A stretch of 64,000 bases of DNA from Diplonema papillatum. Taxonomy: Eukaryota; Euglenozoa; Diplonemea; Diplonemida; Diplonemidae. Of the stretch, positions 1 through 64,000 are shown piece after piece; the first letter of the stretch is position 1, and every line of letters starts with the position of its first letter. The DNA lies in NCBI GenBank assembly GCA_030068145.1, contig JAPJBO010000260.1, forward strand, positions 124,001-188,000, written 5' to 3'. The notes beneath the pieces were generated by a model. That model was not told where the DNA came from. It searched no databases and saw only the letters and a list, made by a program, of their open reading frames with translations. The position numbers were made by a program, and so were the translations under genes.

Positions 1-1090
1 AACACGAGTAGCCGTTGCGTGTGCACCTCCATCGTGGCCATCTGGGCAGCGTTTGCTGCCCTGGCGCGCCTTGCGACATAGGAGTGTCCATCCTCTAGAA
101 GCAACCAGCGAACGCCGAGTCTAGACCTACCTTGAGCTCAGCGCGGCGTATCGGTCAACGCGGTTGCGTGCGACGAGGAGTGATCGCCAGACCGTGTCTT
201 GAGCTTATCTTCTAACACGTGCTCAAGGTCAACCTGCGAGGACGAGAAACAGTTGACCTCGAGCCTCTCCCAGCATTCCATCTGACGCAAGTTCAGCAGT
301 CCACCGGCCAAGATCACGTAGAAGAAGACGAGGAATCTGACGACGACGAGTCCGAGCCTACCCTCAAGTGCTGAACCTCCGCTGTCGGCGACTGCACCTC
401 CGAGAGGTCGTGATGCTCCTGAAACTCCAGCGAGGTTGCTACGGCTGTGCGGTGTCGGTTACAATCAGTCCTTCAGAAGGCCTACAGTATCAAACTTTAT
501 ACAGTTTTAGACATACATGGATCCCTGCCGTGCAGAGCTACTTGACTAGGTCTTGCTGATAGCCAACAAGCATCGAGATTTACAGACTTAGACAGACTTT
601 GTTTGGATGTTAGACAGACCCTGCCTTGTCTGCACAGCAGAATGATAGATGTATCGCTCGAAGGCCTGCTAGCAACAGTCTCTTTCTGAAGACTAAGTTT
701 GTCATTATTTTACTTGCGTTATTTCTTGTTCGTTGTCTACAGCAAATGAGGTGTCATTCAGATGTAGATAAAGCGGCGTCGGCGGCGGTCTCTTGGCTGC
801 CCGTCCGATTGTCGGCGTCCTCTTTGTTGTGGCGGGCTCGTTCTGTGCGCTTGCCCTGATCGTTGTCCGCCATCCCAGGCGGGAGACTCTTCCTGGCTTT
901 GTGCCATTCGGGGGTCGTCGGTGCGCTCGGCTTGCCGGGTGCCAACCTTGGCGGTAGCCGCGGCGACAGCACGCCGGCCTCCTTACGGCAGCGTCGGGAG
1001 CAAAAGACACTCCAAGCAGGTTCCGATTCCATGCGCGGAAGGCATGATGTACACTGCGGCAGCATGCAGCATTCTGAAGCAAACGGGTGA
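1..1090. other. No confident gene; short acidic ORF tail at 216-374
   Basis: No gene is recognised here. An open stretch at 216-374 on the plus strand, closed upstream by TAA at 213-215 and ending with TGA, reads as a 52-residue tail with an acidic cluster (EEDEESDDDESEP). That looks like the C-terminus of a protein whose upstream part is lost or in another frame. Both strands of 700-1090 stay open because the DNA is GC-rich, without motifs I recognise. Confidence 0.2.
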
Positions 1091-1096
1091 TGGTCG

Positions 1097-1223
1097 ATCA
1101 CCTCGGGGGTGCTTAACAATGCTGCTATTGTCATCATCGTCACCATCATCTCGGGTTTGCTGACGATGGCAGCACTGTTAAGCAACTCCGAGGTGATGGT
1201 GCCGATGATGACGATGGTGATGA
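1097..1223. repeat. Imperfect inverted repeat (foldback)
   Basis: The arm at 1097-1125 is matched by its reverse complement at 1169-1197, with a few mismatches; the shared core is close to TGCTTAACAATGCTGC. The loop and right flank are ATC/GATG-rich. It could be a small foldback element or the hairpin end of a larger one. Confidence 0.5.
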
Positions 1224-1574
1224 CAAGGGGGTGGTTGACTTCGGATGAGTGCTGTCGAGCCGCAGCTGGCGAGATCGAGCGTCGCTCACGCCCGCTGCCG
1301 CGTCGCTGCTTTCTTGCCCCCGTCTGGCAGGCCGTCTGCAGCCAGCTTTCTCCTTCAGAAGACACCTAGCCTGCCCCTGCCAACCCAGAATACAGACACC
1401 AAAACGTTGCCCAACCCAATCCGAGGTAGTGTAAATCAACCCAACCTCCCACCTGATTTCCAAAAATCTTTCGAGACTGGAGGTCCTATGAACACGCAAT
1501 GTGAATAGCCTCTATTCGAGCCAACCCGGCTTTTAATGTTGCGAAAGTGTGTAGAGAATAGTGCGGAGCAAGCT

Positions 1575-1665
1575 TTTTTTACCCTATGCGGGTGGCAGAG
1601 TGAGCGGGTGACGGCCTTCAGGCCGGTCGGCCCGGGTTCGAACCCCGCTCATTACACTTTTCCGG
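1575..1665 (+). repeat. tRNA-like SINE head (Pol III box A/box B-like)
   Basis: TGGCAGAGTGAGCGG resembles a Pol III box A. About 40 bases on, GGGTTCGAACCCC is a textbook box B and T-arm. A short TTTT follows at about 1656. The acceptor arms do not pair as in a functional tRNA: the 5' bases GTGAGCGGG pair instead with CCCGCTCAT just after box B. A tRNA-derived SINE head, with a body running towards the TATTTTATTG tail at 1803-1862, fits better than a tRNA gene. No second full copy was seen in this window. Confidence 0.4.
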
Positions 1666-1789
1666 TCGAAGATTGTTTTCGAGGTTTTGTTGCGTTTCCG
1701 GGTCCGGTGTGCCCGAAAATTGCGTTTTTGCGGAGTTTCTCAGTATCTCGCGGTATTTGGGTCACCACGGGAAACGGAGTCGGGGGGGG

Positions 1790-1872
1790 GGCAAGGATGG
1801 CAATAATAAAATACACTTGTATTTTATTCGTTGTATTTTATTGTATTTTATTGTATTTTATTCTGGAGAATT
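1790..1872. repeat. TGTATTTTAT-type simple repeat
   Basis: A run of G is followed by repeats of TATTTTATTG. It may be the 3' tail of the SINE-like unit just upstream. Confidence 0.6.
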
Positions 1873-2144
1873 TGTATTTAATACAAGTCTGTATTTGGAA
1901 TCCCATTTGCCTGTAGTTGACATGTCTCTATTTTGCCTGTATCCACCTCGTCCAGACGAAAATATCGGGAAATTTCAGAGAAATTCAGGGAGTTTCGGGG
2001 TATTTCCTTTGCGGCGTAAGGACTCGCCATCATCGAAGACAGAGACGTGCACTCCGCGGCGGGCAGAGGTGCAAGATAAGGTACCAGTGACGAAGAGAGG
2101 TGGCACGAAGAGGTTGTCACGAAAGTAGTCCTAACCACCAGGAC

Positions 2145-2420
2145 CAGGGGCAGTGAAGGTCGAAGACGGCAATTCGAGCGAGGAGTAAGGTTGATAACCA
2201 AAATGAGAGGCACGATGGCCATCCTGAAAGCAGGGTTGCAGGATGATGCTGGGCGAGGATAACGTTGCTATGGCGACTGGGACAGAGAGATAACGCAAGT
2301 CCACCCACCTGCATAAGGTCGTCGACTGACCTTTCCCGAGACGAGTTGGAATGCGGGTACCATCTTTCCGGAGATTTCCGGTTCCTCCCGTACTCTACAA
2401 CTCCCCACATAAGTGAACGT
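2145..2420 (+). repeat. Dispersed repeat, copy 1 (partner 10190-10480)
   Basis: This block aligns with 10190-10480. Shared stretches include GCGAGGAGTAAGGTTGATAA, GGCCGAGGATAA-like text and CGACGAGTTGGAATGC. The copies are clearly diverged and the 10-kb copy has an extra insert. No coding frame is conserved. Confidence 0.6.
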
Positions 2421-2497
2421 GGACTCCGAAGTGTGACACTGGGTGCACGAATTCAGAATTCCGTGACGCAGAGAGGGTGTTCAGCTTCATGGGGTGA

Positions 2498-2700
2498 AAA
2501 GCGCCTTCTTGGCGAGAGTCCACGCCACCACAAATATGGGCAGGTCTTGACGAGTTAGTTGCCGATATCGACCGGAAAAACAAAGCTGCCGAGGAAACTA
2601 AGAAGCGCGAGGAAAAGCAGGCTGAAGCCAAGGAAAAAGTCGTAGATGTAGTCGAGAATCAGGGATCATTTAGAGTCACACACACAAAGACATGTCAAAA
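2498..2700 (+). pseudogene. Charged coiled-coil fragment, unassigned
   Basis: From 2498, after TGA at 2495-2497, one plus-strand frame reads a strongly charged helical segment rich in K, E and A (LDELVADIDRKNKAAEE, then KKREEKQAEAKEKVVDVVE) before running into AT-rich repeat. Composition and heptad spacing suggest a coiled coil. It lacks a start codon and could be an exon fragment or part of a transposon gag. No family was recognised. Confidence 0.25.
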
Positions 2701-2737
2701 ACATCAACCACAAGGCAGCTGCACTGTAGCCTACAGG

Positions 2738-2825
2738 GTCTGTATTTTATTCTGTATTTAATTGTATTTAAATGTATTTTATTGTATTTTATTGTATTTT
2801 ATTATTGAATTTGTATTTAATTATT
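2738..2825. repeat. TGTATTTTAT-type simple repeat, second copy
   Basis: Same TATTTTATTG repeat as at 1790-1872, followed by a G-run at about 2850. Confidence 0.6.
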
Positions 2826-2849
2826 TGACCCTTGTATTATACCATCTTT

Positions 2850-3892
2850 GGGGGGGGGGGTAGGGGGGGAAGATACTTTTCCCATTTTGGATTTTTTCAC
2901 CTCAAAGTACTGCATCCGAACGTGAAAATGGGGTATGCATGTGTTTCATGCGCCTCACTTTGACCAGAGAGGTAGAAAAATGGGGTTTTCACCGGAATTA
3001 CGCCAGAACACCTTTGAAAGTGGTCAAAATGCCATAAAAAGGGCCAAAACCAAATGTTGCCTTTATTCCTAAATTTGCACATTTGGTGCTTCTCAGCCGC
3101 TTCCGTCGTGTCTGTCCGACCGAAGGGACCCGAAGACCTGCTTCAAAAAGAAGCAGACCGCAGGAAGAGACCTCAATGAGAAACGGGGTGAGCTCATTGC
3201 AAGAATGCAGCCAGTGTCCCCTTCTTGACTGCCTTAGCAACGGGTCCCCATTCACACGGGTTTGCCTGTCGCCTTGCACAGACGGAGGATGACAGAACGC
3301 TTGGTGGACATTCCACGCACGTCCGTCCTGTTGCGCGGGGCTAGGGCAGCGATTTTTGATGCGCACACGTGCACACCAATTCAGAAGGTTTGCACGGCCG
3401 CACGTACGGCGCACGCTCGCGGCTGACTGGCGCAACCAAAGAGTGAGGCGGCAGCTTTATCATCGTCGTCTACTTCGCCAAATTCGCGACGTGAAGTGTG
3501 GATAGGCTGATACATGTATAAGATGAATTGTGGGAGTGCACCCGTGCCTTTTTGCCATTCCGTCTCGGGAACTGTTCTCTTGGCACTGTGGGCCGCCCAG
3601 CTGTCACATACCGGAAGTGTCACGGTGCTTTCAGGCCTCAGCCCTGTTCCTTCAAAAAATCATCTTTTCTTGCTCTCCACAGGTCTTCGCCGGTCGTCCT
3701 GTTGGTCCCTCCACAACTCAATCTTTCGTCACTCCTGGTGGGTCTTGGCGCTATTTTGGGTACTGCCAGGGTGGCAAACGAGTTCTGGAACCGATTTTGG
3801 ACGCCAAGAGCCCATATTCTGCTGCAAGGCCGTACCTTTGCACCAAAATCCGAATAAAGGCAACATTTGGGAGTATCTTCCCCCCCTAGGGC
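2850..3892. mobile_element. Possible 1-kb element with short inverted ends
   Basis: The left boundary carries TAGGGGGGGAAGATACT and the right boundary, read in reverse complement, carries CTAGGGGGGAAGATACT. CAAATGTTGCCTTTATTC near 3050 also recurs inverted near 3855-3870. Such pairing suggests a nonautonomous DNA element, or two inverted copies of one repeat. The interior has no transposase I can recognise, and no target duplication was established. Confidence 0.35.
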
Positions 3893-4020
3893 TATGGTGG
3901 CTGCATACGGCTGCATACGCGTATGCGCCCAAACCTGCATACGCATACGCATACGCATACGCATACGGCGCTGCATACGGCTATGCATACGTATGCATAT
4001 GTATGCATACGGCTATGCAT
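3886..4020 (+). repeat. GCATAC hexamer block, copy 1
   Basis: A nearly 100-bp block beginning CCTAGGGCTATGGTGGCTGC and running through (GCATAC)n is repeated almost exactly at 4722-4825. It includes four to five tandem GCATAC units and then mixed TATGCATAC text. Open frames through it are artefacts of the hexamer period. Confidence 0.8.
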
Positions 4021-4228
4021 GTGGCTGTGACTTCTCTGGCAATGCACCTCCTTCGTCCAGGACGAAGGGGGAGTCGAAAAGGATACTTAAAAGCAAAGTT
4101 TCGTGAGTGTCGACGGAACCTATGTCCGCCGCAACCCGGGGTACACGGGCAGTGTGTTCACTCCCGTAAGCCGACGAGCCGCGCTCCGATGAGGCAACCG
4201 AAGCTGGTTGTCTCAGGATCTGCTGAGC

Positions 4229-4286
4229 AACGGGCTGGCGGAAAGGCCCGCCCACGTGGTGCGGGCCTTTTCCGCCAGCCCGTTGT
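4229..4286. repeat. Long near-perfect hairpin
   Basis: CAACGGGCTGGCGG plus an A/G tract pairs with its reverse complement ending CCGCCAGCCCGTTG. The stem is about 24 bp with a loop of about 9 bases (CCACGTGGT, itself palindromic). It is isolated, with no T-run to suggest a terminator. Confidence 0.75.
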
Positions 4287-4429
4287 AGGCTGTCGTGCGT
4301 CATGAAGCATGCTCGTTCAGTGCTTCGAGCTGGCGTTCGACGTCGTCGGGGAAAAAGCGAGGCAGACATTGACCGTGGCACGCATCCTCATCGACCTGCT
4401 TTCTACTTCCCAGTACATTGCATTGTTAC

Positions 4430-4557
4430 ACGGTGAGGTCCAGTCTCAGAAACTGCAGTCAAAGAGGGCGCGAGTCACACCTAAAAAGCGTGTGACACCC
4501 ACTTTTTCAACTCCAGCTTTAACTCCAGTTTCTGGGGCTCTGGACTCCACCGTCTTC
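4430..4557. mobile_element. Foldback MITE, CACGGTG family
   Basis: The left end reads ACGGTGAGGTCCAGTCTCAG and the right end in reverse complement CGGTGGAGTCCAGAG. Internal sequence includes AGTCAAAGAGG and a hairpin around GTCACACC/GTGTGAC. Length is about 125 bp. Relatives lie at 27118-27712, 28250-28345, 37037-37151 and 51498-51645. Confidence 0.6.
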
Positions 4558-4609
4558 ACTCATAGGCCCGTCACGCAGCAGCCAGAAGGCCGGGCTGGCC
4601 TCACACAGC

Positions 4610-4830
4610 CCCACCTATGCATACGTATGCAGCCGTACGCGTATGCATATTTTCAATCTGCATACGCATACGCAAACGTATACGCATACGCATACGTATG
4701 CACGTATGCAGCCAGCCCAGCCCTAGGGCTATGGTGGCTGCATACGGCTGCATACGCGTATGCGCCCAAACCTGCATACGCATACGCATACGCATACGCA
4801 TACGCATACGGCGCTGCATACGGCTATACA
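4610..4830 (+). repeat. GCATAC hexamer block, copy 2
   Basis: Degenerate TATGCATAC repeats are followed by a second copy of the 3886-3985 block, again starting CCTAGGGCTATGGTGGCTGC, with five GCATAC units. Smaller TACGCG/GTACGC clusters occur at 21290-21310, 21633-21660 and 21806-21835. Confidence 0.8.
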
Positions 4831-5890
4831 ATACAAGATTGCGGTCATTGAACGTATCCTGTGGTAAGCCACAAGGATTCCTGCCTTTTTGGGTTGAAAT
4901 CACCCGGTCTCGGTCTCTCTCTTTTCTGGTAAACGTGCTTCTGTGTTTCGGGGGTCAGAAACGCTGGTTGGAGAAAAGGTATGTTGGGTGTCACATACAG
5001 GGCTTTTTGGTGGGATTTCTGAGGTCAATCACACGGTGTGCTCCAGCACCGGGTGAACTGTGCAGTCCATTTTGCGGGTGTCACACCTGCACCTGTGTAA
5101 AGTTTAGATGGCTTTGAAGTAGACGTTGGAGTGCCGCGGTCTTGACCAGGACTCGCCTGGCCGCTCGCGCTCCGATCTGTGCCAAGCAGTCAGGGCGCGA
5201 GCGGAGGCATCAAATTTATGGCCTCATACGTCAAGAACCTTGTGCGCCCTGGACGCCCGCATACTCGAGGTTCTAAGCAGCGCCAGAAACTCGCCCAGAA
5301 TCTGGGGAGCAGCGCCGTGGTCATGGACGGCATCGAAGATCGTCCTGAACTCCTTCACGCCCGGCGGCTTCGCCCGCCGTGGGTCCGGCGACTCCTCCTG
5401 AGGACAGCCATCATCCTACTCACGCTCTTTCATTGAGCGGGTCGTCGAGGACACACGCCGCCGCTTTGTTCTCCGCCAGCACGGACGCCATGATGTTTAG
5501 GGGCACCCCATAGGCCCATTGTCGCCCATCAGCAACAGGCGACCACCGCCACCGTAGGGCCCGACGCCCATGCCTCGACACTTGGGCCTGTGTCCGTGGC
5601 TCTCGGAGCAGGGAGCCCCGGGGCTGGTCGGTGCCCGGGGCTCAGCCCCGGAGCGCTCCAGGAGCCCGACAGGGACGGGCATAGAACACACTTTCTACTG
5701 TTTTCCAGGTAGATCCGTTCTCAGCCGCGAGCGAGGCGACTCCTCGACTCGTCTGTGGGAGAGCGGCAGAAGAGGATAAAGGCCTCCCAGAGCTTGTATT
5801 TCCCAGCACCTTTCTTTCTTGTCCTGCTCATCCGCACCCAGTTCACTTTGGTCGTCAACGCAAACCCATCAACGCTCTCGTCCTCCGAAT
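4831..5890. other. No gene seen
   Basis: Short overlapping frames on both strands, none with recognisable motifs. Nothing repetitive was seen apart from unremarkable GC-rich text. It may be the decayed 5' part of the retroelement that follows. Confidence 0.3.
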
Positions 5891-6576
5891 CTTCATCGAC
5901 GGGTGAAGATCAGAGCCAAAGGGGACAGCTTTATCGGTCTCAGGGGTGAACACCGACGACCCCCTGCAGATGGCGCAGTACATGGCGCAGCTTGGGCGGC
6001 GGCCATCACTCAGCTGCCACCCGGACGGTGTTAACGAGTTTTCAGATTTTTCTGGACTCGGTGCCGTCGCCGCCGAAGAACCTGGCAGACCAGATCACTG
6101 CCTGGGGAGCTTGGCCGACGGCCGCCGCCCAGGCTTTGATGTGGCAAGGGGCGGTGCGGACTCGTTGCCGCTCCTCTGTCCGCATCGTGCTGCGGCACCT
6201 CGATGGGATCTCGGGCCCGAACCTCCTGCTTTTCCCGGGCCACGAGTACCAACAACTGCTCGGGACCTGAAGTCCTATTTCTTCCAATTCCCAGTAGGAC
6301 GGCCGACGCCGGGGAGCCCAACGGGCTACGAGATGAGGCCAATTTTCCGCGGCGGCGAGGAGACGATGGGGGTCTTTGAGACGCAGCTGAAGGCGAGGCG
6401 TGGGGGATGGACCTTTTCCCGACGTACAGAAGAGAGAGGGCGGAGCGTGCAGCGAGATGAACGGCCTTCGACGACACCACGGAGAAGAAGAAGGGCAAGA
6501 AGTCGGCCGTTGTCGGAGGAGACCCGTGGCTCGTACCGGAAGGGATTTCCCGACACGAAAAGTGGGGTGAGCGGAA

Positions 6577-7020
6577 ATGTGTGCCGAGCACCGGATGACG
6601 CAGTGCACCACATGTAAGACGACAACGGAATGCTGTCGCAACCATCACCACCGATGTCTCGACCATGAGATGCCGACGTGCGACAGCTGCAAGAAACACG
6701 CCGACCTGAGGAGTAGGAGACGCGGGCACTGCTGCAGGAAAGGGCACCACCGGGCGGCCGTGGCGAGAGGAGAAGAATCAACGACGAAGAAGAGGAAAGC
6801 GGAGCCGGAGGGCCCCGCGTCAGCGCCGAGACAGGCGAAGCGTGAGAACGTGGTGCTCGTTCTGCCGGAAGCAGCGGAAGGCGAGCGAGGACCCGCAACA
6901 TCGACATCGACTTCAGCAGCGAAGGTCGGGAAGACGGCGCTTTCTTCGGGCTTCGGACCAGGAGACCCGACGGGGGCGTGGCTCTGTATTGGTGGCGCCT
7001 GGGCAGGTCGTTTTCTATGA
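6577..7020 (+). pseudogene. Cys/His-rich ORF of retrotransposon A
   Basis: A 147-codon open frame whose first 55 residues are packed with metal-binding candidates (CTTCK, CCRNHHHRC, CDSCKKH, CC), consistent with nucleic-acid-binding zinc knuckles of a retroelement. The rest is basic and then low complexity. It overlaps and precedes the RT segment in another frame. The homologous place in relic B (9900-10090) is also followed by a charged tail, but its cysteines are mostly lost. Confidence 0.4.
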
Positions 7021-7400
7021 TTGCGCAGGACTCTGATTTTGTTATCACGGAGGTTGCCGGGGACGACAGGATAGTCTGGTACGACGACTGGGCCCTCGTC
7101 GTTGCCTGTCCGGGCGCGCTTCGCGCTGTGCGCAACCGGGTCCTGCAGCGTGCCCGCATGATGGTCAAGGACGAGTAGTCTGTCCTCGAGCAAGGACGAG
7201 AAGTCTGTCCTCGAGCCCAGCTCGACGCCGGTTGTCCTGGGAGTCGAGTTCGACTTCGCAGCGAAGAGGTACCGGCTGAAGCAAGGGTGGGTGCAGAAGC
7301 CGCACCTCCTCTTTTGCTCGGTCGATTTGACGCAAATGACTCTGCGCGGCATCTGGAAGTCGTCGAGACCGCAATTTGAGCGTGGATGGTATGGGGCACA
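6978..7400 (+). pseudogene. Reverse transcriptase fragment (motifs C-E)
   Basis: The frame opening at 6978 reads IVWYDDWALVV, corresponding to the YxDD polymerase motif with W in the Y position, followed by a helical spacer and KDE. It stops at TAG 7176-7178. After a roughly 25-bp duplication, the text resumes as KDEKSVLEPSS and then VVLGVEFDFAAKRYRL, matching the K-S-x-L and YLGxxFD region of retroelement RTs. The upstream palm motifs are not recognisable, so this is a truncated, dead copy. Confidence 0.6.
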
Positions 7401-7514
7401 CTGCACTGCAGGGTGAGCCCAGTGCTTGCGGATGGTGACCCGAGTCGCTAGTCCGCGTGAGGGACGATATCGTTTCGTTCCTGCGGGGGTGAGCCGGCGT
7501 CTATCGGACAACCG

Positions 7515-8100
7515 GTGGGTCGGCTTCGACTCGAAGCTGCACCCTCGTGGAGGCGTGGTCCGATGCCGGCACGCAGGGACTGGTGGGCTCTCACAGTTGC
7601 ACTCAGGGAGTTGATGCACCACCCTCATGTGGAAACCGAGTCAGTAATCGGTTCCCTCAATCCGCTGACCATGATTGGCGCTGATGCTCGATTCGATTGT
7701 ACTTACGGTGAGGCAGTTTCTCACTGGCGTTGTGGTGGATGGAAGGTGACCTCGCCCAAGCTCGTTTCCCGGGTTAAGGCAGTCACTCAACATTCCCTTG
7801 CGCTAGTGATATCAGTTACAAAGACGTGTTCCTACTTTTCCCTTTCTTCTGGGCAGTTCTCGTCAGACTAATACGAAGAGCAGAAGAAACTCCATGGCGA
7901 TGTGGGCCCCGTAGAGATGTCCCGCAGCACATCTTCTTTGCCGAGCTGACGACGGCAAAGTTTGCGACTCCGCTGTCGACAAGTAGAATCTTTGTCGACA
8001 ACTTGCCTTTGTTTGTGCGCTCGCAGCCTTTGTTCGCACTTTCTCTCGTTGAAGAGATATTGTGCTATTTGCAAAGGCTGCCTTCCTGTTGAAATCATCT
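7515..8100 (+). pseudogene. RNase H domain relic of retrotransposon A
   Basis: Two frames carry the parts. The first has DWWALTVALREL and then IGADARF, which fits the first catalytic Asp strand. The second has FFAELTTAKFA (Glu position) and IFVDNLPLFV (second Asp in the VDN motif), followed by a leucine-rich helix. The order and spacing are those of retroelement RNase H. The frame shift lies between about 7770 and 7826. A small hairpin, GTCGACAA to TTGTCGAC, falls at 7976-8000. Confidence 0.55.
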
Positions 8101-8400
8101 GTTCTCATAGTAGTGGACGCCACACTAACTTTTGTGTACGCCGGTACACAACTGTTTGCGAGACTGGAGGCACTCGTTGCATCGAAGAGTTTGCAAAGGT
8201 CGACAGTCAACCTTGGGTTTTACATCGTCTGTTACGATGGAAAGGTGCGTGGCGTCCCGTGTCTTTCTTCGCACGGGCTCACCGTCGCATCGTTTGAGAG
8301 AGCTACACCACCAGGCTCGTTGCCAATCAAAAACCTGTCAGCTGCCTGTGAAAGTGTCTCACTCCTCTGCGAGGTCGGTTTGAGACGCTTTCACGGGTAA
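8062..8400 (+). CDS. Unassigned ORF at the 3' end of retrotransposon A
   Basis: A 112-codon frame partly overlapping the RNase H relic, with alternating hydrophobic strands (VLIVVDATLTFVYAG, LGFYIVCYDGKV). It looks like genuine protein sequence rather than random translation, but no family was recognised. It is probably a frame-shifted continuation of the element's polyprotein. Confidence 0.3.
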   Translation: MLFAKAAFLLKSSVLIVVDATLTFVYAGTQLFARLEALVASKSLQRSTVNLGFYIVCYDGKVRGVPCLSSHGLTVASFERATPPGSLPIKNLSAACESVSLLCEVGLRRFHG

Positions 8401-8599
8401 AAACGGTGAGCCACTTACACGGGGGGGGGTACGTATAGTTGTAAGTGCGTACTTCGAGAATTAGGCCTTGCGTGGGTACACTTTGCCGCCCTCCTGCCGT
8501 CAGCCCCGGCGGCTTAATTGGAAGCAGTGAAATCCACATCCAGACCGAATATTCGGACCCAGGACCACTGCCTATTTTACCTTGCAAACTTTCATAAGT

Positions 8600-8795
8600 A
8601 CCGGTTATTGACCGCAATGTTGCGGTCAATGACCGCATGGGTGCGGTCAATGACCGCATGGGTGCGGTCAATGACCGCATGGGTGCGGTCAATGACCAGT
8701 ACCCTACCGGTCAATGACCGCAAGGTACCGGTCAACATTATTGCGGTCAGCGTGGTGCGGTCATTGACCGCACCAGCCCTTGACCGGTCCACCGG
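8600..8795. repeat. Tandem palindromes GCGGTCAATGACCGC
   Basis: The 15-bp near-palindrome GCGGTCAATGACCGC recurs with a 21-bp period (spacer ATGGGT) at 8623-8695, and continues as variants (ACCGGTCAATGACCGC, GCGGTCATTGACCGC) to 8795. Each unit can form a hairpin. A G-run closes it. Confidence 0.85.
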
Positions 8796-8814
8796 GGGGG
8801 GGGGTCGTTGTATA

Positions 8815-8990
8815 ATGGTCTAGCTTGAAGGGAATTGGAGAGGTTGAAAAAGGTTTTTGGGGTCTTCGTCGGTTTGTATTTTTTTTTTTTTTTTTTTTCG
8901 GTTTTTGTTTTTTTGTTATTGGTGTGGTCGGTGGGCCAGTTCCCCGTAGTTCCCCCGTAGTTCAACATGGGGGGGGGGTGTCTTTTTTTT
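8815..8990 (+). repeat. Dispersed repeat with T-runs (partner 38996-39070)
   Basis: TAGCTTGAAGGGAATTGG followed by GTTGAAAAAGGTTTT and CGTCGGTTTGT is shared with 38996-39055. It runs into long T-tracts and a TTCCCCGTAGTTCCCCC segment also seen at 11282, 22690 (inverted) and 47785. Confidence 0.7.
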
Positions 8991-9356
8991 TTTCGTTTCT
9001 TGTTTTTTGCCGAGTGCTTCAGGGATGCAGCTTTGGGTCCTGGAGAGCGTTTCTAAGCTACTTTGCACTTTTTCGTCACAAAATAAGGACAGTTTTGGGT
9101 TATTCGAGCGGATCAAAATCAAAGACCCCAGGAGACAAGCCACCTGGTCCAGGCCAAAATCGGTGAATTTCGGGGGGTAATTCCTTTGTGGCGACCACTT
9201 TCTGCAGTCGGCCCTGGCGAAGGGGGGGCGGAAGAGCTACAAAGGTGCAGTATTACGGCCCCAACTTGCGCAGAGCGCCATGTGCTATGCGTGCCCCGAA
9301 GAGGAAGGAATAGGATGAGAAGGAAGGACAGACTGGGAGTCACGGTTTGACAGGTA

Positions 9357-10090
9357 GTGACAGGATCAGCTGCGGTAAGGAGAGCGGGAAATGTTCTATC
9401 AGAGGCCCCGCGCCGGCCGGGTTTCAAAGCGAGACCGGAGACCTTCGCGGCGGTCGGAGGAGAGAGGTGGTTCCGGGCGCTGCAGTATTGGCTGGATGGG
9501 ATGTGCTGGTCGGTGGCGGGTGACGTCTCGATGGTGGAGCTCGCCGTCGACTTTGAAGTGTGCACCGAACTGGATCTTCCGGACAGTGTCGTAGCGACGA
9601 CGGACGGGACACCGTTGAGCATGTGTGCGAGGGTACTCGCAAAACTTTTAAAACCCGTCGGGGATGCGCTGGAGCGAAACGGCGACGGACCGCTTCTGCC
9701 AGACAGGAAACTGGAGAAGATAGGGTCGCTGAGAACGGTGGGAGCCCCGCCGTGCCTCACGGGGTACGAGATGAGGCCGATCTTCCGTGGTGGTACGGAG
9801 ACGATGGAAGTGCTCGAGACATAGCTGACGACGGCACGAGTTCAGCGGCGAGGCGTGGGGGATGGATCTTTTCCCTACGTACGGAGGTGGAAGGGCGGAG
9901 CGTGCGGCGAGATGGGCGGTGTTCAACGCTACGGAACACGAAAAGTGGAGTGAGCGGGAGTGCCACGAGCACCAGAAAGTGAAGTGCGGCGTATGAAGCG
10001 CCGGTGCAGCAACCGATGAACCGGACGAGCAATCGAAGAAGAAGCGAGGCACCAAACGCGCGCCTGAGCGCGACGATCAAGTCGAGCTAA
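9357..10090 (+). pseudogene. Retroelement relic B sharing a module with A
   Basis: The 9357-9824 frame (155 codons) reads a globular-looking segment (WFRALQYWLDGM, VELAVDFEVCTELDLP) and then TGYEMRPIFRGG with an ETM tail. The same TGYEMRPIFRGG module occurs in element A at 6326-6390, where it continues as ARRGGWTFSRRTE. Here that continuation (ARRGGWIFSLRTE) is in the next frame from about 9840. A and B are therefore diverged copies of one family, B truncated before any RT. The host protein family of the first domain was not identified. Confidence 0.5.
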
Positions 10091-10189
10091 AGAGGCAAGA
10101 AAAGCATGACACATCACGTACGAAGAGATAACCGCGACACCGCTAATCGCCACAGATTATTTGCATTCTAACCCAAACTATCAGAGGCC

Positions 10190-10480
10190 GTCGCGGTCGA
10201 AGACGGCAACCCGAGCGAGGAGTAAGGTTGATAACCAGAGTGACAGTCATAATGGCTGGCTGAAGGCAAGGTTGCGTTGCAGGAGGAGAAAGTGGTGCTT
10301 GGCCGAGGATAAGACGGCTATGGCCGCAGGGGCAGAACAGAGAGACAGTGAGTCCTTCTTGTGGGGTAGTCGCGCCTTCGCAGTCCCAGGACCTCCGCCC
10401 GCTTGCATACAGCCGTCGACTGGCCTTTCCGACGAGTTGGAATGCACCGGAGAGCTTCCGGTTTCTCCCAGAGTAGAGGA
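10190..10480 (+). repeat. Dispersed repeat, copy 2 (partner 2145-2420)
   Basis: Aligns with 2145-2420 as described there. The shared right part is CGTCGACTGGCC-like text and GACGAGTTGGAATGC. Confidence 0.6.
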
Positions 10481-11002
10481 GCTGATGCAAACGCCACCTG
10501 GGCTTCTGAACGTGATTGCGGATCACCTTCTTGCCCAAACCCAAGAGGGATTGGAGTGTCGGAATGGCGCGCAAGGAGAGGCGCTGGCTTGTTTGCTTCT
10601 TTCGCTGGCGAGAGGAAGACTTCGGACACGACAAAGCCTTGGGTTCTTCGGGCTCTGCATCCTTCTGTTCCAGAGATCATAGAGCAGTTTGCCCACAACA
10701 ACATTAGCCTTGAATGGCATGCTTCGGGTGACCATTGCGTGCTTGTACTGGTCCTTGAAAACAATCGCGTTAGTCGTGACGGGTGGCAGAGGCCTGATCA
10801 AGATCTGCAGGATATCTTGGACAGCCCACAGATAGTGTATGTAGTAATGGCACCACGCAATCAAGAGTCCGGTGATAGACGAAAGGATGTGCTTGAGTCC
10901 AACTTGTGTCTGCATGGAAGGGAAGCTGATAAGAAGTTACTTCTTGATAAACTGCATGCCCTAGCAACTGAGCTTTTCCTTCAGTCCTCTGGGGAACGTT
11001 GA
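10403..11002 (+). CDS. Hypothetical ORF, 199 codons
   Basis: Its last 110 residues are evenly charged with predicted strands and helices (LEWHASGDHCVLVLVLE, QDILDSPQIVYVVMAP, KKLLLDKLHALATELFL). That reads like a real soluble domain, possibly of a transposon. The first third overlaps a dispersed repeat and is less convincing. The opposite strand is also open (10523-10915) but is unnaturally hydrophobic. No family recognised. Confidence 0.3.
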   Translation: MHTAVDWPFRRVGMHRRASGFSQSRGADANATWASERDCGSPSCPNPRGIGVSEWRARRGAGLFASFAGERKTSDTTKPWVLRALHPSVPEIIEQFAHNNISLEWHASGDHCVLVLVLENNRVSRDGWQRPDQDLQDILDSPQIVYVVMAPRNQESGDRRKDVLESNLCLHGREADKKLLLDKLHALATELFLQSSGER

Positions 11003-11169
11003 AAGGGGCCCGGTAGCGAGCTTTACGTAGGCTCCTGCAAGCGTGAGCCAACCGACTTCTGCGAGTCCTACGATAGCGTTCGAGTCTACTTTCCAACGAA
11101 TCCTTCATGTCACGGCGCCACGAAAGCACCACCCCCGGCTCCATTTTTCAAAAGGCTTGGCCCTTCTGT

Positions 11170-11425
11170 GGAAAGCCCAAGCAAGAGGAACCGTTTTGCT
11201 CACTCCAAAGCTCCCGGTTTGGCGCCGGTGCGTGGCGTTTGAAAAAGTCCACTACAAAAAAAAAAAGACACCCCAAGGTCAGTTCCCCGTAGTTCCCCCG
11301 TAGTTCCCCCTGGCTACACCGACCACACCAGTTATTATTATTTTTTTTTTTTCGGGGGTTCGCGTACAGGGATTTATATAGCTTTTCCTCCTCTGCAGAA
11401 AAGTCCTTTTCGCCCTCGGGGTCCT
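11170..11425 (+). repeat. Dispersed repeat (partner 47655-47900)
   Basis: Shares long stretches with 47655-47900, including GCAAGAGGAACCGTTTTG, TGCGTGGCGTTTGAAAAA, ACACCCCAAGGTCAGTTCCC and the GGCTACACCGACCACACC box. A reversed partial copy is at 22678-22735. Confidence 0.85.
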
Positions 11426-11639
11426 GTAGTGGATCCAAAATTAATTAGAATTGGTAGTCAAGAGGCAAGCACTACCAGGCCAGCCCAGGCTAACCCACCC
11501 AACCTCAGTGTTGGAACAAGAATCAGACGAAATGGTTAAGCTAATTTGTAAGAGAGGGGGGTCTGGGGGGCAGCGCCCCCCAGCGCACGGTACGGTACAG
11601 CGAAGAATTTCCGCACCGGTCAACTTCTAGTATTGAATC

Positions 11640-12690
11640 CAAATTCAGTTAGAACCGGTAGTCAACGTCTGATGCCGAACCCCAAATCTAATTAGAATCG
11701 GTACTCAACGTCCAATTTCCGATTCCAAATTTAAATAGAATTGGTAGTCAACGTTCAGGGTTGGCTCCAAATTTAATTAAAATTGGTAGGCAACGTCTAG
11801 GTTCGGATCCAAAATCAATTAGACTTGGTAGTCAACGTCTGATGCCAAATCCAAAAATTAATTAGAATTGATAGGCAACGTCCAGTTTCGGATCCCAAAT
11901 TTAACTACAATTGGTAGTCAACGTCCAGTTTCGGATTCCAAATTTAATTACAATCGGTAGTCAACGTCTGATGCCAAATCCAAAATTTAATTAGAATTGG
12001 TAGTCAACGTCCAATTTTGAATCCAAATTTAATTAGAATTGGTAGTCAACGTTCAATTTTGAATCCAAATTTAAGTAGAATTGGTAGTCAACGTTCAATT
12101 TTGAATCCAAATTTAATTAGAATTGGTAGTCAACGTTCAATTTTGAATCCAAATTTAATTAGAATTGGTAGTCAACGTTCAATTTTGAATCCAAATTTAA
12201 TTAGAATTGGTAGTCAACGTTCAATTTTGAATCCAAATTTAATTAGAATTGGTAGTCAATTTTGAATCCAAATTTAATTAGAATTGGTAGTCAACGTTCA
12301 ATTTTGAATCCAAATTTAATTAGAATTGGTAGTCAACGTTCAATTTTGAATCCAAATTCAATTAGAATTGGTAGTCAACGTTCAATTTTGAATCCAGATT
12401 TAATTAGAATTGGTAGTCAACGTTCAATTTTGAATCCAAATTTAATTAGAATTGGTAGTCAACGTTCAATTTTGAATCCAAAATTTAACTAGAATTGGTA
12501 GTCAACGTCCAATTTCGGATCCCAAATTTAATTAGAATAGGTAGTCAACGTCCAATTTCGGATCCCAAATTTAATTAGAATAGGTAGTCAACGTCCAATT
12601 TCCGATCCCAAATTTAATTAGAATTGGTAGTCAACGTTCAATTTCGGATCCCAAATTTAATTAGACTTGGTAGTCAACGTCTCGCCTACC
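11640..12690 (+). repeat. 42-bp minisatellite
   Basis: Some 25 units of about 42 bp built on AATTTAATTAGAATTGGTAG and TCAACGTTCAATTTTGAATC. Central units (12010-12480) are nearly identical; flanking ones are degenerate, typical of an array that turns over in its middle. Because 42 is divisible by three, a 14-residue repeat (NPNLIRIGSQRSIL) stays open; I do not consider it a gene. Confidence 0.95.
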
Positions 12691-12759
12691 ACCCCCCTTT
12701 GGCCCTCCGCCCCTGGCCCTCCTGCCTCCTCTTTCCCCGCCTCCGTTTTACTCTTCCTG

Positions 12760-12815
12760 CCCCCATGGCTTCGCCATGGCTTTCGCCATGACTTCGCCAT
12801 GGCTTCGCCATGGCT
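12760..12815 (+). repeat. Short GCCATGGCTTC tandem repeat
   Basis: Four to five copies of an 11-13-bp unit containing the NcoI-like palindrome CCATGG. Confidence 0.85.
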
Positions 12816-13069
12816 TCGTCCCTCACCCCCGCTGATCCCGGTTGGTAGTGACCCGGCCCTACCCCAACCCCCAGCCCAAAATTAAGGCAATTTTTTTTTT
12901 TTTTCGCGCTCGGGGTGGCCCCGAGCCCCAGACCCATATATAAATCACTGGCCACGTGCACCTTCTTTTCTCGGAAGGTAACGTTATTTGGGAGGCCAGG
13001 GGGGGGAGTCGGGGTACTGGCGGAGCAATTTCCGCCACCCAGTACTGGTGCTAGAGCTTCACCGGAACT

Positions 13070-13545
13070 TTGCTTCGCCAGAACTTAGCTTCGCCCGAAC
13101 TTTGCTTCTCCCAGAACTTTGCTTCGCCCGAACTTTGCTTCACCAGAACTTAGCTTCGCCCGAACTTTGCTTCGCCCGAACTTTGCTTCGCCCGAACTTT
13201 GCTTCACCCGAACTTTGCTTCACCCGAACTTTGCTTCGCCCGAACTTAGCTTCGCCCGAACTTTGTTTCGCCCGATCTTTGCTTCACCATAACTTCGCCC
13301 GAACTTTGCTTCACCAGAACTTAGCCCGGACTTTGTTTCGCCCGAACTTAGCTTCACCCGAACTTTGCTTCACCCGAACTTTGTTTCACCCGAACTTAGC
13401 TTCACCAGAACTTTGCTTCACCCGAACTTAGCTTCGCCCGAACTTTGTTCACCCGAACTTAGCTTCACCAGAACTTTGCTTCACCAGAACTTAGCATTGC
13501 CCGAACTTAGCTTCGCCCGAACTTTGCTGTTCCCCGAACTTTAAC
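13070..13545 (+). repeat. 16-bp minisatellite
   Basis: About 30 units of GAACTTTGCTTCGCCC with variants (TTAGC, TTCACC, TTCACCA). The period of 16 rotates the frame, so the long open frame across it is an artefact. Confidence 0.95.
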
Positions 13546-13559
13546 TGCCGCCTCCAGTC

Positions 13560-14820
13560 TCGCCACGCGCCGGCCTTAGCCGAGCGCACGTACTTTTTTG
13601 GGTGAGTTGCCTCACCCAACCGCTGCAGTGCATAACACCCTGTCCAGGTCAATTCCGGTCCGGGCGGCTCGCCGCGTGCGCTGCAGCCGCGTAAGTCGGT
13701 ACCGACGACGCCCATACGGGGCGCCGCCGCCGCAGCCCCCCCGTGAAAACCCCACCATCCACCTCCAAGCGATGCAAACGGCCAGCATCCGGGATGTTGA
13801 AGACCTGTGAAAAGGTCACGAAGTGCGCGGGCTCACGAAAAAGGCGCGTGCGGAAGCCAACGAAGCCCGCCCTGCAAGATCCATCGCCCAGGACGAGCGC
13901 CCTAGTTCGCGCGAGATCAGATCGACGGGCCGCCTCCCAGAGACCAGCCGCAATCACCGACCCTGTGCTCTTCCGGAACGCAGGGTGCCGCGACCACGAC
14001 CGCGGCCCGTATGAAGAAAGCCGCCGGCTACCGAAGCCCGCCGCGCGCTGCTGCAGAGGGCACCACGGTACCGACGAAGCCGCCCCGACCCGAGGAACAC
14101 GGCCTCGACCGGACGAGATCCCACTGTCGTCGTGGTACGCGGGCTCTCGGTGCCGCAGGCGTTGGCTCCGTTTCCCTTCGTCTGCTGCAGGACGCAGGAC
14201 GACGGCTCCTGTTTCGGCCATCACCAATGGCGGGGCCTGAGCTGCAGTCCCGGCACGCTGGCAAGCCAAATAAACGACAAGGCCATCTGCCTGCCCAGGT
14301 CTTCATCGACCCGGGCAGGCAGCCGCCGAGCACTTGCGGAGCCGCCAGTATCACGATGGCGCTGATCATGCAGCCCGTGCCGGTCGCTTTCTCGCGTAGC
14401 GTTTACACCCTCTTCTTGGGTAGCCAGCTCGGAGTCGGCATGTGCCTCGCACGTTGTCCTGAATTTCCGCCATGAGGGGCTGAACCGTCCCGACCAGATC
14501 TCTCGCGCTCGTCGTAGCGATTCCGTGCTCGAAGAGGCACCTAGACCAGCCCTTTCATTCCGTCCACGAATGCCGCGTATTCTGCTTTCGCGCGGATTGA
14601 GGCGTGAGCGTCGGGCTCTTTCGCTCTTTCTCACTGGTGTCTGAATGAGAGGGACGGAAGACAGGCGACGTGCGGCGCAACTCGGAATGCGGCCAGCGTG
14701 CCGTGTACGTGGCTCGGGATCTCAGGGCCGAGTATGTCGGGCTGGATTGCGCGCGAGAGCGGTGGCCAAGCTGCCAGTCGGACCACGGCGGGTGCTCCTC
14801 GAGGTTCAGAGGCAATGCTT
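13560..14820. other. GC-rich stretch, no gene assigned
   Basis: Both strands stay open in several frames because GC content is high. None of the frames shows a motif I recognise, so I do not assign a gene. A decayed retroelement or unrecognised exon remains possible between 13700 and 14640. Confidence 0.25.
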
Positions 14821-14825
14821 GCGGG

Positions 14826-16110
14826 CGGTGGAAGCGTATCCCCCGCGGTCCGTCCCCGTCGCCCCCCGCTTGCCTGCTGTCAGTACCGCCCCGACTCACT
14901 CTACCATCAGCCCATCCTCACAGCCAATCGCACGCGGAGTGGTCCTGGACGGACCCCCCCCCCGCAGTCTGTCCCCGTCGCCCCCCTTTTGCCTGCTGTC
15001 AGTACCGCCCCGACTCACTCTACCATCAGCCCATCCTCACAGCCAATCGCACGCGGAGTGGTCCTGGACGGACCCCCCCCCGCGGTCCGTCCCCGTCGCC
15101 CCCCTCTTGCCGCTGTCAGTACCGCCCCGACTCCCTCTACCATCAGCCCATCCTCACAGCCAATCGCACGCGGAGTGGTCCTGGACGGACCCCCCCCCGC
15201 GGTCCGTCCCCGTCGCCCCCCTCTTGCCGCTGTCAGTACCGCCCCGACTCCCTCTACCATCAGCCCATCCTCACAGCCAATCGCACGCGGAGTGGTCCTG
15301 GACGGACCCCCCCCCCGCAGTCTGTCCCCGTCGCCCGCCTCTTGCCTGCTGTCAGTACCGCCCCGACTCACTCTACCATCAGCCCATCCTCACAGCCAAT
15401 CGCACGCGGAGTGGTCCTGGACGGACCCCCCCCCGCGGTCCGTCCCCGTCGCCCCCCTCTTGCCGCTGTCAGTACCGCCCCGACTCCCTCTACCATCAGC
15501 CCATCCTCACAGCCAATCGCACGCGGAGTGGTCCTGGACGGACCCCCCCCCGCGGTCCGTCCCCGTCGCCCCCCTCTTGCCGCTGTCAGTACCGCCCCGA
15601 CTCCCTCTACCATCAGCCCATCCTCACAGCCAATCGCACGCGGAGTGGTCCTGGACGGACCCCCCCCCCGCAGTCTGTCCCCGTCGCCCGCCTCTTGCCT
15701 GCTGTCAGTACCGCCCCGACTCACTCTACCATCAGCCCATCCTCACAGCCAATCGCACGCGGAGTGGTCCTGGACGGACCCCCCCCCGCGGTCCGTCCCC
15801 GTCGCCCCCCTCTTGCCGCTGTCAGTACCGCCCCGACTCCCTCTACCATCAGCCCATCCTCACAGCCAATCGCACGCGGAGTGGTCCTGGACGGACCCCC
15901 CCCCGCGGTCCGTCCCCGTCGCCCCCCTCTTGCCGCTGTCAGTACCGCCCCGACTCACTCTACCATCAGCCCATCCTCACAGCCAATCGCACGCGGAGTG
16001 GTCCTGAACGGACCCCCCCCCGCGGTCTGTCCCCGTCGCCCCGGCGCAGGCGCGGTGTGACCGGCTGGTGCCCCTCTTGCCTGCTGTCGGTACCGCCCCG
16101 ACTCACTCCA
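14826..16110 (+). repeat. 117-119-bp minisatellite with 353-bp higher-order unit
   Basis: About ten monomers containing CCATCAGCCCATCCTCACAG, starting near 14904, 15023, 15140, 15257, 15376, 15493, 15610, 15729, 15846 and 15963. Spacings run 119, 117, 117 and repeat, giving a 353-bp higher-order unit. C-runs of 8-10 occur in each monomer. All three plus frames are open for 445-580 codons, a by-product of the period. Confidence 0.95.
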
Positions 16111-16439
16111 CCATCAGCCCACCCTCGCAGCCAATCACTCGCACGCGCGGAGTGGCACTGGACGGACACCATCCGGGCTGGATGGCTACCTCTTCGATCG
16201 TACCGTGTCGTGCTTCTGGCGGTTGCACTCATTCGAATCATCGTCTTCGCGCGGTCGCTTTGCGACCCTTACCTTTCCTTGCTGGTTCGCATGCTTCCGC
16301 GACCCTTATCTTCGCTTTCACGGGCGGCGCTTGAAGCAGAGAAGTTTGAGAAAACAAGGGGAGGCGGGAAAGAAACGACTAAGGTAGTGGAGGAGGGGCC
16401 GTTGTTATTGGTGCTGGTTTTGAGGAATACGGAAAAGTA

Positions 16440-16570
16440 AGGATTTTTTTGCGGTGGTCTCCGCTGGCCCGGTAGTTTGTGCTACCACCAACTTCTTTTA
16501 CACTCGTTCTCTTCTCTACTCACTACTGTACGTACTCTTTCACTCTTTTTCTCACTTTGGCTAGTTTTAT
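16440..16570 (+). repeat. Dispersed repeat (partners 42205-42670, 42955-43080)
   Basis: GCGGTGGTCTCCGCTGG, GGTAGTTTGTGCTACC and CTACTCACTACTGTACGTAC are shared with 42205-42265, 42610-42670 and 42955-43060. It ends in TTGGCTAGCC text that continues into another family at 16810-16860. Confidence 0.75.
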
Positions 16571-16893
16571 TTCCCTTCACTGGGATGGCTGCCGTGACGA
16601 GCCTAGCTTCTTCGTATCACATGCGGAGAGAGAGAGAGAGAGGGAGAGTGGAGAGAACGACAGTGAGGGTTTGGAGGAGGACGCGGCGTGCGTCGGGGCC
16701 CGTGAGGAAGCACTGACCACCTTGCTGGATAAAACCTGCCTTGGAAGAGGCACCTTATTACTCGCGGGGGTAGGCACCCCTCTTCCGTGTGCCTCCACGC
16801 GGAAGGAACACTAGGCTAGCCAAAAAAGACTCCTGTGACCGACACCACGAACACTTTCGGAAAGAAACCACGGGGAGCGGAGGAGGGGCATAC

Positions 16894-17149
16894 AACGAAG
16901 TGTGTCGCTGAACATTCTCCGGTGGGGACCGCTTCTCCCGATGATGGAGGCGCTGCTTTCGGCGGGGATGACGAAGCGCGAGCTTTTCGACGCAGCCGGC
17001 GACGGCGATTCCGGAGGCTTCTCGTGCACGCTGCTGGTGTATGACTGGGGCCGGATGGAAGACCCGTCGTCGCTGGCGGGGCGGCTTACGTCCGAAACGC
17101 GGACGGTCGCCGTCATCCCCCAGCCGCCATCGTCTTCTTCGCCCACGGG
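16894..17149 (-). CDS. Putative internal exon, Ser/Pro-rich
   Basis: On the minus strand an acceptor-like CCGAAGCAG precedes 17149 and a GTATGCC donor follows 16894, the same donor core as other exons here. The 256-nt exon reads PVGEEDDGGWGMTATVRV and then a Ser/Pro-rich stretch (EKPPESPSPAASKSS). Third positions are strongly G/C. The plus strand is also open here (start at 16941) and reads plausibly, so strand is not certain. It starts in phase 0 and so cannot follow the 17739-18063 exon directly. Function unknown. Confidence 0.4.
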
Positions 17150-17239
17150 CTGCTTCGGCACTTTCTTTGCATTCTCCGCATTGTGGCGCACGACAGCACC
17201 GTAGTGCCGGGCGGCAACGCCCGGCGACGGAAACGACCT

Positions 17240-17350
17240 GTAGGTATTAGGACAATACTCGACGTAGTTGCTTTGGCTCCGAATGGAAGGGAGGAAACAT
17301 AGAGGCACAGGGGAAAATACAAAACAAACACAATCTGGTACAAACACAAC
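17240..17350 (-). repeat. Retroelement 3'-end-type repeat (partners 32325-32515, 50330-50545)
   Basis: ACTCGACGTAGTTGCTT, GGAAGGGAGGAAACATAGAG and AAACACAATCTG recur at 32325-32415 and, inverted, after the RNase H relic at 50330-50420. That last position suggests the family is the 3' end of that element. Confidence 0.7.
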
Positions 17351-17738
17351 CACGGTGATTTCGGACTTGGGGGTGGTGCCGTAGAGTAGTCCTTGTTTCT
17401 AGACTGTTTCGAGTTTTACGAGTTATGTTCGTGTAGCATTTGAGTTCTGGCGCTTGGGTTCTTGCGTGCACGAACCACATGAAATAGCATGCACTTTAGG
17501 ACATCGCCAGTCATTGCATCGTAACTGCGGCAACATGTAGCTGGCCGAGCAGTCGTCGCAATGTGTGCCAAGCACTTCTGCTGTTCATTCCGATGCTCAA
17601 AAAAAGTCACGAGTAGCGCGGCCGGGCCCGCTTATGCAGAAGTCAGAAAAGAACGATCGGAAACCTTGAAGACACCCGTTCCCGGAAACGGCCCCAGCCG
17701 CTGTTCGAAAGGGGCAACTGCTGGAAAGCCACGCATAC

Positions 17739-18063
17739 CGCTTCACGTCTTGGAGGGACAGCCCGACGGCGGGGCTCGCGCCGTGCAGCATGCAGAGAGA
17801 GTTCCAGTCGCTCTCCGTCATTTCCTGCCCGCGGGTGACCCGCCCCCAGGCCACGGCCTCTTCGAACGACCAGAAGCCGTTCTTGTCGGCATCGACGAGC
17901 TCGAAGAGCCGCTCCACGGGGCCTTTCACGTCCGAAAGCGCCCGCTTCCTTGGCACGCTGGCGGTCCGCTTCTTCTTCGGCAACTCTTCCTTCGCTGGCG
18001 GCGCTTCGCTCGCCGTCGGAGCAGGCGGTTGTCTCGGTGAGTACAACCGCGTGGTGACTTCGA
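17739..18063 (-). CDS. Exon of an EF-hand protein
   Basis: The exon starts after acceptor ACCAACACAG (18064 side) and ends at donor AAGCG/GTATGCG. It encodes a basic, Pro-rich stretch, then VERLFELVDADKNGFWSFEE. The loop D-A-D-K-N-G-F-W-S-F-E-E has the Asp/Asp/Asn/Glu ligands of a canonical calcium-binding EF-hand. A second helix pair follows (MTESDWNSLCMLHG) but its loop partner would lie in the next exon. Its 5' phase (1) fits the 3' phase of exon 18716-19060, so the two are taken as one gene. It ends in phase 2; the next exon was not found. Confidence 0.65.
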
Positions 18064-18589
18064 CTGTGTTGGTGGTTTCGATAACACTGCGTGAGCTAGC
18101 TCGTGTGATTCACTTGCCCGAGAGCTGGACTTGAAAGAAGTGTGTATTACGTGTTAATTGTCGACGACACTGTTGATGTGTCCACGTCAAATTTTGTGTG
18201 GGCATTGAGTTCTAATGAAGGCAGGCGGAAAGCAGCAATGCGGCTCATACAAGGCTTCATTCGGTGCAAACCCGGAACCCATCTGCCCGACCAGCAGGGG
18301 GTGTAGCGGACTCCCGTGGCCATGACAGACAACGGAGGCCCGAGATTCACTAACCGGTGCATTGGGCTGAGTTCGCTGTTACATGCCCGGTTGCCACTAG
18401 ACGGAATCGGAATCGGATGATGAAGTCTCCAGCTGCCAGCAACGAAGCAGCCATGATGAGTTGTACCCCCAAACAGAAGAACGACCGTGGTGACTGTTCC
18501 CGTGTCACGTATCAAAAGGTTGGCTCGGTACGATACGCGTTGGTTTGGCAAGTTTCCGAACGCAAGAAGAGTCCGGTTGAATGTGCCTG

Positions 18590-18660
18590 TTTTTGTGTTT
18601 CCGACGATCCCGTGGGACGTACAGATTGGCGCCTTTCGACCGTTTGTTTGTTGTGTGTGT
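18590..18660 (+). repeat. Dispersed intronic block, GTGGGACGTACAGATTGG
   Basis: TGTTTCCGACGATCCCGTGG followed by GACGTACAGATTGG recurs at 24600-24640, 28150-28175, 42810-42840 and 46780-46835, always in this orientation, which is antisense to the neighbouring exons. At 24530-24690 it is joined to the intron-3'-end repeat. Confidence 0.75.
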
Positions 18661-18715
18661 TGTCGTTGCGCGCGTGTTTTTTCTTGTGTCTCGCAATGCC
18701 CCGGACTTCGCATAC

Positions 18716-19060
18716 CGATGTTCTGCCGAGTCATCCGCTTCGCGGGCTTCGGTTTGGGCGGCTTGCGAGGCGGGGGCGAAGGATCTCTGGGGCCGATGGC
18801 TTTCCACGAGGGCCGCCCCTTGCGTGAGAGGGACACCTGCCTGCTTTGCTGCTGGACGATCACGCGGCGGGTCGGCTCGGTGCTCTGCGAGCGGTTCAGG
18901 CGTTCGAAGGTGCCTTCGCCCGCATGCTTCCCGAGGACCTGCGACGTCGCGCAGACCCACGGTTTGAACGTGTGCCGCGTCGCCTCGTGCTCCTCCTCCC
19001 ACTTCTTCTCCGCCGCCGCCAGGGTAACCGCCGAGTCCCGCTCCTCCTTCAGCTCCATTC
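18716..19060 (-). CDS. Coiled-coil exon joined to the EF-hand exon
   Basis: Bounded by acceptor ACCCCCACCCAG and donor CATCG/GTATGCG. It encodes MELKEERDSAVTLAAAEKKW and further charged helix, then GTFERLNRS and a basic, Pro-rich tail (SPPPRKPPKPKPAKRM). Helix with heptad-like spacing suggests a coiled coil. The ATG lies only two bases after the acceptor, so it may be internal or a trans-spliced first exon. It ends in phase 1, matching the EF-hand exon. Together they suggest a cytoskeletal or flagellar calcium-responsive protein, which is only an inference. Confidence 0.55.
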
Positions 19061-19109
19061 CTGGGTGGGGGTGTTTGCGGTTCTTTTTTATGGTAACAAG
19101 CTTGCTTGT

Positions 19110-19200
19110 CTATATCAAAAAGTGTCGGATGGCAGCGTGCTGTGTTAAATCACTCAAAACAGGGTTTACACACGTACGCACAAACAAAAAATATGCCGGC
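19110..19200 (+). repeat. Degenerate copy of an element end (see 22737)
   Basis: GGATGGCAGCGTGCTGT, AAAACAGGGTTTACACACG and GTACGCACAA follow the order seen at 22780-22835, but the match is interrupted. Tentative. Confidence 0.3.
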
Positions 19201-20086
19201 TGTGCCTACCCTAGAACAAATGGATCTTCCGAACTTAGATTGGGATACCATTCCAGTCGTACTATATCGCGTGTTCGAACTAACAGTCTCCGTAGTCCCG
19301 TAATCGGAAGAATGTACACCGCACTAGAGAAGAACTCCCAATTTCGCCCAGCACGGGTGCAAACATGGGCGCCGAAGCCACCTTAGAAGGAGCGGCGTGC
19401 AGCAAGCGGGAGGCATGAGACGTCAGGGTAAGGGCCATGTGTGCCGGGACTGCCGATAGCTTACAGTGCCAACAGCACTTGGAAATTACAATGAGTGGTG
19501 CAGGCGTCGGCGGAACTTCAAACTGGCAGGGTATATGCCGACTCCCGTCAATTGGGTTACTTCGTAGTCCCGTAATCGAAGAATGTTGAAGCGGAATAAA
19601 CCTGGGACACCGCATTAACGAAGCCCCAATTATTGACTGGGTCTCTCGTTCGAGCTCGGAGGGTTGCATATGACCTGCGGAGAGCGCTTTTGCGAGCTGA
19701 AAGGTCTCGGGATCCCATAAAGAGGCCATGCCAGGGTTTCGACCAGAGGTTCCTTCCGGTCCAGCATTTTTTTCTGGCTAGCTAGTCCGAGCATCTTGCA
19801 CCAAGTCCAGATGTGCTCGGAATGCGGTCTCGGGCGTGTGAACTTCCTCTGAAAAACTGCGGCGGCTCCCAAACTTTGATAAGGATGGATTGAACTCTTG
19901 CCCTGGTCGGACCAGAAAGAGACGCTCACGCTTGCGCGCCCTTTTCGGGGAAACAGCCATATCTGGCTGGGAGACATTCGAACTGCTCGTGTTGTCCGAG
20001 CGGACTACGTTCTTGCCGGCAAGGGGGTAAGCAGACCTCGTTGGTAAAGGCGTTGATAACACGAGTCAGAAGATGACCGCTGGTAC
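19201..20086. other. Intron-like stretch, no gene seen
   Basis: No convincing exon. A 22-bp phrase ending CCCGTAATCGGAAGAATG (19290-19315) recurs at 19563-19586, a small dispersed duplication. Confidence 0.3.
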
Positions 20087-20613
20087 CGACGGCTGCCCTC
20101 GCGTCTGGCCGGCTGCGTGTGCTGGCTCTGGGCGGAGCGGCCGCGGATCGACGGCTCGGCGGAGCGCACGGACGTGAGGTGGAGGACCGACGGGCCTCGG
20201 TCACGCGCGGTGGGGCTCTTCTTGCGCGCGGACTGGGGGGATCCGTCGTCTTCGAAGCCTTGCAGCGATGATATATCATCGTACGGGTTGCTCCTCGCCG
20301 CGTGGCTACGCGGCGACACACTGGGTCGCCTATACGGCACGTCTGATGCGGAACGGTGGAAGGGAGAGCGGCGGTCCCTCGATGGGAGACGAGCCTCTGA
20401 AGGGGTGTCCTCGAAGTTGAGCAGCTCTGAGGCTGCCTGTGTGTACCTTTGCCTTGGGCTCAGCTGAGGCGCGGGTCGGGACGATCGGAACGGGCTTCGA
20501 GAGGACCGAGACGGCCGGCGGACGGTGCCGAGGGAGCCGGCGATCGCGTTTTCGGCCGGGTCTATCTCGATGGGCGCGAACCTGCCGGCCACCGGCCACG
20601 ACGCCCACGTCGG
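20087..20613 (-). CDS. Ser/Arg-rich internal exon
   Basis: Acceptor GTACGCGCAG precedes CCGACG at 20613 in phase 0; the likely donor is CGTCG/GTACCAG at 20087 (phase 2), though CGAG/GTCTGC further on would give phase 1 and fit the next exon at 19060. It encodes roughly 175 residues rich in S, R and P (RRPSRSSRSPFRSSRPAPQL) with one acidic helical island (AASELLNFEDTPSEARL) and DDISSLQGFEDDGSPQSA. It looks like a disordered phosphorylatable linker. No domain recognised. The dispersed repeat lies directly upstream in its intron. Confidence 0.5.
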
Positions 20614-20690
20614 CTGCGCGTACCTGACGGGTTTTTAGAGGTAAAGTTTGCTTGAAATTCCGGGGGTTTTGGAGCGACTTTCTCGAGGGC
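20614..20690 (-). repeat. Intron-3'-end repeat
   Basis: On the minus strand it reads CCCCCGGAATTTCAAGCAAA, CTTTACCTCTAAAAAC and then the acceptor of the 20613 exon. Member of the family described in the findings. Confidence 0.7.
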
Positions 20691-20699
20691 GGCGAGCAG

Positions 20700-20935
20700 C
20701 ACGAAGAACACTCGCGGAGTCGGGGCCAGCGCTGATAAAACGAAGTGGAAGCAAACACGGCGATCAGCACCAACTGGCCGAAGGTGATAAAAATGATGAG
20801 GCAAATGTTTCTCGTTCTTCGCGAGCATACAGAGTGTAACCTCTCTGCTTCTTCGTTGGCTTCGTTTTCTCTTTCATGTGCAAGCGTTGCTCCGATAATG
20901 TTCCCTTCAGTAGAAGTGCACAGATCCAAAGAAAT
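20700..20935 (-). CDS. Membrane-segment exon fragment
   Basis: A minus-strand frame reads STEGNIIGATLAHEREN, a charged helix (EANEEAERLHS), a basic patch (CSRRTRN) and then ICLIIFITFGQLVLIAVFAS, a clear single transmembrane segment, followed by FYQRWPRLREC. Basic residues before the segment put the N-terminal side in the cytosol by the positive-inside rule. No ATG in frame; boundaries are unclear. A broken copy is at 26205-26425. It may be the exon before 20087-20613, but phases could not be matched. Confidence 0.45.
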
Positions 20936-21966
20936 GCCATCGCTTTTAGCCCTGCCGTACTCTAGCCTGGACCACCCCGCTCGGTGCGGTCGTGAACGAT
21001 GGAGCGGCGTGAAACGTTTGCCTCCGATTGTTCAAGCCGCTGGCCGTGCATACCATGCATACCCGTTGAAACGACGACCCCCTCGCTGCGGTCTCGAAAC
21101 GTAGAGAAGAGGGGGGTAAGCGGGCCCCCTTCTGGGTTTATCAAACCACGGTGTACCGTGAGAGAAGCTCCAGCGGATAGAGATGGACCCGATAGACCGT
21201 GGTGTAACGTGGCAACACCGTGATAGACAGCGGCAGGCAAATCAATGCAGTTCAAGGGGATAGAGGTGGATCGGCTTAGAGCTGTGGTGACTGCGTACGC
21301 GTACGCACCAGTTGTTCGAAAGCACGTCTACAGTTTGACGTCTTACACTTGTGTTTCCCGGGCAAGAAACAAGAAACCCCGCGAGGAAGTTTACTACGAT
21401 TCCTCAATCCTCGTCAATGAGACTTGCCCGACAAGACGGTTGCCAGCCAGCCCCCCATACCCTTCCCCAGGTCTTCCACGCATGACCCCACTCGTTCTTG
21501 GGCATCTTTGCTGTTTTTGGAGCTGGCTTGCAACCGCCTTTGGAGCTGGCTTCGCGAGCTTAATTCTTCCTGTTGGGTACACGTTTACTCCTGTCTCCTG
21601 TACCCACTTGGCCGAGTACAGCCGGTGACTACGTATACGTGCGTACACGTACGCGTACGCCAAAAACCGTACCGCGAGAGTAGGAGAAAGTAGAAAGGGA
21701 AACTAGAGTTTTCGTCGACCGCACAGGCAAATGATCATGATCAGAAGGTCCTACTTGGGCGGTTCAGTTTCCTCACACATTGCATGTGGCTAAAAAAAAA
21801 TCTGTGTACGCGTACGCGTACGTACGGCAGTACGCTGACAGCATTGGGGGGGGGTTTCGTGCTCTCTTTTTACGAGTCGCCTCCGCCGAAGACTCGATGG
21901 CCATCATCGGGGGGACCGGCTCCGACCTCGGGTCGCTCTATATCTTGCCGAACACAACCCCAAGAT

Positions 21967-22449
21967 TTAACCCCTGGCACACCTTGGAACCTTCGCGTTG
22001 ATGGTCGTGGTGGCGTGGACGCAGTAGTCAGTGACCTCGCGGATTGGAGACGCGTGGGAGTGCCGAGACCGGCAAGGAGACACGTGCGCGTGCACTTTGC
22101 CGCACGTGCAGAACGGCGTCGTCAGCACGGTGCTGCCCCCCGCGGACACGTACGAGTGGCTGGGCGAGGCGGGCACGTGCTGCGCGGAGGTCCTGCGGCG
22201 CGCTGGGGCGGCGCGGGTGTCGCCGCCCCGCGGCGGCACGGCCCGGGGCCTCGGCGTCGATGACCCGCCGGCGTCCGCCGGCGATTGCGCCATCGACGCG
22301 TCGTCGGCGGCGACGGCACCGTTCCCGGTGCCGGCCCCGTGCTGCTGCGTGCGTCCGAACAGCATCTTCCTGACTGCTGACTCTTCGGCGTCTTGCGGGC
22401 GCCATTCGTCGTCGCCGACTGTGCGTAGTTCAAGTGGTGGCACGGGTAG
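21967..22449 (-). CDS. Putative exon, Ala/Ser-rich then Cys/His-rich
   Basis: Acceptor ACCTTCCCAG precedes 22449 in phase 0. The frame reads LELRTVGDDEWRPQDAEESA, VRKMLFGRTQQHG, a low-complexity middle and a Cys/His-containing end (TPFCTCGKVHAHVSPC). It stays open to TAA at 21967, but a donor such as CACTC/GTACGTG at about 22150 may end it earlier. The plus strand is also open. No family recognised. Confidence 0.4.
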   Translation of the reverse strand, partial: LPVPPLELRTVGDDEWRPQDAEESAVRKMLFGRTQQHGAGTGNGAVAADDASMAQSPADAGGSSTPRPRAVPPRGGDTRAAPARRRTSAQHVPASPSHSYVSAGGSTVLTTPFCTCGKVHAHVSPCRSRHSHASPIREVTDYCVHATTTINAKVPRCARG

Positions 22450-22677
22450 CTGGGAAGGTACGGTGGGAGGCGGACCGAGATGGCAAACCGAGACGGATCA
22501 AGAACATCACAGCAAAGAGTACTTCGTTTTCTTCGCGGGCGGAAGCGAGGGCTCAGGGGTCGCAGGAACAGGGGCGGGGGCAGTACTTGAAGAATCAGAG
22601 GCCGCATCGGCTCCCACAGCATCGGGAGTTGCAAACTGAAGATACTCCTCGTTGAAAAATGAAACTGCTTGAGGTGG

Positions 22678-22735
22678 TGTGGTCGGTATAGCCAGGGGGA
22701 ACTACGGGGAACTGACCTTGGGTTGTCTTTTTTTC
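22678..22735 (-). repeat. Reversed copy of the TTCCCCGTAG repeat
   Basis: Reverse complement carries ACACCACC, GGCTATACCGACC-like and CAAGGTCAGTTCCCCGTAG text found at 11275-11325 and 47780-47835. Confidence 0.75.
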
Positions 22736-22736
22736 G

Positions 22737-22845
22737 TGTCTAACAACTGCAATTTGTCAAGAACAAACAGATCGATGGCAGCGTACTATCCTCACTCCCG
22801 TTAGATGAACAAAACAGGTTTGAAGGAAGTGCGCACAATCAAAAG
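22737..22845 (+). repeat. Left terminal repeat of a DIRS-like element
   Basis: Contains TTTGTCAAGAACAAAC, GGCAGCGTACTATC, CACTCCCGTTAG and AACAGGTTTGAAGGAAG followed by GTGCGCACAA. The reverse complement of 53040-53165, just beyond the tyrosine recombinase, carries the same blocks in order. It lies directly before the gag-like relic. Inverted ends are characteristic of the DIRS group. Confidence 0.6.
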
Positions 22846-22876
22846 GGGACGTCCGCCGTTCATCGTGACGACATTG

Positions 22877-23830
22877 ATCTTTCTACTGTGACATGGACGA
22901 TGTCAAAAGGACGTGGCCGCGGTTGAGTGGCCCACGGAGGAGGCGAAAGCTGATGAAAGAACAACATGTGTGTTCTATCCCTCATGCGACACCGTGCACG
23001 CCGAGGGTGCCAATTGCTACCGGTGTGGTAACAAAGGCGATCAGACCTGCCTGAAGAGCAGGCTGAAAAACAAGCAGGTGGTTGACCGGCTTGGCCTCCC
23101 GGAGGCAAAAAACGCTTGGGTGTGCCCCCCTTGCGCCTGGGCTCTAAGCGGTGGTGCGCTGCTTGTCGACCCTGATCGCCTAGTGGTTGACCAGCAAAAA
23201 GACCTCGACGACGAGGAACTTCTTGGCGTAGAGTCGATGGCTGTGCCACCATCGGCTCTCGCCAGTTCGGACCCGGCGGTACGGGCATTGGCTCTGCAGA
23301 TGCAAGCAGCAGGCGGCGTAAGCAGCGCTGCAAGAAGAGGTCCTGGTTTTGCGATCTCAAACGGACTCTCTTAGGGTGCCGTTTGACCGACCTGCGCCGC
23401 GTGTGCCTTTCCTGGGCTATCCCTAATCTGTGGATGTGATACTCAACCGCCTTCAGCACAGGTACGGGCCTTTCCCGGAGAGGCCAGAAACCGACGGATC
23501 GGGACGCAGCCACGAGTTGCGTGTGCTGTGGGGGGTGCTCAGTCACTCTCGCAACGAGAAAGAGGTCTGGACCCGAGACCGCTTGCCGTTCCTCCACCAG
23601 CTGATGGTCCTGATGGAAGATCTCCGGATCGGTCGGGAGTCGAATGAGCACTCGTCAGTGGCGACGGCCATGACGATCTCATACGAATCGTACCTGCACG
23701 GCGTGCGGTGGGACGAGTTCACCGACAAGGTGTTGCGAATGGCCGTGAAAGCCACTTCGGACTCGGACCGCGTCCAGGACGCGTCCAAAAAGGTGAAAGA
23801 GGGGAGGAAACGCGCCTTCCTACCCCCAGC
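22877..23830 (+). pseudogene. Gag-like ORF with zinc finger, broken
   Basis: The frame to 23374 (opening near 22893-22913) carries a Cys cluster (CVFYPSC, CYRCGNKGDQTC, WVCPPC), then an acidic linker and a helix. At about 23310 the coherent text moves to another frame (QEEVLVLRSQTDSLRVPF), meets a TAG at 23425, and continues as VDVILNRLQHRYGPFPE to about 23830 with a helical, capsid-like segment (HQLMVLMEDLRIGRES). One or two frame shifts and a stop make it dead. Position behind the terminal repeat supports the ORF1/gag of a DIRS-like element. It is cut off where the 23874-24510 exon region begins. Confidence 0.55.
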
Positions 23831-23873
23831 TCGTTGCCAAAAAAGTTCGCAAATGAAATTTGCTGAGATCCGT

Positions 23874-24510
23874 TTACGGGAAGAAAGGGGACAAACCCAG
23901 GAGGTCGGCAACTCCTTCGAGCGGCCGCGCGAGGTTGTAGAGGGAGTGCGACGCACGCGGCGGCGACGAGGGGGGCGGCTGCTGCGTGTGCGGGTGCCGC
24001 TCGGGCCTGCCGGCAGGCGCCCCGCCGCCGCCGCTGCCGGCGCTGCCGCCGCGCTGGGACTGCGGGCGGTCTCGAGACGGGGATCGACCGGAGGAAGCGT
24101 ACTTCGCCTTGCCGCGGCCTGCCGGCTCTGTGGCGCGGCTGGACGCGTCGTCGGACCCTCCGCCGCTGTGCTCCGCCGCGCGGGCCACGCCGCCCACGCG
24201 CGGCACCGACTGGGGGGGCAGCCAAGTGCACGAAGGGCTGCTCGACCGCCCGCCCCCGTTGGCGGCCGCCGCGCCGCCCCCTTCGTCGCCGGAGCTCAGA
24301 GAGTCGTGCGGAGGCGAGGCCTCGAGCAGGCTACGGAAGTCGCTCCGCGGGCGCCGCCGGGTACCCTCCCGACGGTCACGCCGCCGCTGGACGGCCTCCT
24401 GCAGCTGCGACACCTTCAGCTTCAGATCCTGGATCCGCGCTCTCCCTTCGCCCAGGGGCCCGCCGAGAGCAGGCCCCCATGACATCCAGGCTCCCCTTCT
24501 CTTCGGCGTC
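23874..24510 (-). CDS. Exon with short coiled coil and Ser/Gly-rich tail
   Basis: The minus-strand frame reads PALGGPLGEGRARIQDLKLK, VSQLQEAVQRRRDRREG, SDFRSLLEASPPHDSLSSGD, then Gly/Ser/Pro-rich disorder. An ATG at 24527 is in frame but falls inside a dispersed repeat, so it is probably not the real start. Third positions are G/C-rich. The 3' end is unclear; the frame runs out at 23874. Broken copies of its 5' part lie at 25240-25762. Function unknown. Confidence 0.5.
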
Positions 24511-24529
24511 CTTTTTTTAGCGTTCATTG

Positions 24530-24690
24530 TGGTTTGGAGGTCCGGTGTTTAAGGGTCTCAGGTTGACGGTTTTTAGAGTGAGAGTTCGGTTGCAATGTTT
24601 AGTGTTCCCGACAATCCCAAATGGACGTACAGATTGTGTGTGTGCGTGTGTGTTTGTGCAATTTAGCTTAGTGCGTGCTTGTGGTGAGCG
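24530..24690 (-). repeat. Intron-3'-end repeat joined to the GTACAGATT block
   Basis: On the minus strand: AATCTGTACGTCC, GGGATTGTCGGGAACAC, then CAACCGAACTCTCACTC, TAAAAACCGTCAACC and CTTAAACACCGGACC, leading into the exon. It shows that the two dispersed blocks can belong to one unit. The right part also matches 33415-33475. Confidence 0.65.
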
Positions 24691-25239
24691 GATTTCCAGG
24701 GGTGTGCTTGTTGTTTACCGTATCTCCGAGCTAGGCTTGACTGAGCTTCGCCACGTGGCTGGACGCGTTTTCGGACCCACCGCCGATGTGCTCCCCGCAC
24801 GTCACGCTCTCCCACCAGTGGTTCACATAACCACTGGATCGGACCCCTGGTTTTCAGCCTTGGTTTTTCCCCTGTGCAACTTCAGGTGAAAGAATTCTCA
24901 TCAAGGGGTTGCATTTTCCATTCGCACTTTTGGCAGGGGCCGCACTTTGGATCTGGGTCCGAATCAATCCGATCTTTCCAAATACGCCGTTCTCGGAAAG
25001 AATAAAAATGAGGGTGTTCCTGCAGGTTGATGTGCACTGTGGGCTCCTGCAGGGCCTGTGTACACAGGGACCAGCAGGGTGACCTCATCGCTCAGACATG
25101 TCATTTTGCGTTTCGGGTTCGTTTTCGCAGGGTAACGCGCAGTGCAAAGATGCAAGCGAAACGGCACGAACGGCAATAAGACAGCCTGGTCACACCTCTG
25201 CGTCGGCGCACGAGGCGCCCGAATGGAGGATCGAGTTCC

Positions 25240-25490
25240 GTGTCGGGCGCAGCCAAGTGCGCGAAGGGCTGCTCGACCGCCCGGCCGCCGCGCCACCCCC
25301 CTTCGTCGCCAGAGCTCAGCGAGCCGTGCGGAGGCGAGGCTTCGAGCGGGCTCCGGAAGTCGCTCCGCGGGCGCCGCGGTGCCCTCCCGACGGTCACGCC
25401 GCCGCTGGACGGCCTTCTCGACACATTCAGCTTCAGGTCCTGGATTCGTGCCCGCCCCTCGCCCAAGGGCCCGCCGAGAGCAGGCACAGC
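25240..25490 (-). pseudogene. Partial copy of the 23874-24510 exon
   Basis: Reads PALGGPLGEGRARIQDLKLN, then the register shifts, SDFRSPLEASPPHGSLSSGD and a short rest. It lacks the QLQEAVQ segment. It is 0.9 kb upstream of the source exon, in the same orientation. Confidence 0.7.
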
Positions 25491-25762
25491 TGCGTTGCCC
25501 TAATTGCCCCGGGCCCATTCAGTCTGCTTGCGACCGGTGTACGAAAAACGGCAAGTGCGGGGGAGCGACGCCGGGTGCCCTCCCGGCGGTCACGCCGCCG
25601 CTGGACGGGCCTGATCGACACATTCAGCTTCAGGTCCTGGATCCTCGCCCAAGGGCCCGCCGAGAGCAGGCACCGCTGCGTTGCCCTAATTGCCCCGGGC
25701 CCATTCAGTCTGCTTGCGACCGGTGTACGAAAAACGGCAAGTGCGGGGACTAGGAAACCAAC
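25486..25762 (-). repeat. 186-bp tandem duplication containing exon fragment
   Basis: A 76-bp segment with GCCCCGGGCCCATTCAGTCT and GCTTGCGACCGGTGTACG is present at 25486-25562 and again at 25672-25747. Between lies another piece of the coiled-coil exon. Plus-strand translation of the segment gives CPNCPGPIQSACDRC, a Cys pattern noted in the findings. Confidence 0.8.
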
Positions 25763-26204
25763 CAACACGGGGATTGAGGGACGGGTGGGATGTGCTGCAG
25801 AAGGTAAACCAGGTAAGGCAAAACGGACAAAGAAGAACGGGGAGCAAAAGAAAATTTTCGAGGGCCGCCCGCTATTTTCGGCGAAGCGCTACGGGGTGGG
25901 GTCCATGAGATCTTTACTGCGAACCCGCGGAAGCTGCCAACAACTAATTCTTGAACACCCAACAATGCACTGTCTTACTGTCACTACGTATTCTTTTTTC
26001 AGCGTCTTTTTTGAGGTTTAAGGCTTTCTGAGCGAACTAGGAACCAGCTTAACAATATTTTCTTGAGAGCTTGCGCCCGGCACGAAAGATTCGCCTGTGT
26101 TTAGTGCGGGCCTCCATCGAGATTGCAACTGGCGCACCCCTCGGATATTTCCTACAAAGCATGTGCAGCATTGTGCTTATTCAAAAAAGTGAACACTTCC
26201 GGAG

Positions 26205-26425
26205 TTGGGGCTTGCACTGATAAACGAAGTAACGGACGAGCATCAACTGACCAAAGGTTGTGAAAACGATAAGGCAAAGGTTTCTCGTAATTCGCGTGTA
26301 CAGGGTATAAACCTCTCTGGGGGGGTTTCCTGTGTCAGTACTTTTTCGCTGGCTTCGTTTTATCTTTCACGTGCAACCGTTGTTCCGGAAATGTTCCCGT
26401 CAGTACAAATAAAGAAGAGAAACGG
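26205..26425 (-). pseudogene. Decayed copy of the membrane-segment exon
   Basis: Aligns along its length with 20708-20935: GGGAACATT, GGAACAACGGTTGCACGTGA and TTTCGTTTTATC-type blocks are recognisable. The frame starts TDGNISGTTVARE and stops at once; the membrane segment is frame-shifted. Confidence 0.65.
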
Positions 26426-27110
26426 GGCGAAAAGCAATAGAGGCGGGGATGGAGGGAGGACGAAGAGGGAGGGTAAACGGGAGGGAGCTAATGAACGGGG
26501 GGAGGACCCGCGTGGGCCCTTTTTAGAGATGCTTCGCTTGTGAACAAGACGACGTGGCGGTTTCGGTAGCAATGTACACGGAGGATGGTGTGGAATACCC
26601 CGCCTAAGTCGTCCTTGTGAATCAGCACTTTGCCTAGAACGCCTGCTGATTTTGAAATGACTGAGCGCGCCTGATCGTTAAATGTGCTCGCGATAAATGG
26701 CAAGACAGTGCCGCGGCACACGTTGCCGCCACGAGAGCCTTGTTCGCAAAAAAAAAAAAGAATATTGGGCCGCTGTACACGTGCACAGGCCCTCCCCTCC
26801 TCTTCATCCCACCGTGTCAACTAGATCAAGCCACTCTATATTTTTTTGTTTTTTTTCTTTCGTGTTGTTTTATTTTCCTAGCGCGAGAAGCGTGGTTTGG
26901 CCTTCCTGAACCGGGGAGCTATCTCATGTGCGCCAGCAGCTCCGACTGTCGGCCGCTGCGGCCGGCCATCGGACGCGGGGCACCGAGACCCTTCCCCGCC
27001 GCCTACTGGGTTTTTCGGCCGAAAGGAGGTCGGAATTCGCCTTAGTTTTACTCGTCTGCTCGCCCTTTTTAGTCCGTCTTCCCCGCACCCACCCACCCCA
27101 GGTTCTCGTC
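26426..27110. other. No gene assigned
   Basis: Purine-rich run (26420-26520), T-rich run (26835-26880) and a GC-rich block at 26910-27040 that is open on both strands. No recognised motifs. Confidence 0.25.
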
Positions 27111-27117
27111 CGTCCCA

Positions 27118-27712
27118 TGCCTTCACAGGTCCAGCCTCGGAAGCTGGAGTTAAAGAGGGTGTGCCTGACTCACCCGAAAAGCGGGTGTGTGGTGTCACCT
27201 GCTGCGTGTGCTCGTGGTATGGAGGTGCTGGGTATGCATACGCATATACCATGCAGGATCAAAACCTTGTGTCTTTTTGGAAATGGGGTGAAGTTACGAT
27301 GTTTTCGGGATAGCGACGGGGTTATTTAGCCTGTAACGAGTGTTAGGTATTCGTCGGATATATTAATCTTCTAAGATCTGCGATCTTATACGACAAAAAA
27401 AATTCCGGGAAAAAATTGGGGGTTTTGAATTTTAAAATTTTGGAACAAACTCTGCAGTAATTTTTGAGGAAGTTGAACAAATTTTTTTGTTTCCAAAAAA
27501 AAAAAATTGGGGGCCATCGGCCCCGCGGGAGCGTTTCAAAAAGACACAAGGTTTTGACCCTGCATGATACGTTGCTGCTGCTGCGTGCATCGTGTACCGG
27601 TATGCTACAACCACAAAAAAAACGCGCGCAATTCCACTCTCGGTAAGCGCGGTCTGACACCCACTTTTTTTAACTCCCAGCTTTTTAAATGAGGCTGGGC
27701 ACTACCGTGGTT
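27118..27712. mobile_element. Long foldback element, CACGGTG family
   Basis: The left end has GGTCCAGCCTCGGAAGCTGG and GTTAAAGAGGGTGTG; the right end is its inverted partner (GACACCCACTTTTTT, AACTCCCAGC, TGAGGCTGG). An inner inverted pair, CATGCAGGATCAAAACCTTG at 27251 and CAAGGTTTTGACCCTGCATG at 27547, shows arms of about 170 bp. The middle is AT-rich with A-runs and has no ORF of note. Confidence 0.65.
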
Positions 27713-27845
27713 CCCAAGGCTGTGATGTTGTCGGGCGGTCGCTGAACTCAGCTGGTGTCCTTCCCAACTTGACAGGCACAAGAGCGAGCGACTGGCCGGC
27801 GGGAAACCGTAGTTTAGTGCTCGTGCAAAAAGTCCTGCCCCACAT

Positions 27846-27902
27846 GCGTGTTTGATAGCATCGAACACAGGGGAGTGTTTGATAGCATCGAACACAGGGG
27901 AG
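27846..27902 (+). repeat. Tandem 27-bp repeat, palindromic
   Basis: GTGTTTGATAGCATCGAACA plus CAGGGGA occurs twice in tandem. Each unit can fold (GTGTTTGAT/ATCGAACAC). Confidence 0.85.
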
Positions 27903-28249
27903 AGGCCCAGGGGGGGAGGGGGGTGGGGGGAGAGATGCGGGTCACAAAAATAGCAACTTCTTTTTTTTTGTCAGTTTTTACCCGGGGTGGACTTCTGCGA
28001 CCCCCATATTTCGGAAATTGGGTAGGGGCTGTGCGAAGTGGGGTCTGTGCTCTCATTCCATTTTGTGTGCCAATGGTTCGGGTATGCCGCGGACGCGGTA
28101 GCTACCGATGCGGATGAGAGCGAGGAGAAATAGAAAGACAAAGGGAGAATTCATGTTTCCGACGATCCTGTATGCACGATGGGATCCCGCCTCGCGAGCT
28201 GAAGGTAAAGACGGGCGAGCCGGGCCCAGCAAAGCAGATGTGCGACACC

Positions 28250-28345
28250 CAAAGCGCGTGTAAATGTACACCCGAAACGGAGGTGCGACACCCGCTTTTT
28301 TTACCCAAGCTTTCAGCTCCAGCTTCTGAGGCTGGACTCAACCCG
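28250..28345. mobile_element. Right end of a CACGGTG-family element
   Basis: ACACCCGCTTTTTTTACCC, then CTCCAGCTTCTGAGGCTGG. Inner part (GCGTGTAAATGTACACCCG) also matches 51585-51605. Confidence 0.6.
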
Positions 28346-31300
28346 TGTGGGCGGTCGGAATAGGTTTCTTCTTCGTGTTGCCGTCGATCCCGAGGACGAT
28401 CAGTCTTTTTTTGTTTTTTTCGTTATTGCTGCGCTCGGATATGAGAAGCGAAGAAGACGAAGGGGGAAACTACGCTTGCCGTTGGGATAGTTCGTGCGCC
28501 TGGGTTTTCCTCTTTTTTTTTTGGTTGCAGAAAGCAGAGAGGGAACGTGTGCTCTTGAGGCGGCGGGTTTCTTGAAAGCAAATGCTGCTGAAATACGCGT
28601 GCGCAACGGGGCGGGAGTACGTGGAAGAAAAGAAATGAAACGGGAATCTGAGGATTGCCACGTGGTTGCCAAAGGAAAAGGGCCATCACCACTTTACACT
28701 ATATTCGCTTTCAACTCCTCGAAGGCCGTTTTCGACAACCAGTGTGTGGCAATGATCGACAGACCTTAGAGACGAAAATGAATTTAGGTAAAATAGGGAC
28801 GCCGGGTTGGCACAAATAGCGACGGGCGCACGGCACGCTCCTTGCAGTGAGGAGACTCTCATAGGAGAACCTTTTGTTCACAACCAGACGAAAAAGGGAC
28901 GAGCAAAGCAGCGCAGGGTTGAGCACAATAAGGTACGCGCGTATGGGTATCCTAGATGCCAACTTCAGTTGAAGGATAGAAGGGGAGTGTTGAACGTGCA
29001 CGACCCACTTGTTATGAAATTGTACGAGTGAGTGCACACGTTGATAACTGTGTCATGGCATGGGTTTGAATCGTATTTACACGTGATCACATGGGAGTTT
29101 AACTGTATTTGCACGTGGCCACGTGGTACGTCTTTACAGAACAGTGTAGTTCGCGGCCGATTATCCACTGTGCCAAGCGTGGGCCAGTGGCCCACCCTTG
29201 GCCGGTCGATTACCTCCAAAGAATGTCCTCAGGGGGTGGGGGTAATTGGCCAAGAATTAATATGGACAGTATGTAACACGTGAACCTTTATAACAAGTGG
29301 GTCGTGTGCTGGGAATGGTTCCTGCTCAACGCCGTAAGGTACACACGTATGGGTCTCCCATCTACACCGCGTTTCGGTTCTTTAGGCCTTGAAGACAAAA
29401 GGCGGACCATCAGCGTCAAGCCTGCGTGTCCGCAGACAGGACAGCATGTGAGGCTGGAGATGGGGGGATGCATTGAAAGGTCACTTCTTTGTTTCCTTTT
29501 TGGCGTTTGCAGAGTGGCTTGTTTTTTTCTTTGTTTCTTCGAGGGCCACCGAGGCCGAAGATTCTGTGTAGGGGGGGGGGGGGGGGGGGGGGTGCGGCCG
29601 TGTGTTTTCCGGGCGGGCGACGCCCGACGGGCGGAGGCTTGACGAAAGCGGTCCCGGGGGTTGCGATGGGCAAACTCGGTCGCATTGGCCGAGCTTGCTC
29701 CAGCTTCCCTACCCGCCTCCCCACACGGTGCATTAGTCATGCCACTCACTAGTCATCTACAAGTGATCTCACTCGTCGTAAAGCTTAGTAGTGAAAAATG
29801 GCTTACTGATAGGCAGCAACAATCGATAGACTGCCACCAGTAAGAATGACTGGTGCACAAGTAAAAATGACTAGTCATTGCACGCTGTTTTTTCAATGAC
29901 TAGCGTCGTGCACCCCCTACAAAACTACAACCCGGTACCTTGTTTTCCGGTACCTTTGTAGCGTTATTTGTGGATTTGTTTTCGTTCCTTTCGTTCCTTG
30001 TTTCGCACCGCGAGGGTACCGCAAACCAAAATAAGCTGGATCGCACGGACGCCGGACCGTATTTGACCTGGACCACAACTGGGATCTTGGTGGATTCCAG
30101 TTGTGGCGTTCGAGGGATTCTACGAGGGATTCTACCGTAGAAGCACGAAGGGGCAAAGGATGGCGCAACCGCCCCGTGCTGTCGGACAAGACCGGGCGGA
30201 TCGTAGTAGGACAGACAATGATGCGCACGCCCGCGTACTGAACGACCTTCCCGTTGGCCACACCACCAACACACCTTTGGGCGGTTCTTAAGTTTCTAGC
30301 GTTTTTTTTTTTTTCAGGTTTAAAGGTCGGTTGTTTTAGAGCCCACGGTTGACGATCGGTTAATGCTGGCTTACGGTGTTCCGCTTCCGGATGGGCGCCG
30401 GCCCAGCGGGGAAACGTGGGTAGGGTTCCGAGCCCTATTTCCCGACTGTTCGAGTTTCCTCCAACATGAAGCTGCACGTTTCGGTGTCATGCTTGTGCTC
30501 CTGAAAACATTTACATAGTTTCCCAAACGCTTCCGCCTGGTATTATTTGTGACGTGATAACCCGGCACATTGATGTGAGGGGTATGGTATACCCTAAACT
30601 TAGTCACCATCTGGATGCCGCTGGCACGAGAGGGCAAACAGCATCAGCGGCATCGTGTGTGCCGCAACTTCGGTTGCGAGGACCACTTATTTTATTCGAT
30701 CTTTGTTTTTGTATGAACAGAAACAAAAGGGCTGTTCGGCGTTCGGAGCGTGTGTAGCTGCCAAAAGCTGACGTGTTGACGTGCTCGGGAACCTCATCCT
30801 TCCTCGTGTGGGTATTCGCCCTGGTCGCTCAAGGCGACCCCAGAAAGGACAACAGGTCCCCAAGCACTCCGTTTTCTCGATGGTATCGCTCTTTGCGTGT
30901 CGTACAGCAGCCAGCAGCACATGCGGTAGAGTATCCTGGCCCGAGACAAGTTGCGTGTTGATGTGGTCCTGAGGCCATGGTCTGGCCGACCGCCCAAAGC
31001 TGAATCCACTGTTGCTTAACAGTGGCCCAAAGTTGCAACCCGCCGGCAGGTCCAAGCTAGTACACTGAGCAAAGGAACGTTGGTTCGCTCATTGCGCAGG
31101 CTTACATTTTTTCGTGTATTTGTGGAACACATTGCAATGGCTCGTATTAGTAGTGGTATGGGTCTTTACAAACCAACGAGTGACTCAAGGTAGCCGCTTG
31201 AGCGGCGCCGATCAGAGCGCACACAGCGGCGTGACGCGGCAGGAATTGCAATGTCTCGAAGAAGAAGAAAAGAACAGGGGGGGGGGGGGGTGAGGAGGCA

Positions 31301-31610
31301 GGCGCAATTTCTTTGTACAAAAAAGAAAATGTTTTTCTGTTCAAACGGGGAGCATGTTCTCATGTCGTAGGAAGGGCGGGGCTTCGGCTGCTTGACGGGT
31401 TTCGTGTTTTAAGGAGCCGGTGTTTTTCAAGGTTACACCCAGGGGTTTTCCGCTTAGCCAACAACATGAAAATTGGTTGGCTAAAAAAAATTCACGGTTC
31501 ACAAAAAGAGGTCAAAAAAATTTTCTCTCGACAGCCAGCGCTGCTTTTGTGTGTTTGAGCCTGGGTCGTTTGCTTTTGACTTTCCATCGCGCGAAGGCTA
31601 CTTGTGCAGA
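28346..31610. other. Repeat-rich stretch without a recognised gene
   Basis: Contains T-runs, a 23-base G-run at 29570-29592, a repeat member at 29310-29475 and short open frames on both strands. A GC-rich block at 29600-29740 and the 30000-30290 region are open on both strands but show no motif. I assign no gene. Confidence 0.25.
29310..29475 (+). repeat. Dispersed repeat (partners 33830-34015, 34770-34925)
   Basis: Shared phrases include GTTTCGGT(C/T)CTTTA, GGCGGA(C/T)CATCA and GCAGACAGGACAGC followed by GTGAG. The 33.8-kb and 34.8-kb copies also share GACAGCGGTGTGAGTCTG. Confidence 0.7.
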
Positions 31611-31619
31611 ACTGACAGG

Positions 31620-31800
31620 GTGTCAGTCCATAACAAACAAAAATACATATGAACGCGGACAACAGACCGGTACGGGCTACAAGGCAACCCCTGCTCAACT
31701 TGTAGAACGTGGGGGGCCCAAGACTACACTCCACGAAGGAATGTACTTGGTGTCGGTCACAAACAGTCCCGGACATGGCTAGCCATAACCCATAACGAAA
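31620..31800 (-). repeat. Dispersed repeat (partners 33500, 43066, 45850)
   Basis: Reverse complement of 45835-45990 over most of its length: GGCTAGCCATGTCCGGGACT, GTGACCGACACCAAGTAC, GTAGTCTTGGGCCC, GTACCGGTC. This copy is inverted relative to the other three. Confidence 0.85.
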
Positions 31801-31864
31801 GCGTGCACGCAATATACAACCCGTAACCACATAGCCCTTTCTTGCTCTAAGAGAACCCATTCAT

Positions 31865-32018
31865 GAACGGTCACACGGAGACCCGAAAACCCCGGAATTT
31901 CAAGCGAACTTTAACTCTAAAAACCGGACCCAGCTGGTGCGTCACGCGGCTTTGTTGCCGCGGCAAAAGCGACAGAATCAGTCGCAAAGCGGCCCGGATT
32001 TGCGCGGGATGCCGTCGC
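31865..32018 (+). CDS. Candidate plus-strand exon after an intron-end repeat
   Basis: The repeat reads here on the plus strand (CCCCGGAATTTCAAGCGAAC, TTTAACTCTAAAAACC) and is followed by CGGACCCAG, a good acceptor, and 87 bases later by CGCAA/GTACCTTG, a possible donor. The enclosed DNA is GC-rich and open in more than one frame, one of them Cys-rich (CCRGKSDRISRKAARICAGC). Predicted only from context. Confidence 0.25.
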
Positions 32019-32324
32019 AAGTACCTTGCGTCTCAGTACAAGAACACCGTTCCGCGGCGCGTCCCAGCCACAGCGTGCTTGGGTGTGCGACCGCCGATTC
32101 CCCCCTTGGAAAAGTTCGCTTTTTTTTTTATGCGGTGGATATTGTCCTCAGTGAGGGCGGCCTTTTTCTTTCTTTCTTTTTCTTTTTTCTTTCTCTTTTT
32201 CTTCTTTTCTTCTTCGTCAAACGCTTTGCCCTGGACGTTTGCTTCTTTGTACGGGGCGCAAGCAAACGCCGTGAATGGTCTGTGACGCGTGTTCTTATTT
32301 CCTCCAACATTGCATGTTTGGTCT

Positions 32325-32515
32325 AAAAATACTCGACGTAGCTGCTTCGACTCCGAATGGAAGGGAGGAAATATAGAGGTAAGGGGCAAATACAATACAA
32401 ACACAATCTGATTTGTTCTTCGCTTACACCACCGTGTGCTGTTTCCTCACTCAGGACTTTGACCGGTTGTGTTGTGTGATTTGTTGTGTAGGGGTAGACC
32501 CGCATGACCTCACGT
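32325..32515 (-). repeat. Retroelement 3'-end-type repeat
   Basis: Reverse complement runs from GCGGGTCTACCCCTACAC through GAACAAATCAG to CAGCTACGTCGAGTA, the same order as 50330-50545 reading both ends. It is the fullest match to that copy. Confidence 0.75.
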
Positions 32516-33099
32516 CCGTTCAACACGTGGTTCGGTAGTTACAGTACTTGGGATCCCTTCTGTTCTTTGTTGGGCAGCACCGTCGAGCATTTCTTTTTAA
32601 TTTCCTTCCAAGCTGGCGCATATGTAGAAAGAAGAAGAAGAAAAAGAAAAAGGCCGCTCCTGGTCCAGGAATGTGACGGTCAACCCACAGCTTGCAAAGC
32701 TTCAGTCGGAGGCAGCACAGTGCCACAACCCCGTCCGCTCTGTCCTGTGGCTGACCGTCTCGACGAGCTTGTGTTCAGCGCGAGCGTCAAGCCCCAAGGT
32801 GCGCCAAGCCTTGATGCTTTAGTTTGGGAGATCGGTAGTCACTTAACCCGTAGGCCCGTGGCTCTGCAGTACCGCCGAACACGTGAAGCTTGGCTCCCGT
32901 GTAGCAGGCTCCCTGGTAAGCTGGCGCTTATGTAAAAAGAAAAAAAGAAAAAATGCGCGGGAACTCCCCCCCCCCGAAACGAACGCACATGACATTTCCT
33001 GAGGCCCACACGGCCGGGGATTGTCTCCGGAGATAACGTTTTCGTTGTTTTCTGTGTACCGTATGTCTAAAAATTGTGCCCGGGCCATGTTGCTTGCCT

Positions 33100-33185
33100 C
33101 CTTTAAAGTGAAGGCTCGCTTGAGAATCCGGGATTTCAAAGTCTCCGCTCCGGGTTTCCCTTCGGAGAATGGGTTCTCTAGCAGC
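33100..33185 (-). repeat. Intron-3'-end repeat, no exon confirmed
   Basis: Minus strand: GAGAACCCATTCTCCGAAGG, CGGAGACTTTGAAATCCCGG, ATTCTCAAGCGAGCC. A short open frame with ATG follows (MARAQFLDIRYTENNENV), ending in low complexity. Whether an exon exists is unclear. Confidence 0.5.
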
Positions 33186-33499
33186 ATTCCAAGAGGGTGC
33201 GGGGCTTTTTTTTTTTCAACAAAGACACACGCACTGCCACCACTGCAGATATGATTGCATGCTAGTATCCGATACCTTGAGGAACCTTTCCGTCAATGGA
33301 CCCCCGGGGACTTAAAACCCCCCGGATCCCTGGGCGAAGTTACACTCTAACAAACATTTCTTGTGCTGCGGGCAAGAAGCCTGGCTCCCCCGCTCAATGT
33401 CGGCTTTTCTAGCGTTTATTGTGGTTTAGAGGTTCGGTGTTTTAGGGTCTCCGTTTGACCATTGAGGCTGTGAGGCGGGTGGTATGTGGGTAGTAGGTA

Positions 33500-34015
33500 T
33501 GCTTAAATACGGCTAGCCATGTTTGTAAGTGTTGCGACCGACACCAAGAAGAAATTCGCTTTGAATTTAGTCTTGGGCCCCCCACGCGCATGCATGTTGA
33601 GCAGGGGTTGCCATGCAGCTCGTATCGGTCTGTAATATGCGTTCTTACTTCCTTTGGGTTGAGGAGGACGTGCGGTGGGAGGGTCGGGTAGTAGTACTTT
33701 TCTTTTAAGGGGCGGTCTTCTTCCGGACAAACTTTTGAAATACGGCAATTCAAATACGGTTTGTTGAGCCATTTCACCCCTTCCTGATCGAACGCTGCGA
33801 GGGGTTGTAGCGTTGTTTTCAGGGGGGGTTTGCAAGAACGTGCTTGGAATGGGTATGTGCTCAACACCGCACTGGTCCCATCTGCGCCGTGTTTCGGTCC
33901 TTTAAGCCACGGACACATAAGGCGGATCATCATCAGCGCGGAACCTGAGTGTCTGCAGACAGGACAGCGGTGTGAGTCTGGTTTGTCAGGCGGCTGTTCG
34001 TAGCTCGTCACAGCC
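33500..34015 (+). repeat. Two dispersed repeats side by side
   Basis: 33500-33640 belongs to the GGCTAGCC/GACCGACACC family; 33830-34015 to the GACAGCGGTGTGAGTCTG family. A further member of the second is at 34770-34925. Confidence 0.75.
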
Positions 34016-34186
34016 AGGACCACCCGTGCTACTAGAGCACAGGGCCTAGAACCGTTTTAAGGGGGGGGGGGGGGGGTGAATTGGCTCGTATGTATTCGTT
34101 TCTAGCGTTTTGTATTTATTTATTGGGTAAGGTGCCTTACGGGACTAGTCCCAATTTCACTTGAGTGTCAAATTGTGTGCCCCCCC

Positions 34187-34688
34187 TCAGCACTTCAGCT
34201 TTGCACACAGCAGTGACAGCATATCGGTGACACTGTCACAGGTAGCCTGGCATGAAAGCCCAGGGAAGCACAAATAGTGCGCTGCCACATGACCAAGTGG
34301 AAGGGATAAACATGCAAGCAAATTTCTTGTAACTTCTTCATGCTGGCATTGAGATGTGGTGGTGCGTTTTGGAAACGTCCCCGCAAATTCCCCATAGGTT
34401 TCCCTACCACGGGTGTACAGCACGCCCAGACAAAAATTCCAGATACGTTGCCCTGGCAAATTCGAACGTTCGCTCGCCCATAATCCGTCTACAATGACCA
34501 TGTACATCTGCATTCTGTGTTGCACAGCCGTAGACCTGCTTCCATGCGAGACGAGACGCAATGTTGAGGAAGCTAGTCACTTGACGTTTCTGAGCTGAAT
34601 CAAGAAATGAGGATCTGGCTGGTGGGTGTGTTATCGAGATAGCTAAGACGGGTTTTATGAGCGATGTGAAAAAAGACAGACGAAACAC
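34187..34688 (-). other. Frame-shifted ORF relic, unassigned
   Basis: Adjacent minus-strand frames give coherent pieces, FLNIASRLAWKQVYG in one and ASMKKLQEICLHVYPFHLVM in another, as if one protein had been broken by indels. Probably a transposon remnant. No family recognised. Confidence 0.25.
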
Positions 34689-34999
34689 GCAGGGGGGGCA
34701 AAAGGAGCATCAGTCTAGACAAATGGTTGGTGGGCATGCAAACCACAAAAAAAAATGGGGGGTGGGCGAGGTTTGCAAAAACGTGCCTGATCACTCAACA
34801 CCGTGTCCTATCGGCATCCGGACAAAATGGGTACACCATCATCAAGCGCGGATCCTGAATGTCTGCCTACAGGACAGCGGTGTGAGTCTGATGTGTCAGG
34901 CGGTCGCTCGTGCTCTGCACCGGCCGGACCACCTTGGTGCGAGAGCGACGGGAAAATCCGTCTCGTGGGAGATTGCCCCCTTCACCACTAAAAACTCAG

Positions 35000-35774
35000 G
35001 GCGCCTGCCCTGTAGTATACATATCTGGGGAAAAGAGGGGGAACGCGTGTCCCGTCCGCACCCGGTCGGATGAGGCAGATCCTTGTGGGCCGTGGCTCAT
35101 GTTGGGAAGGCGGCAGGGACGAAGGTGGCCAGTAGATATGCCGCTATGGGGTTTCTGGAGTGAAAGTTCGCGGATTAGGTCTTTTCCTTAAACCGGCACA
35201 CACAAGCGAAACGAAGCGCCTTGCCTTCTTTGTTTTCGAAGTTCGGCCTCCGGAGGTTATCGCACAAGGACTGGCTTGAAGACGAACCCCGACCCGCCGA
35301 CGAGGGTGTCCTGCCGACGTCACACGCCGCTCCATCCCCCTGTCCTAATAGACGATGTCGCCACAAAGTTCGAGGTTAAACTGCAGAGAATTTACCAATG
35401 GACTGCATTGCAACATGAGGTGGACGCGCATACCCTTGTGAAGCAGGACACCGATCTGACCCACAACGGCTTCAACCCCAAAAGACCAAGCTGCCCTGGC
35501 CCCAAGCGAACTTTCACTCCAAAAAAGAAAGAAAAAACGCAAATGGTGCATGTTTCCCTTTTTTCTCTTCCTTTTTTTTTTTTTTTTTTCCTGGAACGGT
35601 TAATCGCGGGGGGAGCTCTTTACTCACGCAGATGGGGTCTTGCCGTGCGATTCTTTGTTCATGTTGTAATTCGCAAGCCTACACGGTGGTTTTACGGACG
35701 ATGTAGCTTCTTGGAAAACAACGGGACGTCGTCACACAGTGAACAGTGAAAAATAAATACGGGGAGGCACTAGT
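35000..35774. other. No gene seen
   Basis: A 157-codon plus-strand frame at 35276-35749 has a charged N-terminal part (DDVATKFEVKLQRIYQW) but ends in a T-run translation. CAAGCGAACTTTCACTCC at 35506 is an intron-end-repeat core on the plus strand; no exon follows. Confidence 0.25.
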
Positions 35775-35998
35775 AGCAGTAGTAGCGGTACGTGCATAAC
35801 ACACGACTTCAAGTCGGTGCAAGCCCGGAAGAGCTTCTGCCCTGACAGCTATTGACGGTAGTGTAGTAGGCTACAGTTGGCTGTAACGGGGAACGGGAAA
35901 TTAGGGTTAGATTCCGGAGAGGGAGCCTGAGAAACGGCTACCGCATCTAAGGATGGCAGCAGGTACGCAAATTGCCCATTGAGAGAAAGGGTGAAACC
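35775..35998 (+). rRNA. Fragment of nuclear 18S rRNA gene
   Basis: ATTAGGGTTAGATTCCGGAG, AGGGAGCCTGAGAAACGGCT, ACCGCATCTAAGGATGGCAG and CAGGTACGCAAATTGCCCA are the universally conserved eukaryotic SSU segment near helices 11-15. Upstream GACAGCTATTGACGGTAG is the conserved stretch before it, and ACGTGCATAACACACGACTT fits helix 8. About 220 bp of the 5' domain is present, with unrelated DNA on both sides. It is a stray fragment, not an rDNA unit. Its deviations from the common GGGTTCGATTCC (GTTAGATTCC) suit an unusual protist. Confidence 0.85.
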
Positions 35999-35999
35999 C

Positions 36000-37030
36000 C
36001 CCATGGCCGCACTTGTCTTTTAGACCGATGATTCTTGTCTTTTAGATTGACTTCCTTCTTCTCTCTTTCGCCAGTCAGGATCTTGCCTCCAGAGGCTCTA
36101 GCAGGAGAAGCCACCTTCCGGTCAACAAAGATTTTTCTGCAGTGTGGGTGGCTGTGATGGCAATGGGATGCGAGAACGTGGCAAGATGTCTAAGGGCTGG
36201 GGAGGGGGGGTCAAGGGCTGGGGAGGGGGGGTCATCTTAGGTTAATCTTCGGGCAGAACACTGCCTCGTTGATGCTGACATCAAGTCTTCTTCTGGGGGC
36301 GGGGTTTGACCGCTGTCAACGTACGTTGTAGCCGTAACAAGTTGAGCCGGTCTACCCCAGCTGATAGACTGCAATATCCTGTGAGGCCTGTGCTAGCCTA
36401 TGATAGTTGAGGTTAGAATGCAGAATATCGTAGCGATGGCCTGCATTAGCCACTGACTACCTACCGTGTCGTGCTTCTGGCGTTGCTAGCCTATGATAGA
36501 CTGTGGTAGTTTGGATTGGAATGCAAAGAATCTGTAGCGATAATCTGCAACGACTGATAGACAGCAGCAGGCAATTCGATGCACGTCCAGGAAACAGGGA
36601 TGGGCTCAAGTATGCTCTCAAGGGAGGCGACATAGGATATCGCTCTTCTGCGGAGCTGTCAGGATTGCGTTCTGCCTGCGAGGTAGGCAGCGCTCCTATG
36701 TGGTTCGTGCTTGGTGTGGAGGGAGTCAGGGAGGTAAATATTGGTTTATGGTTGACGGTGTGCCGTTGAGGACGGCAAGGATGGCTAGCTTGGTATTCTT
36801 GCCCGGCATCCTTTCGGTCAGTGCTGGGCACAACCGAAAGGAGGCGGGCGCTTTGTGAGAGCGTGGGAGAGCACGGGCTCAGCAAAAACCAATAAAAACA
36901 AAAGAAAAATGACGCTCCCCGGTCTCTGATCGGACCGATATTTTGAGTACCCTCGAAGCGATCTCGTTTTCTTCCACCCCTCGTGAAAGGGGGGGGGGGG
37001 GGGGGGTGGTGGGCTAGGAGGGCGTGTGGG
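36000..37030. other. Repeats without a gene
   Basis: Includes a tandem pair AAGGGCTGGGGAGGGGGGGT at 36191-36232 and a TGATAGAC/GCTAGCCTATGATAG-type repeat at 36350-36600 that shares GATAGACAGC(A/G)GCAGGCAA with 21222-21245 and ACCGTGTCGTGCTTCTGGCG with 16200-16220. A G-run of about 18 lies at 36989-37006. Confidence 0.5.
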
Positions 37031-37036
37031 CTCTTG

Positions 37037-37151
37037 CACGGTGGAGTCCAGCCTCAGAAGCTGGAAGGGTGTCCTGAGTCACACCCGCTTTTCGGGTGTG
37101 ACTTGGACACCCTCTCTTTAACTCCAGCTTCTGAGGCTGGACCACACCGTG
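37037..37151. mobile_element. Complete foldback MITE, CACGGTG family
   Basis: Left end CACGGTGGAGTCCAGCCTC followed by AGAAGCTGGA; right end is the near-perfect inverse (TCCAGCTTCTGAGGCTGG, then CACACCGTG). The middle folds again (CACACCCGCTTTTCGGGTGT). 115 bp; no clear target duplication. It abuts the GRAM-like exon at 37160. Confidence 0.8.
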
Positions 37152-37159
37152 TGCGGGCG

Positions 37160-37650
37160 GGCGTCGGCTATGCCGCAGTGCACGGCACGCGGACGGCGCT
37201 GCGCCAGGTCGTGTCGATGCAGTGCAGCGCGGCCGCGTGGGGCCACCGTTGGGCGGCGGACGCCGGCTTCTCGATCTCCGTGAACTGGTGGAGGCCGCGG
37301 TCGGCGGTGAAGACGTGGATGTGCGGCGGCCGGCCGAGGTCCTGCACGCTCGCAACCGACAAGAACGGGATCGTCTCGCGGACGAGCGAGTCGTCGCCCG
37401 CAAACCGCAGCCCGGCCTCGGTCACGAACAGCACCCCGCAGTGCTTCGCGCCGGCCCCGTCGACGTACTTGCACCGGAACGACGCGACGCCAGCCTCCCG
37501 CGCCTCAGGGAACAGCTCCTCGAGGCTCTCCCGCGCGTGCTCTGCCGCCCTCCTCTTCGCCTCGAACGCCTCCGCCACCGGGCCGCGCCTTCCTTCCAAC
37601 GGGGCGCACGACCGCGGGAGGTCCGTGAAGTAGGTGCCGCTGAGTTGCAT
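37160..37650 (-). CDS. First exon of a GRAM-like domain protein
   Basis: ATG at 37650 in an A-rich context (AGAAAATG) opens MQLSGTYFTDLP. A charged helix follows (EAFEAKRRAAEHARESLEEL). Residues about 58-120 read FRCKYVDGAGAKHCGVLFVT, EAGLRFAGDDSL, IPFLSVASVQDL and IHVFTADRGLHQFTEI, the strand order of a GRAM/PH-like fold (membrane-lipid binding). The frame ends at TAG about 37160, next to a MITE, and no donor stands out, so the last 20 residues may be intron. Nothing downstream could be joined. Membrane-associated function is inferred from the fold only. Confidence 0.55.
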
Positions 37651-37943
37651 TTTCTTGTGTTGTGGTCAGCGACGAGCGGTTTTGTCGGTTGCCCGGATGG
37701 ACCCTTTTCTGTTTGTTTGCTGTTCTTCTTCTTTCTTCTTCCTTTAGAGGGACGCTGTTTTGTGCTTGCAAGAAGAAGTGGTGTTTTGCGCGAAGGGGGG
37801 GTATTCTCTCCGGTGCGTTTTCTTTTTGCTTTGTGTGTTTCTTTTGTGGTTTCCTCTTTTGCTGTTGGTTGGATGGTTGGATGCGCGGTGCAGTATCGGT
37901 GGGAATCATCTTCGCTGGAAACTGGCGTTTCTGCGGCACTGGT

Positions 37944-38005
37944 GTGCATTCAGCCCCATGATAGCCAAGGGGGTGTGCATTCAGCCCCATGATAGCCAAG
38001 GGGGG
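37944..38005 (+). repeat. 31-bp tandem duplication
   Basis: TGTGCATTCAGCCCCATGAT plus AGCCAAGGGGG occurs twice in tandem. Confidence 0.95.
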
Positions 38006-38329
38006 GGAAACCTCGGAACGTCCATAGCAGCCCTTCTAGGACACGACCGACCAGAGACAGAACGGCAAGGTACCAGATGCTGAAAGAACCGCCCGACTTC
38101 CAAGCCCAGTTCCTCAGGACCCGCTGCCGGCAGGAAGACCCTGCCGACGCGCTGGACCTCAACGCAACAAGCAGCAACAAGCTCGAACGACTGGGCATAA
38201 CGCGCCGCAGGCCGAACCAATGTGCCACATTGACGATCGGACGCGTACAAAGCAGACCAGGCACGAACGTGAAGAGAGTGATGATTGAACCGTTGCGCAA
38301 AGCAGACCAGTGGCATGAATGACGGTAGT

Positions 38330-38924
38330 GATACGTGATCGTCATCATACATGATCCACTGCTCTCCTTCTCGCGCACAGCAGACGTAATGGCCGCTGTG
38401 TCTCGGCCGCTGCTTCCGGCTCAGCATTCCTCAAACTTCTGCATTAAACGCCCCTCAGGTTGCAAGTGGAAGACACTTGAAACAAGCTACAAACTTCCTT
38501 CTCCTGCTCAGTCCAGCAAATCGTGTTGGCAGAATGATAACATTGCGAAGTCTGGATGTCTCTTGAAGTACGCCGTTCCATCAGTTGCAGCCACCGGGAA
38601 CAAGCCGAACAATCCACTCTCAAGAAGTTCCGATGCATCCTGCTAGGCGTTTCCGTGAAATTTCTCAGGCATTGCGGATTCGGGACAATATGGCAGACAG
38701 TGTTCCTGTTTCGACGTCTTGCTGAAGAATAGTCGTGAGGTCGTTGCAAGCGTCATTCGCAACCGACGCAATGCGGTTGACCATGTTGTGCATTGAAGGA
38801 ACTGTAGGATGGCCCCCAAGTACCAGCTGTTGCCCAAGTTTTGAATCCCGCGAAACCTCCCATTTACAACGTTGTTGGCTGCTTCAAGACCACGTGTCAC
38901 TTTGGCGGTCGCGCAAACAACCAA
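38330..38924 (-). pseudogene. Dead ubiquitin-specific protease (USP) relic
   Basis: The minus strand carries a USP Cys-box, FRGIQNLGNSWYLGAILQFL, with Trp where the catalytic Cys should be. Next comes a QDA-box-like QDASELLE, where the codon before QDA is TAG (a usual Q). After a frame change comes a clear His-box, SGHYVCCAREGEQWIMYDDD with HVS. Cys-box to His-box spans only about 165 codons, far less than the roughly 300 or more of an active USP domain, so the central fingers are missing. Catalytic loss, stop, frame shift and shortening all say pseudogene. It lies between two host genes, same strand; whether it was a host gene or transposon cargo is unknown. Confidence 0.75.
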
Positions 38925-38995
38925 AGAGGCGAGGATGACCGCTCCGATTGTAGTCTGCTGCTGTGCATGCTCACTCGTGCGGAAGGCGGCGGTTT

Positions 38996-39070
38996 AGCTT
39001 GAAGGGAATTGGGAAAGTTGAAAAAGGTTTTGGGGGTCACCGTCGGTTTGTGTTTTTTTATTTTTTGGGG
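38996..39070 (+). repeat. Partner of the repeat at 8815-8890
   Basis: TTAGCTTGAAGGGAATTGG, GTTGAAAAAGGTTTTGGGGG, CCGTCGGTTTGTG. Confidence 0.8.
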
Positions 39071-39074
39071 GGGT

Positions 39075-39800
39075 GGTGGGTAGGCAACATGCCAGGCACT
39101 CTGTCCAGCCGCAGCCATACAGCCGCCCACACTACGCAAAGACCTCGGGGGAAACCAAGAACAGAATGAGCAGAACTCCCAGCGGGTTGGCATTCCAAGC
39201 TTTTTTGGGTGAATGGGATCGAAGAGGGCCCAGGACCCACGGGCCAGGGCATTCGTTTCTAGACTGTGTCCTGTGTGTCACGCGGTCGGGCTTCTGAAGT
39301 CTCCGTATGACTCATTGGGAGGCGAAGGTTTTTCGTTTGTGCAGTTAGAGCAGGGCCTGGATAGGTAGGGGTGGGTGAGTGTCTTTTTCTTCTGGGTTGG
39401 ACGTTCGATTGGCAGTGTTTTCGTGTTGCTAACAACTTCTTTGTTGCGGAACTGTGTGGGGAGACATATCCCAGGGCATGTTCGGACGGACCATGTCCAA
39501 AAATACCAGTGCGCCCACTCTGTGTGCGGAGAGAGCTGGCCGGTCCGCGGGTTTGCATCTTTGACAGGATGAGACGGGTGCTTCTGCAGTGGCTCGCAGC
39601 TCGTGGATTGCGGGAAAGAAAAGGCTTACGAGACAGATTTGTGCGGAGTACAACAAGGTGCGCGGAGGCTGAGGGATCGGACAGAAAGTCGCAGAAAAAT
39701 GAAATGCACACAGGTCTGCAAGAGATAAACGGCCGCGTGCGAGGGTCTGACTGCGCCACGCACGTAGTCGGCAAAAAAAGGAGAATATAGAACAGTGGCT
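39075..39800. other. No gene assigned
   Basis: Plus-strand frame 39371-39790 (139 codons) is basic with Cys pairs but shows no known domain. It could be a transposon remnant. Confidence 0.25.
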
Positions 39801-39802
39801 AG

Positions 39803-39960
39803 TCAGACCACAACGGTCTTCGGCGTGAAGATGCGGACGTGGTCCCCATTCCGTGAAGACCGCTTCCGCAGCCCGCCGCCGTCGTCGTCGGATGAGCCCT
39901 CAGAGTCGAGCGTATCAACAAAGTCCGGTGCCTGCGGTGTCCAATAACCCGCAGCATATC
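39803..39960 (-). pseudogene. Partial copy of exon 40232-40698
   Basis: Reads TLDSEGSSDDDGGGLRKRSS and then HVRIFTPKTVVV, matching residues of the neighbouring exon (TLDSENSSDDDGGALRKRSS), and stops immediately after TVVV. Similarity extends upstream at DNA level (GCACCGGACTTTGTTGATAC versus GCACCGAGCTTTGTTGCTAC) but out of frame. Same orientation, about 0.6 kb downstream of the source. Confidence 0.8.
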
Positions 39961-40231
39961 GCTTCATCACAGGATGCGACTTCTCCCCCAGTGCCCTGAA
40001 AGTCAATGCTGAGAGGTCAGGTCAAGTGCGTCTAAACGGCCAGGAGTCTATTAAGCGTCTTCGAACTAAAGGCGCGCATGAGTGGACCAACGCGATTCCT
40101 TCTCTTCCTACCTACTATCGTGCGAAACAGCAGTCAAAGGAACGAGCTTGAACCTGTCAAGACGACCTTGTTGAGTTTGACTCTAGTCCGAGGGCACCGC
40201 AGTTCGTCGCGGGGAGAGTCCGCACGGCCGG

Positions 40232-40698
40232 TCAGTAGATCACGCCATTGACGGCGGGTCCGAGGAGCTCGAGCCGATACTTCTTGCAAATGCGGTTCAG
40301 CTCTCCCATGGGCGGCGGCGCCGCCTCGAAGATGGCCTCGTATATCCTCGGGTGCGTCGGGTACACACGCCCGGGCAGGTGCCCCTCGTTCTTGAAGATG
40401 AGCAGGATGTCGCGGTGCGTGTACGCCGGGTTGAGCGCCCGCACCACAACGGTCTTCGGCGTGAAGATGCGGACGTGGCCCGCATTCCGCGAGGACCGTT
40501 TCCGCAGCGCGCCGCCGTCGTCGTCGGACGAGTTCTCAGAGTCGAGCGTGTAGCAACAAAGCTCGGTGCCCGCGGAGTCCCACACCGAATAGTGCAGGTC
40601 GGACGCCCGCTGCAGGACGACCGGCAGCGGGATGTCGCAGTCTTGGATCTCGAGCAGCAGGCGGGAGTTCGGCAGCCATCGACTGCTCATCGGGTAGG
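40232..40698 (-). CDS. Terminal exon D of the four-exon gene
   Basis: Acceptor GGTATACAG precedes 40698. Phase 1 matches exon C (43303). It reads YPMSSRWLPNSRLLLEIQD, IPLPVVLQRASDLHYSVWDS, an acidic and basic Ser-rich insert, HVRIFTPKTVVVRALNPAY, THRDILLIFKNEGHLPG, and ends GPAVNGVIY before TAG. Alternating strands and helices suggest a compact fold, but no family is recognised. An ATG at 40690 would make it a possible stand-alone 152-codon gene; the phase agreement over three junctions makes the joined model better. Confidence 0.6.
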
Positions 40699-40914
40699 CT
40701 GTATACCTTCAGGTGGGAGGGGTTTGTTTTTGTTGGAGTGAGTGAAGTTGCGCTTAGGTTCAGTTTCCGTGGTTACCGGAATTGGATTAATGTTGAACCG
40801 GGTAATCCCTGGGACTTAGTTTGTGCGTATGTGATATCACCTGTTTTGGTAATTGCCGCAGTACGTCGTCACTTTTTGATACCGACAACCGCGGTTGCTT
40901 ACCATAAGATATGT

Positions 40915-41110
40915 CCTGGGTGTCCCAGGTTTTACCCGATTCGGCCTTTGCTTTCAAGGTTTGCGTACTTTCCAGAATCGCTGGTCGCACACTCGTCATA
41001 GGGTAGGCTGCAGGACCACCACTGGCGCAGTCACTCAGGTGAATATCTGGAACAACCCCCCTGGGTGTCCCAGGTTTTACCCGGTCCTTCATTTACCCGT
41101 TCCAGCCTTC
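40915..41110 (+). repeat. Direct repeat TGGGTGTCCCAGGTTTTACC
   Basis: The 22-bp phrase TGGGTGTCCCAGGTTTTACC plus CG occurs at 40918 and 41062, about 143 bp apart. CCTGGGTGTCCCAGG-type palindrome. A related phrase is at 40800. Confidence 0.8.
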
Positions 41111-42200
41111 GTCCAATTCAACATTACTTCAATCACGGCAATCGGTAGGCCCCACGACCCCTCCTCACTAACGCACGAGAGCCCGCGAAGCGTCACCCGG
41201 CTGCACATCCCCACCCCTCCCCCTTGTAGGAATCCAAGTGCGTTCCGTTTCCGTTGGCTGCGGGAGTTTGGAGCACTCCCGTACTCAGAACCCTACTCCA
41301 GCTGGCGGCAGAGAAAGGCCCCACAGCCGAGGGCTCTCGTGTGTCCACCACTCTGCGGCTATACAGGCGTTGAGCGAGAGCCTGGCATGCAGTGGCTGGG
41401 AACCAGTTCCGTGTCTCGTCATGTGGGCGTGTTGAGGGGGTTCGCGTTTCGCCAATGGTACACGATGAACTCCGGCCTCAGAAGAAGGACTCGAAGGATC
41501 AGGCTAATTCTGCTCGGAACGGCAACGGAGGAGTTACTCGAACTTGAGTATGAATGCGTGCGGCGTGAGAGCAACCGGATTGCTCTGCGCAGAAGAGACC
41601 CAAGCTCTGTGTACCTATACAAAAAAGCGACGAAGAGAAGGTCAAACGAGAGCGTTGCGGACGAGAGGCGGTAGCACACCTTTTCTCCTTGACGGCCAGC
41701 GAGAACGTGACTTTCGGCAAGTCTTTGCTTTGATCGTCCACATGTAGCGGTGGCTCGATCGGCGTCAAGAGATCGCTCCGTGCACTGATCACGCGCCTCT
41801 CCCAAAGATGCGGTTGTCGCTGGTCTGCAGCTTCATCCGCATCTGCTGCGCCTGCGGGTGTTGGGAAACTTGACTTGCGGTGTTTCTAAGGTGACAGAAC
41901 CCCAAAACATAGCACTGCAGTTTGTCAGGCAATGATAGACACATCACAAACAGTTAACACAGCTAGACAGCCGATGTTTCAGAGCATTGATGGACAGTGG
42001 ACTGACGGACCGTTGACCAAGAGCTTGGGCTGGCGCAGTCAACGACACGCGGTGTCTTGGCTATGGAACGGCGGGTATTTTCCATTGGGACAACGCACGG
42101 GTACCAGGAGTGGGACACGACAGGGCAACGCTCCTGCCGCAGACGTCTACCTGTTTCTACGAAGACTGTGCGCTGGTTTTGAGGAAAAAGAGGATGCGAT
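41111..42200. other. Intron stretch, one candidate mini-exon
   Basis: Apart from a 63-nt minus-strand open block at 41789-41851 (listed next), only unassigned short frames are seen, for example a very basic plus-strand tail at 41460-41674. Confidence 0.25.
41789..41851 (-). CDS. Candidate short terminal exon
   Basis: After acceptor ACACCCGCAG it reads AQQMRMKLQTSDNRIFGRGA and a TGA, with G/C-ending codons. It starts in phase 0, which does not fit exon C (ends phase 1), so it is either an alternative end of another transcript or chance. Confidence 0.25.
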   Translation of the reverse strand, partial: AQQMRMKLQTSDNRIFGRGA

Positions 42201-42204
42201 AAAG

Positions 42205-43165
42205 CTGGCGGTGGTCTCCGTGGTCAGGTAGTTTATACTACATCCGTTCTTTCACACTCGTTCTCTTATTCTCGTCTTCTTGTTGCGTTAGTGGTATGGT
42301 CCTTTGACAGAGTGAGCCGATGCCTTCTTCTTGTTGCGTTAGTGGTATAGTCCTTTGACAGAGTGAGCCGGTGCCTCTCATTTCACCTTTAAAACACGGC
42401 TGAGTCACGCATGCTCTTGACAGACGCTAGCGTCCGACATTTCGCACGCGCGTCGCAGTCGTCTTCTTGTTGCGTTAGTGGGGAGTCATTTGCATGCAAA
42501 TGAGTACCACATTATGCCAGCTTTTCGCTACGTGACTTCACTTTTTCCGCGCTTTCGTCGTGGTGCAACCCTTGTCGGTTGCAACTGTTGTTGAAAGTTA
42601 CTGACTTTCTGACGTTCTCTTTTTTCTCACTACTGTACGTACTATTTCACTCTTTCACTTACTTTTGGCTAGCCAAAAGAGACAGATGCATCAAGTCTTC
42701 TTCGAAGAAGTGTAAAATAGAAAAGGGAAAAAGGAAGAGGGTAAAGGGGTCGCAGGGAGTGTAAGACTCAGCAGGTAGGGTATGAAACCTTGAGGGACTA
42801 GTCCTCTTTATTATTGTGTTTCCGACAATCCCGTTTGGGGGTTCTTTCGACGTTTTGTGGTGCTTGGAGCTTCAGCTTTGTGTGTGGTGTGACAGTGATT
42901 GGAGGGGGGACGCTGTTCTTGGTGCTGGTTTTGAGGGATAAGGAAAAGGTAAGAGATCTTTTTGCGGTGGCCTCCACTGGTCTGGTAGTTCGTGCTACCT
43001 CCGTTCTTTTACACCCGTTCTCTTCTCTACTCACTACTGTACGTACTCTTTCACTCTCTTTGGCTAGCCAAAAAAGACTCCTGCGGCCGACACCACGAAC
43101 ACATTCGCAATGAATATGAGCCCCCCGCGTGCATACATGTTGAGCAGGGTTGCCATGTAATTGGA
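42205..43165 (+). repeat. Cluster of dispersed and tandem repeats
   Basis: 42205-42265, 42610-42670 and 42955-43060 belong to the TACTCACTACTGTACGTAC family. 42278-42375 is a tandem pair of a 51-bp unit beginning CTTCTTGTTGCGTTAGTGG, with a third partial unit at 42461. 42810-42840 is the CCGACAATCCCG block. 43066-43165 is the GACCGACACCACGAACAC family. Confidence 0.8.
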
Positions 43166-43184
43166 GGGGGGGAAAGCTTTACTG

Positions 43185-43290
43185 CGTATCGGGCTAGAAT
43201 TTAACTCATGCATCAGCCAGGTTGCCCACTCTGCTGCCTTATCGCGTACCCTTTCGCGTACACACTTATTTTTTCTAAAAGATTCTTTCG
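43185..43290 (-). repeat. Short repeat with conserved frame (partner 46890-46995)
   Basis: Minus-strand reading KAAEWATWLMHELNSSP here and KAAEWASWLKHELKSSP at the partner. DNA similarity covers about 95 bp and the protein frame is kept. May be the tail of a transposon ORF. Confidence 0.55.
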
Positions 43291-43302
43291 GGGAGGGCGT
43301 AC

Positions 43303-43622
43303 CATTGGGGTCGAAATGCGGGAGCGCGGGCGAAGCGGGCGCTTTGCGGCGCAGCGCGAACGTCGTGGACCGCCTCCGGTACCGCGCGGCCAGCGAGCCC
43401 CGGAGCTGCTCCTGCGGCGCCGGCGAGTCGCCGCCGCTGCCCGACGCGGGGCGGCCGTCGGCCCCTTCTCCGCCACCGCTGCCGCCGCCCGCCGCCGCCG
43501 CGTCGCCGCGGAGCCGGTCGGCCTCGACGCTCTCCCGCTCTTCCCACACCTTCTTCTGCCGCTCGAGGTTGCTCTTCCGGGCCGTCCGCTTCTGCAGCAC
43601 CGCGGCGCGCTCGGCATCCCAG
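43303..43622 (-). CDS. Exon C of the four-exon gene, coiled coil
   Basis: Bounded by acceptor TCCGCCACCGCAG and donor CCAATG/GTACGCC. Starts in phase 2, matching exon B, and ends in phase 1, matching exon D. It encodes WDAERAAVLQKRTARKSNLE, RQKKVWEERESVEADRLRGD, a Gly/Ser-rich disordered stretch, and a basic end (RYRRRSTTFALRRKAPASPA). The first 45 residues look like a coiled coil continuing that of exon B. Confidence 0.65.
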
Positions 43623-45090
43623 CTGCGGTGGCGGACAATCAGCCGAAGCCCGACCCTGCTAGTCGCGTGTGGTGGGAAGTTCGGCTTCTTTTTGTTGTGC
43701 TAAGGATTAGTAAGTTGGCGACGTACAACATGACAAAATCAAAGTGTCGACCGACCTTCGTTCACGACGTATCCGTTGACAAGTTTGTTGCAGGGCATAC
43801 CTTTATTGAGAGATTCAACACGGTATGCGATAGAGGGCAGTTTTCACAAAGGTGCTGTCCGACATATATGAGAGCGCAAACGAATGCTGATCAGGTTGCT
43901 ACAGAAAAGCTTTGATCGAAGCTGTCAACATAGATGACCTGTTGAAACAACCGACAGGGGAAGGAACCCGGTAGGGCCGGCCAGGGCCGTAGATATTTCG
44001 GCATCTGGTGAAGCTACGTTAGGAGAGATTGAGAAAGGGTTGCAAGCTCAAAGGCAACGGAGCACATACCTAGCTTCCGACGTACCAGTGGGCTCTGACA
44101 AACCGCTGCGTTCGACCATGTCAAACCGCACGTTGCCTTTCTTCGTCGGAAGGATGCTTGATGAGGTCGGAGACGACAGAAGAGACAAGGGTGAGTTTGG
44201 CGCTTCGGGGGGCTGCGGCTTCGTTGCCGGTCGAATGCCCACCGGCGTCAGGCGTGCGGCCGTCGCAAATTGAACGTTCGTCCCTTGTGCTTGATCAGCT
44301 CCGCCATAGTGCCCTGCCTCGGGGACTTGCTCGAACCTGTGAGTTGGTGTCTTTTCCAGAGCATTCTCTCATTCCCGACTGCCATTCCTCATGTTTTTCT
44401 CGAAGAACGATGGTGAAACAACCCAGTGACAAATGCGCAGGAAACCCGATGACGCTTCTTGCCACCCTTGCACTGCGGCGTTGATTGCAACCTCGAGCAC
44501 CTCTGATAGACAGAAAGCACTATTTTCCAAAGCCTCCGTGTTTGCTGCAAAACGAGTGGTCGGCCACCGCCTGGCCGAGCGCGACCACGGTAAAACGAGT
44601 GGCCAACCTGTCTCGTCGGCTGATTGCGTAACGCTTGCGCGCACACAGCTGTGCGTCTGCAAACGACACGCCAGTGCTCGGTAGCCATTCCTCCGCAGCC
44701 GACGGGGAGTGCATCGAAACTCTCAGTCAGGATGCGGAACAAAGGGTAGCAGTCTGCTGGGCCAGTGAGGAGAGGTTTGGGTGAAACCAAACCGGCTGCA
44801 CCTTGTTGTTGCCCACACCAAAGCTGAAGCAGACTCCTGTTCCGATGGCAGACGAGTGGGTGAAGCGTAGGAAGTTCTGTCCATTTTTCTGATAAGTTGT
44901 GGTGTCGATGGGGATTATTGCATCTCTTTCCGGTTTCCAAGCTACGGAAAGGGACCCCTAAGTCGACAAAATATATCCGCTACGGAAGCCCTTAGGCTGA
45001 ACATGACAGAAGTCCGAGTGACCGCAAAGAGCAGGACACGCCTACGAGTACCAGCCGACCACGGGACGTAGCAAAACCCCTGAAGACCTT
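43623..45090. other. Intron B/C, proximal part; no gene assigned
   Basis: Minus-strand frames at 44048-44242 and 44369-44940 give shifting pieces with protein-like text (AFCLSEVLEVAINAAVQGW). They may be one broken transposon ORF. No family recognised. Confidence 0.25.
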
Positions 45091-45717
45091 TTAAGACCAA
45101 ACACAGGCTGCCCAACGGGTGCTGGGGAGACAAAAATAATAACCCACACCTCCCCCCCGGTACAAACCCGGCAAAAACATGGAAAACCTCCGAGACGTAT
45201 CACACCACCTATTGTTTTGGGTTTTCAGGGGGTATTTTCTAGGGATCTTTTCAGGATGATCCAACCTCGTGCTGAGAGCCGGAGGGGCGATCAGGGTATA
45301 AGGTACAGTGCAGTATTGAAGGACTGACCGATAAGGACACGCGCCGGGGAAGGTTGTGGCAGAGCAGCGTGACCGTTCTTGGTCCAACAATTTTCGCACT
45401 GCGGCGCTGGTAGTTTTGGCATGCTTCTCCCTCCTCGTCATGCCACCACGGTAATCGCCATTTGTTTTTGAGCTGTAAAGCTTTGAGTTATGAGTCAGAA
45501 TTTCGGCAGTGCGAAGGTTATGGCAGTACTTCCACTTCCAGCAAGAAGCACTCGTAAACCATCTTGTGATGAGTTTCGGCGCGGATTCGCGCGGTGAATA
45601 CCTGTTCAGAGATAATCTGCCTGGACACCTGGCCGGTGTCGCTGAGGTCAAGGGTGGTATGTCGGTAGGCGGGCCTGCAGAGAGGTATCGTACGTCGCTG
45701 ACACACTGGACAGCCTC
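45091..45717 (-). CDS. Unassigned ORF after an intron-end repeat
   Basis: A 228-codon open frame starting inside the repeat at 45777. After a CTGTCCAG acceptor-like site it reads VSDVRYLSAGPPTDIPPL, KLITRWFTSASCWKWKYCHN, MTRREKHAKTTSAAVRKLLD. A second frame is also coherent over 45518-45706 (HHKMVYECFLLEVEVL). This suggests a decayed transposon gene or a misread; identity unknown. Confidence 0.25.
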   Translation of the reverse strand, partial: EAVQCVSDVRYLSAGPPTDIPPLTSATPARCPGRLSLNRYSPRESAPKLITRWFTSASCWKWKYCHNLRTAEILTHNSKLYSSKTNGDYRGGMTRREKHAKTTSAAVRKLLDQERSRCSATTFPGACPYRSVLQYCTVPYTLIAPPALSTRLDHPEKIPRKYPLKTQNNRWCDTSRRFSMFLPGLYRGGGVGYYFCLPSTRWAACVWS

Positions 45718-45800
45718 TCTTTTAGAGTTAAAGTTCGCTTGAAATTCCGGGGTTTTAGGGTCTCTGTGACCTTTCATGAATGGGTTCTCTTAGAGCAAGA
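45718..45800 (-). repeat. Intron-3'-end repeat, best-preserved core
   Basis: Minus strand: AAGAGAACCCATTCATGAAA, GGTCACAGAGACCCTAAAAC, CCCGGAATTTCAAGCGAACT, TTAACTCTAAAAGAGAGG. Confidence 0.75.
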
Positions 45801-45834
45801 AAGGGCTATGTGGTTACGGGTTGTATATTTAGTG

Positions 45835-45990
45835 CACGCTTTCGTGATGGGTTATGGCTAGCTAGCCATGTCCGGGACTGTTTGTGACCGACACCAAGTA
45901 CATTCCTTCGTGGAGTGTAGTCTTGGGCCCTCCACGTTCTACAGGGTTGCCTTGTAGCCCGTACCGGTCCGCGTTGTCCGCGTTTATATG
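45835..45990 (+). repeat. Dispersed repeat, GGCTAGCCATGTCC family
   Basis: Full-length partner of the inverted copy at 31620-31800 (same order of blocks). Confidence 0.85.
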
Positions 45991-47654
45991 TATTTTCTCG
46001 CAGTGTGGTGCTTGGGTTTCGCGACACTTGCGGTGCTTCACGTGGTGCGGTTTGTTTCCGGCCTATTATAAGGTTTTTTTTGGGTAGATTTGCAGGGTAA
46101 AACTGTTCGTTGCTCGCCACAGCTAAGGGACTCTGGGCACACTGGGTACCCGTGGTTAGTGAGGTTATTCGTCTGATGGAGTCGTCGTTGCTGCGCGTCG
46201 TTTACAGTGCTTCTTTTTGCATGCTGTCATTTTATGCCAGGGCTAAAACCCAGTACTGGCGTTTGCTTGCGATAGATGAGAGGGTTGGATGAATTGAAAA
46301 TCCAATGTCGGGGGTTGTGCAGCGCCAAGCGGCACACTTGACAGGGTGTACAGGATTCTCTTTCCTCTGTTGCTTTACATCCGTCCAGCCAGTCGGCCAG
46401 GGATCGCAGACAAGGATTCCGGGTCCAACGGGCGCGTCTTGTCGTCTTGCTTGCGGGTTTTGTGTCTCTTGAGCAGGAGCAGGCCCTAAGAGGTTGGCGG
46501 GCGCGGGGTTGTCTGGCACAGCTGGGCTCACCATGAGCAGAGCAATGTGTGCAGCCTGGAAGCGTCACTGGTAACGTTGCTTGCTAATTCTAGAACACAA
46601 CTGCTGACCGAGTTGGCCGAGTTTGGCCCAAACTCACTTGGTGAAGCTCGGGCCCTGCCCTACACGACAAGACACACACAGGGGAAAAGGTCCTGAGTAA
46701 AACAAATATGCCTTCGCTCTTTCGCTATCCTTTCAAAAACTGTTGCGTTGACGCATCCACACTTTTTTTTTGTGTTTGTGTTTCCGACGATCCCGTGGGA
46801 CGTACAGATTGGTGTCTTTCGACCTTTGTTTGTTTGTGAGGTTCAGCTTGGTGCGTGTGGTCGGTGGGCGGGGGGGTTGGTTAGGAAGCTGGGCTAGACT
46901 TTAATTCATGCTTGAGCCAGGATGCCCACTCCGCAGCCTTTCCGCTGGGCTCTTGGTAGCTGATCCGCTCGCATACACTTTTTTTTTTTTTGAGCAGGCC
47001 GAGTAACGGCCCGAGTTTGGGCCAGGGTATTAGTTTGAAGGCTTCCGGGGTTTGCAGATTTAGACTGTTACTATGGGGTGCTTTTGGGCGGTGTTTCGGT
47101 GCCGTTTTCGCCGATGTACGGCATCTTGGGGCGGAGCCGACACATCTCCACAACTTCGTTCGGCAAAAGAGGGGTCTTCTTGGGTCCTTTATGGGTTAAT
47201 TATGGTCACCCCGTCAGTTTGGCGACACATTTTGCGGGCGTTTTCAACCAGTCTGGATCAAGCTCTTCGGGGGTTTCCGAATGCTTCTGGGTTCCCTGTG
47301 GGGTTGGGTGCCATAATATTATGGGGACGCGATATATTATGGGGACGTGCTCCAAAAACAGTCAAAATCGTAAACAGACAGTCTCGTCAGGCAGCTGAAG
47401 GGGTGGACCTGGGGACCTGTTTTCCTATGATTCCTATGATAATAGGTCCACGTTTTTGGTGTATCTGCACCTGCACCGCCGTGTGTACAACAATATTTTG
47501 CGGTTTTTTTAGCAACATCGCGCCGAAGGCGCGCGGAAAATTTGGGCAAAAATAATTCCGCCCCCTCTTTATCATGTGTGGGCCACTCTCAGCTCGTGTG
47601 GGTTACTCAACTGTCAAACAGGACCTTGGCACGGTATTGAAGCACAGTGGTAGC
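45991..47654. other. Intron B/C, middle part; no gene assigned
   Basis: Minus-strand frames at 46227-46568 overlap in two registers (CDPWPTGWTDVKQQRKENPV in one) and look like a broken transposon ORF. 46620-46700 shares CCCTACACGACAAGACACAC with 50500. 46780-46835 is the GTGGGACGTACAGATTGG block. 46890-46995 is the repeat partner of 43185. Confidence 0.35.
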
Positions 47655-47900
47655 TGCAACAAGGCCCAAGCAAGAGGAACCGTTTTGGTCACTCCAAAGC
47701 TCCGGGTTTTGCGCCGGTGCGTGGCGTTTGAAAAAAATTCCCCTACAAAAACTTTAACTCTAAAAAAAAAAGGACACCCCAAGGTCAGTTCCCCGTAGTT
47801 TCCCCGTAGTTCCCCTTGGCTATACCGACCACACCAAATACAGTATTTTTTGTATTTTTTGGTATTTTATGCAGGGGTTTATACGGGGCTTCGAAAAGAT
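47655..47900 (+). repeat. Partner of the repeat at 11170-11425
   Basis: See 11170. This copy has an extra AAAACTTTAACTCTAAAAAA at about 47747, the core of the intron-end repeat, joined to it. Confidence 0.85.
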
Positions 47901-48117
47901 CCTGAGTTCCGGTCTGGGCGTGTTCTTTTTTTTTGCTGCAACTGCATGCTGTATGCCACCTTTGGCTTTCGCAACAGATGCTCTTGCTCTCCTCATGTGG
48001 TTCGTTGTGCACTGCTCTGGGATAGGAAAATGGTGAGAGCGGGTTCGGAAAGAAAGTTGCGGGTGAGGGGCCGTGAGTGAAAGCAGTGCACGAATACGAA
48101 AGGGACACAGTGTTGGA

Positions 48118-48864
48118 TTAGTCGGTCTGCGTGCTCGTCGACTTTATCCTTGTTTCTCTGTTCTTTCTCCAGTGCAGGATTGCGCCTCGGGCCTTTTTGT
48201 ACTGCTCGTAACTGGCATAGTGGTGTGCCCGGGGAACAGACAGGAACTCGGCTACTACTGCTTCCATGATGCCCTCGCTGAAGCCGTTCGTGCGGTCATA
48301 GTCCCCTTCCAAGGCAATGTTAACCAGCATTGCCATTTTGTCATCGTAAATTCCCGCCCTCTGCCTCGTTTTGATCAGCTGCCAGCATGCCGCCAGACCA
48401 AGAATTCTTGCCGACTCGCTTTGTATCGGAGGGCCCTGAGCTGGCCCGGCTACATCAGGCAGTTGGGAAGGTTCAGCTGCTGCTGATTGGGCTTCTCCAA
48501 GGCGGATCGCTTGTTCTCGGAGGTGCTGCAGCTCCTTTCGAACACCAGGAGCCTTGCCGTCATCGGCGGTCACCAAAGCATCATATGTCTTCAGGATGCT
48601 GGTGAGGACGGCATTCTTCTTTCCTTGGTGTCTGGCGAAGCCGCGCAGGCTGCCTTGTCTGCAAAGAAAGTCGTGCAGGGAGTTGGCCTTCTCAACTTCT
48701 GAGTACGACTCCTTTGTCCACCGCTCTTATTCCGTGTTTGTCCCCTCTTTCGGGACGTTGGTCTGCCGTCCTGTTTGCCGAGATGCGAGCCCGAACATGC
48801 TTGCGATGTCCCGAGGAATCCCCTCCTTCTTTGGATCCACACGCTGTAGCTTCTTTGGTGGCAT
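48118..48864 (-). pseudogene. Unknown 248-codon ORF with one in-frame stop
   Basis: ATG at 48864 opens MPPKKLQRVDPKKEGIPRDI; after 45 codons there is a TAA at 48727-48729, and the same frame then runs to TGA at 48118. The rest is fully protein-like: SYSEVEKANSLHDFLCRQGS, NAVLTSILKTYDALVTADDG, ACWQLIKTRQRAGIYDDKM, MEAVVAEFLSVPRAHHYASY. Length, helical content and a single disabling stop suggest a recently dead gene, perhaps a transposon accessory protein next to the hAT fragment. No family recognised. Confidence 0.5.
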
Positions 48865-49032
48865 ACTGGCCCTCCCGTTACCGCTCCCACCCGGTAAGCC
48901 CCAACCCGAACTCTATGTGGTTTTTTTTTTTTTTTTTCCCCAGACCGGAAGAATTTGAGTTCCGGTCTCTCAGACCGCTAAACTAAGCCCGTATAATCCC
49001 CTGATTTTATGGATTGCCAGCAGTGGACGATC

Positions 49033-49500
49033 TTAAACACAGGGGGTGACGAAAAACACCTCAAAGAAAAATCCCGCTGCGCGGGACACTGTGAGCCTCA
49101 GTTGCAAAACACTTCCAAGAGCCAGCCCAGAGGAATCCTGGTGGAGCCTCTTCATGACGCACTCGCGTATCTCTCTGTTCGCATCTGATAGAGTCATTTC
49201 TACCGTCACACTTCTACGCACAGCAAATATCTCCTTGGAATCCTTGGCAAAGTAAGGAACCACTTTGCTGGTGCTGTCGGGAGGAAGTGCATGCCTTGTG
49301 ACATTCGGGCGCACATTTCGAAGCACTGTGCGGAACAGAGGATTCTCCACAGTGAAGAAAAGGCTTGCAAAAACACATCTGATGCATTGCTGCATGCCGT
49401 CCCTTTCAACTTCAGACATTCCGGGGCATACACCGAGGCGTGTCTGCTCAGTGGCCGAACAGAGTTGACATGAGCACCACTTTTCACCACTTGCTGGGGT
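49033..49500 (-). pseudogene. hAT-like transposase fragment
   Basis: The minus strand reads a Cys-containing segment (EKWCSCQLCSATEQTRLGVC), then IRCVFASLFFTVENPLFRTV, LRNVRPNVTRHALPPDSTSK and VVPYFAKDSKEIF. The F-x-x-VE-x-P-x-F, P-x-x-LP and long-helix order is that of the region before the catalytic core in hAT/DUF659 transposases. The RNase H-like catalytic core and dimerisation domain are absent, so only a remnant remains. It lies in intron B/C, abutting the RNase H relic on the other strand. Confidence 0.5.
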
Positions 49501-49689
49501 TGCTACGTCGGACTGACATCCTTCGGGTGTTTTGCCCCCAAACCCGTTCACGCCGCCCAGCTCTTCCTCATCAGCTGGGAAACACTCCAACCACACGAAA
49601 GCTCTGCCCGTCCCGGCAGAGAACACCGGGACCCCCGCGTACACAACGCGGGTTCCCCCTGGGCGTACGGCCGGCGCGCTCTCTCGTTC

Positions 49690-50330
49690 GTGCAAAGGCC
49701 CTCCTCGCGCCGGTCAGTGGCAGGTTTTGCAGGCACGGGACGCGCCGGTTAACGTCCCGTCGTCGGCGGCCCGCGAAGTTGACAAGCTCCCAGCGACCAT
49801 CGGAGAGAACCGGTGGGTCACGGGTGGGCACGCGCGGGGGCAGTCGATCCGACTATGGTCGAACGCCTCGTCAAAGGAATGGGCGGCGCTGCTCGAGGGT
49901 GAGCACGGGTGCCACAGGGGACTTTCTTTGAACACTTCGAAGAACATCACATTTCTTTTGAAAGAGCTTTTCGCAGTGTTGCAAGGCCTCGAGCTGGCCG
50001 TGAGAACACACCGTGGGGTGTCCGTAGAGCTGATGGTAGAAAACCTACCGGCGGTTCATTGTCTCAACGAAGGCCACGACACGAGCAATTGCGCGGCAAA
50101 CACAATACTGTTGCGCATTTTCGATCTGGCCCGAGAGCACGGACTCAAGCTCACGGCTACGTGGGTGCCGACGCACGAACAAATAGCGGGCGAGGGTACT
50201 CGGGGTACCCGGCGAAAGAGAACGCGGGGTGGTCACCGGAAGAGGAAGACCTCTCGCCGCCTCCGGATCTGACCACCGAAAGGATACTGCGTTGTCCCTG
50301 GGGGTCCTGGATACTACAAGCGAAGAACAA
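49690..50330 (+). pseudogene. Retroelement RNase H relic
   Basis: From about 49690 a plus frame reads RWVTGGHARGQSIRLWSNAS, KEWAALLEGEHG, FLLKELFAVLQGLELAVR, VELMVENLPAVHCLNEG, ANTILLRIFDLAREHGLK, ATWVPTHEQIAGEG. The RNase H pattern is clear, but two catalytic Asp positions are changed: SNAS for the usual SDAS/TDAS, and VEN for VDN; only the Glu in KEL remains. The frame then shifts to PAKENAGWSPEEEDLSPPPD. It is dead. The ATWVPT(H)EQ text and following acidic tail recall DIRS-like elements. Confidence 0.6.
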
Positions 50331-50545
50331 AAAATCAGGTTGTGGTCGTATTGTATTTTCCTCTTTATTTTTCCTCCCTTCTATTCGGAGGTTAAAAAGC
50401 AGCTACGTCGAGTACTTTACATAAGCACCAGCTTAGGAGGAAATGTTCGACGAAGCTGCCAGACAGAAAACAGAAGGGTCCCATAATGCGGGTCTACCCC
50501 TACACGACAAGACACACAAACACAAGGAAAAAAAGTTTTGAGTTG
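50330..50545 (+). repeat. 3'-end repeat following the RNase H relic
   Basis: Contains GCGAAGAACAAAAAATCAGG, TTTCCTCCCTTCTATTCGG, CAGCTACGTCGAGTACTTT and CGGGTCTACCCCTACACGAC. Copies at 17240-17350 and 32325-32515. Confidence 0.75.
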
Positions 50546-50785
50546 TAAAAACAGGGTTAACATCGGGTACACGAAGCTACTTCTCTGAAGTTTCCTTAAC
50601 CAACCGCCCTGTGCACAACCTCAAGTGGCTGACCTCTGGTTGGATAGCACATGCTACCTCTGGTTTTGTCAATTACGCCCACTTGTTACGGGCTACAAGC
50701 CGTACGTCCACTTTCACACTCTCAATCATGGCGGGCCAAGAGGGAATTCATGCGCGAAAGCGGGCGAAGCAGAGGCAAAGCATAC
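50546..50785. other. Intron B/C, distal end
   Basis: No gene; donor of exon B at 50785/50786 (CCCCG/GTATGCTT on the minus strand). Confidence 0.5.
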
Positions 50786-51258
50786 CGGGGCATGACAAGG
50801 CCCGAGACACACTCCGGGACCTCGAGGGTGTGCTCTTCGAATTGTTCGTAGTCGGAGCGATCCCAGGCGGCCAGCCGCAATTTTTGCGTGAGGGGCACCG
50901 CGGTCGCGAGCTTCGAAGCGCCGAAGCGGCCGGTTTTCTCGAGGTGGCGGCGCAGCTGCAGCGCGGAGCTCGCCCGCTGGATCCGCTCGTGCATCGGGAC
51001 GAGGTTGACCTCGCGCTCGGCGCCGGTGACGAGGTGGTTGAGGACCAGCGTGTTCCCGGCGACCGCCTTCGCGAGGTCGTGGTGCGCGATGTTCAGCTCG
51101 GAGCGGCGGTCCTCCATGCTCTGGCGGAGCTGCTCCTGCGTGTGCAGCAGCCGCTCCATCCGCCTCTCCTGGTCCCGCCACTCCCACGCCACGACGGCGC
51201 CGACCAGCGCCAGCACGGTCGCGATCTCCATCTCGTTGTCTTCGGGATCATACGCCTC
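50786..51258 (-). CDS. Exon B of the four-exon gene: membrane anchor and coiled coil
   Basis: Acceptor AAACACACAG precedes 51258; phase 0 matches the end of exon A. It reads EAYDPEDNEMEIATVLALVG, AVVAWEWRDQERRMERLLHT, QEQLRQSMEDRRSELNIAHH, and continues helical to EQFEEHTLEVPECVSGLVMP. IATVLALVGAVVAWEW is a single membrane segment; acidic residues precede it and basic ones follow, so the coiled coil probably faces the cytosol. An in-frame ATG at 51231 could also start a shorter form. Ends in phase 2, matching exon C. Confidence 0.7.
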
Positions 51259-51261
51259 CTG

Positions 51262-51345
51262 TGTGTTTTTTTGAGTTGTAGTTCGCTTGAGAATCTGAGA
51301 TTTTAGAGTCTCCGGGTGACCTTCGTCGAGTGGGTTCTTTTGAAG
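51262..51345 (-). repeat. Intron-3'-end repeat directly before exon B
   Basis: Minus strand: AGAACCCACTCGACGAAGGT, CACCCGGAGACTCTAAAATC, TCAGATTCTCAAGCGAACTA, CAACTCAAAAAAACACACAG, the last AG being the acceptor. Confidence 0.8.
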
Positions 51346-51497
51346 CTAATACGTACTGGGTGGGTTTGGCTTCTTTCGTGTACACTTCACTAGCTTGCTT
51401 TGGCTTTTTGCTGGCAGTGCATCGCTCGCGCCCTACTTCGCTGAAGTCTCTTGTGGATAACACCTGTTGTGCAGGAAACCCTCGTCAGCTTGGGAGT

Positions 51498-51645
51498 CAC
51501 GGTGGAATCTAGCCTCAGAAGCTGGAGTCAAAGAGGGTGCGCCCGAGTCACACCTAAAAAGCGGGTGCGCTGTTACCAAAACGCGTGCAAATGCACACCC
51601 GAAAAGCAAGTGTTGCGCCCGCTTTTTACTTCAGGACACCATGCA
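51498..51645. mobile_element. Left part of a CACGGTG-family element
   Basis: CACGGTGGAATCTAGCCTC, AGAAGCTGGAGTCAAAGAGG, then ACACCCGAAAAGC text shared with 28260-28310. No matching right end found. Confidence 0.6.
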
Positions 51646-51942
51646 GAAAAGGAAGAGTCAACTTCAATGGCACTGCGTGACAGGGATTGGCATGTTTTGT
51701 TAGCGTCTAGTCAGCCTCTACGACCGCCTCGGAACCTTCTTCCAAGTACGTAAGTACAAAGATTTTCCCACCCGCCCGCCCTTTAGAAGATGTCTGCATT
51801 GGCGTCCCCGACCGGATCGGGAGTCATCCAGATGTTGACTGACGCTATGACGAACACGCGAAGGACGGGTCGGACAACGGCATAAGAAGCATTCACATGC
51901 CGATGAAGAGAAAGTTGGAAGCACTCGAAGCGGCACCGCCAC

Positions 51943-52884
51943 ATGGTCGCACGCAAGATGGTTCCAGATGCAGTCAAGCATCTGAAGGTTTTGTCCGTGA
52001 AGGGCGAAACCTGGTACCAGTACTTCCGTGCTGTTCGATCTTGGAGCCGGTACGCGAACGCGATGAGCATCGCGCACTTCCCGATCGACACGACAGAGGT
52101 CGAAGGCTACGTGTCGCTGTACAGAAGGTGCAAAGGTACCTCCGCATCGACTCTCGACTGCGCACGAAAGGTGTTCAGGAGGCGATCAAAGGGATCCGTC
52201 GAGAGCAGAAGGCAACGCACAAGATGGACCCGACAACGTCCCAGCTCTTGGACAAACTATTGGCCGACACGAAGTTTTCGACACCGTCCAAGAGCTTGCT
52301 ACGCGAGTTTAACGCACTCGCGGTGCTGTCGTACGTCTTCCTTCTCCGGACGAACAACGAAGCACTTCCTCTCTGTCGAGGGCTCGAGACCGACGCCCCT
52401 CACTCAGCTCTCCACGACGTTAAAACATCGAAGCGACACAACTCCATCTTCCGATTCCAACAGGAGTTGCTTATTGTCCAGGCCTCCCGGAAAAGCAAGC
52501 AAGGCGGAGAGGTTTTAACGAGGGGGTTGCACACGCAAAGCCACGACCGTTAAAGTAGGATGGCGTTCCATGTGCCCAGTCCACTACTTGTGGCCGTTCA
52601 TCCAGAACACGACCGAGCCTGGCCGACGGGTATTCCAACTCACTTATCCAATCGTGCTGGAGAATGTGAAGTTGAAGGCAGACCGCCACCAGAAGCCCGT
52701 CATTGGGTGGGGAACGCACAGCTTCCGTAGGGGAGCTGCGCGCGACATAAACGACGAAAACCCGGACTTAGGAGTCCTACTAAGAGCGGGTAGCTGGACC
52801 TCTGGTACTTTTAAAGAGTACGTAGACTGGTCGAAGGTACAGCAGAAAGGCATGACCCAGGTCAGTGCAGTCACGGACGAATGA
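51943..52884 (+). pseudogene. Tyrosine recombinase of a DIRS-like element, frame-shifted
   Basis: N-terminal helical domain (GETWYQYFRAVRSWSRYAN) at 51943 on; the catalytic part begins in another frame: LAVLSYVFLLRTNNEALPL supplies the first Arg (LLRTNNE), and in a third block 52570-52884 come GWGTHSFRRGAARDIND (H-x-x-R), RAGSWTSGTFKEYVDW (W and the nucleophile Tyr). All key residues R-H-R-W-Y are visible, but two shifts and a stop at 52551-52553 separate them. It sits inside intron A/B, opposite in strand to the host gene. The inverted terminal repeat follows at 53040. Confidence 0.75.
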
Positions 52885-53039
52885 GAGTCGATGCAGGGAA
52901 CAGAAAACCCCGAACGACTACCTGGACTACTCAACATCGGATTGCCGGTATCGATTTCCATCAGATCCGACGACCGAGTTACCCATCGCAGATGCGCGGT
53001 CTACGTAAGCGCATCCTTCCGTTCTAGGGAGAGTTGACC

Positions 53040-53165
53040 CCGATATCAAAACGGACACTTCGTTTGGTTGTGCGCATTTCCTCCAAACCTGTTTAGCTCA
53101 GCTAACGGGAGTGATGATAGTGCGCTGTCGTCGAATTTGTTCTTGGCAAATGAGACACAAAAAGT
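53040..53165 (-). repeat. Right (inverted) terminal repeat of the DIRS-like element
   Basis: Minus strand: TGCCAAGAACAAATTCG, GACAGCGCACTATCATCACT, CCCGTTAGCTGAGC, AAACAGGTTTGGAGGAAATG, CGCACAACC. Matches 22750-22835 in order. Confidence 0.65.
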
Positions 53166-53202
53166 CCGGCGTTTGCCTTTATGGCATGCGCGCGCCGCAT
53201 AC

Positions 53203-53521
53203 CGGAAGATAAGACGCCTCGCCGTCTGAAACCTCCTGCTCCGAGTAGTAGGGCGCGTGGTAGTCGTAGCCGGGCTCGGCTGGCGGCTGCTCGAGGTCCA
53301 GCGAGCCCTCGCGGGACTCTGTGTCCCGCAGGCAGCAGAGCGTCTCGAACGCGCGTCTCAGGCTTCCGCCAAAAGACCGCGGAGCAGCATCGTTTCTCGG
53401 CGGCGGCGCCGCGTTCCGGACCGGCGGATCCCGTGCGTACTCGGCGTCGTGGTGAGGCTGGGCTGCGAAAGGAAGCGTGTACTGCGCTCCGGGCGGCGCG
53501 TACATCTTCACCTGAGCGAGG
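53203..53521 (-). CDS. Exon A of the four-exon gene
   Basis: Acceptor TTCGTTCGGCAG lies before 53521 and the donor is CTTCCG/GTATGCG. The likely start is ATG at 53505, 17 bases in, a spacing usual for trans-spliced leader acceptors. It encodes MYAPPGAQYTLPFAAQPHHD, a Pro-rich disordered region, FGGSLRRAFETLCCLRDTES, and an acidic Tyr-rich end (PGYDYHAPYYSEQEVSDGEA). Ends in phase 0, as exon B requires. With exons B-D the protein would be 520 residues: disordered head, membrane anchor, coiled coil, C-terminal domain. Confidence 0.6.
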
Positions 53522-53649
53522 CTGCCGAACGAATCATTCTCCTTTCCCTACTTTAACTGCCATTCCCGTGGAACGAGCAGTTTCGGTGTCTTGCGACCCT
53601 TTGTCCCTTTGCTGTTGATGGTTGGTGGTTTCGGCCCATTGCTCACATT

Positions 53650-53800
53650 CGTTATTGGGGTTAAAGTTCGGTTGAGGATCCGGGACTTTTCCGCAGAGTG
53701 TTTGTGGCGATGTTGGCGGTTGGTCCGCCGTCTTGCGGTGCATGTTTGTGGTTTCAAGGCGGTACTCGAGGGTCTCCGGTTGACCAGTGAGGCTGGGGGC
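53650..53800 (-). repeat. Intron-3'-end repeat upstream of exon A
   Basis: Minus strand: GGTCAACCGGAGACCC, later CGGATCCTCAACCGAACTTT, AACCCCAATAACG. The core is 110 bp from the acceptor, further than at other exons. Confidence 0.65.
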
Positions 53801-53899
53801 GAAGATATAATTGTACGTAAGCTTGTGGCTACAGCGACAGGTACCTCCTTGAAGCAGCGACCTCTCGGGGATTCTTGAGAGCGCATGTCGGTTTTTTGC

Positions 53900-54795
53900 A
53901 TGGCGTTCAATGCGGGATCCCGCACTTCTGTCTCGCTTCTTAACCGTGCGCTGGCTATATCTGAGCATCGGCCTGGTACAACGGATCGCGCAGGTTAGCT
54001 TTTCGCCCCTTTATGAACTGATAGCGCGATCTTGCCCACCCACCCACCCCATGCATTCGGGTAATGCACGAGAACCCGACAGCGGTACTCAGCCGGGCCG
54101 TATGCACTCGTCCGCGGATCCATGCGGTACTTAAATTTGTGTCGAAGAACCGCGCTGGCGGGTACGAACACTGCGCCCCTATGGGTGAAGACACGTCAAA
54201 AAGGACCAACGGTTGCTGCTGTGAAAAGACGTTGAACAACCCCTTTCGGAGGAGTACAGGTTTCCTATTTTGAAGACATAAAGCTCTTTGAGTTTGAACT
54301 ACGAGGCGAACACCAAATGGGCGTGTCGGCCTCGTTGAAGAGTCTAGGCGGTGGTGAGCGTGAACGCCTAGCAAGGTGACCGTGCAGCGGTGATGATGCT
54401 AACGGACATTTTTGCATGTAGGAAGGGCGTCGACTCGCGGTGAGGACCACGAGAACAGCGGAGGGAGTGGAAGTAGCAAATCGGTTCACGACAGATGGGG
54501 ATGCATTGCATTGCAGTAGTGCGCACAGTGATGCCACTCGCTGTTGACCATGCAGGGGTTGTGTTTTTTGGTTGCAAGTGCGGGTTTACTTCGAGAGAAC
54601 AACAAACGATTGACCGATTTCATCGGGAAACGAGGACGCATTTTGAAACCTGCCATCCGTGCCCAGACCTGACCCGCACGGACATTCCCGCATGTGTCCA
54701 CAGAGCCAATCCTTTTCCCGAAGTTACGGATCCAGCTTGCCCACGACGGAGCAGACCGCGGGACCGGTTTTCACGAACTATCACGAGTGAGCTTT
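53900..54795. other. No gene seen
   Basis: Only short frames on both strands; no motif or clear repeat noted. Confidence 0.3.
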
Positions 54796-55258
54796 TGCGT
54801 CTTCAGTTCGGGCCCCTAACGGTGCCTTGGGGGCCGCGAGGTAGTGGCACAGGACAAAACGCGACGAGCCCACGGCGGAAGCGACAGCAGGAAGAAAGGC
54901 CGCGCCTAAGGAGGGGCAGAGTACCGTGCGGATTGGAAGCCTCGCCCTTTTCACTGGCGAGCATCTGCGTCTGAGCTCGGGAGACCCGCGTGCACCTCAA
55001 CTCTGTGGCACGGGGCGAAATACGACAAGCCGTTCGAAGCCACGGCGAAAGCGACAGCAGGAAAAGAAAAGCCTCGCCTAAGGCGGAGCAGTACCGTGCG
55101 GACTGGGAGCCTTGCCCTTTTCACTGGCGAGCATGTGCGTCTTGAGCTCGGGAAACCCGCGACTATGAGGCGTGCACCTCAACTCTGTGGCACGGGGCAA
55201 AACATGACAAGCCGGTCGAAGCCACGGCGAAAGCAACGCAGGAAACGAAAGGCCTCGC
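54796..55258 (-). pseudogene. Three tandem broken copies of the MGMT 3' segment
   Basis: Downstream of the intact gene, copies begin near 55258, 55076 and 54897 (periods about 181 and 168 bp). Each repeats the stretch from just before the catalytic PCHR to the C-terminal tail, for example VASNGLSYFAPCHRV in the second copy. In the third, PCHR has become LCHY. An inserted G shifts the frame after PCHRV in the first two copies. ELKT(Q/H)MLASEKG is recognisable in the two nearest copies. Confidence 0.8.
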
Positions 55259-55927
55259 CTAAGGCGGAGCAGTACCGTGCGGACCGGGAGCCTCGCCCTT
55301 TTCACTGGCGAGCATCTGCGTCTTGAGCTCGGGCCCCCACCGGTATCTCGGCGCCCGCGACGTTGAGGCGTGCACGACTCTGTGGCACGGGACGAAATAC
55401 GACACGTCGTTCGAAGCCACGGCGGAAGCAACGGCGCGGACAGCGGAAGGCCGGCCAACCGACTCGGCCACGTCCTTGTACGACCAGGTCTGGCCCTTGG
55501 GGATGCGGAGCAGCTGCTTCCACACCGCAATTTGGAACTCGGTCCCGGTTAGGCACAGCTGCGGGCTCCCATCCTCGAAGGCGCGGCGCACCGCTTCGGC
55601 GGCCGCCGACGGCTCGCTGACGACGACGGCCCCCGGCCACTTCTTGGCCAGGGCTGATTTCCCCTCCTCCTCGCCGGCACCGAGTGCGGGGTCGTCGCCG
55701 AAGGACAGGTAGCAGAGGACCTTTTCCTCAGCCCCGCCGCGGCCGTCGGCCACCGCCGCGAAAGCTTGGCCGAACGGCGTGTCGACGACGCCGCAGCCGA
55801 CCTTACGACCCTTCCACTCCGACGCGCTGAAATCCACCACCCGTCCCCCCGCGCCCGCTTTGGTGGACGCCGGGCGGGGCTTCTTCACCTCGGAGGCGGC
55901 GATCACGGTCGTGAGCCGCCGTTTCAT
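55259..55927 (-). CDS. MGMT: O6-alkylguanine-DNA alkyltransferase (Ada/Ogt/MGMT family)
   Basis: ATG at 55927 opens a 222-codon intronless frame. Residues about 35-125 form the N-terminal domain (VGCGVVDTPFGQAFAAVADG, CYLSFGDDP). From about 130 the catalytic domain reads GTEFQIAVWKQLLRIPKGQT, WSYKDVAESVGRPSAVRAVA, SAVASNDVSYFVPCHRVVH. The PCHRV motif holds the acceptor Cys (near 180), which takes the alkyl group from O6-alkylguanine in a suicide repair reaction; GRPSAVRAVASA is the DNA-recognition helix region. A helix ELKTQMLASEK closes it. Short basic N-terminus could be a nuclear signal. A repair enzyme, nuclear by inference. Confidence 0.9.
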   Translation of the reverse strand: MKRRLTTVIAASEVKKPRPASTKAGAGGRVVDFSASEWKGRKVGCGVVDTPFGQAFAAVADGRGGAEEKVLCYLSFGDDPALGAGEEEGKSALAKKWPGAVVVSEPSAAAEAVRRAFEDGSPQLCLTGTEFQIAVWKQLLRIPKGQTWSYKDVAESVGRPSAVRAVASAVASNDVSYFVPCHRVVHASTSRAPRYRWGPELKTQMLASEKGEAPGPHGTAPP

Positions 55928-55929
55928 GA

Positions 55930-57055
55930 CGCCCTCCGCTGCCTTTTTGCAAGATGCTTTGAGGATCTTCCTTTCTTCTAAGGGGATGGTGCTTCAGAAA
56001 GCCCCGTTAAGCAAGGAAAAGCGAACCCCCCGAACTTGTGACGCGAACACAGATTGAGTCGACTGTATTGTGTTGACCTCCCCGGAACTGAGAGCTTCGA
56101 GAGAATCGACATTTAGGCCAGGGTGGCGTACGCATCACATCAGGGGTGGCATGCCAGCGAGGTGGAAAGGGGCCACGAGTACTTGACAGAGAGGGACTTC
56201 GCGGTTTATCGCCGAAGTCCACGTGCGCCCCGGGGTCAAGTATTCGCGTAAAAGTGCGGAAGAAACGGCTACTGAAGAACCTGGCCTCCGCCTTCGCCGG
56301 CATGGAAATGCCGGCCTGCGCTGTGCTGCACGGAACGCGGAGCAGAGACGCTGAGGTGGAGGGTAGCAGGGAATTAGGGTCGGTTTTCGGAGAGGGGAGG
56401 CCACCACATCTAATGGTGACAGGTGGAAAAGGCGACCGCCTTTCTGCTTAGCAAGGGGGAGAGGGATAGGGAGGAGGAATGGCACGCGGACTTTTTACTT
56501 GGACGCCTACACCCGGGCACTGAACCCAGATTTGCCTGTACGCCGGACAACGCAGGGTTTACAGTCGAAACGCCAAGAGCGACAGCACTCAAGCATTGTC
56601 GCTGTCAAGGGAACTGCCCGAGACCGACGATGGCACCGCTCTGTTGCGCGGAGAACTCCATCCTTAGAAGCTGGGGTTAACCTTAGGCAAAAAGAGCGTT
56701 CGCAAGGTGTGCTTCCGTGTGGGCTACCCGCACACTGCCTCCTCCGTGATTTTTTTGTAAATGGCGCCTTTCACGAGTATTTCCTGCAAAACCAGGTGCG
56801 TCTTCAAAAATACTCGGAGGGGCCAATTCAGATTTACCTAGGGGTCAGGCATAGCCTCCATCGAGAATTTGCAACGCGGCCTCCTCGAGTAGTTTTGAAG
56901 TTTTTTTATCAAAGTCGGGTGCTGTTTTGTTCGTGCGTTTTGACCTGAACGCGTTTAGGTTAAAGTGCCGGCAACGTTCCTTTTTGGCTGGTAACAAGTA
57001 TGCTCTCTAAGGAGGTAGTTACTGGTTATCACAAAAAAGAGAATATAGAGAGGCG
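55930..57055. other. Intergenic; no gene seen
   Basis: Short frames only. A phrase CCTTAGAAGCTGGGGTTAAC at 56659-56678 resembles the inner end of the CACGGTG-family element. Confidence 0.35.
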
Positions 57056-57061
57056 CGTCGC

Positions 57062-59551
57062 CTACGGTGACCTGCTGTGAACCGACGCCGAGTTGTGCTG
57101 CGACCGAAGAGCGAGCGCGTCTCTTTTGATCTCGGCGGCCCGGGCTTCGCGCGCCTTGCGGCTCTCTTCCAACGCTTCGATGGTGCGGACGCGGCCCTCG
57201 AGGCGCGCCATCTGCCGTTCTTCGATCCGGGCCGCCGCGGCCAGGTGCTCCCGCCTCCGCTCCACCGCGTCGGCCGCCAGCCGGGAGCGGGTCTGCTGCG
57301 CGAGCTCGAGGCGCCGGTCCAAAGGGACCTGCGAAGGCGAAGTGACAGGCGACGGGCAGGCCTGCTGCTGCTGCTGCTGCTGTTGCTGCTGCTGCGCTGG
57401 CTGCTGAACGGGGTCAGTTGGAACCGGGCCGTCGAGGTCTGTGGGGGAGCGGGCGATGGCGGCGGGCGGGGACTGCGACCGCACGGAAGTTGCATCCGCG
57501 AGGAATTCGTCGCTGCCCCGGCGGACCTTCGCCGCCAGGCGGTCGACGAGCGCGGCGCGGCGGGACTCGTCGTCGGCGCGCACCTGCGACAGGGCGGCCT
57601 CGATACGGGCCTGCTTGCCGGCCGCCGCCCGCCGGGCCTCCTCCTGCGACCGCGCGGCCTGCTCCTCCCTTTTAAGCACGACACCCCGCCACCGCTCGCG
57701 CTGGGCCGCCTGCTTCCGCGACTTTTCCCCGGCCTCGTGCTCGGCCCGCTTCGCGGCGATTTCGCTGCGGTGCTTTTCGGCGTCCTTCGCCGCCCGCCGC
57801 GCCTCGCGCTGGTCGGCAGCCCGCTCCCTCCGCCGCGCCTCGTACGCGGCCTCGCCGGCTTCGATCCGGTTCTCGACGCTTTCGAGCTTCAGAACCCGGG
57901 TTTGCAGGGCGCATGACAGCGCCTTGTCCCGCCGCCGGTCTACCTCCCGCGCCAGCGCTTCCCTCCGCTCGCCGTCGCCGGCGCGGGTCTCCGAGAGGCG
58001 GGCTTCGGCCGCTTCTTCCTTCCCCGCAGCCGCCTCGAGCCGGTGGAGCTCGGTGTCGTGCTCTTGGTCGCGCTTGCGGTGGAGGGTCGCCGCCAGCCGC
58101 GCCGCGTAAGCGGCTTCGCTGGTCGGCGAGTGCCGGGGGGGCGACGCGGCGGTCTTCGCCGGGGACGAAGGCACGGCCCGCGCCTCGGCGCGGCGGGCGA
58201 GCGCCGCTTCGCGCTTCTCGCGGCGGGCCGTTTCGACGGCGCGCCGGTCCTTCGCGTCGTCCTTCGCATCGCACGCGGCTAGCCTCCGCCGGGCGACCGC
58301 CGCCGCCAGCCTCGCGTCCGCCCTGTCTTCGCGCGCGCGCCGCGCCGCCCGCTCCGCCTCCGCGGCCGCCCGCTGCCGCTCGGACACCACGAGCTGCCAG
58401 TGGTACTTCAGCGCGAGGTTGTCCTCGTACTCCTGCCACAACCGGTCGGTCTCATCGACAGCCGCCTTGTCCGCCACCGGCGGGCACGACAGCGAGCGGG
58501 GGGGGCCAGGGTCTTGGTCTTCCCCACCGTCGTCGCCCGGCGGCACCCCCCCGCAGCCGGTCTCTGGGCGCCTGCGGCGGCCCGCCGCCTGCCGCTCCGC
58601 CGCCGCGCACCTTCCGTCGTACCTTTCGAGCGACGCGCGTAGCCTCGCGGCCCGCTCGGCTTCCTGCCGCTGGACACTCGCGTGCCGCCGCGCAGCCTCG
58701 GCCCGGCTGGCCTCCCTTGCCGCGTTCTCGAGGAGCCCGCCGACTGACCCGGCCTGCTTGGCGACCGTTTCGAACAGCCCGGGAAGCGTGTTTTTCCCGG
58801 GGGCGCCGCCGCCGGCCGGCGGCTTGCCGGGCGGCTGGAGGAAGTCCTCGCGGAAGTACCCCGGGTTCGCGGCGGCGTGCTTGAGCGACAGCAGGTGCCG
58901 CCCGTGCTGCGCGCGCCGCCGGGGCGCCGCGAAGGCGGCAGGGTCGGCCGCTATGTCTTGCAGCCGCTTGCTGGTCGTCGCGAGGAGCCGCCGCGCCTTC
59001 GCTTCGAGCCCCGCTTTCCGGCGGTCGGCCGCGTCGTCCGCCCGCCGCTGCCCCACCTCCCTTCTATGCACGGTGCCGGCGGCGGAGCAGAGCTGCAGCA
59101 GCTCGCCGCCGCGGCCCGAAGCGCCGCCGGAAAGGAGCTCGCGCTCGTGCGCGCGGAGGCCCCGTTCCCGCCGTTTCTGCAGGTTTTCCTTGTGCAGCGC
59201 GACCATCCCGGCGAGCTTCTCGGTCTCCTTCCGCGCCTGCTCCCGCGTTTCGGTGCTCTCTTTGAACGCGAGGAGTTCCTCGAGCCTGCCGGCGCGGCCA
59301 CGCGTTGCCCTCGGCTCGCTGTCGCCGGCTGTCATCTTCCTCCGCAGCTGCCCGGTGGCTGCAGGGCCCGCGCCGGGGTCGCCGGCCGCGGCGTCCGCCG
59401 CCTTCAGCAGCATGTGCGCGAAGCGCGTCTTTTGTCGCAGGAGCAGCGGCTTCTCGCGGACGCCGTTCACCTCGTGGTACTTCTGCCACTTGGGCGGCAG
59501 GTGCGCGATGTACACCTTGTGCACGACTTCCTCGCCGACAGCCTCCATCAT
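57062..59551 (-). CDS. 829-residue coiled-coil protein with polyglutamine tract
   Basis: One uninterrupted frame from ATG 59551 to TAG 57062. The first 55 residues (VHKVYIAHLPPKWQKYHEVN, GVREKPLLLRQKTRFAHMLL) form a distinct N-terminal segment. The rest is very rich in Ala, Arg and Glu with long stretches of heptad character, most likely extended coiled coil. Near residue 720 lies PVQQPAQQQ with about 12 consecutive Gln. Codons end in G or C almost throughout. Composition suggests a structural protein (cytoskeleton, basal body or flagellum), an inference only. The minus strand is the coding one; long plus-strand frames are shadows of its codon bias. Confidence 0.8.
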   Translation of the reverse strand: MMEAVGEEVVHKVYIAHLPPKWQKYHEVNGVREKPLLLRQKTRFAHMLLKAADAAAGDPGAGPAATGQLRRKMTAGDSEPRATRGRAGRLEELLAFKESTETREQARKETEKLAGMVALHKENLQKRRERGLRAHERELLSGGASGRGGELLQLCSAAGTVHRREVGQRRADDAADRRKAGLEAKARRLLATTSKRLQDIAADPAAFAAPRRRAQHGRHLLSLKHAAANPGYFREDFLQPPGKPPAGGGAPGKNTLPGLFETVAKQAGSVGGLLENAAREASRAEAARRHASVQRQEAERAARLRASLERYDGRCAAAERQAAGRRRRPETGCGGVPPGDDGGEDQDPGPPRSLSCPPVADKAAVDETDRLWQEYEDNLALKYHWQLVVSERQRAAAEAERAARRAREDRADARLAAAVARRRLAACDAKDDAKDRRAVETARREKREAALARRAEARAVPSSPAKTAASPPRHSPTSEAAYAARLAATLHRKRDQEHDTELHRLEAAAGKEEAAEARLSETRAGDGERREALAREVDRRRDKALSCALQTRVLKLESVENRIEAGEAAYEARRRERAADQREARRAAKDAEKHRSEIAAKRAEHEAGEKSRKQAAQRERWRGVVLKREEQAARSQEEARRAAAGKQARIEAALSQVRADDESRRAALVDRLAAKVRRGSDEFLADATSVRSQSPPAAIARSPTDLDGPVPTDPVQQPAQQQQQQQQQQQACPSPVTSPSQVPLDRRLELAQQTRSRLAADAVERRREHLAAAARIEERQMARLEGRVRTIEALEESRKAREARAAEIKRDALALRSQHNSASVHSRSP

Positions 59552-59664
59552 TTGATCGTCGCCCCCCTCCCGTCTGGTTGGTATTCGCGGGTTCGGCTTA
59601 TTCTCAACGTTACAGGGAGGAGGGGGGGTGGGCTACTCGAGCCAAACTAGTGTTCCCGCCTCTT

Positions 59665-59790
59665 ATTATTAGAGTTAGCTCGCTTGAGAATCCGGGGGGT
59701 TTAGAGCCTCCGGGTGAGCTTCGTCAAATGGGTTCTTTATTTGGATGAAGGGCCTGCGCTCTGCAAGGGACAAAGCTTACCATCCCGGCG
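59665..59790 (-). repeat. Intron-3'-end-type repeat upstream of the 829-codon gene
   Basis: Minus strand: GGGACAAAGC at its start, then AAGAACCCATTTGACGAAGC, CACCCGGAGGCTCTAAACC, CGGATTCTCAAGCGAGCTAA. Lies about 120 bp before the start codon. Confidence 0.7.
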
Positions 59791-60195
59791 AGCTTCTCGG
59801 TCTCCTTCCGCACCTGCTCCCGCGTTTCGGTGCCCTCCTTGAACGCGAGGAGTTCCTCGAGCCTGCCGGCGCAGCCACGCGTTGCCCTCGGCTCGCTGTC
59901 GCCGGCTGTCATCTTCCTCCGCAGCTGCCCGGTGGCTGCCGGGCCAGCGCCGGGGTCGCCGGCCGCGGCGTCCGCCGCCTTCAGCAGCTTGTGCGCGAAG
60001 CGCGTCTTCTGCCGCAGGAGCAGCGGCTTCTCGCGGACGCCGTTCACCTCGTGGTACTTCTGCCACTTGGGCGGCAGGTGCGCGATGTACACCTTGTGCA
60101 CGACTCCCTCGCCGACAGCCTCCATCATTTGATCGTCGCGCCGCCCGGCCCCTCTCGTCTGGTTGGTATTCGCGGGTTCGGTTCTTCTCTGACGT
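59771..60195 (-). pseudogene. 5' partial copy of the 829-codon gene with its upstream DNA
   Basis: Starts with the same 5' flank (TCTGGTTGGTATTCGCGGGT) and start context, then MMEAVGEGVVHKVYIAHLPP through ETEKLAGM, about 118 codons with a handful of changes. The match stops at GGGATG/GTAAGCTTTGTCCC, where the sequence becomes the end of a dispersed repeat. GTAAGC at that point could serve as a donor. Same orientation, directly upstream of the intact gene. Confidence 0.85.
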
Positions 60196-60393
60196 TATAC
60201 TGTAGAAACAAAAACGGACATCAACCCCAGAGCAGTACAGCATAGCCAGTAAGTAGCCGGTGTGGGCTACTCTAGAACCAAACCAGTGTTGGCTCGGAAG
60301 GAGCAACCCTCTGCCAGCTGGCCGTTTCTTATCGGATTGTTTGTGCTACAATTCGGAGAGGCGACCCATCGTGGCGCAATTTGACGAGCTTTG

Positions 60394-60490
60394 CGGGACG
60401 GTAAGCTTTGTCCCGTGCGGAGCGCCAGTCCTTCCTCCAACTAACTTGACGAAGGTCGCCCGGTGACTCGAAACCCTCGGATTCCCATGC
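60394..60490 (+). repeat. Plus-strand copy of the dispersed repeat
   Basis: Reads GGTAAGCTTTGTCCCGTGCG, GAGCGCCAGTCC, ACTTGACGAAGGTCGCCCGG, TGACTCGAAACCCTCGGATT. It matches the reverse complement of 59680-59785 and is inverted to it, flanking the 5' partial copy. Confidence 0.75.
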
Positions 60491-61206
60491 TAGCTATAAC
60501 TTTGAAAAGAGGCGGGCGTGGCCAAGGGTGTCGTCGATATGGCACCAGCTCAGATCTCTTCATCCGGGATTTGGGTTCACACTTTCCTTCGCGCATCCTA
60601 CTGGATGGCGTCTCATGCTTATCAGTCACTCTCGTCGGAAGTGCATAGCGCCTCATGTTTCTCAGCCTGGCGCGCAAGCCTGCTTGCCTGACTGACGTTG
60701 GTTGCCGCAGTTTGGTAGGGCGCTCTGCTGAGTCTCCGAGACTGGAGTCCAGTCGCTGGTAAACCGTGAATACTCGGCCAGAGGCTAGGAAATCTATGCG
60801 GCCGGCGGTACGGGCAAGAGAATGACATTTCCCCTGTTCCATCCACCCCTTGCTGAGCTCTACTTTGTGACAGCTTAACCCGAAAGAGCAGGTCGCCATC
60901 AGGAGCACGGCCGCGAGGGGCAAAGGAAAGTGATGAAAATACACAGATTGTCCGACCAGGGCGCCCCTTGGACAGGTCAAGGACCGTTCCGCTCGTCTCA
61001 CGCAGGAAGAACGTGAACCGCGTGGTGTCGATTGGTATCGAACCATTCGGGTGTGGTTGACTAGAATTCAAAGGATCCGCGGCCATGAATTGCGCTGTCT
61101 GCTTGGTGTCGCCTTTACTCGCGACCGCCTTCGTCGCGTTCAGTGCGCGCTTGGTGTCACATGGTTTCATTTGCCCAACCGGCAGCAGTAGGTTCGTTTC
61201 TTTCAT
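60441..61206 (-). other. Unassigned beta-rich ORF in two frames
   Basis: From ATG 61206 a frame reads SIPIDTTRFTFFLRETSGTV, LDLSKGRPGRTICVFSSLSF, APRGRAPDGDLLFRVKLSQS. About 60830 the coherent text passes to another frame (AGRIDFLASGRVFTVYQRLD). Strong alternation of strands suggests an all-beta fold. One indel would explain the break. Family unknown; it could be a transposon or virus-like remnant or a host pseudogene. Confidence 0.35.
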
Positions 61207-61575
61207 GTCGGATTCTCTCTAACCGAGAGTGTATAAGGGCGTGTTCACTCGCTGACAGCGAATGTAAGCTCATGTAGACCGTCGTTGAGACAACTTGGGT
61301 TACCCTACTGATGGAGAAAGTACGGCCGCACGACCTGTATCCAACTTGCTGCGTTTCGCCGGTTTGGGGCCGCTGCCGATGTAACCCACGATTCACCAAC
61401 ACGAAGTGACGGAAGATACCGTGCCCCGATACGTCCGTGATAGCCCTGATAGCCGATGAAAGATAACGGCAGACGATTTGATCCACGATCCGTCGCGCCC
61501 GGAAGGCGTCTGTTTTCGTCCGCCTCGACGGCGGGAAGAGCGGGCTCGGAGCAAAGGCAAAGCAGAGGCCGGCCC
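61207..61575. other. No gene assigned
   Basis: Minus-strand frames overlap in two registers (VVSTTVYMSLHSLSASEHAL in one). No motif. Confidence 0.25.
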
Positions 61576-62769
61576 TCAAACGTGCAGCAAAACGAAAGAA
61601 ACAACATCGACCGCCTCCGGTTGCCCCCCCAGGTCAGCATGCCGCTCCCGCAGCCCCGCGACTGTTTCGCCGGTCTCAGCGAACAAGGCCGCGTCTTCCA
61701 AGCCGCCCAAGCTCCGCCTCTCGCAGGCAGTGACGACAACAACGCCGAGGTGCCCCTCTTCCGGTCCAACGCACGTGCGCAACACGTCGCCGACCGACAC
61801 GGAATCCGTCCTGCAAGCTGTTACTCCCTTCGCCGCATCGTGGAGCCCGGCTGCCAGGACCAGTCGGCGGCTCTGGTCGGTTGGCCGGTGCAGGACCGCG
61901 TCGAAAATGTCCAATTGCCGGACGAAGGCGGAATTGGGCGAGATCCAAGGCCGCGCGTCACGGATCTGCTGCAAGGCATCTGCACAGCCCAGCCCGGCGG
62001 TCCGCATCAAGTGGCAGGCGACCATCGCGGCTGAGCGGGACACGCCGGCCCTGCAGTGCACGAGGACGTACGCCGCCTCGCCGCCGCGCAGGACGGCGTC
62101 CATCCAGTCGAGGGTAGCCTTCACGTCCCGCAGCAGCTCCGTCTCGTTGCCGGCGGTGTCCCTCATGGTCACCTGCAGCCACGGCGCGCCCGCCAGCTTC
62201 CCCTGGCCCCCGCCGTACGGCACGACGTCCCTCTCCATCGACAGCATGTCATCTGCATCGAGCAACGATACGATGGCCACCGGCTCGTGTACCGCCCCCT
62301 GTTGGAGCTGCTCTACGAAGCGAAGGCAGCCTTTCAGGGAGCAAATCGCCAGCTGTTGTGAGACCCTGTGCACCCGATCGTCTTCCTCCGTTTCGATGTC
62401 GTCGGCTTCGCCGTCTTCATCGCCCTCTGCGGCGCCCGGTGGTTCCCAGAGTTCGGGGTCGAACAGCATCTCGACGCTCTCGTCGTCGACGACCATCACC
62501 CGCTCCGAGTCACCACCGTAGCTGAAGACGCCGACGCCGGTTCCTTCGACGAGGGCCAGCACTGCGTCCAAGCATGCCGCCGGCGTCACAATTGCGGCCT
62601 TGTGCCCGCTTTCCACTGCTCGCGCGGCATCCTCCGCCGCCCATGACGCTTCCGCCTGCGGGACGACATGCACGGCGCTGCTGTAGTCTGCCCCGGCCGC
62701 CACTATCCGCTGGGTCGCATTTTCGGCGAGTTCGGACAAAAGGAACAGCGTGTCCCCTGCAGCGGCCAT
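61576..62769 (-). CDS. Dual-specificity protein phosphatase
   Basis: ATG at 62769, TGA at 61576. Residues 1-110 form an N-terminal domain of unknown type, followed by an acidic linker (AAEGDEDGEADDIETEEDD). From about 140 the phosphatase domain reads LQVTMRDTAGNETELLRDV, with the general-acid Asp in MRDT, and YVLVHCRAGVSRSAAMVACH, the HCxxGxSRS P-loop with nucleophile Cys near residue 236. Helices then follow (ALQQIRDARPWISPNSAFV). The C-terminal 110 residues are unassigned; the last dozen codons lose the G/C bias, so an intron may begin near 61610. It hydrolyses phosphotyrosine and/or phosphoserine/threonine, or another phosphate ester. Confidence 0.85.
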   Translation of the reverse strand: MAAAGDTLFLLSELAENATQRIVAAGADYSSAVHVVPQAEASWAAEDAARAVESGHKAAIVTPAACLDAVLALVEGTGVGVFSYGGDSERVMVVDDESVEMLFDPELWEPPGAAEGDEDGEADDIETEEDDRVHRVSQQLAICSLKGCLRFVEQLQQGAVHEPVAIVSLLDADDMLSMERDVVPYGGGQGKLAGAPWLQVTMRDTAGNETELLRDVKATLDWMDAVLRGGEAAYVLVHCRAGVSRSAAMVACHLMRTAGLGCADALQQIRDARPWISPNSAFVRQLDIFDAVLHRPTDQSRRLVLAAGLHDAAKGVTACRTDSVSVGDVLRTCVGPEEGHLGVVVVTACERRSLGGLEDAALFAETGETVAGLRERHADLGGQPEAVDVVSFVLLHV

Positions 62770-62959
62770 TGGAGGCTGCGTCCCCCACCCCTTCTGATGA
62801 CGCCTCGCGCGGGGACACGTGTGGGCAGCCGAGTTTTCTTTCGCGGCAGGAGGGGTGGTGCCTTGTTGTGGGGTATGTGAAAAAGAACGGTGACAATATT
62901 ACTCGACGGTTCACCTTTTGTACTAACACGTACGGCGTTGCCGGTGACACTGGGCGGTC

Positions 62960-63585
62960 ACACAGGCACACAGTCGCTTCTCAATGTCGCTTCTCAGTGC
63001 ACACAGTCGCTTCTCAGTGCACACAGTCGCTTCTCAGTGCACACAGTCGTCACTCGTCACACAGTTGTCACACGTTGTCACACAGTCGCCACACAGTCGT
63101 CACACAGTCGTCACACAGTCGTCACACAGTCGTCACACAGTCGTCACACAGTCGTCACACAGTCGCCACACAGTCGTCACACAGTCGTCACACAGTCGTC
63201 ACACAGTCGTCACACAGTCGTCACACAGTCGTCACACAGTCGCCACACAGTCGTCACAGAGTCGTCACAGTGCACACAGTCGTCACTCGTCACACAACAC
63301 GTTGTCACACAGTCGTCACACAGTCGTCACACAGTCGTCACACAGTCGTCACACAGTCGTCACACAGTCGTCACACAGTCGTCACACAGTCGTCACACAG
63401 TCGTCACACAGTCGTCACACAGTCGTCACACAGTCGTCACACAGTCGTCACACAGTCGTCACACAGTCGCCACACAGTCGTCACACAGTCGCCACACAGT
63501 CGCCACACAGTCGTCACACAGTTGGCACACAGTCGTCACACAGTGGCACTCAGTCACACAGTAGGCACACAGAGAAGGTCGAACA
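62960..63585 (+). repeat. 11-bp minisatellite CACACAGTCGT
   Basis: Roughly 50 units of CACACAGTCGT with CACACAGTCGC variants, preceded by three 20-bp units CACAGTCGCTTCTCAGTG. The period keeps all frames open (SSHSRHTVVTQ); not coding in my view. Confidence 0.95.
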
Positions 63586-63589
63586 CTCG

Positions 63590-64000
63590 TTTCCCTGCAA
63601 TAGACCGCTGTGTTGCAGCGTCGCCGAGTTGGGCGGCGAGTTGCCGGCAGCGGCCACGGAAGCTGGCAGCTTCTCGTGGGGGCCTCGCCCGCCATTGCAC
63701 GCTTCCAAAAGCCCGGGCTGCCGGAAGGAGTGCGCAGGGTTTGCTTCAAGAAATGTGCGAACGTACGAGATACCCACTTTTCTTGTTCTTCTGCTTTCCG
63801 CCACCCCGACGAGAACGAGAAAAAAGAAAAGTAAGTTCAGGCCCCGGCCCCTGTGAGCCGCGTGAAGGGAAGCAAAAACCAAAAGATAAGGAAAAGGAAA
63901 CATTGGTAGGAAAGCAAGAAGCGGGTGGATTTGGGACTACGTGAAGTAGAAAGAGTGGGTTGAAAGAGTGGAACCCGAGCCTTTTAGAATTTTTGAGGGG
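63590..64000. other. Window end, no gene assigned
   Basis: A GC-rich patch (63600-63720) is open on both strands, then A/G-rich sequence. Nothing recognisable. Confidence 0.3.

Follow-up and report, generated by a model that had tools for sequence, protein, structure and literature searches.

Non-LTR retrotransposons of the LINE-1 type leave 5'-truncated copies, target A-runs, prime from a T-run and carry an APE endonuclease. Penelope-like elements (PLEs) form another group, and pseudo-LTRs or tandem copies together with a hammerhead ribozyme are typical of several PLE clades. PLEs with an N-terminal GIY-YIG nuclease, the Chlamys/Naiad group, are said to have been described by Craig et al. 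in 2021. Two other PLEs have been reported to prefer AT-rich sites for cleavage (PMC11167929), and mammalian transposable elements (TEs) are described as underrepresented near exons, those within 20 bp favouring donors (PMC3088655). In Diplonema papillatum itself, TEs are numerous and located within introns, the most frequent repeat occurs about 6,000 times at ≥90% identity, and LINE-1, SLACS, R2, jockey, TATE, MULE and Helitron are named; the part of that paper's main text consulted does not mention PLEs and describes neither a strand bias nor an acceptor bias (PMC10161547). Likewise, in the portion of the literature consulted, no PLE is reported to favour acceptors or the sense strand.

The repeat described here was first noticed in the window, the whole 64-kb stretch of D. 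papillatum DNA analysed. Its core occurs in 3,152 exact copies genome-wide versus none of the reversed pattern, and in the window there are seven matches at up to three mismatches versus 0.09 expected, which bears out the earlier note's view of it as a dispersed repeat; an NCAAC variant of the core has 288 copies in the genome. Its 3' end is constant and its 5' ends are ragged (38 loci, and likewise in the 59 copies measured for length), the copies being 5'-truncated at many points to approximate lengths that range from about 17 nt to 1,782 nt or more (59 of 60 loci measured). In the long copy L040, the 3' end runs on into a single open frame of 1,463 codons, the parent ORF (L040:5000-9391). 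A reading as a SINE was dropped because the 3' end is continuous with this ORF-bearing element, and because the 5' ends are not fixed.

The parent ORF has a GIY-YIG-like match at residues 50-96 (E=3.5e-4; 21.3 bits, under the Pfam cut-off of 22.6) and, when part of it was scanned, an RVT_1 match at about residues 686-763 (E=0.048; 13.8 bits, under the cut-off of 29.6), which is absent from the matches listed for the whole ORF. The domain order is thus a GIY-YIG-like nuclease followed by a reverse transcriptase (RT)-like region, both sub-threshold in Pfam, in motifs that we take to resemble the GIY-YIG and RT of Penelope-like elements. A ubiquitin hydrolase (UCH) domain is clearly matched in the C-terminal part (E=6.6e-12), and the protein has a zinc-finger-like tail. 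A PDB search with the element protein returned no RT match. Among 33 listed protein matches to the element, from a search that scored 32 candidates out of 3,469 at first look, 24 are at 94-100% identity and 7 at 74-76%, and internal stops are missing from 20 of those 24. No pseudo-LTR or tandem arrangement was found in the one copy examined, L040, whose 3' region is not repeated within it, nor any hammerhead ribozyme in the two copies examined, L040 and L041. The core repeat is the 3' end of a young D. papillatum retrotransposon, most likely of Penelope-like affiliation.

A profile search, a step that the earlier note had proposed, gave 10 window matches with E-values of 0.013 or lower; two more, at 0.089 and 0.11, are marginal. 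The copies, and the one predicted exon that directly follows a copy, are as follows.

20632..20672, minus strand: short copy, 41 nt, 90%, followed by CCCGTCAG and then by open frame 20330-20613
24541..24597, minus strand: marginal match (E=0.089), with open frame 23900-24470 downstream of it
31640..31923, plus strand: young copy, 5'-truncated (284 nt), from the 3' end of the element, with 98.2% identity to L040 (blastn and nhmmer), running antisense to most supported window genes
33101..33209, minus strand: degenerate copy, predicted exon absent within 8 kb downstream
33276..33326, plus strand: weak match (E=0.013)
33434..33633, minus strand: degenerate copy in two pieces, 33434-33465 and 33508-33633
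35503..35524, plus strand: marginal match to the core alone (E=0.11), with an SSU rRNA fragment downstream of it
45712..46221, minus strand: copy of 510 nt from the 3' end of the element, 92.5%, closest predicted exon 2,065 nt downstream
50785..51261, minus strand: predicted exon directly after the copy at 51264..51362, codon score 57.4 (strong), no Pfam match
51264..51362, minus strand: copy ending 7 nt before exon 50785-51261, junction carrying ACACACAG
53653..53709, minus strand: degenerate copy, predicted exon 53200-53520 following after 139 nt
59666..59757, minus strand: copy, the codon-model segment that belongs to the 829-codon gene following after 96 nt
60439..60507, plus strand: copy opposite in strand to the neighbouring gene

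The earlier note placed the repeat just upstream of several exons and always in the gene's orientation; the repeat and some of these placements stand, but the word "always" does not. Copies end 7 nt before the exon start at 51261 and 19 nt before the open frame start at 20613, and an AG comes soon after the repeat at both, whereas those assigned to 53521 and to the 829-codon gene lie further away. Open frame 20330-20613 scores -4.2 and so has no codon support. Near 24510 a copy had also been claimed; the marginal match is there, but the coding strand of open frame 23900-24470 is contested, since the codon model favours the plus strand (28.2, versus 25.8 for the minus frame). As to orientation, 10 of the 12 codon-supported window segments are on the minus strand, whereas the copies at 31640-31923 and 60439-60507 and the weak match at 33276-33326 are on the plus strand. 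The two best-preserved window copies (31640-31923 and 45712-46221) make no contact with any predicted exon, and the copy at 51264 takes up no more than the final ~100 nt of the ~1.9 kb that separate two predicted exons. A candidate intron start, GTAAGCTTTGTCCC at 59782, was rejected since it recurs at 60387-60444 on the other strand beside a second copy; this text is taken as element or flanking-repeat sequence. A Pfam scan of 20 window ORFs found matches in two, one an MGMT gene and the other a DSPc gene.

In a genome sample, 118 copies were compared with predicted exons: 50 exact copies (from the first 51 listed places, C3:266431 being omitted since it lies in another locus), 40 NCAAC copies (the first 40 of 100 listed places) and 28 high-identity copies (a set without L033 and L009). 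The exons were predicted with a small codon model trained on five ORFs, three of them from the window, and ORFs of host TEs may count as coding. Same-strand coding segments begin 0-60 nt downstream of a copy in 14 cases, versus 1, 4, 1 and 0 in the following four 60-nt bins. No antisense segment begins downstream when the stronger of overlapping predictions is kept, a rule that set aside antisense segments at L100 (23.8), L106 (17.2) and L116 (15.9); over all 118 copies, 20 segments are sense and none antisense. A bias of strand and distance, which the earlier note expected at acceptors, is present at predicted exon starts. It is a statistical tendency concerning a minority of copies (14/118), 104 not being beside a predicted exon, and either insertion or survival could produce it.

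Under other settings, two further starts fall within 60 nt downstream (L014 and L054, outside the 14), and L012, L017 and L018 have apparent short exons after the copy, judged by eye and likewise outside the 14. Of the 14 near segments, four are exons supported by homology, in L101 (IlvA), L116 (LSD1-like), L096 (cactin) and L024 (kelch), and seven gave no Pfam match. Genome-wide, CAGG follows the exact core at 3-23 nt in 362 matches versus 286 at 63-83 nt (3,152 copies, a few counted twice); near the NCAAC variant there are 42 matches for 288 copies, a count that has no matched far control. Exact and high-identity copies lie at exon starts in 5 of 78 cases versus about 1 expected (p=0.0035), and NCAAC variants in 9 of 40 (p=0.016 against those 5 of 78). 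Divergence upstream of the core does not differ between near-exon and other copies within groups, the variant set included.

Where a locus offers coding evidence, the element points with the gene in 23 of 26 cases, and in all nine of the high-identity loci. Neighbouring pairs share a strand in 67 of 88 cases among exact copies (100 listed places) and in 26 of 28 among variant copies (contigs carrying more than one), whereas a control repeat shows no strand runs (8/19), a comparison in which every same-contig control pair but only part of the single control places and of the element places entered. The 5' junction carries an A-run of at least three in 44 of 59 copies, though some of these A-runs may be element sequence, and no A-run in 15; C or T precedes the junction A-run in 77%, versus 53% before A-runs of at least four elsewhere. 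Upstream of element-free predicted exons, AYAAAA occurs at 7 of 37 sites, on which the enrichment depends, versus 45 of 670 resampled background stretches, and its antisense form at 1 of 37 versus 26 of 670.

We favour, at somewhat better than even confidence, target-primed insertion of the retroelement into A-tracts (AY|AAAA), combined with longer survival before exons. The nuclease would nick the transcription-template strand within a T-run, the complement of AY|AAAA, and the T-run would prime reverse transcription on the element's A-tail, so that the element would point as the A-run points. Ahead of exons the sense strand holds more A and less T, and landing sites and sense orientation would therefore coincide with acceptors. 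Copies there may remain recognisable longer, and their TTAAC and A-run terminus would perhaps replace a displaced branch point and tract. In general, the sense strand carries the target motif only ~1.5-1.7 times as often as the antisense strand, less than the observed bias; since the chromosome-wide sense bias exceeds that of the motif, a further process would be needed, either loss of antisense copies or a coupling of insertion to transcription or replication.

More tentatively, the element may be a retrotransposon specialised for the 3' ends of introns, whose nuclease would read the A-rich tract that replaces the pyrimidine tract in this lineage, with sense entry and a terminus supplying branch point and tract, thereby rebuilding the disrupted acceptor. 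The earlier note had likewise seen a branch point in the core. The spacing fits loosely: in all 14 near cases the first AG lies 8-30 nt past the core, although AG is a common dinucleotide. However, the variant most often adjoining exons, TTCAAC (8 of 23 copies), has no YTRAY motif and so does not support YTRAY as a preserved branch point.

Insertion at random in place and strand, followed by selection that keeps sense copies near acceptors as branch point or tract while others decay or are removed, is in our view rather unlikely on its own. It would account for the greater proximity to exons of NCAAC variants, whose greater divergence upstream of the core is taken as a sign of age, and for their higher strand agreement compared with exact copies. 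Nevertheless, exact and high-identity copies are already enriched at exon starts, the high-identity loci with coding evidence are uniformly sense, and the A-run target by itself predicts part of the bias.

A third reading, in which the acceptors for spliced-leader trans-splicing are marked or used by the element and coupled 3'-end formation defines the end of its RNA, is improbable. The copies in L012 and L017 stand just before short ATG-bearing stretches, by eye possible trans-splice sites, and window copy 59666 lies upstream of a gene start; but the homology-supported exons of L101, L116, L096 and L024 begin within conserved domains, which implies cis introns, and trans-splicing, which the earlier note had raised, is not supported as a rule. 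Chance and ascertainment, a common repeat noticed beside exons by a reader, is very improbable: just two window copies truly abut exon starts, one without codon support, but the excess persists among copies picked in list order with flanks ignored, which supply 12 of the 14 near cases, segments over the sample are all sense, whole-genome CAGG counts agree in direction and the control repeat lacks strand runs. Least credible is the note's suggestion of introner-like descent, in which introns derive from element copies: a minority of copies do lie directly at exon starts, as it would predict, but the suggestion is largely contradicted by ragged 5' ends, the lack of a fixed donor, the wide range of lengths, the partial filling of the interval at 51264 and the many copies away from predicted exons.

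Among known systems, the Chlamys/Naiad PLEs resemble the Diplonema element in 5' truncation and, if its sub-threshold domain matches are genuine, in having one ORF with GIY-YIG ahead of an RT or RT-like region. They differ in that the Diplonema element has the C-terminal ubiquitin hydrolase domain and zinc-finger-like tail and shows an A-run target with sense and acceptor bias, and in that hammerhead and pseudo-LTR were not found in the one to two copies examined. LINE-1-type elements share 5' truncation, an A-run target and priming from a T-run (proposed in Diplonema), but the Diplonema nuclease is GIY-YIG-like rather than APE, and its copies are gene-sense and near acceptors. Introners are likewise an intron-associated mobile family (PMC9860276), whereas the Diplonema element neither forms a whole intron nor supplies a donor, and most sampled copies are off exon borders. 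If confirmed, these features would represent a target choice that renders insertion splicing-neutral. They would also link retroelement targeting with the A-rich diplonemid acceptor regions and point to a genomic origin for the turnover of branch points and tracts in these very abundant marine organisms. In contrast to mammalian TEs, which are depleted beside exons, the Diplonema family is over-represented just upstream of them and tends to be gene-sense along whole contigs.

The repetition of the core within the window, as claimed in the earlier note, is borne out, with seven matches at up to three mismatches against 0.09 expected, and the exact core is present in 3,152 copies across the 271-Mb genome, whereas its reversed pattern has none. 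In 30 high-identity copies and eight core matches with flanks, the element has a single constant 3' end, CTTTAACTC, mostly followed by TAAAA, and 5' ends that vary between copies; the shortest of 59 copies measures about 17 nt, the longest at least 1,782 nt. This is 5' truncation, the pattern expected from reverse transcription. One pair of copies 1.6 kb apart (L091 and L092; C31:288228 and 289827) has almost identical downstream flanks, a local duplication.

A longer copy, at locus L040, extends into a 1,463-codon open frame. This frame carries a GIY-YIG match slightly under the cut-off (E=3.5e-4) and, in a part scan, a weak match to reverse transcriptase (RVT_1, E=0.048) that is absent from the whole-ORF listing. 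We take the element to be Penelope-like with a nuclease in front, the clade placement being our presumption. Within L040:8000-9388, the element ORF has a clear ubiquitin C-terminal hydrolase domain (E=6.6e-12) and ends, C-terminally, in a zinc-finger-like tail, together an unusual cargo for a retroelement. With 32 of 3,469 candidates scored, 24 of the 33 protein matches listed have 94-100% identity, and 20 of the 24 are free of internal stops; seven others have 74-76%. A second long, repeat-rich frame (L040:1747-5247, +) overlaps the start of the element ORF; in other copies, the longest frames reach 2,762 codons. The D. papillatum genome paper describes transposable elements inside introns, and Penelope-like elements are not named in the text examined (PMC10161547). 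A literature search for Penelope-type retrotransposons in diplonemids gave a single paper, on trypanosomatids.

Other features of the window are as follows.
11260-11299, 22695-22734 and 47766-47805: dispersed repeat AAGGTCAGTTCCCCGTAGTT, used as a control; no strand runs
11400-12690: tandem array, period about 42 bases
13058-13592: tandem array, period about 16 bases
14844-16142: tandem array, period about 117-119 bases
35585-35956 (+): diverged eukaryotic SSU rRNA fragment (98.5 bits, model 57-425), directly 3' of a T-run and a core-only match
55259-55993 (-): host gene, O6-methylguanine methyltransferase domain
61576-62898 (-): host gene, dual-specificity phosphatase
62960-63550: tandem array, period about 11 bases
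In addition, the 829-codon gene contains a tandem repeat of its 5' part (59202-59501 and 59779-60078, 97% over 300 nt), with an element copy between the two units; the genome paper reports dozens of gene models with adjacent repeats of this kind (PMC10161547).

The earlier note held that the repeat always follows gene orientation, which fails in the window, where two clear copies and one weak copy lie on the + strand. A strong bias is seen among 60 flanked loci examined with the codon model: the element is gene-sense at 23 of the 26 with coding evidence. When neighbouring copies are separated by 1 kb or more, their strands agree in 67 of 88 exact-copy pairs (100 listed places) and in 26 of 28 NCAAC-variant pairs, and 10 of 11 exact copies on one contig (C1) are on +. 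For the unrelated control repeat (501 copies at up to one mismatch), strands agree in only 8 of 19 (difference from the element, p=0.001), and its strand is not tied to that of the element (15 of 35 places compared). On contig tig00022654_12 of D. papillatum, the longest validated gene cluster comprises 108 genes in one direction (PMC10161547).

Coding segments begin more often than expected just downstream of the element, an excess that may reflect preferential insertion there or survival. In a pooled sample of 28 high-identity copies plus 50 exact and 40 NCAAC copies, the latter two sets drawn in the order listed, 14 sense-strand segments start at 0-60 nt, followed by 1, 4, 1 and 0 per 60 nt. 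Power is lower in the last bins of this 360-nt stretch, but comparison with just the second and third bins still gives 14 to 2.5. No antisense segment is left downstream once the stronger of overlapping predictions is retained. The near segments belong to 3 of the 50 exact, 2 of the 28 high-identity and 9 of the 40 NCAAC copies (NCAAC versus remaining copies, p=0.016), and exact and high-identity copies alone still exceed expectation (p=0.0035). Whole-genome CAGG counts point the same way, with 362 matches 3-23 nt past the exact core and 286 at 63-83 nt, although the A-run occupies the first near positions and a few copies are counted twice. A Pfam scan of all 14 near segments gave no match in seven and weak matches in three (L085, L051 and L123), and firm homology starting inside a domain was found in four:
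L101: threonine dehydratase (Pfam and PDB support)
L116: LSD1-type amine oxidase
L096: cactin (Pfam)
L024: kelch (Pfam)

In each of the 14 near cases the first AG, a common dinucleotide, lies 8-30 nt past the core, a distance that would be workable for a putative branch point. The TTCAAC variant, near an exon in 8 of 23 copies, lacks YTRAY, a branch motif that a survey of other diplonemids reports in 2-16% of introns (PMC12621601).

At the 5' junction, 44 of 59 copies have an A-run of at least three. C or T precedes the run in 77% of cases, compared with 53% for A-runs elsewhere, and one position further upstream A accounts for 48%, compared with 28%. Judging from these base preferences, the target resembles AY|AAAA as read on the element strand, or TTTT|RT on the strand that would be nicked. 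Before element-free predicted exons, the sense strand is richer in A (0.30, background 0.25) and poorer in T (0.17, background 0.22); AYAAAA occurs in 7 of 37 such stretches and 45 of 670 background stretches, and the antisense form in 1 and 26 of these, respectively. The sense bias of the element exceeds the bias of the motif (about 1.5-1.7 to 1), which argues for removal of antisense copies or for insertion coupled to transcription or replication. In the diplonemid survey, A is the commonest tract base before acceptors in D. japonicum (PMC12621601).
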